Shown here in pieces: positions 1 through 64,000 of a stretch of DNA of 64,000 nt. Numbering within the stretch: position 1 is the stretch's first letter; each line of letters starts with the position of its first letter. Source of the DNA: Balaenoptera acutorostrata (taxonomy: Eukaryota; Chordata; Mammalia; Artiodactyla; Balaenopteridae); NCBI RefSeq assembly GCF_949987535.1, contig NC_080082.1, positions 44,145,874-44,209,873 of the forward strand, written 5' to 3'. The notes under the pieces were generated by a model. That model was not told the DNA's origin. It ran no database searches and worked only from the letters and a program-made list of their open reading frames with translations. Position numbers and translations under genes: made by a program.

Positions 1-365
1 TGGATGAAACCAACTGGGAAAAGAGTCGTTCTAAGCTGGGGACCATGGTGTCTTTCCCTAGTCTACACAGAAACAGCACTCTGAGTGAGACGAGCTGCTG
101 GCGTTTGGTAGCAAAATCTCCTATTCTGAAGAGAAACATTTCATTGTAAGCGGGTTGCATCAGCCTTGCCTCATTTTCACAAGTGGCTATAAAGTAGGGC
201 AGTCAGTAGGCCTCACCCTGCAAGCCCACTCCAATTTCCTAGAGAAAACACCAGGCCTCGGTGTGCTTTCCTGTGGCAAGTAAAGTTTGCTTTCATTCCT
301 TAGGGGGCACTTTGGCTCAGAACTGCCCTACCCCAAGAATTCAGGAATGTTCAGCCCGATTGTTT

Positions 366-381
366 CAGAAAAGCTTTTCTG
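366..381. repeat. Perfect 16-bp palindrome CAGAAAAGCTTTTCTG (first of 34)
   Basis: The sequence equals its own reverse complement and contains a HindIII site. It lies 25 bp before the next monomer start in a subset of A tails, where other A tails read gagaacagcttttctgg or gagaatagcttttctgg. By hand count it precedes 34 monomer starts: 391, 1133, 5896, 6638, 9604, 10346, 15108, 17646, 18388, 19130, 19872, 20614, 21356, 24675, 27213, 27955, 30142, 31236, 31978, 32720, 33462, 36781, 39319, 40061, 42248, 44435, 46270, 48457, 50644, 52128, 56113, 57946, 61230 and 63419. It could form a short dyad. No function is shown. Confidence 0.85.
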
Positions 382-742
382 GCTCTTTTATGGATGAAAC
401 CAACTGGGAAAAGAGCCGTTCTAAGCTGGGAACCATGGTGTCTTACCCTAGTCTACACAGAAACAGCACTCTGAGGGAGAGGAGCTGTTGGCGTTTGGTA
501 GCACAATCTCCTATTCTGAAGAGAAACATTTCATTGTAAGTGGGATGCATCTGCCTTGCCACATTTTCTCAACTGGCTTTAAAGAAGGGCAGTCAGTTGG
601 CAGACTTCCTTGAGTCCCTGCGTCCCAGGCTGGAAACTTAGCTTTCATTCCTTAGTTAGCACATTGGCTCAGGACGGCCTTACCCCAAGGATTCAGGGAT
701 GTGCCGCCCGATTACTTGAGATCAGCCCTTTTGGCTCTTTCA

Positions 743-1132
743 TGGATGAAACCAACTGGAAAAAGAGCCGTTCTAAGCTGGGGACCATAGTGTCTTTCCC
801 TAGTCTACACAGAAACAGCACTCTGAGGGACACGAGGTGCTGGCGTTTGGTAGCACAATCTCCTATTCTGAAGAGAAACATTTCGTTGTAAGCAGGTTGC
901 ATCAGCCTTGCCTCATTTTCTCAAGTGGCTATAAAGGAGGGCAGTCAGTAGGCCTCACCCTTCAAGCCCACTCCAATTTCCTAGAGAAAACACCAGGCCT
1001 CGGTGTGCTTTCCTGTGGCAAGTAATCTTTGCTTTCATTCCTTAGGGGGCACTTTGGCTCAGAACTGCCCTACCCCAAGGATTCAGGAATGTTCAGCCCG
1101 ATTGTTTCAGAAAAGCTTTTCTGGCTCTTTCA
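743..1132 (+). repeat. Reference A-type monomer (390 bp)
   Basis: This is a typical long monomer. In order it holds the shared 5' part with an NcoI-type ccatgg-like site (here ccatag), the CENP-B-related site at about 881-897 (CAGG variant), and then the A linker. The linker runs cctcattttctcaagtgg, ctataaaggagggcagtcag, and a stretch containing cctcacccttcaagcccac and caccaggcctcggtgtgc. After it come the shared segment ctttgctttcattccttag and the A tail, whose hallmarks are ggaatgttcagcccgattg and a 16-bp palindrome just before the next monomer. The A linker is 38 bp longer than the B linker between gtcagt and aactttgc. Confidence 0.9.
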
Positions 1133-1484
1133 TGGATGAAACCAACTGGGAAAAGAGCCGTTCTAAGCTGGGAACCATGGTGTCTTACCCTAGTCTACAC
1201 AGAAACAGCACTCTGAGGGAGAGGAGCTGCTGGCGTTTGGTAGCACAATCTCCTATTCTGAAGAGAAACATTTCGTTGTAAGTGGGATGCATCTGCCTTG
1301 CCACATTTTCTCAACTGGCTTTAAAGAAGGGCAGTCAGTTGGCAGACTTCCTTGAGTCCCTGCGTCCCAGGCTGGAAACTTTGCTTTCATTCCTTAGTTA
1401 GCACATTGGCTCAGGACGGCCTTACCCCAAGGATTCAGGGATGTGCAGCCCGATTACTTGAGATCAGCCCTTCTGGCTCTTTCA
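1133..1484 (+). repeat. Reference B-type monomer (352 bp)
   Basis: This is a typical short monomer. Its 5' half is nearly the same as that of A. Its CENP-B-related site at 1271-1287 is the TGGG variant. The linker reads ccacattttctcaactgg, ctttaaagaagggcagtcag and ttggcagacttccttgag, then the shared ctttgctttcattccttag. The B tail is marked by gggatgtgcagcccgatta and gagatcagcccttc. The motif atcagcc occurs in both halves about 172-180 bp apart, which hints at an old half-monomer duplication. Confidence 0.9.
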
Positions 1485-2226
1485 TGGATGAAACCAACTG
1501 GGAAAAGAGCCGTTCTAACCTGGGGACCATGGTGTCTTTCCCTAGTCTACACAGAAACAGCACTCTGAGTGAGACGAGGTGCTGGCATTTGGTAGCACAA
1601 TCTCCTATTCTGAAGAGAAACATTTCGTTGTAAGCAGGTTGCATCAGCCTTGCCTCATTTTCACAAGTGGCTATAAAGGAGGGCAGTCAGTAGGCCTCAC
1701 CCTTCAAGCCCACTCCAATTTCCTAGAGAAAACACCAGGCCTCGGTGTGCTTTCCTGTGGCAAGTAAACTTTGCTTTCATTCCTTAGGCGGCACTTTGGT
1801 TCAGAACTGCCCTACCCCAAGGATTCAGGAATGTTCAGCCCGATTGTTTGAGAACAGCTTTTCTGGCTCTTTCATGGATGAAACCAACTGGGAAAAGAGC
1901 CGTTCTATGCTGGGGACCATGGTGTCTTTCCCTAGTCTACACAGAAACAGCACTCTGAAGGAGACGAGCTGCTGGCGTTTGGTAGCACAATCTCCTATTC
2001 TGAAGAGAAATATTTCGTTGTAAGTGGGATGCATCAGCTTTGCCACATTTTCTCAACTGGCTTTAAAGAAGGGCAGTCAGTTGGCAGACTTCCTTGAGGC
2101 CCTTCTTCCCAGGCTGGAAACTTTGCTTTCATTCCTTAGTTGGCACATTGGCTCAGGACTGCCTTACCCCAAAGATTCAGGGATGTGCAGCCCTATTAGT
2201 TGAGATCAGCCCTTCTGGCTCTTTCA

Positions 2227-2615
2227 TGGATGAAACCAACTGGGAAAAGAGCCGTTCTAAGTTGTGGACCATGGTGTCTTACCCTAGTCTACACAGAAAC
2301 AGCACTCTGAGGGAGAGGAGCTGCTGGTGTTTGGTAGCACAATCTCCTATTTGATGAGAAACATTTCGTTGTAAGCGGGTTGTATCAGCCTTGCCACGTT
2401 TTCTCAACTGGGTATAAAGGAGGGCAGTCAGTAGTCCTCACCCTTCAAACCTACTCCAATTTCATAGAGGAAACACCAAGCCTCGGTATGGTCTCCTGTG
2501 GCAAGGAAACTTTGCTTTCATTCCTTAGGTGGCACATTGGCTCAGAAATGCCCTACCCCAAGGATTCAGTTATGTGCATCCCGATTACTTGAGATCAGCC
2601 CTTCTGGCTCTTTCA
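2227..2615 (+). repeat. Chimeric monomer: A linker with B tail (389 bp)
   Basis: The linker starts B-like (ccacgttttctcaactgg) and becomes A-like (tataaaggagggcagtcag and a cctcacccttcaaacctac region). The tail is B-like (cccgattacttgagatcag). Related chimeras occur at 7732 and, in the linker portion, at 28659 and 40765. This indicates exchange within monomers rather than only between whole units. Confidence 0.8.
2364..2380 (+). other. Intact CENP-B box
   Basis: TTTCGTTGTAAGCGGGT keeps TTCG, A and CGGG at the nine essential positions. It differs from the full consensus only by T for G at position 9 and T for A at position 17. CENP-B, a pogo-transposase-derived protein, binds this motif through its N-terminal DNA-binding domain and helps organise centromeric chromatin in mammals. 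This is the only intact site in the first 7.8 kb. Here it follows the shorter tttgatgag variant and sits in a chimeric monomer. Confidence 0.8.
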
Positions 2616-5600
2616 TGGCTGAAACCAACTGGGAAAAGTACCGTTCTAAGCAGGGGACCATGGTGTCTTTCCCTAGTCTACACAGAAACAGCGCTCTGAG
2701 CGAAACGAGCTGCTGGCATTTGGTAGCAAAATCTGCTATGTGAAGAGAAACATTTCGCTGTAAGTGGGTTGCATCAGCCTTGCTACATTTTCCCAACTGG
2801 CTTTAAAGTAGGGTAGTCATTTGGCAAACTTACTTGAGGCCCTGCTTCCCAGGCTGGAAATTTTGCTTTCATTCCTTAGGTAGCACATTGGCTCAGGACG
2901 GCCTTACCCCAAGGATTCAGGGTTGTGCAGCCCGATTACTTGAGATCAGCCCTTCCGGCTCTTTCATGGATGAAACCTACTGGGAAAAGAGCCGTTCTTA
3001 GCTGGGGACCATGGTGTCTTTCCCTAGTCTACACAGAAACAGCACTCTGAGGGAGACGAGCTGCTGACGTTTGGTAGGAAAATCTGCTATTCTGAAGTGA
3101 AACATTTCCTTGTAAGCGGGTTGCATCAGCCTTGCCTCATTTTCACAAGTGGCTATAAAGGAGGGCAGTCAGTAGACCTCACACTTCAAGCCCACTCCAA
3201 TTTAACAGAGAAAACAGCAGGCCTCGGTTTGCTTTCCTGTGGCAAGTAAACCTGGCTTTCATTCATTAGGGGGCACTTTGGCTCAAAACTGCCCTACCCC
3301 AAGGATTCAGGAATGTTCAGCCCGATTGTTTGAGAACAGCTTTTCTGGCCCTTTCATGGATGAAATCAACTGGGAAAAGAGCCGTTCTAAGCTAGGGACC
3401 ATGGTGTCTTTCCCTAGTCTACACAGAAACAGCACTCTGAGGGAGACGAGCTGCTGGCGTTTGGTAGAAAAATCTCCTATTCTGAAGAGAAACATTTCTT
3501 TGCAAGCGGGTTGCATCAGCCTTGCCACATTTTCTCAACTGGCTTTAAAGGAGGGCAGTCAGTTGGCAGACTTCCTTGAGGCCCTTCTTCCCAGGCTGGA
3601 AACTTTGCTTTCATTCCTTAGTTGGCACATTGGCTCAGGACTGCCTTACCCCAAAGATTCAGGGTTGTGCAGCCCTATTAGTTGATATCAGCCCTTCTGG
3701 CTCTTTCATGGATGAAACCAACTGGGAAAAGAGTCGTTCTAAGTTGGGGCCCATGCTGTCTTACCCTAGTCTACACAGAAACAGCACTCTGAGGGAGAGC
3801 AGCTGCTGGTGTTTGGTAGCACAATCTCCTATTCTGAAGAGAAACATTTCCTTGTAAGCGGGTTGCATCAGCCTTGCCACATTTTCTCAACTGGCTTTAA
3901 AGAAGGGCAGTCAGTTGGCAGACTTACTTGAGGCCCTGCTTCCCACGCTGGAAACTTTGCTTTCATTCCTTCGTTAGCACATTGGCTCAGGACGGCCTTA
4001 CCCCAAGGATTCAGGGATGTGCAGCCCGATTACTTGAGATCAGCCCTTCCGGCTCTTTCATGGATGAAACCAAGTGGGAAAAGAGCCGTTCTAAGCTGGG
4101 GACCATGGTGTCTTTCCCTAGTCTACACAGAAACAGCACTCTGAGGGAGACGAGGTGCTGGCGTTTGGTAGCAAAATCTCCTATTCTGAAGAGAAACATT
4201 TCATTGTAAGCGGGTTGCATCAGCCTTGCCTCATTTTCACAAGTGGCTATAAAGTAGGGCAGTCAGTAGGCCTCACCCTGCAAGCCCACTCCAATTTCCT
4301 AGAGAAAACACCAGGCCTCGGTGTGCTTTCCTGTGGCAAGTAAAGTTTGCTTTCATTCCTTAGGGGGCACTTTGGCTCAGAACTGCCCTACCCCAAGGAT
4401 TCAGGAATGTTCAGCCCGATTGTTTGAGAACAGCTTTTCTGGCTCTTTCATGGATGAAACCAACTGGGAAAAGAGCCGTTCTAAGCTGGGGACCATGGTG
4501 TCTTTCCCTAGTCTACACAGAAACAGCACTCTGAGGGAGACGAGCTGCTGGCATTTGGTAGCACAATCTCCTATTCTGAAGAGAAACATTTCGTTGTAAG
4601 TGGGATGCATCAGCCTTGCCACATTTTCTCAACTGGCTTTAAAGAAGGGCAGTCAGTTGGCAGACTTCCTTGAGTCCCTGCGTCCCAGGCTGGAAACTTT
4701 GCTTTCATTCCTTAGTTGGCTCATTGGCTCAGGACTGCCTTACCCCAAAGATTCAGGGATGTGCAGCCCTATTAGTTGAGATCAGCCCTTCTGGCTCTTT
4801 CATGGATGAAACCAACTGGGAAAAGAGCCGTTCTAAGTTGGGGCCCATGGTGTCTTACCCTAGTCTACACAGAAACAGCACTCTGAGGGAGAGGGGCTGC
4901 TGGTGTTTGGTAGCACAATCTCCTATTTGATGAGAAACATTTCCTTGTAAGCGGGTTGCATCAGCCTTGCCACATTTTCTCAACTGGCTTTAAAGAAGGG
5001 CAGTCAGTTGGCAGACTTACTTGAGGCCCTGCTTCCCACGCTGGAAACTTTGCTTTCATTCCTTCGTTAGCACATTGGCTCAGGACGGCCTTACCCCAAG
5101 GATTCAGGGATGTGCAGCCCGATTACTTGAGATCAGCCCTTCCGGCTCTTTCATGGATGAAACCAACTGGGAAAAGAGCCGTTCTAAGCTGGGAACCATG
5201 GTGTCTTACCCTAGTCTACAAAGAAACAGCACTCTGAGGGAGAGGAGCTGCTGGTGTTTGGTAGCACAATCTCCTATTCTGAAGAGAAACATTTCGTTGT
5301 AAGTGGGATGCATCTGCCTTGCCACATTTTCTCAACTGGCTTTAAAGAAGGGCAGTCAGTTGGCAGACTTCCTTGAGTCCCTGCGTCCCAGGCTGGAAAC
5401 TTTGCTTTCATTCCTTAGTTAGCACATTGGCTCAGGACGGCCTTACCCCAAGGATTCAGGGATGTGCAGCCCGATTACTTGAGATCAGCCTTTCTGGCTC
5501 TTTCATGGATGAAACCAACTGGGAAAAGAGTCGTTCTAAGCTGGGGACCATGGTGTCTTTCCCTAGTCTACACAGAAACAGCACTCTGAGTGAGACGAGC

Positions 5601-5895
5601 TGCTGGCGTTTGGTAGCAAAATCTCCTATTCTGAAGAGAAACATTTCATTGTAAGCGGGTTGCATCAGCCTTGCCTCATTTTCACAAGTGGCTATAAAGT
5701 AGGGCAGTCAGTAGGCCTCACCCTGCAAGCCCACTCCAATTTCCTAGAGAAAACACCAGGCCTCGGTGTGCTTTCCTGTGGCAAGTAAAGTTTGCTTTCA
5801 TTCCTTAGGGGGCACTTTGGCTCAGAACTGCCCTACCCCAAGAATTCAGGAATGTTCAGCCCGATTGTTTCAGAAAAGCTTTTCTGGCTCTTTTA

Positions 5896-8800
5896 TGGAT
5901 GAAACCAACTGGGAAAAGAGCCGTTCTAAGCTGGGAACCATGGTGTCTTACCCTAGTCTACACAGAAACAGCACTCTGAGGGAGAGGAGCTGTTGGCGTT
6001 TGGTAGCACAATCTCCTATTCTGAAGAGAAACATTTCATTGTAAGTGGGATGCATCTGCCTTGCCACATTTTCTCAACTGGCTTTAAAGAAGGGCAGTCA
6101 GTTGGCAGACTTCCTTGAGTCCCTGCGTCCCAGGCTGGAAACTTAGCTTTCATTCCTTAGTTAGCACATTGGCTCAGGACGGCCTTACCCCAAAGATTCA
6201 GGGATGTGCCGCCCGATTACTTGAGATCAGCCCTTTTGGCTCTTTCATGGATGAAACCAACTGGAAAAAGAGCCGTTCTAAGCTGGGGACCATAGTGTCT
6301 TTCCCTAGTCTACACAGAAACAGCACTCTGAGGGACACGAGGTGCTGGCGTTTGGTAGCACAATCTCCTATTCTGAAGAGAAACATTTCGTTGTAAGCAG
6401 GTTGCATCAGCCTTGCCTCATTTTCTCAAGTGGCTATAAAGGAGGGCAGTCAGTAGGCCTCACCCTTCAAGCCCACTCCAATTTCCTAGAGAAAACACCA
6501 GGCCTCGGTGTGCTTTCCTGTGGCAAGTAATCTTTGCTTTCATTCCTTAGGGGGCACTTTGGCTCAGAACTGCCCTACCCCAAGGATTCAGGAATGTTCA
6601 GCCCGATTGTTTCAGAAAAGCTTTTCTGGCTCTTTCATGGATGAAACCAACTGGGAAAAGAGCCGTTCTAAGCTGGGAACCATGGTGTCTTACCCTAGTC
6701 TACACAGAAACAGCACTCTGAGGGAGAGGAGCTGCTGGCGTTTGGTAGCACAATCTCCTATTCTGAAGAGAAACATTTCGTTGTAAGTGGGATGCATCTG
6801 CCTTGCCACATTTTCTCAACTGGCTTTAAAGAAGGGCAGTCAGTTGGCAGACTTCCTTGAGTCCCTGCGTCCCAGGCTGGAAACTTTGCTTTCATTCCTT
6901 AGTTAGCACATTGGCTCAGGACGGCCTTACCCCAAGGATTCAGGGATGTGCAGCCCGATTACTTGAGATCAGCCCTTCTGGCTCTTTCATGGATGAAACC
7001 AACTGGGAAAAGAGCCGTTCTAACCTGGGGACCATGGTGTCTTTCCCTAGTCTACACAGAAACAGCACTCTGAGTGAGACGAGGTGCTGGCATTTGGTAG
7101 CACAATCTCCTATTCTGAAGAGAAACATTTCGTTGTAAGCAGGTTGCATCAGCCTTGCCTCATTTTCACAAGTGGCTATAAAGGAGGGCAGTCAGTAGGC
7201 CTCACCCTTCAAGCCCACTCCAATTTCCTAGAGAAAACACCAGGCCTCGGTGTGCTTTCCTGTGGCAAGTAAACTTTGCTTTCATTCCTTAGGCGGCACT
7301 TTGGTTCAGAACTGCCCTACCCCAAGGATTCAGGAATGTTCAGCCCGATTGTTTGAGAACAGCTTTTCTGGCTCTTTCATGGATGAAACCAACTGGGAAA
7401 AGAGCCGTTCTATGCTGGGGACCATGGTGTCTTTCCCTAGTCTACACAGAAACAGCACTCTGAAGGAGACGAGCTGCTGGCGTTTGGTAGCACAATCTCC
7501 TATTCTGAAGAGAAACATTTCGTTGTAAGTGGGATGCATCAGCTTTGCCACATTTTCTCAACTGGCTTTAAAGAAGGGCAGTCAGTTGGCAGACTTCCTT
7601 GAGGCCCTTCTTCCCAGGCTGGAAACTTTGCTTTCATTCCTTAGTTGGCACATTGGCTCAGGACTGCCTTACCCCAAAGATTCAGGGATGTGCAGCCCTA
7701 TTAGTTGAGATCAGCCCTTCTGGCTCTTTCATGGATGAAACCAACTGGGAAAAGAGCCGTTCTAAGTTGTGGACCATGGTGTCTTACCCTAGTCTACACA
7801 GAAACAGCACTCTGAGGGAGAGGAGCTGCTGGTGTTTGGTAGCACAATCTCCTATTTGATGAGAAACATTTCGTTGTAAGCGGGTTGTATCAGCCTTGCC
7901 ACGTTTTCTCAACTGGGTATAAAGGAGGGCAGTCAGTAGTCCTCACCCTTCAAACCTACTCCAATTTCATAGAGGAAACACCAAGCCTCGGTATGGTCTC
8001 CTGTGGCAAGGAAACTTTGCTTTCATTCCTTAGGTGGCACATTGGCTCAGAAATGCCCTACCCCAAGGATTCAGTTATGTGCATCCCGATTACTTGAGAT
8101 CAGCCCTTTTGGCTCTTTCATGGCTGAAACCAACTGGGAAAAGTGCCGTTCTAAGCAGGGGACCATGGTGTCTTTCCCTAGTCTACACAGAAACAGCGCT
8201 CTGAGCGAAACGAGCTGCTGGCATTTGGTAGCAAAATCTGCTATGTGAAGAGAAACATTTCGCTGTAAGTGGGTTGCATCAGCCTTGCTACATTTTCCCA
8301 ACTGGCTTTAAAGTAGGGTAGTCATTTGGCAAACTTACTAGAGGCCCTGCTTCCCAGGCTGGAAATTTTGCTTTCATTCCTTAGGTAGCACATTGGCTCA
8401 GGACGGCCTTACCCCAAGGATTCAGGGTTGTGCAGCCCGATTACTTGTGATCAGCCCTTCCGGCTCTTTCATGGATGAAACCTACTGGGAAAAGAGCCGT
8501 TCTTAGCTGGGGACCATGGTGTCTTTCCCTAGTCTACACAGAAACAGCACTCTGAGGGAGACGAGCTGCTGACGTTTGGTAGGAAAATCTGCTATTCTGA
8601 AGTGAAACATTTCCTTGTAAGCGGGTTGCATCAGCCTTGCCTCATTTTCACAAGTGGCTATAAAGGAGGGCAGTCAGTAGACCTCACACTTCAAGCCCAC
8701 TCCAATTTAACAGAGAAAACAGCAGGCCTCGGTTTGCTTTCCTGTGGCAAGTAAACCTGGCTTTCATTCATTAGGGGGCACTTTGGCTCAAAAATGCCCT

Positions 8801-9603
8801 ACCCCAAGGATTCAGGAATGTTCAGCCCGATTGTTTGAGAACAGCTTTTCTGGCCCTTTCATGGATGAAATCAACTGGGAAAAGAGCCGTTCTAAGCTAG
8901 GGACCATGGTGTCTTTCCCTAGTCTACACAGAAACAGCACTCTGAGGGAGAGCAGCTGCTGGCGTTTGGTAGAAAAATCTCCTATTCTGAAGAGAAACAT
9001 TTCCTTGTAAGCGGGTTGCATCAGCCTTGCCACATTTTCTCAACTGGCTTTAAAGGAGGGCAGTCAGTTGGCAGACTTACTTGAGGCCCTGCTTCCCACG
9101 CTGGAAACTTTGCTTTCATTCCTTCGTTAGCACATTGGCTCAGGACGGCCTTACCCCAAGGATTCAGGGATGTGCAGCCCGATTATTTGAGATCAGCCTT
9201 TCTGGCTCTTTCGTGGATGAAACCAACTGGGAAAAGAGTCGTTCTAAGCTGGGGACCATGGTGTCTTTCCCTAGTCTACACAGAAACAGCACTCTGAGTG
9301 AGACGAGCTGCTGGCGTTTGGTAGCAAAATCTCCTATTCTGAAGAGAAACATTTCATTGTAAGCGGGTTGCATCAGCCTTGCCTCATTTTCACAAGTGGC
9401 TATAAAGTAGGGCAGTCAGTAGGCCTCACCCTGCAAGCCCACTCCAATTTCCTAGAGAAAACACCAGGCCTCGGTGTGCTTTCCTGTGGCAAGTAAAGTT
9501 TGCTTTCATTCCTTAGGGGGCACTTTGGCTCAGAACTGCCCTACCCCAAGAATTCAGGAATGTTCAGCCCGATTGTTTCAGAAAAGCTTTTCTGGCTCTT
9601 TTA
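5896..9603 (+). repeat. Shortened left unit, 10 monomers, 3,708 bp
   Basis: Monomers start at 5896, 6248, 6638, 6990, 7380, 7732, 8121, 8472, 8862 and 9214, giving strict B-A alternation. The unit matches the 5,505-bp unit to its left up to about 9060. It then jumps to sequence resembling the end of that unit, so five monomers (1 A and 4 B, 1,797 bp) are absent. The junction lies in the monomer 8862-9213, near ggagggcagtcagttggcag. The simplest explanation is unequal exchange between misaligned B linkers. It contains one intact CENP-B box, at 7869. Confidence 0.85.
7869..7885 (+). other. Intact CENP-B box
   Basis: Counterpart of the site at 2364, exactly 5,505 bp downstream, also behind the tttgatgag variant. 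Confidence 0.8.
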
Positions 9604-11926
9604 TGGATGAAACCAACTGGGAAAAGAGCCGTTCTAAGCTGGGAACCATGGTGTCTTACCCTAGTCTACACAGAAACAGCACTCTGAGGGAGAGGAGCTG
9701 TTGGCGTTTGGTAGCACAATCTCCTATTCTGAAGAGAAACATTTCATTGTAAATGGGATGCATCTGCCTTGCCACATTTTCTCAACTGGCTTTAAAGAAG
9801 GGCAGTCAGTTGGCAGACTTCCTTGAGTCCCTGCGTCCCAGGCTGGAAACTTAGCTTTCATTCCTTCGTTAGCACATTGGCTCAGGACGGCCTTACCCCA
9901 AGGATTCAGGGATGTGCAGCCCGATTACTTGAGATCATCCCTTCTGGCTCTTTCATGGATGAAACCAACTGGGAAAAGAGCCGTTCTAAGCTGGGGACCA
10001 TGGTGTCTTTCCCTAGTCTACACAGAAACAGCACTCTGAGGGACACGAGGTGCTGGCGTTTGGTAGCACAATCTCCTATTCTGAAGAGAAACATTTCGTT
10101 GTAAGCAGGTTGCATCAGCCTTGCCTCATTTTCTCAAGTGGCTATAAAGGAGGGCAGTCAGTAGGCCTCACCCTTCAAGCCCACTCCAATTTCCTAGAGA
10201 AAACACCAGGCCTCGGTGTGCTTTCCTGTGGCAAGTAATCTTTGCTTTCATTCCTTAGGGGGCACTTTGGCTCAGAACTGCCCTACCCCAAGGATTCAGG
10301 AATGTTCAGCCCGATTGTTTCAGAAAAGCTTTTCTGGCTCTTTCATGGATGAAACCAACTGGGAAAAGAGCCGTTCTAAGCTGGGAACCATGGTGTCTTA
10401 CCCTAGTCTACACAGAAACAGCACTCTGAGGGAGAGGAGCTGCTGGCGTTTGGTAGCACAATCTCCTATTCTGAAGAGAAACATTTCGTTGTAAGTGGGA
10501 TGCATCTGCCTTGCCACATTTTCTCAACTGGCTTTAAAGAAGGGCAGTCAGTTGGCAGACTTCCTTGAGTCCGTGCGTCCCAGGCTGGAAACTTTGCTTT
10601 CATTCCTTAGTTAGCACATTGGCTCAGGACGGCCTTACCCCAAGGATTCAGGGATGTGCAGCCCGATTACTTGAGATCAGCCCTTCTGGCTCTTTCATGG
10701 ATGAAACCAACAGGGAAAAGAGCCGTTCTAACCTGGGGACCATGGTGTCTTTCCCTAGTCTACACAGAAACAGCACTCTGAGTGAGACGAGGTGCTGGCG
10801 TTTGGTAGCACAATCTCCTATTCTGAAGAGAAACATTTCGTTGTAAGCAGATTGCCTCAGCCTTGCCTCATTTTCACAAGTGGCTATAAAGGAGGGCAGT
10901 CAGTAGGCCTCACCCTTCAAGCCCACTCCAATTTCCTAGAGAAAACACCAGGCCTCGGTGTGCTTTCCTGTGGCAAGTAAACTTTGCTTTCATTCCTTAG
11001 GGGGCACTTTGGTTCAGAACTGCCCTACCCCAAGGATTCAGGAATGTTCAGCCCGATTGTTTGAGAACAGCTTTTCTGGCTCTTTCATGGATGAAACCAA
11101 CTGGGAAAAGAGCCGTTCTATGCTGGGGACCATGGTGTCTTTCCCTAGTCTACACAGAAACAGCACTCTGAAGGAGACGAGCTGCTGGCGTTTGGTAGCA
11201 CAATCTCCTATTCTGAAGAGAAACATTTCGTTGTAAGTGGGATGCATCAGCCTTGCCACATTTTCTCAACTGGCTTTAAAGAAGGGCAGGCAGTTGGCAG
11301 ACTTCCTTGAGGCCCTTCTTCCCAGGCTGGAAACTTTGCTTTCATTCCTTAGTTGGCACATTGGCTCAGGACTGCCTTACCCAAAAGATTCAGGGATGTG
11401 CAGCCCTATTAGTTGAGATCAGCCCTTCTGGCTCTTTCATGGATGAAACCAACTGGGAAGAGCCGTTCTAAGTTGTGGACCATGGTCTCTTACCCTAGTC
11501 TACACAGAAACAGCACTCTGAGGGAGAGGAGCTGCTGGTGTTTGGTAGCACAATCTCCTATTTGATGAGAAACATTTCCTTGTAAGCGGGTTGCATCAGC
11601 CTTGCCACATTTTCTCAACTGGCTTTAAAGAAGGGCAGTCAGTTGGCAGACTTACTTGTGGCCCTGCTTCCCACGCTGGAAACTTTGCTTTCTTTCCTTC
11701 GTTAGCACATTGTCTCAGGACGGCCTTACCCCAAGGATTCAGGGATGTGCAGCCCAATTACTTGAGATCAGCCCTTCTGGCTCTTTCATGGATGAAACCA
11801 ACTGGGAAAAGAGCCGTTCTTAGCTGGGGACCATGGTGTCTTTCCCTAGCATACACAGAAACAGCACTCTGAGTGAAACGAGATGCTGGCGTTTGGTAGC
11901 AAAATCTCCTATTCTGAAGAGAAACA

Positions 11927-11943
11927 TTTCGTTGTAAGCGGGT
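11927..11943 (+). other. Intact CENP-B box
   Basis: Followed by an A linker starting gcctcagccttgcctc. First member of a pair 742 bp apart; the site between has the TGTG lesion. Confidence 0.8.
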
Positions 11944-12178
11944 TGCCTCAGCCTTGCCTCATTTTCACAAGTGGCTATAAAGGAGGGCAGTCAGTAGGCC
12001 TCACCCTTCAAGCCCACTCCAATTTCCTAGGGAAAACACCAGGCCTCGGTGTGCTTTCCTGTGGCAAGTAAACTTTGCTTTCATTCCTTAGGGGGCACTT
12101 TGGCTCAGAACTGCCCTACCCCAAGGATTCAGCAGTGTTCAGCCCGATTGTTTGAAAATAGCTTTTCTGGCTCTTTCA

Positions 12179-12530
12179 TGTATGAAACCAACTGGGCAAA
12201 GAGCCGTTCTAAGCTGGGGACCATGGTGTCTTAACCTAGTCTACACAGAAGCAGCACTCTGAGGGAGAGAAGCTGCTGGCGTTTGGAAGCACAATCTCCT
12301 ATTCTGAAGAGAAACATTTCGTTGTAAGTGTGATGCATCACCCTTGCCACATTTTCTCAACTGGCTTTAAAGAAGGGCAGTCAGTTGGCAGACTTCCTTG
12401 AGTCCCTGCGTCCCAGGCTGGAAACTTTACTTTCATTCCTTAGGGGGCACTTTGGCTCAGAACTGCCCTACCCCAAGGATTCAGCAATGTTCAGCCCGAT
12501 TGTCTGAGAACAGCTTTTCTGGCTCTTTCA
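12179..12530 (+). repeat. Chimeric monomer: B linker with A tail (352 bp)
   Basis: The 352-bp length and the linker ttggcagacttccttgag are B features. The tail after cattccttaggggg is A (gcaatgttcagcccgattg, gagaacagc). The same chimera recurs at 16201, 25768, 29048, 37874, 41154, 43341, 47363 and 49550. It is therefore a stable third monomer class spread by amplification. Confidence 0.8.
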
Positions 12531-12668
12531 TGGATGAAACCAACTGGGAAAAGAGCCGTTCTAAGCTGGGGACCATGGTGTCTTTCCCTAGTCTACACAG
12601 AAACAGCACTCTGAGGGAGACGAGCTGCTGGCGTTTGGTAGCACAATCTCCTATTCTGAAGAGAAACA

Positions 12669-12685
12669 TTTCGTTGTAAGCGGGT
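12669..12685 (+). other. Intact CENP-B box
   Basis: Second member of the pair. It is followed by a B linker with the ccacatgttctc variant, which marks this box lineage in later copies. Confidence 0.8.
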
Positions 12686-15600
12686 TGCATCAGCCTTGCC
12701 ACATGTTCTCAACTGGCTTTAAAGAAGGGCAGTCCGTTGGCAGACTTCCTTGAGGCCCTGCTTCCCACGCTGGAAACTTTGCTTTCATTCCTTCGTTAGC
12801 ACATTGGCTAAGGACGGCCTTACCCCAAGGATTCAGGGATGTGCAGCCCGATTACTTGAGATCAGCCCTTCTGGCTCTTTCATGGATGAAACCAACTGGG
12901 AAAAGAGCCGTTCTTAGCTGGGGACCATGGTGTCTTTCCCTAGTCTACACAGAAACAGCACTCTGAGTGAAACGAGATGCTGGCGTTTGGTAGCACAATC
13001 TCCTATTCTGAAGAGAAACATTTCCTTGTAAGCGGGTTGCCTCAGCCTTGCCTCATTTTCACAAGTGGCTATAAAGGAGGGCAGTCAGTAGGCCTCACCC
13101 TTCAAGCCCACTCCAATTTCCTAGAGAAAACACCAGGCCTCGGTGTGCTTTCCTGTGGCAAGTAAAGTTTGCTTTCATTCCTTAAGGGGCACTGTGGCTC
13201 AGAACTGCCCTACCCCAAGGATTCAGTAATGTTCAGCCCGATTGTTTGAGAATAGCTTTTCTGGCTCTTTCATGGATGAAACCAACTGGGAAAAGAGCCG
13301 TTCTAAGCTGGGGACCATGGTGTCTTACCCTAGTCTACACAGAAACAGCACTCTGAGGCAGAGGAACTGCTGGCGTTTTGTAGCAAAATCTCCTATTCTG
13401 AAGAGAAACATTTCGTTGTAAGTGGGATGCATCTGCCTTGCCACATTTTCTCAACTGGCTTTAAAGAAGGGCAGTCAGTTGGCAGACTTCCTTGAGTCCC
13501 TGCGTCCCAGGCTGGAAACTTTGCTTTCATTCCTTAGTTAGCACATTGGCTCAGGACGGCCTTACCCCAAGGATTCAGGGATGTGCAGCCCGATTACTTG
13601 AGATCAGCCCTTCCGGCTCTTTCATGGATGAAACCAACTGGGAAAAGAGCCGTTCTTAGCTGGGGACCATGGTGTCTTTCCCTAGTCTACACAGAAACAG
13701 CACTCTGAGTGAAACGAGATGCTGGCGTTTGGTAGCAAAATCTCCTATCCTGAAGAGAAACATTTCCTTGTAAGCGGGTTGCCTCAGCCTTGCCTCATTT
13801 TCACAAGTGGCTATAAAGGAGGGCAGTCAGTAGGCCTCACCCTTCAAGCCCACTCCAATTTCCTAGAGAAAACACCAGGCCTCGGTGTGCTTTCCTGTGG
13901 CAAGTAAACTTTGCTTTCATTCCTTAGGGGACACGTTGGCTCAGAACTGCCCTACCCCAAGGATTCAGGAATGTTCAGCCCGATTGTTTGAGAATAGCTT
14001 TTCTGGCTCTTTCATGGATGAAACCAACTGGGAAAAGAGCCGTTCTAAGCTGGGGACCATGGTGTCTTACCCTAGTCTACACAGAAACAGCACTCTGAGG
14101 GAGAGGAGCTGCTGGCGTTTGGTAGCACAATCTCCTATTCTGAAGAGAAACATTTCGTTGTAAGTGGGATGCATCAGCCTTGCCACATTTTCTCAACTGG
14201 CTTTAAAGAAGGGCAGTCAGTTGGCAATCTTCCTTGAGTCCCTGCGTCCCAGGCTGGAAACTTTGCTTTCATTCCTTAGGGGGCACTTTGGCTCAGGACG
14301 GCCTTACCCCAAGGATTCAGGGATGTGCAGCCCTATTAGTTGAGATCAGCCTTTCTGGCTCTTTCATGGATGAAACCAACTGGGAAAAGAGCCGTTCTAA
14401 GTTGGGGACCATGGTGTCTTACCCTAGTCTACACAGAAACAGCACTCTGAGGGAGAGGAGCTGCTGGTGTTTGGTAGCACAATCTCCTATTTGATGAGAA
14501 ACATTTCCTTGTAAGCGGGTTGCATCAGCCTTACCACATTTTCTCAACTGGCTTTAAAGAAGGGCAGTCAGTTGGCAGACTTACTTGAGGCCCTGCTTCC
14601 CACGCTGGAAACTTTGCTTTCATTCCTTCGTTAGCACATTGGCTCAGGACCGCCTTACCCCAAGGATTCAGGGATGTGCAGCCCGATTACTTGACATCAG
14701 CCCTTCTGGCTCTTTCATGGATGAAACCAACTGGGAAAAGAGCCGTTCTTAGCTGGGGACCATGGTGTCTTTCCCTAGTCTACACAGAAACAGCACTCTG
14801 AGTGAAACGAGATGCTGGCGTTTGGTAGCAAAATCTCCTATTCTGAAGAGAAACATTTCCTTGTAAGCGGGTTGCCTCAGCCTTGCCTCATTTTCACAAG
14901 TGGCTATAAAGGAGGGCAGTCAGTAGGCCTCACCCTTCAAGCCCACTCCAATTTCCTAGAGAAAACACCAGGCCACGGTGTGCTTTCCTGTGGCAAGTAA
15001 ACTTTGCTTTCATTCCTTAGGGGGCACTTTGGCTCAGAACTGCCCTACCCCAAGGATTCAGGAATGTTCAGCCCGATTTTTTCAGAAAAGCTTTTCTGGC
15101 TCTTTCATGGATGAAACCAACTGGGAAAAGAGCCGTTCTAAGCTGGGCACCATGGTGTCTTTCCCTAGTCTACACAGAAACAGCACTCTGAGGGAGACGA
15201 GCTGCTGGCGTTTGGTAGCAAAATCTCCTATTCTGAAGAGAAACATTTCGTTGTAAGCGAGTTGCATCAGCCTTGTCACATTTTCTGTACTGGCTTTAAA
15301 GAAGGGCAGTCAGTTGGCAGACTTCCTTGAGGCCCTTCTTCCCAGGCTGGAAACTTTGCTTTCATTCCTTAGTTGGCACATTGGCTCAGGACTGCCTTAC
15401 CCCAAAGATTCAGGGATGTGCAGCCCTATTAGTTGAGATCAGCCCTTCTGGCTCTTTCATGGATGAAACCAACTGGGAAAAGAGCCGTTCTAAGTTGTGG
15501 ACCATGGTGTCTTACCCTAGTCTACACAGAAACAGCACTCTGAGGGAGAGGAGCTGCTGGTGTTTGGTAGCACAATCTCCTATTTGATGAGAAACATTTC

Positions 15601-15948
15601 CTTGTAAGCGGGTTGCATCAGCCTTGCCACATTTTCTCAACTGGCTTTAAAGAAGGGCAGTCAGTTGGCAGACTTACTTGTGGCCCTGCTTCCCACGCTG
15701 GAAACTTTGCTTTCATTCCTTCGTTAGCACATTGGTTCAGGACGGCCTTACCCCAAGGATTCAGGGATGTGCAGCCCAATTACTTGAGATCAGCCCTTCT
15801 GGCTCTTTCATGGATGAAACCAACTGGGAAAAGAGCCGTTCTTAGCTGGGGACCATGGTGTCTTTCCCTAGTCTACACAGAAACAGCACTCTGAGTGAAA
15901 CGAGATGCTGGCGTTTGGTAGCAAAATCTCCTATTCTGAAGAGAAACA

Positions 15949-15965
15949 TTTCGTTGTAAGCGGGT
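15949..15965 (+). other. Intact CENP-B box
   Basis: Followed by an A linker. It lies 1,445 bp before the next intact site. Confidence 0.8.
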
Positions 15966-17393
15966 TGCCTCAGCCTTGCCTCATTTTCACAAGTGGCTAT
16001 AAAGGAGGGCAGTCAGTAGGCCTCACCCTTCAAGCCCACTCCAATTTCCTAGAGAAAACACCAGGCCTCGGTGTGCTTTCCTGTGGCAGGTAAAGTTTGC
16101 TTTCATTCCTTAGGGGGCACTTTGGCTCAGAAATGCCCTACCCCAAGGATTCAGCAGTGTTCAGCCCGATTGTTTGAAAATAGCTTTTCTGGCTCTTTCA
16201 TGTATGAAACCAACTGGGCAAAGAGCCGTTCTAAGCTGGGGACCATGGTGTCTTAACCTAGTCTACACAGAAGCAGCACTCTGAGTGAGAGAAGCTGCTG
16301 GCGTTTGGTAGCACAATCTCCTATTCTGAAGAGAAACATTTCGTTGTAAGTGTGATGCATCACCCTTGCCACATTTTCTCAACTGGCTTTAAAGAAGGGC
16401 AGTCAGTTGGCAGACTTCCTTGAGTCCCTGCGTCCCAGGCTGGAAACTTTACTTTCATTCCTTAGGGGGCACTTTGGCTCAGAACTGCCCTACCCCAAGG
16501 ATTCAGCAATGTTCAGCCCGATTGTCTGAGAACAGCTTTTCTGTCTCTTTCATGGATGAAACCAACTGGGAAAAGAGCCGTTCTAAGCTGGGGACCATGG
16601 TGTCTTTCCCTAGTCTACACAGAAACAGCACTCTGAGGGAGAGGAGCTGCTGGCGTTTGGTAGCACAATCTCCTATTCTGAAGAGAAACATTTCGTTGTA
16701 AGTGGGATGCATCAGCCTTGCCACATTTTCTCAACTGGCTTTAAAGAAGGGCAGTCAGTTGGCAATCTTCCTTGAGTCCCTGCCTCCCAGGCTGGAAACT
16801 TTGCTTTCATTCCTTAGGGGGCACTTTGGCTCAGGACGGCCTTACCCCAAGGATTCAGGGATGTGCAGCCCTATTAGTTGAGATCAGCCCTTCTGGCTCT
16901 TTCATGGATGAAACCAACTGGGAAAAGAGCCGTTCTAAGTTGGGGCCCATGGTGTCTTACCCTAGTCTACACAGAAACAGCACTCTGAGGGAGAGGGGCT
17001 GCTGGTGTTTGGTAGCACAATCTCCTATTTGATGAGAAACATTTCCTTGTAAGCGGGTTGCATCAGCCTTGCCACATTTTCTCAACTGGCTTTAAAGAAG
17101 GGCAGTCAGTTGGCAGACTTACTTGTGGCCCTGCTTCCCACGCTGGAAACTTTGCTTTCATTCCTTCGTTAGCACATTGGCTCAGGACCGCCTTACCCCA
17201 AGGATTCAGGGATGTGCAGCCCGATTACTTGAGATCAGCCCTTCTGGCTCTTTCATGGATGAAACCAACTGGGAAAAGAGCCGATCTAAGCTGGGGACCA
17301 TGGTGTCTTTCCCTAGTCTACACAGAAACAGCACTCTGAGTGAAACGAGATGCTGGCGTTTGGTAGCAAAATCTCCTATTCTGAAGAGAAACA

Positions 17394-17410
17394 TTTCGTT
17401 GTAAGCGGGT
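17394..17410 (+). other. Intact CENP-B box
   Basis: Followed by an A linker. No intact site occurs in the next 4.8 kb. Confidence 0.8.
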
Positions 17411-20400
17411 TGCCTCAGCCTTGCCTCATTTTCACAAGTGGCTATAAAGGAGGGCAGTCAGTAGGCCTCACCCTTCAAGCCCACTCCAATTTCCTAGAGA
17501 AAACACCAGGCCTCGGTGTGCTTTCCTGTGGCAAGTAAACTTTGCTTTCATTCCTTAGGGGGCACTTTGGCTCAGAACTGCCCTACCCCAAGGATTCAGG
17601 AATGTTCAGCCCGACTGTTTCAGAAAAGCTTTTCTGGCTCTTTTGTGGATGAAACCAACTGGGAAAAGAGCCGTTCTAAGCTGGGGACCATGGTGTCTTT
17701 CCCTAGTCTACACAGAAACAGCACTCTGAGGGAGACGAGCTGCTGGCGTTTGGAAGCACAATCTCCTATTCTGAAGAGAAACATTTCGTTGTAAGTGGGA
17801 TGCATCAGCCTTGCCACATTTTCTCAACTGGCTTTAAAGAAGGGCAGTCAGTTGGCAGACTTCCTTGAGGCCCTGCTTCCCAGGCTGGAAACTTCGCTTT
17901 CATTCCATAGTTAGCACATTGGCTCAGGACGGCCTTACCCCAAGGATTCAGGGATGTGCAGCCCGATTACTTGAGATCAGCCCTTCCGGCTCTTTCATGG
18001 ATGAAACCAACTGGGAAAAGAGCCGATCTTAGCTGGGGACCATGGTGTGTTTCCCTAGTCTACACAGAAACAGCACTCTGAGTGAAACGAGATGCTGGCG
18101 TTTGGTAGCAAAATCTCCTATCCTGAAGAGAAACATTTCCTGGTAAGCGGGTTGCCTCAGCCTTGCCTCATTTTCACAAGTGGCTATAAAGGAGGGCAGT
18201 CAGTAGGCCTCACCCTTCAAGCCCACTCCAAATTCCTAGAGAAAACACCAGGCCTCGGTGTGCTTTTCTGTGGCAAGTAATCTTTGCTTTCATTCCTTAG
18301 GGGGCACTTTGGCTCAGAACTGCCCTACCCCAAGGATTCAGGAATGTTCAGCCCGATTGTTTCAGAAAAGCTTTTCTGGCTCTTTCATGGATGAAACCAA
18401 CTGGGAAAAGAGCCGTTCTAAGCTGGGAACCATGGTGTCTTACCCTAGTCTACAAAGAAACAGCACTCTGAGGGAGAGGAGCTGCTGGCGTTTGGTAGCA
18501 CAATCTCCTATTCTGAAGAGAAACATTTCGTTGTAAGTGGGATGCATCTGCCTTGCCACATTTTCTCAACTGGCTTTAAAGAAGGGCAGTCAGTTGGCAG
18601 ACTTCCTTGAGTCCCTGCGTCCCAGGCTGGAAACTTTGCTTTCATTCCTTAGTTAGCACATTGGCTCAGGACGGCCTTACCCCAAGGATTCAGGGATGTG
18701 CAGCCCGATTACTTGAGATCAGCCTTTCTGGCTCTTTCATGGATGAAACCAACTGGGAAAAGAGTCCTTCTAAGCTGGGGACCATGGTGTCTTTCCCTAG
18801 TCTACACAGAAACAGCACTCTGAGTGAGACGAGCTGCTGGCGTTTGGTAGCAAAATCTCCTATTCTGAAGAGAAACATTTCATTGTAAGCGGGTTGCATC
18901 AGCCTTGCCTCATTTTCACAAGTGGCTATAAAGTAGGGCAGTCAGTAGGCCTCACCCTGCAAGCCCACTCCAATTTCCTAGAGAAAACACCAGGCCTCGG
19001 TGTGCTTTCCTGTGGCAAGTAAAGTTTGCTTTCATTCCTTAGGGGGCACTTTGGCTCAGAACTGCCCTACCCCAAGAATTCAGGAATGTTCAGCCCGATT
19101 GTTTCAGAAAAGCTTTTCTGGCTCTTTTATGGATGAAACCAACTGGGAAAAGAGCCGTTCTAAGCTGGGAACAATGGTGTCTTACCCTAGTCTACACAGA
19201 AACAGCACTCTGAGGGAGAGGAGCTGCTGGCGTTTGGTAGCAAAATCTCCTATTCTGAAGAGAAACATTTCATTGTAAGTGGGATGCATCTGCCTTGCCA
19301 CATTTTCTCAACTGGCTTTAAAGAAGGGCAGTCAGTTGGCAGACTTCCTTGAGTCCCTGCGTCCCAGGCTGGAAACTTAGCTTTCATTCCTTAGTTAGCA
19401 CATTGGCTCAGGACGGCCTTACCCCAAGGATTCAGGGATGTGCAGCCCGATTACTTGAGATCAGCCCTTCTGGCTCTTTCATGGATGAAACCAACTGGGA
19501 AAAGAGCCGTTCTAAGCTGGGGACCATAGTGTCTTTCCCTAGTCTACACAGAAACAGCACTCTGAGGGACACGAGGTGCTGGCGTTTGGTAGCACAATCT
19601 CCTATTCTGAAGAGAAACATTTCGTTGTAAGCAGGTTGCATCAGCCTTGCCTCATTTTCTCAAGTGGCTATAAAGGAGGGCAGTCACTAGGCCTCACCCT
19701 TCAAGCCCACTCCAATTTCCTAGAGAAAACACCAGGCCTCGGTGTGCTTTCCTGTGGCAAGTAATCTTTGCTTTCATTCCTTAGGGGGCACTTTGGCTCA
19801 GAACTGCCCTACCCCAAGAATTCAGGAATGTTCAGCCCGATTGTTTCAGAAAAGCTTTTCTGGCTCTTTCATGGATGAAACCAACTGGGAAAAGAGCCGT
19901 TCTAAGCTGGGAACCATGGTGTCTTACCCTAGTCTACACAGAAACAGCACTCTGAGGGAGAGGAGCTGTTCGCGTTTGGTAGCACAATCTCCTATTCTGA
20001 AGAGAAACATTTCATTGTAAGTGGGATGCATCTGCCTTGCCACATTTTCTCAACTGGCTTTAAAGAAGGGCAGTCAGTTGGCAGACTTCCTTGAGTCCCT
20101 GCGTCCCAGGCTGGAAACTTAGCTTTCATTCCTTAGTTAGCACATTGTCTCAGGACGGCCTTACCCCAAGGATTCAGGGATGTGCAGCCCGATTACTTGA
20201 GATCAGCACTTCTGGCTCTTTCATGGATGAAACCAACTGGGAAAAGAGCCGTTCTAAGCTGGGGACCATAGTGTCTTTCCCTAGTCTACACAGAAACAGC
20301 ACTCTGAGGGACACGAGGTGCTGGCGTTTGGTAGCACAATCTCCTATTCTGAAGAGAAACATTTCGTTGTAAGCAGGTTGCATCAGCCTTGCCTCATTTT

Positions 20401-22235
20401 CTCAAGTGGCTATAAAGGAGGGCAGTCACTAGGCCTCACCCTTCAAGCCCACTCCAATTTCCTAGAGAAAACACCAGGCCTCGGAGTGCTTTCCTCTGGC
20501 AAGTAATCTTTGCTTTCATTCCTTAGGGGGCACTTTGGCTCAGAACTGCCCTACCCCAAGAATTCAGGAATGTTCAGCCCGATTGTTTCAGAAAAGCTTT
20601 TCTGGCTCTTTCATGGATGAAACCAACTGGGAAAAGAGCCGTTCTAAGCTGGGAACCATGGTGTCTTACCCTAGTCTACACAGAAACAGCACTCTGAGGG
20701 AGAGGAGCTGCTGGCGTTTGGTAGCACAATCTCCTATTCTGAAGAGAAACATTTCGTTGTAAGTGGGATGCATCTGCCTTGCCACATTTTCTCAACTGGC
20801 TTTAAAGAAGGGCAGTCAGTTGGCAGACTTCCTTGAGTCCCTGCGTCCCAGGCTGGAAACTTTGCTTTCATTCCTTAGTTAGCACATTGGCTCAGGACGG
20901 CCTTACCCCAAGGATTCAGGGATGTGCAGCCCGATTACTTGAGATCAGCCCTTCTGGCTCTTTCATGGATGAAACCAACTGGGAAAAGAGCCGTTCTAAG
21001 CTGGGGACCATAGTGTCTTTCCTTAGTCTACACAGAAACAGCACTCTGAGGGACAGGAGGTGCTGGCGTTTGGTAGCACAATCTCCTATTCTGAAGAGAA
21101 ACATTTCGTTGTAAGCAGGTTGCATCAGCCTTGCCTCATTTTCTCAAGTGGCTATAAAGGAGGGCAGTCACTAGGCCTCACCCTTCAAGCCCACTCCAAT
21201 TTCCTAGAGAAAACACCAGGCCTCGGTGTGCTTTCCTCTGGCAAGTAATCTTTGCTTTCATTCCTTAGGGGGCACTTTGGCTCAGAACTGCCCTACCCCA
21301 AGAATTCAGGAATGTTCAGCCCGATTGTTTCAGAAAAGCTTTTCTGGCTCTTTCATGGATGAAACCAACTGGGAAAAGAGCCGTTCTAAGCTGGGAACCA
21401 TGGTGTCTTACCCTAGTCTACACAGAAACAGCACTCTGAGGGAGAGGAGCTGCTGGCGTTTGGTAGCACAATCTCCTATTCTGAAGAGAAACATTTCGTT
21501 GTAAGTGGGATGCATCTGCCTTGCCACATTTTCTCAACTGGCTTTAAAGAAGGGCAGTCAGTTGGCAGACTTCCTTGAGTCCCTGCGTCCCAGGCTGGAA
21601 ACTTTGCTTTCATTCCTTAGTTAGCACATTGGCTCAGGACGGCCTTACCCCAAGGATTCAGGGATGTGCAGCCCGATTACTTGAGATCAGCCCTTCTGGC
21701 TCTTTCATGGATGAAACCAACTGGGAAAAGAGCCGTTCTAACCTGGGGACCATGGTGTCTTTCCCTAGTCTACACAGAAACAGCACTCTGAGTGAGACGA
21801 GGTGCTGGAATTTGGTAGCACAATCTCCTATTCTGAAGAGAAACATTTCGTTGTAAGCAGGTTGCATCAGCCTTGCCTCATTTTCACAAGTGGCTATAAA
21901 GGAGGGCAGTCAGTAGGCCTCACCCTTCAAGCCCACTCCAATTTCCTAGAGAAAACACCAGGCCTCGGTGTGCTTTCCTGTGGCAAGTAATCTTTGCTTT
22001 CATTCCTTAGGGGGCACTTTGGTTCAGAACTGCCCTACCCCAAGGATTCAGGAATGTTCAGCCCGATTGTTTGAGAACAGCTTTTCTGGCTCTTTCATGG
22101 ATGAAACCAACTGGGAAAAGAGCCGTTCTATGCTGGGGACCATGGTGTCTTTCCCTAGTCTACACAGAAACAGCACTCTGAGGGAGACGAGCTGCTGGCG
22201 TTTGGTAGCACAATCTCCTATTCTGAAGAGAAACA

Positions 22236-22252
22236 TTTCGTTGTAAGCGGGT
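22236..22252 (+). other. Intact CENP-B box
   Basis: Partner of 12669 at +9,567, again with the ccacatgttctc B linker. Confidence 0.8.
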
Positions 22253-25200
22253 TGCATCAGCCTTGCCACATGTTCTCAACTGGCTTTAAAGAAGGGCAGT
22301 CCCTTGGCAGACTTCCTTGAGGCCCTGCTTCCCACGCTGGAAACTTTGCTTTCATTCCTTCGTTAGCACATTGGCTAAGGACGGCCTTACCCCAAGGATT
22401 CAGGGATGTGCAGCCCGATTACTTGAGATCAGCCCTTCTGGCTCTTTCATGGATGAAACCAACTGGGAAAAGAGCCGTTCTTAGCTGGGGACCATGGTGT
22501 CTTTCCCTAGTCTACACAGAAACAGCACTCTGAGTGAAACGAGATGCTGGCGTTTGGTAGCACAATCTCCTATTCTGAAGAGAAACATTTCCTTGTAAGC
22601 GGGTTGCCTCAGCCTTGCCTCATTTTCACAAGTGGCTATAAAGGAGGGCAGTCAGTAGGCCTCACCCTTCAAGCCCACTCCAATTTCCTAGAGAAAACAC
22701 CAGGCCTTGGTGTGCTTTCCTGTGGCAAGTAAAGTTTGCTTTCATTCCTTAAGGGGCACTGTGGCTCAGAACTGCCCTACCCCAAGGATTCAGGAATGTT
22801 CAGCCCGATTGTTTGAGAATAGCTTTTCTGGCTCTTTCATGGATGAAACCAACTGGGAAAAGAGCCGTTCTAAGCTGGGGACCATGGTGTCTTACCCTAG
22901 TCTACACAGAAACAGCACTCTGAGGCAGAGGAACTGCTGGCGTTTGGTAGCAAAATCTCCTATTCTGAAGAGAAACATTTCGTTGTAAGTGGGATGCATC
23001 TGCCTTGCCACATTTTCTCAACTGGCTTTAAAGAAGGGCAGTCAGTTGGCAGACTTCCTTGAGTCCCTGCGTCCCAGGCTGGAAACTTTGCTTTCATTCC
23101 TTAGTTAGCACATTGGCTCAGGACGGCCTTACCCCAAGGATTCAGGGATGTGCAGCCCGATTACTTGAGATCAGCCCTTCCGGCTCTTTCATGGATGAAA
23201 CCAACTGGGAAAAGAGCCGTTCTTAGCTGGGGACCATGGTGTCTTTCCCTAGTCTACACAGAAACAGCACTCTGAGTGAAACGAGATGCTGGCGTTTGGT
23301 AGCAAAATCTCCTATCCTGAAGAGAAACATTTCCTTGTAAGCGGGTTGCCTCAGCCTTGCCTCATTTTCACAAGTGGCTATAAAGGAGGGCAGTCAGTAG
23401 GCCTCACCCTTCAAGCCCACTCCAATTTCCTAGAGAAAACACCAGGCCTCGGTGTGCTTTCCTGTGGCAAGTAAACTTTGCTTTCATTCCTTAGGGGACA
23501 CGTTGGCTCAGAACTGCCCTACCCCAAGGATTCAGGAATGTTCAGCCCGATTGTTTGAGAATAGCTTTTCTGGCTCTTTCATGGATGAAACCAACTGGGA
23601 AAAGAGCCGTTCTAAGCTGGGGACCATGGTGTCTTACCCTAGTCTACACAGAAACAGCACTCTGAGGGAGAGGAGCTGCTGGCGTTTGGTAGCACAATCT
23701 CCTATTCTGAAGAGAAACATTTCGTTGTAAGTGGGATGCATCAGCCTTGCCACATTTTCTCAACTGGCTTTAAAGAAGGGCAGTCAGTTGGCAATCTTCC
23801 TTGAGTCCCTGCGTCCCAGGCTGGAAACTTTGCTTTCATTCCTTAGGGGGCACTTTGGCTCAGGACGGCCTTACCCCAAGGATTCAGGGATGTGCAGCCC
23901 TATTAGTTGAGATCAGCCCTTCTGGCTCTTTCATGGATGAAACCAACTGGGAAAAGAGCCGTTCTAAGTTGGGGACCATGGTGTCTTACCCTAGTCTACA
24001 CAGAAACAGCACTCTGAGGGAGAGGAGCTGCTGGTGTTTGGTAGCACAATCTCCTATTTGATGAGAAACATTTCCTTGTAAGCGGGTTGCATCAGCCTTG
24101 CCACATTTTCTCAACTGGCTTTAAAGAAGGGCAGTCAGTTGGCAGACTTACTTGAGGCCCTGCTTCCCACGCTGGAAACTTTGCTTTCATTCCTTCGTTA
24201 GCACATTGGCTCAGGACCGCCTTACCCCAAGGATTCAGGGATGTGCAGCCCGATTACTTGACATCAGCCCTTCTGGCTCTTTCATGGATGAAACCAACTG
24301 GGAAAAGAGCCGTTCTTAGCTGGGGACCATGGTGTCTTTCCCTAGTCTACACAGAAACAGCACTCTGAGTGAAACGAGATGCTGGCGTTTGGTAGCAAAA
24401 TCTCCTATTCTGAAGAGAAACATTTCCTTGTAAGCGGGTTGCCTCAGCCTTGCCTCATTTTCACAAGTGGCTATAAAGGAGGGCAGTCAGTAGGCCTCAC
24501 CCTTCAAGCCCACTCCAATTTCCTAGAGAAAACACCAGGCCACGGTGTGCTTTCCTGTGGCAAGTAAACTTTGCTTTCATTCCTTAGGGGGCACTTTGGC
24601 TCAGAACTGCCCTACCCCAAGGATTCAGGAATGTTCAGCCCGATTTTTTCAGAAAAGCTTTTCTGGCTCTTTCATGGATGAAACCAACTGGGAAAAGAGC
24701 CGTTCTAAGCTGGGCACCATGGTGTCTTTCCCTAGTCTACACAGAAACAGCACTCTGAGGGAGACGAGCTGCTGGCGTTTGGTAGCAAAATCTCCTATTC
24801 TGAAGAGAAACATTTCGTTGTAAGCGAGTTGCATCAGCCTTGTCACATTTTCTGTACTGGCTTTAAAGAAGGGCAGTCAGTTGGCAGACTTCCTTGAGGC
24901 CCTTCTTCCCAGGCTGGAAACTTTGCTTTCATTCCTTAGTTGGCACATTGGCTCAGGACTGCCTTACCCCAAAGATTCAGGGATGTGCAGCCCTATTAGT
25001 TGAGATCAGCCCTTCTGGCTCTTTCATGGATGAAACCAACTGGGAAAAGAGCCGTTCTAAGTTGTGGACCATGGTGTCTTACCCTAGTCTACACAGAAAC
25101 AGCACTCTGAGGGAGAGGAGCTGCTGGTGTTTGGTAGCACAATCTCCTATTTGATGAGAAACATTTCCTTGTAAGCGGGTTGCATCAGCCTTGCCACATT

Positions 25201-25515
25201 TTCTCAACTGGCTTTAAAGAAGGGCAGTCAGTTGGCAGACTTACTTGTGGCCCTGCTTCCCACGCTGGAAACTTTGCTTTCATTCCTTCGTTAGCACATT
25301 GGTTCAGGACGGCCTTACCCCAAGGATTCAGGGATGTGCATCCCAATTACTTGAGATCAGCCCTTCTGGCTCTTTCATGGATGAAACCAACTGGGAAAAG
25401 AGCCGTTCTTAGCTGGGGACCATGGTGTCTTTCCCTAGTCTACACAGAAACAGCACTCTGAGTGAAACGAGATGCTGGCGTTTGGTAGCAAAATCTCCTA
25501 TTCTGAAGAGAAACA

Positions 25516-25532
25516 TTTCGTTGTAAGCGGGT
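25516..25532 (+). other. Intact CENP-B box
   Basis: Partner of 15949 at +9,567, followed by an A linker that starts gcatcagcc rather than gcctcagcc. Confidence 0.8.
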
Positions 25533-26960
25533 TGCATCAGCCTTGCCTCATTTTCACAAGTGGCTATAAAGGAGGGCAGTCAGTAGGCCTCACCCTTCAA
25601 GCCCACTCCAATTTCCTAGAGAAAACACCAGGCCTCGGTGTGCTTTCCTGTGGCAGGTAAAGTTTGCTTTCATTCCTTAGGGGGCACTTTGACTCAGAAA
25701 TGCCCTACCCCAAGGATTCAGCAGTGTTCAGCCCGATTGTTTGAAAATAGCTTTTCTGGCTCTTTCATGTATGAAACCAACTGGGCAAAGAGCCGTTCTA
25801 AGCTGGGGACCATGGTGTCTTAACCTAGTCTACACAGAAGCAGCACTCTGAGTGAGAGAAGCTGCTGGCGTTTGGTAGCACAATCTCCTATTCTGAAGAG
25901 AAACATTTCGTTGTAAGTGTGATGCATCACCCTTGCCACATTTTCTCAACTGGCTTTAAAGAAGGGCAGTCAGTTGGCAGACTTCCTTGAGTCCCTGCGT
26001 CCCAGGCTGGAAACTTTACTTTCATTCCTTAGGGGGCACTTTGGCTCAGAACTGCCCTACCCCAAGGATTCAGCAATGTTCAGCCCGATTGTCTGAGAAC
26101 AGCTTTTCTGTCTCTTTCATGGATGAAACCAACTGGGAAAAGAGCCGTTCTAAGCTGGGGACCATGGTGTCTTTCCCTAGTCTACACAGAAACAGCACTC
26201 TGAGGGAGAGGAGCTGCTGGCGTTTGGTAGCACAATCTCCTATTCTGAAGAGAAACATTTCGTTGTAAGTGGGATGCATCAGCCTTGCCACATTTTCTCA
26301 ACTGGCTTTAAAGAAGGGCAGTCAGTTGGCAATCTTCCTTGAGTCCCTGCGTCCCAGGCTGGAAACTTTGCTTTCATTCCTTAGGGGGCACTTTGGCTCA
26401 GGACGGCCTTACCCCAAGGATTCAGGGATGTGCAGCCCTATTAGTTGAGATCAGCCCTTCTGGCTCTTTCATGGATGAAACCAACTGGGAAATGAGCCGT
26501 TCTAAGTTGGGGCCCATGGTGTCTTACCCTAGTCTACACAGAAACAGCACTCTGAGGGAGAGGGGCTGCTGGTGTTTGGTAGCACAATCTCCTATTTGAT
26601 GAGAAACATTTCCTTGTAAGCGGGTTGCATCAGCCTTGCCACATTTTCTCAACTGGCTTTAAAGAAGGGCAGTCAGTTGGCAGACTTACTTGTGGCCCTG
26701 CTTCCCACGCTGGAAACTTTGCTTTCATTCCTTCGTTAGCACATTGGCTCAGGACGGCCTTACCCCAAGGATTCAGGGATGTGCAGCCCGATTACTTGAC
26801 ATCAGCCCTTCTGGCTCTTTCATGGATGAAACCAACTGGGAAAAGAGCCGATCTAAGCTGGGGACCATGGTGTCTTTCCCTAGTCTACACAGAAACAGCA
26901 CTCTGAGTGAAACGAGATGCTGGCGTTTGGTAGCAAAATCTCCTATTCTGAAGAGAAACA

Positions 26961-26977
26961 TTTCGTTGTAAGCGGGT
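26961..26977 (+). other. Intact CENP-B box
   Basis: Partner of 17394 at +9,567, A linker. Confidence 0.8.
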
Positions 26978-28795
26978 TGCCTCAGCCTTGCCTCATTTTC
27001 ACAAGTGGCTATAAAGGAGGGCAGTCAGTAGGCCTCACCCTTCAAGCCCACTCCAATTTCCTAGAGAAAACACCAGGCCTCGGTGTGCTTTCCTGTGGCA
27101 AGTAAACTTTGCTTTCATTCCTTAGGGGGTACTTTGGCTCAGAACTGCCCTACCCCAAGGATTCAGGAATGTTCAGCCCGACTGTTTCAGAAAAGCTTTT
27201 CTGGCTCTTTTGTGGATGAAACCAACTGGGAAAAGAGCCGTTCTAAGCTGGGGACCATGGTGTCTTTCCCTAGTCTACACAGAAACAGCACTCTGAGGGA
27301 GACGAGCTGCTGGCGTTTGGAAGCACAATCTCCTATTCTGAAGAGAAACATTTCGTTGTAAGTGGGATGCATCAGCCTTGCGACATTTTCTCAACTGGCT
27401 TTAAAGAAGGGCAGTCAGTTGGCAGACTTCCTTGAGGCCCTGCTTCCCAGGCTGGAAACTTCGCTTTCATTCCATAGTTAGCACATTGGCTCAGGACGGC
27501 CTTACCCCAAGGATTCAGGGATGTGCAGCCCGATTACTTGAGATCAGCCCTTCCGGCTCTTTCATGGATGAAACCAACTGGGAAAAGAGCCGATCTTAGC
27601 TGGGGACCATGGTGTGTTTCCCTAGTCTACACAGAAACAGCACTCTGAGTGAAACGAGATGCTGGCGTTTGGTAGCAAAATCTCCTATCCTGAAGAGAAA
27701 CATTTCCTGGTAAGCGGGTTGCCTCAGCCTTGCCTCATTTTCACAAGTGGCTATAAAGGAGGGCAGTCAGTAGGCCTCACCCTTCAAGCCCACTCCAAAT
27801 TCCTAGAGAAAACACCAGGCCTCGGTGTGCTTTTCTGTGGCAAGTAATCTTTGCTTTCATTCCTTAGGGGGCACTTTGGCTCAGAACTGCCCTACCCCAA
27901 GGATTCAGGAATGTTCAGCCCGATTGTTTCAGAAAAGCTTTTCTGGCTCTTTCATGGATGAAACCAACTGGGAAAAGAGCCGTTCTAAGCTGGGAACCAT
28001 GGTGTCTTACCCTAGTCTACAAAGAAACAGCACTCTGAGGGAGAGGAGCTGCTGGCGTTTGGTAGCACAATCTCCTATTCTGAAGAGAAACATTTCGTTG
28101 TAAGTGGGATGCATCTGCCTTGCCACATTTTCTCAACTGGCTTTAAAGAAGGGCAGTCAGTTGGCAGACTTCCTTGAGTCCCTGCGTCCCAGGCTGGAAA
28201 CTTTGCTTTCATTCCTTAGTTAGCACATTGGCTCAGGACGGCCTTACCCCAAGGATTCAGGGATGTGCAGCCCGATTACTTGAGATCAGCCTTTCTGGCT
28301 CTTTCATGGATGAAACCAACTGGGAAAAGAGTCGTTCTAAGCTGGGGACCATGGTGTCTTTCCCTAGTCTACACAGAAACAGCACTCTGAGTGAGACGAG
28401 CTGCTGGCGTTTGGTAGCAAAATCTCCTATTCTGAAGAGAAACATTTCATTGTAAGTGGGATGCATCAGCTTTGCCACATTTTCTCAACTGGCTTTAAAG
28501 AAGGGCAGTCAGTTGGCAGATTTCCTTGAGGCCCTTCTTCCCAGGCTGGAAACTTTGCTTTCATTCCTTAGTTGGCACATTGGCTCAGGACTGCCTTACC
28601 CCAAATATTCAGGGATGTGCAGCCCTATTAGTTGAGATCAGCCCTTCTGGCTCTTTCATGGATGAAACCAACTGGGAAAAGAGCCGTTCTAAGTTGTGGA
28701 CCATGGTGTCTTACCCTAGTCTACACAGAAACAGCACTCTGAGGGAGAGGAGCTGCTGGTGTTTGGTAGCACAATCTCCTATTTGATGAGAAACA

Positions 28796-28812
28796 TTTCG
28801 TTGTAAGCGGGT
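28796..28812 (+). other. Intact CENP-B box
   Basis: Behind the tttgatgag variant, in the same lineage as 2364 and 7869. Pairs with 29538 at 742 bp. Confidence 0.8.
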
Positions 28813-29537
28813 TGTATCAGCCTTGCCACGTTTTCTCAACTGGGTATAAAGGAGGGCAGTCAGTAGTCCTCACCCTTCAAACCTACTCCAATTTCATAGA
28901 GGAAACACCAAGCCTCGGTATGGTCTCCTGTGGCAAGGAAACTTTGCTTTCATTCCTTAGGTGGCACATTGGCTCAGAACTGCCCTACCCCAAGGATTCA
29001 GGAATGTTCAGCCCGATTGTTTGAGAACAGCTTTTCTGGCTCTTTCATGTATGAAACCAACTGGGCAAAGAGCCTTTCTAAGCTGGGGACCATGGTGTCT
29101 TAACCTAGTCTACACAGAAGCAGCACTCTGAGGGAGAGAAGCTGCTGGCGTTTGGAAGCACAATCTCCTATTCTGAAGAGAAACATTTCGTTGTAAGTGT
29201 GATGCATCACCCTTGCCACATTTTCTCAACTGGCTTTAAAGAAGGGCAGTCAGTTGGCAGCCTTCCTTGAGTCCCTGCGTCCCAGGCTGGAAACTTTACT
29301 TTCATTCCTTAGGGGGCACTTTGGCTCAGAACTGCCCTACCCCAAGGATTCAGCAATGTTCAGCCCGATTGTCTGAGAACAGCTTTTCTGGCTCTTTCAT
29401 GGATGAAACCAACTGGGAAAAGAGCCGTTCTAAGCTGGGGACCATGGTGTCTTTCCCTAGTCTACACAGAAACAGCACTCTGAGGGAGACGAGCTGCTGG
29501 CGTTTGGTAGCACAATCTCCTATTCTGAAGAGAAACA

Positions 29538-29554
29538 TTTCGTTGTAAGCGGGT
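29538..29554 (+). other. Intact CENP-B box
   Basis: Second member of the 742-bp pair, with the ccacatgttctc B linker. Confidence 0.8.
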
Positions 29555-32500
29555 TGCATCAGCCTTGCCACATGTTCTCAACTGGCTTTAAAGAAGGGCA
29601 GTCCGTTGGCAGACTTCCTTGAGGCCCTGCTTCCCACGCTGGAAACTTTGCTTTCATTCCTTCGTTAGCACATTGGCTAAGGACGGCCTTACCCCAAGGA
29701 TTCAGGGATGTGCAGCCCGATTACTTGAGATCAGCCCTTCTGGCTCTTTCATGGATGAAACCAACTGGGAAAAGAGCCGTTCTTAGCTGGGGACCATGGT
29801 GTCTTTCCCTAGTCTACACAGAAACAGCACTCTGAGTGAAACGAGATGCTGGCGTTTGGTAGCACAATCTCCTATTCTGAAGAGAAACATTTCCTTGTAA
29901 GCGGGTTGCCTCAGCCTTGCCTCATTTTCACAAGTGGCTATAAAGGAGGGCAGTCAGTAGGCCTCACCCTTCAAGCCCACTCCAATTTCCTAGAGAAAAC
30001 ACCAGGCCTCGGTGTGCTTTCCTGTGGCAAGTAAAGTTTGCTTTCATTCCTTAAGGGGCACTGTGGCTCAGAACTGCCCTACCCCAAGGTGTCAGGAATG
30101 TTCAGCCCGATTGTTTCAGAAAAGCTTTTCTGGCTCTTTCATGGATGAAACCAACTGGGAAAAGAGCCGTTCTAAGCTGGGCACCATGGTGTCTTTCCCT
30201 AGTCTACACAGAAACAGCACTCTGAGGGAGACGAGCTGCTGGCGTTTGGTAGCAAAATCTCCTATTCTGAAGAGAAACATTTCGTTGTAAGCGAGTTGCA
30301 TCAGCCTTGTCACATTTTCTGAACTGGCTTTAAAGAAGGGCAGTCAGTTGGCAGACTTCCTTGAGGCCCTTCTTCCCAGGCTGGAAACTTTGCTTTCATT
30401 CCTTAGTTGGCACATTGGCTCAGGACTGCCTTACCCCAAAGATTCAGGGATGTGCAGCCCTATTAGTTGAGATCAGCCCTTCTGGCTCTTTCATGGATGA
30501 AACCAACTGGGAAAAGAGCCGTTCTAAGTTGTGGACCATGGTGTCTTACCCTAGTCTACACAGAAACAGCACTCTGAGGGAGAGGAGCTGCTGGCGTTTG
30601 GTAGCACAATCTCCTATTCTGAAGAGAAACATTTCGTTGTAAGTGGGATGCATCTGCCTTGCCACATTTTCTCAACTGGCTTTAAAGAAGGGCAGTCAGT
30701 TGGCAGACTTCCTTGAGTCCCTGCGTCCCAGGCTGGAAACTTTGCTTTCATTCCTTAGTTAGCACATTGGCTCAGGACGGCCTTACCCCAAGGATTCAGG
30801 GATGTGCAGCCCGATTACTTGAGATCAGCCTTTCTGGCTCTTTCATGGATGAAACCAACTGGGAAAAGAGTCCTTCTAAGCTGGGGACCATGGTGTCTTT
30901 CCCTAGTCTACACAGAAACAGCACTCTGAGTGAGACGAGCTGCTGGCGTTTGGTAGCAAAATCTCCTATTCTGAAGAGAAACATTTCATTGTAAGCGGGT
31001 TGCATCAGCCTTGCCTCATTTTCACAAGTGGCTATAAAGTAGGGCAGTCAGTAGGCCTCACCCTGCAAGCCCACTCCAATTTCCTAGAGAAAACACCAGG
31101 CCTCGGTGTGCTTTCCTGTGGCAAGTAAAGTTTGCTTTCATTCCTTAGGGGGCACTTTGGCTCAGAACTGCCCTACCCCAAGAATTCAGGAATGTTCAGC
31201 CCGATTGTTTCAGAAAAGCTTTTCTGGCTCTTTTATGGATGAAACCAACTGGGAAAAGAGCCGTTCTAAGCTGGGAACAATGGTGTCTTACCCTAGTCTA
31301 CACAGAAACAGCACTCTGAGGGAGAGGAGCTGCTGGCGTTTGGTAGCAAAATCTCCTATTCTGAAGAGAAACATTTCATTGTAAGTGGGATGCATCTGCC
31401 TTGCCACATTTTCTCAACTGGCTTTAAAGAAGGGCAGTCAGTTGGCAGACTTCCTTGAGTCCCTGCGTCCCAGGCTGGAAACTTAGCTTTCATTCCTTAG
31501 TTAGCACATTGGCTCAGGACGGCCTTACCCCAAGGATTCAGGGATGTGCAGCCCGATTACTTGAGATCAGCCCTTCTGGCTCTTTCATGGATGAAACCAA
31601 CTGGGAAAAGAGCCGTTCTAAGCTGGGGACCATAGTGTCTTTCCCTAGTCTACACAGAAGCAGCACTCTGAGGGACACGAGGTGCTGGCGTTTGGTAGCA
31701 CAATCTCCTATTCTGAAGAGAAACATTTCGTTGTAAGCAGGTTGCATCAGCCTTGCCTCATTTTCTCAAGTGGCTATAAAGGAGGGCAGTCACTAGGCCT
31801 CACCCTTCAAGCCCACTCCAATTTCCTAGAGAAAACACCAGGCCTCGGTGTGCTTTCCTGTGGCAAGTAATCTTTGCTTTCATTCCTTAGGGGGCACTTT
31901 GGCTCAGAACTGCCCTACCCCAAGAATTCAGGAATGTTCAGCCCGATTGTTTCAGAAAAGCTTTTCTGGCTCTTTCATGGATGAAACCAACTGGGAAAAG
32001 AGCCGTTCTAAGCTGGGAACCATGGTGTCTTACCCTAGTCTACACAGAAACAGCACTCTGAGGGAGAGGAGCTGTTCGCGTTTGGTAGCACAATCTCCTA
32101 TTCTGAAGAGAAACATTTCATTGTAAGTGGGATGCATCTGCCTTGCCACATTTTCTCAACTGGCTTTAAAGAAGGGCAGTCAGTTGGCAGACTTCCTTGA
32201 GTCCCTGCGTCCCAGGCTGGAAACTTAGCTTTCATTCCTTAGTTAGCACATTGTCTCAGGACGGCCTTACCCCAAGGATTCAGGGATGTGCAGCCCGATT
32301 ACTTGAGATCAGCACTTCTGGCTCTTTCATGGATGAAACCAACTGGGAAAAGAGCCGTTCTAAGCTGGGGACCATAGTGTCTTTCCCTAGTCTACACAGA
32401 AACAGCACTCTGAGGGACACGAGGTGCTGGCGTTTGGTAGCACAATCTCCTATTCTGAAGAGAAACATTTCGTTGTAAGCAGGTTGCATCAGCCTTGCCT

Positions 32501-34341
32501 CATTTTCTCAAGTGGCTATAAAGGAGGGCAGTCACTAGGCCTCACCCTTCAAGCCCACTCCAATTTCCTAGAGAAAACACCAGGCCTCGGAGTGCTTTCC
32601 TCTGGCAAGTAATCTTTGCTTTCATTCCTTAGGGGGCACTTTGGCTCAGAACTGCCCTACCCCAAGAATTCAGGAATGTTCAGCCCGATTGTTTCAGAAA
32701 AGCTTTTCTGGCTCTTTCATGGATGAAACCAACTGGGAAAAGAGCCGTTCTAAGCTGGGAACCATGGTGTCTTACCCTAGTCTACACAGAAACAGCACTC
32801 TGAGGGAGAGGAGCTGCTGGCGTTTGGTAGCACAATCTCCTATTCTGAAGAGAAACATTTCGTTGTAAGTGGGATGCATCTGCCTTGCCACATTTTCTCA
32901 ACTGGCTTTAAAGAAGGGCAGTCAGTTGGCAGACTTCCTTGAGTCCCTGCGTCCCAGGCTGGAAACTTTGCTTTCATTCCTTAGTTAGCACATTGGCTCA
33001 GGACGGCCTTACCCCAAGGATTCAGGGATGTGCAGCCCGATTACTTGAGATCAGCCCTTCTGGCTCTTTCATGGATGAAACCAACTGGGAAAAGAGCCGT
33101 TCTAAGCTGGGGACCATAGTGTCTTTCCTTAGTCTACACAGAAACAGCACTCTGAGGGACAGGAGGTGCTGGCGTTTGGTAGCACAATCTCCTATTCTGA
33201 AGAGAAACATTTCGTTGTAAGCAGGTTGCATCAGCCTTGCCTCATTTTCTCAAGTGGCTATAAAGGAGGGCAGTCACTAGGCCTCACCCTTCAAGCCCAC
33301 TCCAATTTCCTAGAGAAAACACCAGGCCTCGGTGTGCTTTCCTCTGGCAAGTAATCTTTGCTTTCATTCCTTAGGGGGCACTTTGGCTCAGAACTGCCCT
33401 ACCCCAAGAATTCAGGAATGTTCAGCCCGATTGTTTCAGAAAAGCTTTTCTGGCTCTTTCATGGATGAAACCAACTGGGAAAAGAGCCGTTCTAAGCTGG
33501 GAACCATGGTGTCTTACCCTAGTCTACACAGAAACAGCACTCTGAGGGAGAGGAGCTGCTGGCGTTTGGTAGCACAATCTCCTATTCTGAAGAGAAACAT
33601 TTCGTTGTAAGTGGGATGCATCTGCCTTGCCACATTTTCTCAACTGGCTTTAAAGAAGGGCAGTCAGTTGGCAGACTTCCTTGAGTCCCTGCGTCCCAGG
33701 CTGGAAACTTTGCTTTCATTCCTTAGTTAGCACATTGGCTCAGGACGGCCTTACCCCAAGGATTCAGGGATGTGCAGCCCGATTACTTGAGATCAGCCCT
33801 TCTGGCTCTTTCATGGATGAAACCAACTGGGAAAAGAGCCGTTCTAACCTGGGGACCATGGTGTCTTTCCCTAGTCTACACAGAAACAGCACTCTGAGTG
33901 AGACGAGGTGCTGGAATTTGGTAGCACAATCTCCTATTCTGAAGAGAAACATTTCGTTGTAAGCAGGTTGCATCAGCCTTGCCTCATTTTCACAAGTGGC
34001 TATAAAGGAGGGCAGTCAGTAGGCCTCACCCTTCAAGCCCACTCCAATTTCCTAGAGAAAACACCAGGCCTCGGTGTGCTTTCCTGTGGCAAGTAATCTT
34101 TGCTTTCATTCCTTAGGGGGCACTTTGGTTCAGAACTGCCCTACCCCAAGGATTCAGGAATGTTCAGCCCGATTGTTTGAGAACAGCTTTTCTGGCTCTT
34201 TCATGGATGAAACCAACTGGGAAAAGAGCCGTTCTATGCTGGGGACCATGGTGTCTTTCCCTAGTCTACACAGAAACAGCACTCTGAGGGAGACGAGCTG
34301 CTGGCGTTTGGTAGCACAATCTCCTATTCTGAAGAGAAACA

Positions 34342-34358
34342 TTTCGTTGTAAGCGGGT
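34342..34358 (+). other. Intact CENP-B box
   Basis: Partner of 22236 in the second 12.1-kb copy. Confidence 0.8.
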
Positions 34359-37300
34359 TGCATCAGCCTTGCCACATGTTCTCAACTGGCTTTAAAGAAG
34401 GGCAGTCCCTTGGCAGACTTCCTTGAGGCCCTGCTTCCCACGCTGGAAACTTTGCTTTCATTCCTTCGTTAGCACATTGGCTAAGGACGGCCTTACCCCA
34501 AGGATTCAGGGATGTGCAGCCCGATTACTTGAGATCAGCCCTTCTGGCTCTTTCATGGATGAAACCAACTGGGAAAAGAGCCGTTCTTAGCTGGGGACCA
34601 TGGTGTCTTTCCCTAGTCTACACAGAAACAGCACTCTGAGTGAAACGAGATGCTGGCGTTTGGTAGCACAATCTCCTATTCTGAAGAGAAACATTTCCTT
34701 GTAAGCGGGTTGCCTCAGCCTTGCCTCATTTTCACAAGTGGCTATAAAGGAGGGCAGTCAGTAGGCCTCACCCTTCAAGCCCACTCCAATTTCCTAGAGA
34801 AAACACCAGGCCTTGGTGTGCTTTCCTGTGGCAAGTAAAGTTTGCTTTCATTCCTTAAGGGGCACTGTGGCTCAGAACTGCCCTACCCCAAGGATTCAGG
34901 AATGTTCAGCCCGATTGTTTGAGAATAGCTTTTCTGGCTCTTTCATGGATGAAACCAACTGGGAAAAGAGCCGTTCTAAGCTGGGGACCATGGTGTCTTA
35001 CCCTAGTCTACACAGAAACAGCACTCTGAGGCAGAGGAACTGCTGGCGTTTGGTAGCAAAATCTCCTATTCTGAAGAGAAACATTTCGTTGTAAGTGGGA
35101 TGCATCTGCCTTGCCACATTTTCTCAACTGGCTTTAAAGAAGGGCAGTCAGTTGGCAGACTTCCTTGAGTCCCTGCGTCCCAGGCTGGAAACTTTGCTTT
35201 CATTCCTTAGTTAGCACATTGGCTCAGGACGGCCTTACCCCAAGGATTCAGGGATGTGCAGCCCGATTACTTGAGATCAGCCCTTCCGGCTCTTTCATGG
35301 ATGAAACCAACTGGGAAAAGAGCCGTTCTTAGCTGGGGACCATGGTGTCTTTCCCTAGTCTACACAGAAACAGCACTCTGAGTGAAACGAGATGCTGGCG
35401 TTTGGTAGCAAAATCTCCTATCCTGAAGAGAAACATTTCCTTGTAAGCGGGTTGCCTCATCCTTGCCTCATTTTCACAAGTGGCTATAAAGGAGGGCAGT
35501 CAGTAGGCCTCACCCTTCAAGCCCACTCCAATTTCCTAGAGAAAACACCAGGCCTCGGTGTGCTTTCCTGTGGCAAGTAAACTTTGCTTTCATTCCTTAG
35601 GGGACACGTTGGCTCAGAACTGCCCTACCCCAAGGATTCAGGAATGTTCAGCCCGATTGTTTGAGAATAGCTTTTCTGGCTCTTTCATGGATGAAACCAA
35701 CTGGGAAAAGAGCCGTTCTAAGCTGGGGACCATGGTGTCTTACCCTAGTCTACACAGAAACAGCACTCTGAGGGAGAGGAGCTGCTGGCGTTTGGTAGCA
35801 CAATCTCCTATTCTGAAGAGAAACATTTCGTTGTAAGTGGGATGCATCAGCCTTGCCACATTTTCTCAACTGGCTTTAAAGAAGGGCAGTCAGTTGGCAA
35901 TCTTCCTTGAGTCCCTGCGTCCCAGGCTGGAAACTTTGCTTTCATTCCTTAGGGGGCACTTTGGCTCAGGACGGCCTTACCCCAAGGATTCAGGGATGTG
36001 CAGCCCTATTAGTTGAGATCAGCCCTTCTGGCTCTTTCATGGATGAAACCAACTGGGAAAAGAGCCGTTCTAAGTTGGGGACCATGGTGTCTTACCCTAG
36101 TCTACACAGAAACAGCACTCTGAGGGAGAGGAGCTGCTGGTGTTTGGTAGCACAATCTCCTATTTGATGAGAAACATTTCCTTGTAAGCGGGTTGCATCA
36201 GCCTTGCCACATTTTCTCAACTGGCTTTAAAGAAGGGCAGTCAGTTGGCAGACTTACTTGAGGCCCTGCTTCCCACGCTGGAAACTTTGCTTTCATTCCT
36301 TCGTTAGCACATTGGCTCAGGACCGCCTTACCCCAAGGATTCAGGGATGTGCAGCCCGATTACTTGACATCAGCCCTTCTGGCTCTTTCATGGATGAAAC
36401 CAACTGGGAAAAGAGCCGTTCTTAGCTGGGGACCATGGTGTCTTTCCCTAGTCTACACAGAAACAGCACTCTGAGTGAAACGAGATGCTGGCGTTTGGTA
36501 GCAAAATCTCCTATTCTGAAGAGAAACATTTCCTTGTAAGCGGGTTGCCTCAGCCTTGCCTCATTTTCACAAGTGGCTATAAAGGAGGGCAGTCAGTAGG
36601 CCTCACCCTTCAAGCCCACTCCAATTTCCTAGAGAAAACACCAGGCCACGGTGTGCTTTCCTGTGGCAAGTAAACTTTGCTTTCATTCCTTAGGGGGCAC
36701 TTTGGCTCAGAACTGCCCTACCCCAAGGATTCAGGAATGTTCAGCCCGATTTTTTCAGAAAAGCTTTTCTGGCTCTTTCATGGATGAAACCAACTGGGAA
36801 AAGAGCCGTTCTAAGCTGGGCACCATGGTGTCTTTCCCTAGTCTACACAGAAACAGCACTCTGAGGGAGACGAGCTGCTGGCGTTTGGTAGCAAAATCTC
36901 CTATTCTGAAGAGAAACATTTCGTTGTAAGCGAGTTGCATCAGCCTTGTCACATTTTCTGTACTGGCTTTAAAGAAGGGCAGTCAGTTGGCAGACTTCCT
37001 TGAGGCCCTTCTTCCCAGGCTGGAAACTTTGCTTTCATTCCTTAGTTGGCACATTGGCTCAGGACTGCCTTACCCCAAAGATTCAGGGATGTGCAGCCCT
37101 ATTAGTTGAGATCAGCCCTTCTGGCTCTTTCATGGATGAAACCAACTGGGAAAAGAGCCGTTCTAAGTTGTGGACCATGGTGTCTTACCCTAGTCTACAC
37201 AGAAACAGCACTCTGAGGGAGAGGAGCTGCTGGTGTTTGGTAGCACAATCTCCTATTTGATGAGAAACATTTCCTTGTAAGCGGGTTGCATCAGCCTTGC

Positions 37301-37621
37301 CACATTTTCTCAACTGGCTTTAAAGAAGGGCAGTCAGTTGGCAGACTTACTTGTGGCCCTGCTTCCCACGCTGGAAACTTTGCTTTCATTCCTTCGTTAG
37401 CACATTGGTTCAGGACGGCCTTACCCCAAGGATTCAGGGATGTGCATCCCAATTACTTGAGATCAGCCCTTCTGGCTCTTTCATGGATGAAACCAACTGG
37501 GAAAAGAGCCGTTCTTAGCTGGGGACCATGGTGTCTTTCCCTAGTCTACACAGAAACAGCACTCTGAGTGAAACGAGATGCTGGCGTTTGGTAGCAAAAT
37601 CTCCTATTCTGAAGAGAAACA

Positions 37622-37638
37622 TTTCGTTGTAAGCGGGT
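37622..37638 (+). other. Intact CENP-B box
   Basis: Partner of 25516 in the second 12.1-kb copy. Confidence 0.8.
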
Positions 37639-39066
37639 TGCATCAGCCTTGCCTCATTTTCACAAGTGGCTATAAAGGAGGGCAGTCAGTAGGCCTCACC
37701 CTTCAAGCCCACTCCAATTTCCTAGAGAAAACACCAGGCCTCGGTGTGCTTTCCTGTGGCAGGTAAAGTTTGCTTTCATTCCTTAGGGGGCACTTTGACT
37801 CAGAAATGCCCTACCCCAAGGATTCAGCAGTGTTCAGCCCGATTGTTTGAAAATAGCTTTTCTGGCTCTTTCATGTATGAAACCAACTGGGCAAAGAGCC
37901 GTTCTAAGCTGGGGACCATGGTGTCTTAACCTAGTCTACACAGAAGCAGCACTCTGAGTGAGAGAAGCTGCTGGCGTTTGGTAGCACAATCTCCTATTCT
38001 GAAGAGAAACATTTCGTTGTAAGTGTGATGCATCACCCTTGCCACATTTTCTCAACTGGCTTTAAAGAAGGGCAGTCAGTTGGCAGACTTCCTTGAGTCC
38101 CTGCGTCCCAGGCTGGAAACTTTACTTTCATTCCTTAGGGGGCACTTTGGCTCAGAACTGCCCTACCCCAAGGATTCAGCAATGTTCAGCCCGATTGTCT
38201 GAGAACAGCTTTTCTGTCTCTTTCATGGATGAAACCAACTGGGAAAAGAGCCGTTCTAAGCTGGGGACCATGGTGTCTTTCCCTAGTCTACACAGAAACA
38301 GCACTCTGAGGGAGAGGAGCTGCTGGCGTTTGGTAGCACAATCTCCTATTCTGAAGAGAAACATTTCGTTGTAAGTGGGATGCATCAGCCTTGCCACATT
38401 TTCTCAACTGGCTTTAAAGAAGGGCAGTCAGTTGGCAATCTTCCTTGAGTCCCTGCGTCCCAGGCTGGAAACTTTGCTTTCATTCCTTAGGGGGCACTTT
38501 GGCTCAGGACGGCCTTACCCCAAGGATTCAGGGATGTGCAGCCCTATTAGTTGAGATCAGCCCTTCTGGCTCTTTCATGGATGAAACCAACTGGGAAATG
38601 AGCCGTTCTAAGTTGGGGCCCATGGTGTCTTACCCTAGTCTACACAGAAACAGCACTCTGAGGGAGAGGGGCTGCTGGTGTTTGGTAGCACAATCTCCTA
38701 TTTGATGAGAAACATTTCCTTGTAAGCGGGTTGCATCAGCCTTGCCACATTTTCTCAACTGGCTTTAAAGAAGGGCAGTCAGTTGGCAGACTTACTTGTG
38801 GCCCTGCTTCCCACGCTGGAAACTTTGCTTTCATTCCTTCGTTAGCACATTGGCTCAGGACGGCCTTACCCCAAGGATTCAGGGATGTGCAGCCCGATTA
38901 CTTGACATCAGCCCTTCTGGCTCTTTCATGGATGAAACCAACTGGGAAAAGAGCCGATCTAAGCTGGGGACCATGGTGTCTTTCCCTAGTCTACACAGAA
39001 ACAGCACTCTGAGTGAAATGAGATGCTGGCGTTTGGTAGCAAAATCTCCTATTCTGAAGAGAAACA

Positions 39067-39083
39067 TTTCGTTGTAAGCGGGT
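39067..39083 (+). other. Intact CENP-B box
   Basis: Partner of 26961. A nearby substitution (gaaatgag at 39019) is private to this copy and leaves the site untouched. Confidence 0.8.
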
Positions 39084-40901
39084 TGCCTCAGCCTTGCCTC
39101 ATTTTCACAAGTGGCTATAAAGGAGGGCAGTCAGTAGGCCTCACCCTTCAAGCCCACTCCAATTTCCTAGAGAAAACACCAGGCCTCGGTGTGCTTTCCT
39201 GTGGCAAGTAAACTTTGCTTTCATTCCTTAGGGGGTACTTTGGCTCAGAACTGCCCTACCCCAAGGATTCAGGAATGTTCAGCCCGACTGTTTCAGAAAA
39301 GCTTTTCTGGCTCTTTTGTGGATGAAACCAACTGGGAAAAGAGCCGTTCTAAGCTGGGGACCATGGTGTCTTTCCCTAGTCTACACAGAAACAGCACTCT
39401 GAGGGAGACGAGCTGCTGGCGTTTGGAAGCACAATCTCCTATTCTGAAGAGAAACATTTCGTTGTAAGTGGGATGCATCAGCCTTGCGACATTTTCTCAA
39501 CTGGCTTTAAAGAAGGGCAGTCAGTTGGCAGACTTCCTTGAGGCCCTGCTTCCCAGGCTGGAAACTTCGCTTTCATTCCATAGTTAGCACATTGGCTCAG
39601 GACGGCCTTACCCCAAGGATTCAGGGATGTGCAGCCCGATTACTTGAGATCAGCCCTTCCGGCTCTTTCATGGATGAAACCAACTGGGAAAAGAGCCGAT
39701 CTTAGCTGGGGACCATGGTGTGTTTCCCTAGTCTACACAGAAACAGCACTCTGAGTGAAACGAGATGCTGGCGTTTGGTAGCAAAATCTCCTATCCTGAA
39801 GAGAAACATTTCCTGGTAAGCGGGTTGCCTCAGCCTTGCCTCATTTTCACAAGTGGCTATAAAGGAGGGCAGTCAGTAGGCCTCACCCTTCAAGCCCACT
39901 CCAAATTCCTAGAGAAAACACCAGGCCTCGGTGTGCTTTTCTGTGGCAAGTAATCTTTGCTTTCATTCCTTAGGGGGCACTTTGGCTCAGAACTGCCCTA
40001 CCCCAAGGATTCAGGAATGTTCAGCCCGATTGTTTCAGAAAAGCTTTTCTGGCTCTTTCATGGATGAAACCAACTGGGAAAAGAGCCGTTCTAAGCTGGG
40101 AACCATGGTGTCTTACCCTAGTCTACAAAGAAACAGCACTCTGAGGGAGAGGAGCTGCTGGCGTTTGGTAGCACAATCTCCTATTCTGAAGAGAAACATT
40201 TCGTTGTAAGTGGGATGCATCTGCCTTGCCACATTTTCTCAACTGGCTTTAAAGAAGGGCAGTCAGTTGGCAGACTTCCTTGAGTCCCTGCGTCCCAGGC
40301 TGGAAACTTTGCTTTCATTCCTTAGTTAGCACATTGGCTCAGGACGGCCTTACCCCAAGGATTCAGGGATGTGCAGCCCGATTACTTGAGATCAGCCTTT
40401 CTGGCTCTTTCATGGATGAAACCAACTGGGAAAAGAGTCGTTCTAAGCTGGGGACCATGGTGTCTTTCCCTAGTCTACACAGAAACAGCACTCTGAGTGA
40501 GACGAGCTGCTGGCGTTTGGTAGCAAAATCTCCTATTCTGAAGAGAAACATTTCATTGTAAGTGGGATGCATCAGCTTTGCCACATTTTCTCAACTGGCT
40601 TTAAAGAAGGGCAGTCAGTTGGCAGATTTCCTTGAGGCCCTTCTTCCCAGGCTGGAAACTTTGCTTTCATTCCTTAGTTGGCACATTGGCTCAGGACTGC
40701 CTTACCCCAAATATTCAGGGATGTGCAGCCCTATTAGTTGAGATCAGCCCTTCTGGCTCTTTCATGGATGAAACCAACTGGGAAAAGAGCCGTTCTAAGT
40801 TGTGGACCATGGTGTCTTACCCTAGTCTACACAGAAACAGCACTCTGAGGGAGAGGAGCTGCTGGTGTTTGGTAGCACAATCTCCTATTTGATGAGAAAC
40901 A

Positions 40902-40918
40902 TTTCGTTGTAAGCGGGT
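40902..40918 (+). other. Intact CENP-B box
   Basis: Partner of 28796, paired with 41644. Confidence 0.8.
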
Positions 40919-41643
40919 TGTATCAGCCTTGCCACGTTTTCTCAACTGGGTATAAAGGAGGGCAGTCAGTAGTCCTCACCCTTCAAACCTACTCCAATTT
41001 CATAGAGGAAACACCAAGCCTCGGTATGGTCTCCTGTGGCAAGGAAACTTTGCTTTCATTCCTTAGGTGGCACATTGGCTCAGAACTGCCCTACCCCAAG
41101 GATTCAGGAATGTTCAGCCCGATTGTTTGAGAACAGCTTTTCTGGCTCTTTCATGTATGAAACCAACTGGGCAAAGAGCCTTTCTAAGCTGGGGACCATG
41201 GTGTCTTAACCTAGTCTACACAGAAGCAGCACTCTGAGGGAGAGAAGCTGCTGGCGTTTGGAAGCACAATCTCCTATTCTGAAGAGAAACATTTCGTTGT
41301 AAGTGTGATGCATCACCCTTGCCACATTTTCTCAACTGGCTTTAAAGAAGGGCAGTCAGTTGGCAGCCTTCCTTGAGTCCCTGCGTCCCAGGCTGGAAAC
41401 TTTACTTTCATTCCTTAGGGGGCACTTTGGCTCAGAACTGCCCTACCCCAAGGATTCAGCAATGTTCAGCCCGATTGTCTGAGAACAGCTTTTCTGGCTC
41501 TTTCATGGATGAAACCAACTGGGAAAAGAGCCGTTCTAAGCTGGGGACCATGGTGTCTTTCCCTAGTCTACACAGAAACAGCACTCTGAGGGAGACGAGC
41601 TGCTGGCGTTTGGTAGCACAATCTCCTATTCTGAAGAGAAACA

Positions 41644-41660
41644 TTTCGTTGTAAGCGGGT
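41644..41660 (+). other. Intact CENP-B box
   Basis: Partner of 29538, last intact site of the second 12.1-kb copy. Confidence 0.8.
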
Positions 41661-43088
41661 TGCATCAGCCTTGCCACATGTTCTCAACTGGCTTTAAAGA
41701 AGGGCAGTCCGTTGGCAGACTTCCTTGAGGCCCTGCTTCCCACGCTGGAAACTTTGCTTTCATTCCTTCGTTAGCACATTGGCTAAGGACGGCCTTACCC
41801 CAAGGATTCAGGGATGTGCAGCCCGATTACTTGAGATCAGCCCTTCTGGCTCTTTCATGGATGAAACCAACTGGGAAAAGAGCCGTTCTTAGCTGGGGAC
41901 CATGGTGTCTTTCCCTAGTCTACACAGAAACAGCACTCTGAGTGAAACGAGATGCTGGCGTTTGGTAGCACAATCTCCTATTCTGAAGAGAAACATTTCC
42001 TTGTAAGCGGGTTGCCTCAGCCTTGCCTCATTTTCACAAGTGGCTATAAAGGAGGGCAGTCAGTAGGCCTCACCCTTCAAGCCCACTCCAATTTCCTAGA
42101 GAAAACACCAGGCCTCGGTGTGCTTTCCTGTGGCAAGTAAAGTTTGCTTTCATTCCTTAAGGGGCACTGTGGCTCAGAACTGCCCTACCCCAAGGTGTCA
42201 GGAATGTTCAGCCCGATTGTTTCAGAAAAGCTTTTCTGGCTCTTTCATGGATGAAACCAACTGGGAAAAGAGCCGTTCTAAGCTGGGCACCATGGTGTCT
42301 TTCCCTAGTCTACACAGAAACAGCACTCTGAGGGAGACGAGCTGCTGGCGTTTGGTAGCAAAATCTCCTATTCTGAAGAGAAACATTTCGTTGTAAGCGA
42401 GTTGCATCAGCCTTGTCACATTTTCTGAACTGGCTTTAAAGAAGGGCAGTCAGTTGGCAGACTTCCTTGAGGCCCTTCTTCCCAGGCTGGAAACTTTGCT
42501 TTCATTCCTTAGTTGGCACATTGGCTCAGGACTGCCTTACCCCAAAGATTCAGGGATGTGCAGGCCTATTAGTTGAGATCAGCCCTTCTGGCTCTTTCAT
42601 GGATGAAACCAACTGGGAAAAGAGCCGTTCTAAGTTGTGGACCATGGTGTCTTACCCTAGTCTACACAGAAACAGCACTCTGAGGGAGAGGAGCTGCTGG
42701 TGTTTGGTAGCACAATCTCCTATTTGATGAGAAACATTTCCTTGTAAGCGGGTTGCATCAGCCTTGCCACATTTTCTCAACTGGCTTTAAAGAAGGGCAG
42801 TCAGTTGGCAGACTTACTTGTGGCCCTGCTTCCCACGCTGGAAACTTTGCTTTCATTCCTTCGTTAGCACATTGGCTCAGGACGGCCTTACCCCAAGGAT
42901 TCAGGGATGTGCAGCCCACTTACTTGAGATCAGCCCTTCTGGCTCTTTCATGGATGAAACCAACTGGGAAAAGAGCCGTTCTTAGCTGGGGACCATGGTG
43001 TCTTTCCCTAGTCTACACAGAAACAGCACTCTGAGTGAAACGAGATGCTGGCGTTTGGTAGCAAAATCTCCTATTCTGAAGAGAAACA

Positions 43089-43105
43089 TTTCGTTGTAAG
43101 CGGGT
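43089..43105 (+). other. Intact CENP-B box
   Basis: A linker follows. First of six intact sites in 7 kb, the densest part of the window. Confidence 0.8.
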
Positions 43106-43830
43106 TGCATCAGCCTTGCCTCATTTTCACAAGTGGCTATAAAGGAGGGCAGTCAGTAGGCCTCACCCTTCAAGCCCACTCCAATTTCCTAGAGAAAACA
43201 CCAGGCCTCGGTGTGCTTTCCTGTGGCAGGTAAAGTTTGCTTTCATTCCTTAGGGGGCACTTTGGCTCAGAAATGCCCTACCCCAAGGATTCAGCAGTGT
43301 TCAGCCCGATTGTTTGAAAATAGCTTTTCTGGCTCTTTCATGTATGAAACCAACTGGGCAAAGAGCCGTTCTAAGCTGGGGACCATGGTGTCTTAACCTA
43401 GTCTACACAGAAGCAGCACTCTGAGGGAGAGAAGCTGCTGGCGTTTGGTAGCACAATCTCCTATTCTGAAGAGAAACATTTCGTTGTAAGTGTGATGCAT
43501 CACCCTTGCCACATTTTCTCAACTGGCTTTAAAGAAGGGCAGTCAGTTGGCAGACTTCCTTGAGTCCCTGCGTCCCAGGCTGGAAACTTTACTTTCATTC
43601 CTTAGGGGGCACTTTGGCTCAGAACTGCCCTACCCCAAGGATTCAGCAATGTTCAGCCCGATTGTCTGAGAACAGCTTTTCTGTCTCTTTCATGGATGAA
43701 ACCAACTGGGAAAAGAGCCGTTCTAAGCTGGGGACCATGGTGTCTTTCCCTAGTCTACACAGAAACAGCACTCTGAGGGAGACGAGCTGCTGGCGTTTGG
43801 TAGCACAATCTCCTATTCTGAAGAGAAACA

Positions 43831-43847
43831 TTTCGTTGTAAGCGGGT
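43831..43847 (+). other. Intact CENP-B box
   Basis: B linker with ccacatgttctc. Lies 742 bp after 43089. Confidence 0.8.
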
Positions 43848-46800
43848 TGCATCAGCCTTGCCACATGTTCTCAACTGGCTTTAAAGAAGGGCAGTCCGTT
43901 GGCAGACTTCCTTGAGGCCCTGCTTCCCACGCTGGAAACTTTGCTTTCATTCCTTCGTTAGCACATTGGCTAAGGACGGCCTTACCCCAAGGATTCAGGG
44001 ATGTGCAGCCCGATTACTTGAGATCAGCCCTTCTGGCTCTTTCATGGATGAAACCAACTGGGAAAAGAGCCGTTCTTAGCTGGGGACCATGGTGTCTTTC
44101 CCTAGTCTACACAGAAACAGCACTCTGAGTGAAACGAGATGCTGGCGTTTGGTAGCACAATCTCCTATTCTGAAGAGAAACATTTCCTTGTAAGCGGGTT
44201 GCCTCAGCCTTGCCTCATTTTCACAAGTGGCTATAAAGGAGGGCAGTCAGTAGGCCTCACCCTTCAAGCCCACTCCAATTTCCTAGAGAAAACACCAGGC
44301 CTCGGTGTGCTTTCCTGTGGCAAGTAAAGTTTGCTTTCATTCCTTAAGGGGCACTGTGGCTCAGAACTGCCCTACCCCAAGGTTTCAGGAATGTTCAGCC
44401 CGATTGTTTCAGAAAAGCTTTTCTGGCTCTTTCATGGATGAAACCAACTGGGAAAAGAGCCGTTCTAAGCTGGGAACCATGGTGTCTTACCCTAGTCTAC
44501 ACAGAAACAGCACTCTGAGGCAGAGGAACTGCTGGCGTTTGGTAGCAAAATCTCCTATTCTGAAGAGAAACATTTCGTTGTAAGTGGGATGCATCTGCCT
44601 TGCCACATTTTCTCAACTGGCTTTAAAGAAGGGCAGTCAGTTGGCAGACTTCCTTGAGTCCCTGCGTCCCAGGCTGGAAACTTTGCTTTCATTCCTTAGT
44701 TAGCACATTGGCTCAGGACGGCCTTACCCCAAGGATTCAGGGATGTGCAGCCCGATTACTTGAGATCAGCCCTTCCGGCTCTTTCATGGATGAAACCAAC
44801 TGGGAAAAGAGCCGTTCTTAGCTGGGGACCATGGTGTCTTTCCCTAGTCTACACAGAAACAGCACTCTGAGTGAAACGAGATGCTGGCGTTTGGTAGCAA
44901 AATCTCCTATCCTGAAGAGAAACATTTCCTTGTAAGCGGGTTGCCTCAGCCTTGCCTCATTTTCACATGTGGCTATAAAGGAGGGCAGTCAGTAGGCCTC
45001 AGCCTTCAAGCCCACTCCAATTTCCTAGAGAAAACACCAGGCCTCGGTGTGCTTTCCTGTGGCAAGTAAACTTTGCTTTCATTCCTTAGGGGACACGTTG
45101 GCTCAGAACTGCCCTACCCCAAGGATTCAGGAATGTTCAGCCCGATTGTTTGAGAATAGCTTTTCTGGCTCTTTCATGGATGAAACCAACTGGGAAAAGA
45201 GCCGTTCTAAGCTGGGGACCATGGTGTCTTACCCTAGTCTACACAGAAACAGCACTCTGAGGGAGAGGAGCTGCTGGCGTTTGGTAGCACAATCTCCTAT
45301 TCTGAAGAGAAACATTTCGTTGTAAGTGGGATGCATCAGCCTTGCCACATTTTCTCAACTGGCTTTAAAGAAGGGCAGTCAGTTGGCAATCTTCCTTGAG
45401 TCCCTGCGTCCCAGGCTGGAAACTTTGCTTTCATTCCTTAGGGGGCACTTTGGCTCAGGACGGCCTTACCCCAAGGATTCAGGGATGTGCAGCCCTATTA
45501 GTTGAGATCAGCCCTTCTGGCTCTTTCATGGATGAAACCAACTGGGAAAAGAGCCGTTCTAAGTTGGGGACCATGGTGTCTTACCCTAGTCTACACAGAA
45601 ACAGCACTCTGAGGGAGAGGAGCTGCTGGTGTTTGGTAGCACAATCTCCTATTTGATGAGAAACATTTCCTTGTAAGCGGGTTGCATCAGCCTTGCCACA
45701 TTTTCTCAACTGGCTTTAAAGAAGGGCAGTCAGTTGGCAGACTTACTTGAGGCCCTGCTTCCCACGCTGGAAACTTTGCTTTCATTCCTTCGTTAGCACA
45801 TTGGCTCAGGACCGCCTTACCCCAAGGATTCAGGGATGTGCAGCCCGATTACTTGACATCAGCCCTTCTGGCTCTTTCATGGATGAAACCAACTGGGAAA
45901 AGAGCCGTTCTTAGCTGGGGACCATGGTGTCTTTCCCTAGTCTACACAGAAACAGCACTCTGAGTGAAACGAGATGCTGGCGTTTGGTAGCAAAATCTCC
46001 TATTCTGAAGAGAAACATTTCCTTGTAAGCGGGTTGCCTCAGCCTTGCCTCATTTTCACAAGTGGCTATAAAGGAGGGCAGTCAGTAGGCCTCACCCTTC
46101 AAGCCCACTCCAATTTCCTAGAGAAAACACCAGGCCACGGTGTGCTTTCCTGTGGCAAGTAAACTTTGCTTTCATTCCTTAGGGGGCACTTTGGCTCAGA
46201 ACTGCCCTACCCCAAGGATTCAGGAATGTTCAGCCCGATTTTTTCAGAAAAGCTTTTCTGGCTCTTTCATGGATGAAACCAACTGGGAAAAGAGCCGTTC
46301 TAAGCTGGGCACCATGGTGTCTTTCCCTAGTCTACACAGAAACAGCACTCTGAGGGAGACGAGCTGCTGGCGTTTGGTAGCAAAATCTCCTATTCTGAAG
46401 AGAAACATTTCGTTGTAAGCGAGTTGCATCAGCCTTGTCACATTTTCTGAACTGGCTTTAAAGAAGGGCAGTCAGTTGGCAGACTTCCTTGAGGCCCTTC
46501 TTCCCAGGCTGGAAACTTTGCTTTCATTCCTTAGTTGGCACATTGGCTCAGGACTGCCTTACCCCAAAGATTCAGGGATGTGCAGCCCTATTAGTTGAGA
46601 TCAGCCCTTCTGGCTCTTTCATGGATGAAACCAACTGGGAAAAGAGCCGTTCTAAGTTGTGGACCATGGTGTCTTACCCTAGTCTACACAGAAACAGCAC
46701 TCTGAGGGAGAGGAGCTGCTGGTGTTTGGTAGCACAATCTCCTATTTGATGAGAAACATTTCCTTGTAAGCGGGTTGCATCAGCCTTGCCACATTTTCTC

Positions 46801-47110
46801 AACTGGCTTTAAAGAAGGGCAGTCAGTTGGCAGACTTACTTGTGGCCCTGCTTCCCACGCTGGAAACTTTGCTTTCATTCCTTCGTTAGCACATTGGCTC
46901 AGGACGGCCTTACCCCAAGGATTCAGGGATGTGCAGCCCAATTACTTGAGATCAGCCCTTCTGGCTCTTTCATGGATGAAACCAACTGGGAAAAGAGCCG
47001 TTCTTAGCTGGGGACCATGGTGTCTTTCCCTAGTCTACACAGAAACAGCACTCTGAGTGAAACGAGATGCTGGCGTTTGGTAGCAAAATCTCCTATTCTG
47101 AAGAGAAACA

Positions 47111-47127
47111 TTTCGTTGTAAGCGGGT
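47111..47127 (+). other. Intact CENP-B box
   Basis: First site of the first 2,187-bp unit, A linker. Confidence 0.8.
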
Positions 47128-47852
47128 TGCATCAGCCTTGCCTCATTTTCACAAGTGGCTATAAAGGAGGGCAGTCAGTAGGCCTCACCCTTCAAGCCCA
47201 CTCCAATTTCCTAGAGAAAACACCAGGCCTCGGTGTGCTTTCCTGTGGCAAGTAAACTTTGCTTTCATTCCTTAGGGGGCACTTTGGCTCAGAACTGCCC
47301 TACCCCAAGGATTCAGCAGTGTTCAGCCCGATTGTTTGAAAATAGCTTTTCTGGCTCTTTCATGTATGAAACCAACTGGGCAAAGAGCCGTTCTAAGCTG
47401 GGGACCATGGTGTCTTAACCTAGTCTACACAGAAGCAGCACTCTGAGGGAGAGAAGCTGCTGGCGTTTGGTAGCACAATCTCCTATTCTGAAGAGAAACA
47501 TTTCGTTGTAAGTGTGATGCATCACCCTTGCCACATTTTCTCAACTGGCTTTAAAGAAGGGCAGTCAGTTGGCAGACTTCCTTGAGTCCCTGCGTCCCAG
47601 GCTGGAAACTTTACTTTCATTCCTTAGGGGGCACTTTGGCTCAGAACTGCCCTACCCCAAGGATTCAGCAATGTTCAGCCCGATTGTCTGAGAACAGCTT
47701 TTCTGTCTCTTTCATGGATGAAACCAACTGGGAAAAGAGCCGTTCTAAGCTGGGGACCATGGTGTCTTTCCCTAGTCTACACAGAAACAGCACTCTGAGG
47801 GAGACGAGCTGCTGGCGTTTGGTAGCACAATCTCCTATTCTGAAGAGAAACA

Positions 47853-47869
47853 TTTCGTTGTAAGCGGGT
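47853..47869 (+). other. Intact CENP-B box
   Basis: Second site of the first 2,187-bp unit, B linker, 742 bp after the first. Confidence 0.8.
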
Positions 47870-49297
47870 TGCATCAGCCTTGCCACATGTTCTCAACTGG
47901 CTTTAAAGAAGGGCAGTCCGTTGGCAGACTTCCTTGAGGCCCTGCTTCCCACGCTGGAAACTTTGCTTTCATTCCTTCGTTAGCACATTGGCTAAGGACG
48001 GCCTTACCCCAAGGATTCAGGGATGTGCAGCCCGATTACTTGAGATCAGCCCTTCTGGCTCTTTCATGGATGAAACCAACTGGGAAAAGAGCCGTTCTTA
48101 GCTGGGGACCATGGTGTCTTTCCCTAGTCTACACAGAAACAGCACTCTGAGTGAAACGAGATGCTGGCGTTTGGTAGCACAATCTCCTATTCTGAAGAGA
48201 AACATTTCCTTGTAAGCGGGTTGCCTCAGCCTTGCCTCATTTTCACAAGTGGCTATAAAGGAGGGCAGTCAGTAGGCCTCACCCTTCAAGCCCACTCCAA
48301 TTTCCTAGAGAAAACACGAGGCCTCGGTGTGCTTTCCTGTGGCAAGTAAAGTTTGCTTTCATTCCTTAAGGGGCACTGTGGCTCAGAACTGCCCTACCCC
48401 AAGGTTTCAGGAATGTTCAGCCCGATTGTTTCAGAAAAGCTTTTCTGGCTCTTTCATGGATGAAACCAACTGGGAAAAGAGCCGTTCTAAGCTGGGCACC
48501 ATGGTGTCTTTCCCTAGTCTACACAGAAACAGCACTCTGAGGGAGACGAGCTGCTGGCGTTTGGTAGCAAAATCTCCTATTCTGAAGAGAAACATTTCGT
48601 TGTAAGCGAGTTGCATCAGCCTTGTCACATTTTCTGAACTGGCTTTAAAGAAGGGCAGTCAGTTGGCAGACTTCCTTGAGGCCCTTCTTCCCAGGCTGGA
48701 AACTTTGCTTTCATTCCTTAGTTGGCACATTGGCTCAGGACTGCCTTACCCCAAAGATTCAGGGATGTGCAGCCCTATTAGTTGAGATCAGCCCTTCTGG
48801 CTCTTTCATGGATGAAACCAACTGGGAAAAGAGCCGTTCTAAGTTGTGGACCATGGTGTCTTACCCTAGTCTACACAGAAACAGCACTCTGAGGGAGAGG
48901 AGCTGCTGGTGTTTGGTAGCACAATCTCCTATTTGATGAGAAACATTTCCTTGTAAGCGGGTTGCATCAGCCTTGCCACATTTTCTCAACTGGCTTTAAA
49001 GAAGGGCAGTCAGTTGGCAGACTTACTTGTGGCCCTGCTTCCCACGCTGGAAACTTTGCTTTCATTCCTTCGTTAGCACATTGGCTCAGGACGGCCTTAC
49101 CCCAAGGATTCAGGGATGTGCAGCCCAATTACTTGAGATCAGCCCTTCTGGCTCTTTCATGGATGAAACCAACTGGGAAAAGAGCCGTTCTTAGCTGGGG
49201 ACCATGGTGTCTTTCCCTAGTCTACACAGAAACAGCACTCTGAGTGAAACGAGATGCTGGCGTTTGGTAGCAAAATCTCCTATTCTGAAGAGAAACA

Positions 49298-49314
49298 TTT
49301 CGTTGTAAGCGGGT
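49298..49314 (+). other. Intact CENP-B box
   Basis: First site of the second 2,187-bp unit. Confidence 0.8.
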
Positions 49315-50039
49315 TGCATCAGCCTTGCCTCATTTTCACAAGTGGCTATAAAGGAGGGCAGTCAGTAGGCCTCACCCTTCAAGCCCACTCCAATTTCCTA
49401 GAGAAAACACCAGGCCTCGGTGTGCTTTCCTGTGGCAAGTAAACTTTGCTTTCATTCCTTAGGGGGCACTTTGGCTCAGAACTGCCCTACCCCAAGGATT
49501 CAGCAGTGTTCAGCCCGATTGTTTGAAAATAGCTTTTCTGGCTCTTTCATGTATGAAACCAACTGGGCAAAGAGCCGTTCTAAGCTGGGGACCATGGTGT
49601 CTTAACCTAGTCTACACAGAAGCAGCACTCTGAGGGAGAGAAGCTGCTGGCGTTTGGTAGCACAATCTCCTATTCTGAAGAGAAACATTTCGTTGTAAGT
49701 GTGATGCATCACCCTTGCCACATTTTCTCAACTGGCTTTAAAGAAGGGCAGTCAGTTGGCAGACTTCCTTGAGTCCCTGCGTCCCAGGCTGGAAACTTTA
49801 CTTTCATTCCTTAGGGGGCACTTTGGCTCAGAACTGCCCTACCCCAAGGATTCAGCAATGTTCAGCCCGATTGTCTGAGAACAGCTTTTCTGTCTCTTTC
49901 ATGGATGAAACCAACTGGGAAAAGAGCCGTTCTAAGCTGGGGACCATGGTGTCTTTCCCTAGTCTACACAGAAACAGCACTCTGAGGGAGACGAGCTGCT
50001 GGCGTTTGGTAGCACAATCTCCTATTCTGAAGAGAAACA

Positions 50040-50056
50040 TTTCGTTGTAAGCGGGT
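50040..50056 (+). other. Intact CENP-B box
   Basis: Second site of the second 2,187-bp unit. A gap of 6.2 kb without an intact site follows. Confidence 0.8.
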
Positions 50057-50615
50057 TGCATCAGCCTTGCCACATGTTCTCAACTGGCTTTAAAGAAGGG
50101 CAGTCCGTTGGCAGACTTCCTTGAGGCCCTGCTTCCCACGCTGGAAACTTTGCTTTCATTCCTTCGTTAGCACATTGGCTAAGGACGGCCTTACCCCAAG
50201 GATTCAGGGATGTGCAGCCCGATTACTTGAGATCAGCCCTTCTGGCTCTTTCATGGATGAAACCAACTGGGAAAAGAGCCGTTCTTAGCTGGGGACCATG
50301 GTGTCTTTCCCTAGTCTACACAGAAACAGCACTCTGAGTGAAACGAGATGCTGGCGTTTGGTAGCACAATCTCCTATTCTGAAGAGAAACATTTCCTTGT
50401 AAGCGGGTTGCCTCAGCCTTGCCTCATTTTCACAAGTGGCTATAAAGGAGGGCAGTCAGTAGGCCTCACCCTTCAAGCCCACTCCAATTTCCTAGAGAAA
50501 ACACCAGGCCTCGGTGTGCTTTCCTGTGGCAAGTAAAGTTTGCTTTCATTCCTTAAGGGGCACTGTGGCTCAGAACTGCCCTACCCCAAGGTTTCAGGAA
50601 TGTTCAGCCCGATTG

Positions 50616-52112
50616 TTTCAGAAAAGCTTTTCTGGCTCTTTCATGGATGAAACCAACTGGGAAAAGAGCCGTTCTAAGCTGGGAACCATGGTGTCTTACC
50701 CTAGTCTACACAGAAACAGCACTCTGAGGCAGAGGAACTGCTGGCGTTTGGTAGCAAAATCTCCTATTCTGAAGAGAAACATTTCGTTGTAAGTGGGATG
50801 CATCTGCCTTGCCACATTTTCTCAACTGGCTTTAAAGAAGGGCAGTCAGTTGGCAGACTTCCTTGAGTCCCTGCGTCCCAGGCTGGAAACTTTGCTTTCA
50901 TTCCTTAGTTAGCACATTGGCTCAGGACGGCCTTACCCCAAGGATTCAGGGATGTGCAGCCCGATTACTTGAGATCAGCCCTTCTGGCTCTTTCATGGAT
51001 GAAACCAACTGGGAAAAGAGCCGTTCTTAGCTGGGGACCATGGTGTCTTTCCCTAGTCTACACAGAAACAGCACTCTGAGTGAAACGAGATGCTGGCGTT
51101 TGGTAGCAAAATCTCCTATTCTGAAGAGAAACATTTCCTTGTAAGCGGGTTGCCTCAGCCTTGCCTCATTTTCACAAGTGGCTATAAAGGAGGGCAGTCA
51201 GTAGGCCTCACCCTTCAAGCCCACTCCAATTTCCTAGAGAAAACACCAGGCCTCGGTGTGCTTTCCTGTGGCAAGTAAACTTTGCTTTCATTCCTTAGGG
51301 GGCACTATGGTTCAGAACTGCCCTACCCCAAGGATTCAGGAATGTTCAGCCCGATTGTTTGAGAACAGCTTTTCTGGCTCTTTCATGGATGAAACCAACT
51401 GGGAAAAGAGCCGTTCTAAGCTGTGGACCATGGTGTCTTACCCTAGTCTACACAGAAACAGCACTCTGAGGGAGAGGAGCTGCTGGCGTTTGGTAGCACA
51501 ATCTCCTATTCTGAAGAGAAACATTTCGTTGTAAGTGGGATGCATCAGCCTTGCCACATTTTCTCAACTGGCTTTAAAGAAGGGCAGTCAGTTGGCAGAC
51601 TTCCTTGAGTCCCTGCGTCCCAGGCTGGAAACTTTGCTTTCATTCCTTAGTTAGCACATTGGCTCAGGACGGCCTTACCCCAAGGATTCAGGGATGTGCA
51701 GCCCGATTACTTGAGATCAGCCCTTCCGGCTCTTTCATGGATGAAACCAACTGGGAAAAGAGCCGTTCTTAGCTGGGGACCATGGTATCTTTCCCTAGTC
51801 TACACAGAAACAGCACTCTGAGTGAAACGAGATGCTGGCGTTTGGTAGCAAAATCTCCTATTCTGAAGAGAAACATTTCCTTGTAAGCGGGTTGCCTCAG
51901 CCTTGCCTCATTTTCACAAGTGGCTATAAAGGAGGGCAGTCAGTAGGCCTCACCCTTCAAGCCCACTCCAATTTCCTAGAGAAAACACCAGGCCACGGTG
52001 TGCTTTCCTGTGGCAAGTAAACTTTGCTTTCATTCCTTAGGGGGCACTTTGGCTCAGAACTGCCCTACCCCAAGGATTCAGGAATGTTCAGCCCGATTTT
52101 TTCAGAAAAGCT
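50616..52112 (+). repeat. AB monomers without an intact box
   Basis: Monomer starts are 50644, 50996, 51386 and 51738, in regular AB order. The boxes are TGGG or TTCC variants. No structure beyond the satellite is visible. Confidence 0.8.
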
Positions 52113-53537
52113 TTTCTGGCTCTTTCATGGATGAAACCAACTGGGAAAAGAGCCTTTCTAAGCTGGGCACCATGGTGTCTTTCCCTAGTCTACACAGAAA
52201 CAGCACTCTGAGGGAGACGAGCTGCTGGCGTTTGGTAGCAAAATCTCCTATTGTGAAGAGAAACATTTCGTTGTAAGCGAGTTGCATCAGCCTTGTCACA
52301 TTTTCTGAACTGGCTTTAAAGAAGGGCAGTCAGTTGGCAGACTTACATGAGGCCCTGCTTCCCAGGCTGGAATCTTTGCTTTCATTCCTTCGTTAGCACA
52401 TTGGCTCAGGACGGCCTTACCCCAAGGATTCAGGGTTGTGAAGCCCGATTACTTGAGATCAGCCCTTCTGGCTCTTTCATGGATGAAACCAACTGGGAAA
52501 AGAGCCGTTCTAAGCTGGGGACCATGGTGTCTTTCCCTAGTATACACAGAAAGAGCGCTCTGAGTGAAACGAGATGCTGACGTTTGGTAGCAAAATCTCC
52601 TATTCTGAAGAGAAACATTTCGTTGTAAGCAGGTTGCATCAGCCTTGCCTCATTTTCACAAGTGGCTATAAAGGAGGGCAGTCAGTAGGCCTCACCCTTC
52701 AAGCCCACTCCAATTTCCTAGAGAAAACACCAGGCCTCGGTGTGCTTTCCTGTGGCAAGTAAACTTTGCTTTCATTCCTTAGGGGGCACTTTGGCTCAGA
52801 ACTGCCCTACCCCAAGGATTCAGGAATGTTCAGCCCGATTGTTTGAAAATAGCTTTTCTGGCTCTTTCATGGATGAAACCAACTGGGAAAAGAGCCGTTC
52901 TAAGCTGGGGACCATGGTGTCTTACCCTAGTCTACACAGAAACAGCACTCTGAGGGAGAGAAGCTGCTGGCGTTTGGTAGCACAATCTCCTATTCTGAAG
53001 AGAAACATTTCGTTGTAAGTGTGATGCATCACCCTTGCCACATTTTCTCAACTGGCTTTAAAGAAGGGCAGTCAGTTGGCAGACTTCCTTGAGGCCCTGC
53101 TTCCCACGCTGGAAACTTTGCTTTCATTCCTTAGGGGGCACTTTGGCTCAGAACTGCCCTACCCCAAGGATTCAGCAATGTTCAGCCCGATTGTCTGAGA
53201 ACAGCTTTTCTGGCTCTTTCATGGATGAAACCAACTGGGAAAAGAGCCGTCCTAAGCTGGGAACCATGGTGTCTTACCCTAGTCTACACAGAAACAGCAC
53301 TCTGAGGGAGAGGAACTGCTGGCGTTTGGTAGCAAAATCTCCTATTCTGAAGAGAAACATTTCGTTGTAAGTGGGATGCATCTGCCTTGCCACATTTTCT
53401 CAACTGGCTTTAAAGAAGGGCAGTCAGTTGGAAGACTTCCTTGAGTCCCTGCGTCCCAGGCTGGAAACTTTGCTTTCATTCCTTAGTTAGCACATTGGCT
53501 CAGGACGGCCTTACCCCAAGGATTCAGGGATGTGCAG
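52113..53537 (+). repeat. Segment repeated at +7,266 bp, copy 1
   Basis: This stretch matches 59379-60803. Shared rare marks are gagcctttctaagctgggc, cttacatgaggccc, ttgtgaagcccgattac, agtatacacagaaagagcg and agccgtcctaagctggg. None of its CENP-B-related sites is intact (CGAG, CAGG, TGTG and TGGG variants). Confidence 0.82.
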
Positions 53538-53963
53538 CCCGATTACCTGAGATCAGCCCTTCTGGCTCTTTCATTGATGAAACCAACTGGGAAAAGAGCC
53601 GTTCTAAGCTGGGGACCATGGTGTCTTTCCCTAGTCTACACAGAAACAGCACTCTGAGGGAGACGAGCTGCTGGCGTTTGGTAGCACAATCTCCTATTCT
53701 GAAGAGAAACATTTCGTTGTAAGCAGGTTGCATCAGCCTTGCCTCATTTTCACAAGTGGCTATAAAGGAGGGCAGTCAGTAGGCCTCACCCTTCAAGCCC
53801 ACTCCAATTTCCTAGAGAAAACACCAGGCCTCGGTGTGCTTTCCTGTGGCAAGTAAACTTTGCTTTCATTCCTTAGGGGGCACTTTGGCTCAGAACTGCC
53901 CTACCCCAAGGATTCAGGAATGTTCAGCCCGATTGTTTGAGAACAGCTTTTCTGGCTCTTTCA

Positions 53964-55722
53964 TGGATGAAACCAACTGGGAAAAGAGCCGTTCTAAGCT
54001 GGGGACCATGGTGTCTTTCCCTAGTCTACACAGAAACTGCACTCTGAGGGAGACGAGCTGCTGGCATTTGGTAGCACAATCTCCTATTCTGAAGAGAAAC
54101 ATTTCGTTGTAAGTGGGATGCATCAGCCTTGCCACATTTTCTCAACTGGCTTTAAAGAAGGGCAGTCAGTTGGCAGACTTCCTTGAGGCCCTTCTTCCCA
54201 GGCTGGAAACTTTGCTTTCATTCCTTAGTTGGCACATTGGCTCAGGACTGCCTTACCCCAAAGATTCAGGGATGTGCAGCCCTATTAGTTAAGATCAGCC
54301 CTTCTGGCTCTTTCATGGATGAAACCAACTGGGAAAAGAGCCGTTCTAAGTTGAGGCCCATGGTGTCTTACCCTAGTCTACACAGAAACAGCACTCTGAG
54401 GGAGAGGAGCTGCTGGTGTTTGGTAGCACAATCTCCTATTTGATGAGAAACATTTCCTTGTAAGCGGGTTGCATCAGCCTTGCCACATTTTCTCAACTGG
54501 CTTTAAAGAAGGGCAGTCAGTTGGCAGACTTCCTTGAGTCCCTGCGTCCCAGGCTGGAAACTTTGCTTTCATTCCTTAGTTAGAACATTGGCTCAGGACG
54601 GCCTTACCCCAAGGATTCAGGAATGTTCAGCCCGATTGTTTGAGAACAGCTTTTCTGGCTCTTTCATGGATGAAACCAACTGGGAAAAGAGCCGTTCTAA
54701 GCTGGGGACCATGGTGTCTTTCCCTAGTCTACACAGAAACAGCACTCTGAGGGAGAGGAGCTGCTGGCGTTTGGTAGCACAATCTCCTATTCTGAAGAGA
54801 AACATTTCGTTGTAAGTGGTATGCATCTGCCTTGCCACATTTTCTCAACTGGCTTTAAAGAAGGGCAGTCAGTTGGCAGACTTCCTTGAGGCCCTGCTTC
54901 CCACGCTGGAAACTTTGCTTTCTTTCCTTCGTTAGCACATTGGCTCAGGACGGCCTTACCCCAAGGATTCAGGGATGTGCAGTCCGAATACTTGAGATCA
55001 GCCCTTACGGCTCGTTCATGGATGAAACCAACTGGGAAAAGAGCCGTTCTTAGCTGGGGACCATGGTGTCTTTCCCTAGTCTACACAGAAACAGCACTCT
55101 GAGTGAAACGAGATGCTGGCCTTTGGTAGCACAATCTCCTATTCTGAAGAGAAACATTTCGTTGTAAGTGGGATGCATCAGCCTTGCCACATTTTCTCAA
55201 CTGGCTTTAAAGAAGGGCAGTCAGTTGGCAGACTTCCTTGAGTCCCTGCGTCCCTGGCTGGAAACTTTGCTTTCATTCCTTAGGGGGCACTTTGGCTCAG
55301 AAATGCCCTACCCCAAGGATTCAGCAATGTTCAGCCCGATTGTTTGAGAAGAGCTTTTCTGGCTCTTTCACGGATGAAACCAACTGTGAAAAGAGCCGTT
55401 CTAAGCTGGGGACCATGGTGTCTTTCCCTAGTCTACACAGAAACAGCACTCTGAGGGAGAGGAGCTGCTGGCGTTTGGTAGCACAATCTCCTATTCTGAA
55501 GAGAAACATTTCGTTGTAAGTGGTATGCATCTGCCTTGCCACATTTTCTCAACTGGCTTTAAAGAAGGGCAGTCAGTTGGCAGACTTCCTTGAGGCCCTG
55601 CTTCCCACGCTGGAAACTTTGCTTTCTTTCCTTCGTTAGCACATTGGCTCAGGACGGCCTTACCCCAAGGATTCAGGGATGTGCAGCCCGATTACTTGAG
55701 ATCAGCCCTTCCGGCTCTTTCA
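53964..55722 (+). repeat. Run of five consecutive B monomers
   Basis: Starts at 53964, 54316, 54667, 55019, 55371 and 55723 are 352, 351, 352, 352 and 352 bp apart. This is the longest stretch without an A monomer in the window. Part of it is a 704-bp (two-B) local duplication, seen in the pair 54617-54838 and 55321-55542, which share the tgtaagtggtatgcatctg variant. The monomer 54316-54666 joins a B linker to an A tail. Confidence 0.85.
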
Positions 55723-56249
55723 TGGATGAAACCAACTGGGAAAAGAGCCGTTCTTAGCTGGGGACCATGGTGTCTTTCCCTAGTCTACACAGAAACAGCA
55801 CTCTGAGTGAAACGAGATGCTGGCGTTTGGTAGCAAAATCTCCTATTCTGAAGAGAAACATTTCCTTGTAAGCGGGTTGCCTCAGCCTTGCCTCATTTTC
55901 ACAAGTGGCTATAAAGGAGGGCAGTCAGTAGGCCTCACCCTTCAAGCCCACTCCAATTTCCTAGAGAAAACACCAGGCCACGGTGTGCTTTCCTGTGGCA
56001 AGTAAACTTTGCTTTCATTCCTTAGGGGGCACTTTGGCTCAGAACTGCCCTACCCCAAGGATTCAAGAATGTTCAGCCCGATTGTTTCAGAAAAGCTTTT
56101 CTGGCTCTTTCATGGATGAAACCAACTGGGAAAAGAGCCGTTCTAAGCTGGGCACCATGGTGTCTTACCCTAGTCTAACAGAAACAGCACTCTGAGGGAG
56201 ACGAGCTGCTGGCGTTTGGTAGCAAAATCTCCTATTCTGAAGAGAAACA

Positions 56250-56266
56250 TTTCGTTGTAAGCGGGT
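56250..56266 (+). other. Intact CENP-B box
   Basis: Lies in a monomer that also has a palindrome before its start, a combination not seen to the left of this point. B linker with gtcacattttctgaactgg. Confidence 0.8.
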
Positions 56267-56601
56267 TGCATCAGCCTTGTCACATTTTCTGAACTGGCTT
56301 TAAAGAAGGACAGTCAGTTGGCAGACTTACTTGAGGCCCTGCTTCCCAGGCTGGAATCTTTGCTTTCATTCCTTAGTTAGCACATTGGCTCAAGACGGCC
56401 TTACCCCAAGGATTCAGGGTTGTGCAGCCCGATTACTTGAGATCAGGCCTTCTGGCTCTTTCATGGATGAAACCAACTGGGAAAAGAGCCATTCTAAGCT
56501 GGGGACCACGGTGTCTTTCCCTAGTCTACACAGAAAGAGCACTCTGAGTGAAAAGAGCAGCTGACGTTTGGTAGCAAAATCTCCTATTCTGAAGAGAAAC
56601 A

Positions 56602-56618
56602 TTTCGTTGTAAGCGGGT
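56602..56618 (+). other. Intact CENP-B box
   Basis: Only 352 bp after the previous site. This is the one case of intact boxes in neighbouring monomers. A linker follows. Confidence 0.8.
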
Positions 56619-57000
56619 TGCATCAGCCTTGCCTCATTTTCACAAGTGGCTATAAAGGAGGGCAGTCAGTAGGCCTCACCCTTCAAGCCCACTCCAATTT
56701 CCTAGAGAAAACACCAGGCCTCGGTGTGCTTTCCTGTGGCAAGTAAACTTTGCTTTCATTCCTTAGGGGGCACTTTGGCTCAGAACTGCCCTACCCCAAG
56801 GATTCAGGAATGTTCAGCCCGATTGTTTGAGAATAGCTTTTCTGGCTCTTACATGGATGAAACCAACTGGGAAAAGAGCCGTTCTAAGCTGGGGACCATG
56901 GTGTCTTACCCTAGTCTACACAGAAACAGCACTCTGAGGGAGAGGAGCTGCTGGCGTTTGGTAGAACAATCTCCTATTCTGAAGAGAAACATTTCATGTA

Positions 57001-58527
57001 AGTGGGATGCATCAGCCTTGCCACATTTTCTCAACTGGCTTTAAAGAAGGGCAGTCAGTTGGCAGACTTCCTTGAGTCCCTGCGTCCCTGGCTGGAAACT
57101 TTGCTTTCATTCCTTAGGGGGCACTTTGGCTCAGAAATGCCGTACCCCAAGGATTCAGGATTGTTCAGCCCGATTGTTTGAGAACAGCTTTTCTGGCTCT
57201 TTCATGGATGAAACCAACTGGAAAAGAGCCGTTCTAAGCTGGGGACCATGGTGTCTTTCCCTAGTCTACACAGAAACAGCACTCTGAGGGAGAGGAGCTG
57301 CTGGCGTTTGGTAGCACAATCTCCTATTCTGAAGAGAAACATTTCGTTGTAAGTGGTATGCATCTGCCTTGCCACATTTTCTCAACTGGCTTTAAAGAAG
57401 GGCAGTCAGTTGGCAGACTTCCTTGAGGCCCTGCTTCCCACGCTGGAAACTTTGCTTTCTTTCCTTCGTTAGCACATTGGCTCAGGACGGCCTTACCCCA
57501 AGGATTCAGGGATGTGCAGTCCGAATACTTGAGATCAGCCCTTACGGCTCGTTCATGGATGAAACCAACTGGGAAAAGAGCCGTTCTTAGCTGGGGACCA
57601 TGGTGTCTTTCCCTAGTCTACACAGAAACAGCACTCTGAGGGAGAGGAGCTGCTGGCGTTTGGTAGCAAAATCTCCTATTCTGAAGAGAAACATTTCCTT
57701 GTAAGCGGGTTGCCTCAGCCTTGCCTCATTTTCACAAGTGGCTATAAAGGAGGGCAGTCAGTAGGCCTCACCCTTCAAGCCCACTCCAATTTCCTAGAGA
57801 AAACACCAGGCCTCGGTGTGCTTTCCTGTGGCAAGTAAAGTTTGCTTTCATTCCTTAGGGGGCACTTTGGCTCAGAACTGCCCTACCCCAAGGATTCAGG
57901 AATGTTCAGCCCAATTGTTTCAGAAAAGCTTTTCTGGCTCTTTCATGGATGAAACCAACTGGGAAAAGAACCGTTCTTAGCTGGGGACCATGGTGTCTTT
58001 CCCTAGTCTACACAGAAACAGCACTCTGAGGGAGACGAGCTGCTGGCGTTTGGTAGCAAAATCTCCTATTCTGAAGAGAAACATTTCGTTGTAAGCGGGT
58101 TGCATCAGCCTTGTCACATTTTCTGAACTGGCTTTAAAGAAGGGCAGTCAGTTGGCAGACTTACTTGAGCCCCTGCTTCCCAGGCTGGAATCTTTGCTTT
58201 CATTCCTTAGTTAGCACATTGGCTCAGGACAGCCTTACCCCAAGGATTCAGGGTTGTGCAGCCCGATTACTTGAGATCAGCCCTTCTGGCTCTTTCATGG
58301 ATGAAACCAACTGGGAAAAGAGCCGTTCTAAGCTGGGGACCATGGTGTCTTTCCCTAGTCTACACAGAAACAGCACTCTGAGGGAGAGGAGCTGCTGGCG
58401 TTTGGTAGCAAAATCTCCTATTCTGAAGAGAAACATTTCTTTGCAAGCAGGTTGCATCAGCCTTGCCACATTTTCTCAACTGGCTTTAAAGAAGGGCAGT
58501 CAGTTGGCAGACTTCCTTGAGGCCCTG
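57001..58527 (+). repeat. Segment repeated at +5,473 bp, copy 1
   Basis: This stretch matches 62474-64000. Shared rare marks are ccaactggaaaagagccg (one base deleted), gtccgaatacttgag, cttacggctcgttcatgg and aaagaaccgttcttagc. Differences include cattccttag at 58207 against cattccttac at 63680, and tagcaaaatc against tagcacaatc at 58407/63880. Confidence 0.8.
58084..58100 (+). other. Intact CENP-B box
   Basis: Palindrome-bearing monomer, B linker with gtcacattttctgaactgg. Confidence 0.8.
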
Positions 58528-58836
58528 CTTCCCACGCTGGAAACTTTGCTTTCATTCCTTCGTTAGCACATTGGCTCAGGACGGCCTTACCCCAAGGATT
58601 CAGGGATGTGCACCCCGATTACTTGAGATCAGCCCTTCTGGCTCTTTCATGGATGAAACCAATTGGGAAAAGAGCCGTTCTAAGCTGGGGACCATGGTGT
58701 CTTTCCCTAGTCTACACAGAAACAGCACTCTGAGGGAGACGAGCTGCTGGCGTTTGGTAGCACAATCTCCTATTCTGAAGAGATACATTTCGTTGTAAGC
58801 AGGTTGCATCAGCCTTGCCTCATTTTCACAAGTGGC

Positions 58837-58844
58837 TATATAAA
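58837..58844 (+). promoter_or_regulatory. TATATAAA: consensus-like TATA motif made by a 2-bp insertion
   Basis: All other A linkers have ggctataaaggaggg (or ctataaagtaggg) here. This one has ggctatataaaggaggg, which makes its monomer 392 bp long. The new motif fits the eukaryotic TATA consensus better than the array norm. Whether it directs transcription cannot be told from sequence. Confidence 0.35.
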
Positions 58845-59378
58845 GGAGGGCAGTCAGTAGGCCTCACTCTTCAAGCCCACTCCAATTTCCTAGAGAAAAC
58901 ACCAGGCCTCGGTGTGCTTTCCTGTGGCAAGTAAACTTTGCTTTCATTCCTTAGGGGACACTTTGGCTTAGAACTGCCCTACCCCAAGGATTCAGGAATG
59001 TTCAGCCCGATTGTTTGAGAATAGCTTTTCTGGCTCTTTCATGGATGAAACCAACTGGGAAAAGAGCCGTTCTAAGCTGGGGACCATGGTGTCTTACCCT
59101 AGTCTACACAGAAACAGCACTCTGAGGGAGAGGAGCTGCTGGCGTTTGGTAGCACAATCTCCTATTCTGAAGAGAAACATTTCGTTGTAAGTGGGATGCA
59201 TCAGCCTTGCCACATTTTCTCAACTGGCTTTAAAGAAGGGCAGTCAGTTGGCAGACTTACTTGAGGCCCTGCTTCCCACGCTGGAAACTTTGCTTTCATT
59301 CCTTCGTTAGCACATTGGCTCAGGACCGCCTTACCCCAAGGATTCAGGGATGTGCAGCCCGATTACTTGACATCAGCC

Positions 59379-60803
59379 CTTCTGGCTCTTTCATGGATGA
59401 AACCAACTGGGAAAAGAGCCTTTCTAAGCTGGGCACCATGGTGTCTTTCCCTAGTCTACACAGAAACAGCACTCTGAGGGAGACGAGCTGCTGGCGTTTG
59501 GTAGCAAAATCTCCTATTCTGAAGAGAAACATTTCGTTGTAAGCGAGTTGCATCAGCCTTGTCACATTTTCTGAACTGGCTTTAAAGAAGGGCAGTCAGT
59601 TGGCAGACTTACATGAGGCCCTGCTTCCCAGGCTGGAATCTTTGCTTTCATTCCTTCGTTAGCACATTGGCTCAGGACGGCCTTACCCCAAGGATTCAGG
59701 GTTGTGAAGCCCGATTACTTGAGATCAGCCCTTTTGGCTCTTTCATGGATGAAACCAACTGGGAAAAGAGCCGTTCTAAGCTGGGGACCATGGTGTCTTT
59801 CCCTAGTATACACAGAAAGAGCGCTCTGAGTGAAACGAGATGCTGACGTTTGGTAGCAAAATCTCCTATTCTGAAGAGAAACATTTCGTTGTAAGCAGGT
59901 TGCATCAGCCTTGCCTCATTTTCACAAGTGGCTATAAAGGAGGGCAGTCAGTAGGCCTCACCCTTCAAGCCCACTCCAATTTCCTAGAGAAAACACCAGG
60001 CCTCGGTGTGCTTTCCTGTGGCAAGTAAACTTTGCTTTCATTCCTTAGGGGGCACTTTGGCTCAGAACTGCCCTACCCCAAGGATTCAGGAATGTTCACC
60101 CCGATTGTTTGAAAATAGCTTTTCTGGCTCTTTCATGGATGAAACCAACTGGGCAAAGAGCCGTTCTAAGCTGGGGACCATGGTGTCTTACCCTAGTCTA
60201 CACAGAAACAGCACTCTGAGGGAGAGAAGCTGCTGGCGTTTGGTAGCACAATCTCCTATTCTGAAGAGAAACATTTCGTTGTAAGTGTGATGCATCACCC
60301 TTGCCACATTTTCTCAACTGGCTTTAAAGAAGGGCAGTCAGTTGGCAGACTTCCTTGAGGCCCCGCTTCCCACGCTGGAAACTTTGCTTTCATTCCTTAG
60401 GCGGCACTTTGGCTCAGAACTGCCCTACCCCAAGGATTCAGCAATGTTCAGCCCGATTGTCTGAGAACAGCTTTTCTGGCTCTTTCATGGATGAAACCAA
60501 CTGGGAAAAGAGCCGTCCTAAGCTGGGAACCATGGTGTCTTACCCTAGTCTACACAGAAACAGCACTCTGAGGGAGAGGAACTGCTGGCGTTTGGTAGCA
60601 AAATCTCCTATTCTGAAGAGAAACATTTCGTTGTAAGTGGGATGCATCTGCCTTGCCACATTTTCTCAACTGGCTTTAAAGAAGGGCAGTCAGTTGGAAG
60701 ACTTCCTTGAGTCCCTGCGTCCCAGGCTGGAAACTTTGCTTTCATTCCTTAGTTAGCACATTGGCTCAGGACGGCCTTACCCCAAGGATTCAGGGATGTG
60801 CAG
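59379..60803 (+). repeat. Segment repeated at +7,266 bp, copy 2
   Basis: This is the counterpart of 52113-53537. Substitutions seen here include cccttttggc near 59733, gttcaccccgatt near 60098, actgggcaaagag near 60151 and gaggccccgcttcc near 60360. It is therefore an older copy than the 12.1-kb pair. It ends where gcagtccgaatac replaces gcagcccgattac at 60804. Confidence 0.82.
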
Positions 60804-61367
60804 TCCGAATACTTGAGATCAGCCCTTACGGCTCATTCATGGATGAAACCAACTGGGAAAAGAGCCATTCTTAGCTGGGGACCATGGTGTCTTTCCCTAG
60901 TCTACACAGAAACAGCACTCTGAGTGAAACGAGATGCTGGCATTTGGTAGCAAAATCTCCTATTCTGAAGAGAAACATTTCCTTGTAAGCGGGTTGCCTC
61001 AGCCTTGCCTCATTTTCACAAGTGGCTATAAAGGAGGGCAGTCAGTAGGCCTCACCCTTCAAGCCCACTCCAATTTCCTAGAGAAAACACCAGGCCTCGG
61101 TGTGCTTTCCTGTGGCAAGTAAAGTTTGCTTTCATTCCTTAGGGGGCACTTTGGCTCAGAACTGCCCTACCCCAAGGATTCAGGAATGTTCAGCCCAATT
61201 GTTTCAGAAAAGCTTTTCTGGCTCTTTCATGGATGAAACCAACTGGGAAAAGAACCGTTCTTAGCTGGGGACCATGGTGTCTTTCCCTAGTCTACACAGA
61301 AACAGCACTCTGAGGGAGACGAGCTGCTGGCGTTTGGTAGCAAAATCTCCTATTCTGAAGAGAAACA

Positions 61368-61384
61368 TTTCGTTGTAAGCGGGT
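61368..61384 (+). other. Intact CENP-B box
   Basis: Partner of 58084 at +3,284. Confidence 0.8.
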
Positions 61385-62120
61385 TGCATCAGCCTTGTCA
61401 CATTTTCTGAACTGGCTTTAAAGAAGGGCAGTCAGTTGGCAGACTTACTTGAGCCCCTGCTTCCCAGGCTGGAATCTTTGCTTTCATTCCTTACTTAGCA
61501 CATTGGCTCAGGACAGCCTTACCCCAAGGATTCAGGGTTGTGCAGCCCGATTACTTGAGATCAGCCCTTCTGGCTCTTTCATGGATGAAACCAACTGGGA
61601 AAAGAGCCGTTCTAAGCTGGGGACCATGGTGTCTTTCCCTAGTCTACACAGAAACAGCACTCTGAGGGAGAGGAGCTGCTGGCGTTTGGTAGCAAAATCT
61701 CCTATTCTGAAGAGAAACATTTCTTTGCAAGCAGGTTGCATCAGCCTTGCCACATTTTCTCAACTGGCTTTAAAGAAGGGCAGTCAGTTGGCAGACTTCC
61801 TTGAGGCCCTGCTTCCCACGCTGGAAACTTTGCTTTCATTCCTTCGTTAGCACATTGGCTCAGGACGGCCTTACCCCAAGGATTCAGGGATGTGCACCCC
61901 GATTACTTGAGATCAGCCCTTTTGGCTCTTTCATGGATGAAACCAATTGGGAAAAGAGCCGTTCTAAGCTGGGGACCATGGTGTCTTTCCCTAGTCTACA
62001 CAGAAACAGCACTCTGAGGGAGACGAGCTGCTGGCGTTTGGTAGCACAATCTCCTATTCTTAAGAGATACATTTCGTTGTAAGCAGGTTGCATCAGCCTT
62101 GCCTCATTTTCACAAGTGGC

Positions 62121-62128
62121 TATATAAA
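62121..62128 (+). promoter_or_regulatory. TATATAAA: second copy of the TATA-like insertion
   Basis: This is the same two-base insertion as at 58837, located 3,284 bp downstream. It was copied as part of the duplicated segment. Confidence 0.35.
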
Positions 62129-62473
62129 GGAGGGCAGTCAGTAGGCCTCACTCTTCAAGCCCACTCCAATTTCCTAGAGAAAACACCAGGCCACGGTGTG
62201 CTTTCCTGTGGCAAGTAAACTTTGCTTTAATTCCTTAGGGGACACTTTGGCTCAGAACTGCCCTACCCCAAGGATTCAGGAATGTTCAGCCCGATTGTTT
62301 GAGAATAGCTTTTCTGGCTCTTTCATGGATGAAACCAACTGGGAAAAGAGCCGTTCTAAGCTGGGGACCATGGTGTCTTACCCTAGTCTACACAGAAACA
62401 GCACTCTGAGGGAGAGGAGCTGCTGGCGTTTGGTAGCACAATCTCCTATTCTGAAGAGAAACATTTCGTTGTA

Positions 62474-64000
62474 AGTGGGATGCATCAGCCTTGCCACATT
62501 TTCTCAACTGGCTTTAAAGAAGGGCAGTCAGTTGGCAGACTTCCTTGAGTCCCTGCGTCCCTGGCTGGAAACTTTGCTTTCATTCCTTAGGGGGCACTTT
62601 GGCTCAGAAATGCCGTACCCCAAGGATTCAGGATTGTTCAGCCCGATTGTTTGAGAACAGCTTTTCTGGCTCTTTCATGGATGAAACCAACTGGAAAAGA
62701 GCCGTTCTAAGCTGGGGACCATGGTGTCTTTCCCTAGTCTACACAGAAACAGCACTCTGAGGGAGAGGAGCTGCTGGCGTTTGGTAGCACAATCTCCTAT
62801 TCTGAAGAGAAACATTTCGTTGTAAGTGGTATGCATCTGCCTTGCCACATTTTCTCAACTGGCTTTAAAGAAGGGCAGTCAGTTGGCAGACTTCCTTGAG
62901 GCCCTGCTTCCCACGCTGGAAACTTTGCTTTCTTTCCTTCGTTAGCACATTGGCTCAGGACGGCCTTACCCCAAGGATTCAGGGATGTGCAGTCCGAATA
63001 CTTGAGATCAGCCCTTACGGCTCGTTCATGGATGAAACCAACTGGGAAAAGAGCCGTTCTTAGCTGGGGACCATGGTGTCTTTCCCTAGTCTACACAGAA
63101 ACAGCACTCTGAGGGAGAGGAGCTGCTGGCGTTTGGTAGCAAAATCTCCTATTCTGAAGAGAAACATTTCCTTGTAAGCGGGTTGCCTCAGCCTTGCCTC
63201 ATTTTCACAAGTGGCTATAAAGGAGGGCAGTCAGTAGGCCTCACCCTTCAAGCCCACTCCAATTTCCTAGAGAAAACACCAGGCCTCGGTGTGCTTTCCT
63301 GTGGCAAGTAAAGTTTGCTTTCATTCCTTAGGGGGCACTTTGGCTCAGAACTGCCCTACCCCAAGGATTCAGGAATGTTCAGCCCAATTGTTTCAGAAAA
63401 GCTTTTCTGGCTCTTTCATGGATGAAACCAACTGGGAAAAGAACCGTTCTTAGCTGGGGACCATGGTGTCTTTCCCTAGTCTACACAGAAACAGCACTCT
63501 GAGGGAGACGAGCTGCTGGCGTTTGGTAGCAAAATCTCCTATTCTGAAGAGAAACATTTCGTTGTAAGCGGGTTGCATCAGCCTTGTCACATTTTCTGAA
63601 CTGGCTTTAAAGAAGGGCAGTCAGTTGGCAGACTTACTTGAGCCCCTGCTTCCCAGGCTGGAATCTTTGCTTTCATTCCTTACTTAGCACATTGGCTCAG
63701 GACAGCCTTACCCCAAGGATTCAGGGTTGTGCAGCCCGATTACTTGAGATCAGCCCTTCTGGCTCTTTCATGGATGAAACCAACTGGGAAAAGAGCCGTT
63801 CTAAGCTGGGGACCATGGTGTCTTTCCCTAGTCTACACAGAAACAGCACTCTGAGGGAGAGGAGCTGCTGGCGTTTGGTAGCACAATCTCCTATTCTGAA
63901 GAGAAACATTTCTTTGCAAGCAGGTTGCATCAGCCTTGCCACATTTTCTCAACTGGCTTTAAAGAAGGGCAGTCAGTTGGCAGACTTCCTTGAGGCCCTG
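62474..64000 (+). repeat. Segment repeated at +5,473 bp, copy 2 (cut by window end)
   Basis: This is the counterpart of 57001-58527 and runs off the right edge of the window, so its true end is unknown. It contains one intact box at 63557 and the last monomer start at 63771. Confidence 0.78.
63557..63573 (+). other. Intact CENP-B box
   Basis: Partner of 58084 at +5,473 and the last intact site before the window ends. Confidence 0.8.

What the first reader, a model, noticed from the sequence alone, without database searches (positions are those of the whole stretch)
2364..63573. Non-alpha satellite family carrying bona fide-looking CENP-B boxes at a fixed phase
Sequence shows a 17-bp site at about +138 in every monomer. 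27 of 175 copies match all nine essential CENP-B box bases and 15 of 17 consensus bases. Known: this motif is the binding site of CENP-B in human alpha satellite and mouse minor satellite, which are otherwise unrelated. Finding it in an unrelated 352/390-bp family suggests that the satellite is centromeric and that the box was acquired or kept by selection or convergence. A rough hand estimate puts a match of 15/17 or better by chance within one 390-bp monomer, both strands, at a few in ten thousand.
Basis: partly seen in the sequence, partly recalled or inferred. Interest (0 to 1): 0.88.

Follow-up and report, generated by a model that had tools for sequence, protein, structure and literature searches.

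The report
Satellite array with polymorphic CENP-B boxes
A 64,000-base stretch, likely from a mammalian centromere region, is one unbroken satellite array in which 27 of 175 repeat units keep every base known to be needed for binding by the centromere protein CENP-B, so CENP-B would probably bind there, while the other units carry the same site in broken versions.

Summary
The window is one head-to-tail satellite array of about 352-bp (S) and 390-bp (L) monomers, each with one 17-bp CENP-B-box site at the same place. At 27 of 175 sites all nine essential bases and 15 of 17 consensus bases match. In 20,000 shuffles of the L consensus, 9 gave 9/9, 6 gave 15/17 or better, none both.

Corrections. 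(1) The 27 are not independent: the array is a young higher-order repeat (two 12,106-bp, 33-monomer units, 99.96% identical), and they fall into 8 of 44 monomer types. (2) Nothing shows selection keeping the box here: it has the most parsimony changes of the windows tested (0 of 53 controls reach its 40; two reach 39), and broken-box types are amplified as readily as intact ones. By plain diversity or allele number it is unexceptional. (3) The intact box looks ancestral: lesions mostly occur singly, and 8 of 14 related metagenome peptides keep FVVSG at the box.

Published mouse minor satellite behaves alike: intact boxes in a subset, variation concentrated in the box. Best reading: a centromere-type satellite with sparse boxes predicted to bind CENP-B. 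Species, chromosomal position and binding are untested.

The parts
1..64000 (+). Satellite array of about 352-bp (S) and 390-bp (L) monomers, head to tail, running off both ends of the window
   Evidence: TRF 282-64000, period 352, 174 copies; the same repeat is visible from base 1; 107 S and 67 L whole monomers
18449..30554 (+). First copy of a 33-monomer higher-order repeat unit (12,106 bp), with 5 intact boxes
30555..42660 (+). Second copy of the same 33-monomer unit, 99.96% identical to the first, with 5 intact boxes
139..155 (+). First box site of the window, broken (TTTCATTGTAAGCGGGT); shows the phase
2364..2380 (+). Intact CENP-B box, monomer type G
7869..7885 (+). Intact CENP-B box, type G
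11927..11943 (+). Intact CENP-B box, type P
12669..12685 (+). Intact CENP-B box, type R
15949..15965 (+). Intact CENP-B box, type P
17394..17410 (+). Intact CENP-B box, type Y
22236..22252 (+). Intact CENP-B box, type R
25516..25532 (+). Intact CENP-B box, type P
26961..26977 (+). Intact CENP-B box, type Y
28796..28812 (+). Intact CENP-B box, type c
29538..29554 (+). Intact CENP-B box, type R
34342..34358 (+). Intact CENP-B box, type R
37622..37638 (+). Intact CENP-B box, type P
39067..39083 (+). Intact CENP-B box, type Y
40902..40918 (+). Intact CENP-B box, type c
41644..41660 (+). Intact CENP-B box, type R
43089..43105 (+). Intact CENP-B box, type P
43831..43847 (+). Intact CENP-B box, type R
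47111..47127 (+). Intact CENP-B box, type P
47853..47869 (+). Intact CENP-B box, type R
49298..49314 (+). Intact CENP-B box, type P
50040..50056 (+). Intact CENP-B box, type R
56250..56266 (+). Intact CENP-B box, type j
56602..56618 (+). Intact CENP-B box, type k (the only pair of intact boxes in adjacent monomers, with the one at 56250)
58084..58100 (+). Intact CENP-B box, type n
61368..61384 (+). Intact CENP-B box, type n
63557..63573 (+). Intact CENP-B box, type n

Best explanation
This is a recently homogenised higher-order satellite array, likely from a mammalian centromere region, in which every monomer has one CENP-B-box site at the same place and 27 of 175 sites keep all nine essential bases and would be predicted to bind CENP-B. 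Shown by the calls: the array, the fixed phase, the 9/9 and 15/17 match, the 33-monomer units, and the fact that most monomers carry the same site with one essential base changed. Inferred: the common ancestor of the S and L monomers had an intact box, and lineages lost it separately. Inferred mechanism: CENP-B would bind the intact boxes when their two CpGs are unmethylated, would position neighbouring nucleosomes and would help hold CENP-A and CENP-C, while the broken boxes would stay unbound. This sets a sparse density of about one binding site per 2.35 kb. The array would thus work like mouse minor satellite or human alpha satellite, as a weak or flanking CENP-B platform rather than a box-dense core. 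Array copying appears indifferent to the state of the box.
For: 27 cores of 9/9 against 0.08 expected; 0 of 20,000 consensus shuffles give both 9/9 and 15/17 or better. Fixed phase. Higher-order structure: 44 monomer types, two tandem 33-mers of 12,106 bp at 99.96% identity, and a median best-match identity of 100% between monomers. Mean spacing of intact boxes 2,354 bp. Intact ancestor: 119 of 174 monomers have one essential mismatch, 28 have two and 27 none; by type 29, 7 and 8 of 44. Lesions in the 5' TTCG and in the 3' CGGG rarely share a monomer (12 of 174; 4 of 44 types; Fisher p = 2e-13 and 0.005), as expected if separate lesions hit an intact box. Of 20 related metagenome proteins, 14 span the box in frame and 8 of these read FVVSG, which keeps G5, G14 and G15. 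CpG observed/expected is 0.28 with TpG and CpA excess, as in methylated vertebrate genomes. No hairpin excess in either consensus (z = 0.04 and 0.02), in line with the low dyad symmetry that a review reports for box-bearing satellites (PMC8997354, passages). Mouse minor satellite also has intact boxes in only a subset of units and its variability concentrated in the box (PMC10880262, passages).
Against: No sign of purifying selection on the box: essential columns are more diverse than average, the box has the most parsimony changes of the windows tested, and intact types have 3.4 copies on average against 4.1 for broken ones (p = 0.73). The S consensus is not intact. Intact density (15%) is below the 36-72% of three New World monkeys (PMC4904201) and near the 20% of the mouse 112-mer arrays, which have low CENP-A enrichment (PMC10880262). 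No species, chromosomal position, methylation or binding data. Against elevated turnover: counted as distinct alleles the box is not unusual (8 against 5.7 expected, 23% of offsets reach it), and by plain diversity 32% of 17-bp windows are at least as variable.
Confidence: 0.55

Rival explanations
1. Relic or flanking array: the family was once box-bearing and centromeric, but this stretch lies in pericentromeric or inactive satellite and its remaining boxes are methylated and unbound.
For: Only 15% of sites are intact and both CpGs of the box are often lost (CpG1 kept in 63% and CpG2 in 51% of monomers). In human cells boxes outside the centromere core are largely unoccupied and methylation of one CpG abolishes occupancy (PMC12008808, passages). 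Mouse MiSats at the pericentric junction have the lowest box density (PMC10880262, passages).
Against: The array is very young (two 12,106-bp units 99.96% identical), whereas array edges are described as disordered monomeric satellite (PMC8997354, passages). No decay gradient was looked for outside this window.
Confidence: 0.27
2. Chance match: a neutral 17-bp segment that happens to fit the CENP-B core, never bound, copied by satellite turnover.
For: Nine essential bases arise by chance in 9 of 20,000 shuffled consensus monomers, and many satellites exist. No conservation of the essential bases.
Against: 15 of 17 together with 9/9 was reached in 0 of 20,000 shuffles. The site was apparently intact in the ancestor and 8 of 14 related sequences keep FVVSG. 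The array has the higher-order organisation known from centromeres.
Confidence: 0.13
3. The site is bound by another protein of the pogo-transposase kind (for example a CENP-B-like or POGZ-like factor) and not by CENP-B.
For: Such relatives are known to share DNA-binding domains with CENP-B (recalled, from no call).
Against: The match is to the CENP-B core itself; nothing here points to another factor.
Confidence: 0.05

Closest known systems
Mouse minor satellite (MiSat)
   Same: One box site per unit; intact in only a subset of units; variation concentrated in and around the box (PMC10880262, passages)
   Different: 120-mer (variants 112-mer and 112-64 dimer) against 352/390 bp here; no sequence comparison was made; mouse MiSat is shown to bind CENP-A
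Human and great-ape alpha satellite with CENP-B boxes
   Same: Higher-order repeats of near-identical units made of diverged monomers; boxes at one fixed place (PMC8997354, passages)
   Different: 171-bp monomers; no similarity beyond shuffles (alpha consensus from memory); boxes usually in every other monomer, here about one in six
New World monkey alpha satellite (marmoset, squirrel monkey, tamarin)
   Same: 340-350 bp repeat units with 9/9 boxes in a fraction of units (15/42, 15/40, 29/41; PMC4904201, passages)
   Different: Belongs to alpha satellite; box positions differ between species; a higher fraction of intact units
Peromyscus PMsat
   Same: 344-346 bp monomer, centromeric in its genus (PMC6733818, passages)
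Dog CarSat1
   Same: 738-bp unit, close to the 742-bp S+L pair here; GC 51% against 48.5%; CENP-A-enriched (PMC3422206, passages)
   Different: Described as having no detectable internal repeat, whereas here S and L consensus are 85% identical; sequence not compared, since no CarSat sequence was at hand
Manatee TMAsat and sloth SATCHO1
   Same: Centromeric mammalian satellites reported with CENP-B box-like motifs
   Different: Only 5-6 of 9 and 5 of 9 essential bases (PMC8421680 and PMC7644632, passages), against 9 of 9 here

Membership tests
CENP-B box | Nine essential bases NTTCGNNNNANNCGGGN | tested here: met
   27 of 175 sites; 148 of 175 fail by one or two bases (147, one)
CENP-B box | Match to the 17-bp consensus YTTCGTTGGAARCGGGA | tested here: met
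   15 of 17 at the 27 intact sites; over 174 sites 65 score 15, 100 score 14, 9 score 13
CENP-B box | Bound by CENP-B | not testable with these tools
   no binding data
CENP-B box | Lies in centromeric satellite DNA with CENP-A chromatin | not testable with these tools
   array and higher-order structure fit; no chromosome map, the window holds no flank
CENP-B box kept by selection | Essential bases less variable than the rest of the monomer | tested here: not met
   diversity 0.163 at essential columns against 0.106 overall; most parsimony changes among the windows tested
Higher-order centromeric satellite | Near-identical multimers of diverged monomers | tested here: met
   33-mer x2 at 99.96%; S and L consensus 85% identical; 44 types
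Alpha satellite | 171-bp monomer and alpha sequence | tested here: not met
Dog CarSat1 | 738-bp unit without internal repeat | tested here: not met
   units of 352 and 390 bp, 85% alike; definition from PMC3422206
Mouse minor satellite | 120-bp unit (112-mer and 112-64-dimer variants) | tested here: not met
   352/390-bp units

The most novel reading that the evidence does not exclude
In unrelated mammalian satellites the CENP-B box is not the conserved heart of the monomer but its fastest-turning-over piece: boxes are repeatedly broken, each by one base, and perhaps remade by short exchanges between monomer classes, so that the array tunes its CENP-B density. This array would be a second, independent case beside mouse minor satellite.
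Probability: 0.22. Interest if true: 0.78.

Novelty: new member of a known kind. Interest (0 to 1): 0.52.

Why it matters
Several reported CENP-B boxes outside primates and house mice have only 4-6 of the nine essential bases (three examples), so a non-alpha satellite with 9/9 and 15/17 at a fixed place is a good test case for how often a box arises and what it does. Because intact and broken boxes sit in otherwise near-identical monomers of one array, CENP-B and CENP-A mapping here would separate the effect of the box from that of the satellite. The finding that the box is the least stable part, as in mouse minor satellite, speaks against the common reading that presence of a box means purifying selection on it.

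Tried and rejected
Source species: no exact match of a 24-base conserved word in viral contigs or genome contigs, no relative by protein pattern in viral contigs, no Rfam family. Text searches for the box letters found no paper. Searches on unit sizes, carnivore, canid, Peromyscus and general mammalian satellites gave no satellite that I could match; these cover open-licence papers only and I saw listings, abstracts and passages. A match to dog CarSat1/Bsp (about 734-738 bp) was considered because S+L is 742 bp, and set aside on internal structure, without its sequence. Lemur centromeric units in PMC13228423 range from 41 to 548 bp in its abstract; the passages I saw name no 352/390-bp pair, but I did not see its Table 2.

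Selection on spacing: one adjacent pair of intact boxes against 4.7 expected, P = 0.28, rejected. Clustering of intact types on the tree: 6 changes against 7.6 in shuffles, P = 0.065, inconclusive. A first count of box changes was biased because only the box was left out of the tree; one search repeats it with every control window left out in turn. The effect remains but narrowly: box 40, best controls 39 and 39, mean 19.9; essential pattern 29 against at most 27; highest single column 13 against 8. The control windows overlap one another. Counting distinct alleles instead shows no excess, so recurrent change or exchange between monomers, not more kinds of mutation, lies behind it; CpG mutability explains part of it but not the frequent G5-to-C. 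Non-B structure: no excess.
Full report
What is there. The window is one satellite array without flanks: TRF reports 282-64000 with period 352 and 174 copies, and the repeat is already visible from base 1. Cutting at a conserved anchor gives 174 whole monomers in two classes, 107 of about 352 bp (S) and 67 of about 390 bp (L). The S and L consensus sequences are 85.2% identical over 352 shared columns; mean identity is 94.2% within S and 95.4% within L. The CpG observed/expected ratio is 0.28 with TpG and CpA in excess, as in methylated vertebrate genomes; 'mammal' is inferred from this and from the fact that CENP-B boxes are described from mammals. The source genome could not be searched (ten unanswered calls).

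Higher-order structure. The median best-match identity between monomers is 100%. At 2% divergence the 174 monomers form 44 types, and the order of types shows a 33-monomer unit in two tandem copies, 18449-30554 and 30555-42660, 12,106 bp each and 99.96% identical. Shorter and overlapping repeats of type words occur around them. This is a recently homogenised higher-order array of the kind known from centromeres (PMC8997354, passages).

The box. All 174 whole monomers have a recognisable site at the same place, 76-78 bases after the anchor; a 175th, broken, lies in the last partial monomer. Twenty-seven match all nine essential bases, 15 in L and 12 in S. By type 8 of 44 are intact: G, P, Y, c, k (L) and R, j, n (S), and in these 8 types every copy is intact. 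All 27 match 15 of 17 consensus bases. Among 20,000 dinucleotide-preserving shuffles of the L consensus 9 have a 9/9 core, 6 have 15/17 or better and none has both. The match is therefore unlikely to be idle chance, though one satellite among many could still reach 9/9.

History of the site. Of 174 monomers 27 have no essential mismatch, 119 have one and 28 have two; of 44 types 8, 29 and 7. Broken versions include TTCC (45 monomers), TGGG, CAGG, TGTG, CGAG, TTCA, TGGT and TTCT. Lesions in the 5' half and in the 3' half are strongly in repulsion (27/83/52/12, p = 2e-13; by type 8/19/13/4, p = 0.005). That is what separate lesions on an intact ancestor would give, since double lesions then need two events. 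I infer that the intact box is ancestral to S and L. A protein search with a reading frame of the array found 6 ENA metagenome proteins and an alignment search found 20 in all, including those 6. Fourteen of the 20 span the box in frame (12 found by script, and P0007 and P0017 read by eye): 8 read FVVSG, 2 FVVSR, 1 FVVSE, 2 FLVSG and 1 FFVSG. FVVSG fixes T2, T3, G5, G14 and G15, but C4, A10, C13 and G16 are silent, so 8 of 14 is an upper limit for intact boxes. Among L monomers of the window 15 of 67 read FVVSG (p = 0.019). The source organisms are unnamed and may be the same species, and three of the 14 (P0002, P0005, P0006) were in the query alignment.

Is the box under selection? Not as far as this array shows. 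Diversity is 0.106 per column over the monomer, 0.120 over the 17 bp and 0.163 over the nine essential columns; 32% of 17-bp windows are at least as diverse as the box. On trees of the 44 types, each built without the window tested, the box needs 40 changes against a mean of 19.9, with 0 of 53 control windows as high but two at 39; the essential pattern needs 29 (0 of 53 as high) and its position 5 needs 13 (0 of 53 windows have a column as high). The control windows overlap. By number of distinct alleles the box is not special (8 against 5.7 expected; 23% of offsets reach it). So the same few changes recur on the tree, through recurrent mutation, in part CpG decay, or through short exchange between monomers. 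S monomers with the L-like ending CGGGT are S-like at 11 or more of the 13 diagnostic columns just downstream, which would fit short exchanges but also old polymorphism. Intact types have 3.4 copies on average and broken ones 4.1 (p = 0.73): array amplification did not favour intact boxes.

How it most likely works. From published work on the box (PMC4904201, PMC12008808, PMC8997354 and PMC10880262, passages read), CENP-B would bind the 27 intact sites if their CpGs are unmethylated, position neighbouring nucleosomes and support CENP-A and CENP-C. With a mean spacing of 2,354 bp this is a sparse platform. In mouse minor satellite the intact box is also present only in a subset of units, variation is concentrated in the box, and arrays with 20% intact boxes have low CENP-A enrichment. 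By that comparison this stretch would be a weak or flanking part of a centromere; in New World monkeys 36-72% of units are intact in three species. All functional steps are inferred.

What it is not. It is not alpha satellite by unit length or by alignment (alpha consensus recalled). It differs in unit structure from dog CarSat1 and in box quality from PMsat, TMAsat and SATCHO1 as published. A review states that carnivores, rabbits and Old World monkeys lack boxes, and another paper mentions box-like blocks in horses, dogs and elephants without functional test. Without the species I cannot say whether this satellite is already catalogued under some name.

Verdict. A new member of a known kind, with an interesting parallel to mouse minor satellite.

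Noticed in passing
18449-42660: Two tandem copies of a 33-monomer, 12,106-bp higher-order unit at 99.96% identity; both window ends use partly other monomer types (type string).
   Followed up: yes
L monomers and S monomers, columns just 3' of the box: S monomers with the L-like box ending CGGGT are S-like at most of the diagnostic columns just downstream, and types G and c are L monomers that are S-like around the box: possible short exchange tracts at the box.
   Followed up: partly
for example 12321-12350: A 30-nt stretch overlapping and following the box in S monomers is 80% self-complementary around GATGCATC, although the whole consensus shows no hairpin excess.
   Followed up: no
P0001-P0020: Twenty predicted proteins from ENA metagenome contigs are translations of this or a related satellite, so host satellite DNA is being annotated as protein in metagenomes.
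   Followed up: partly
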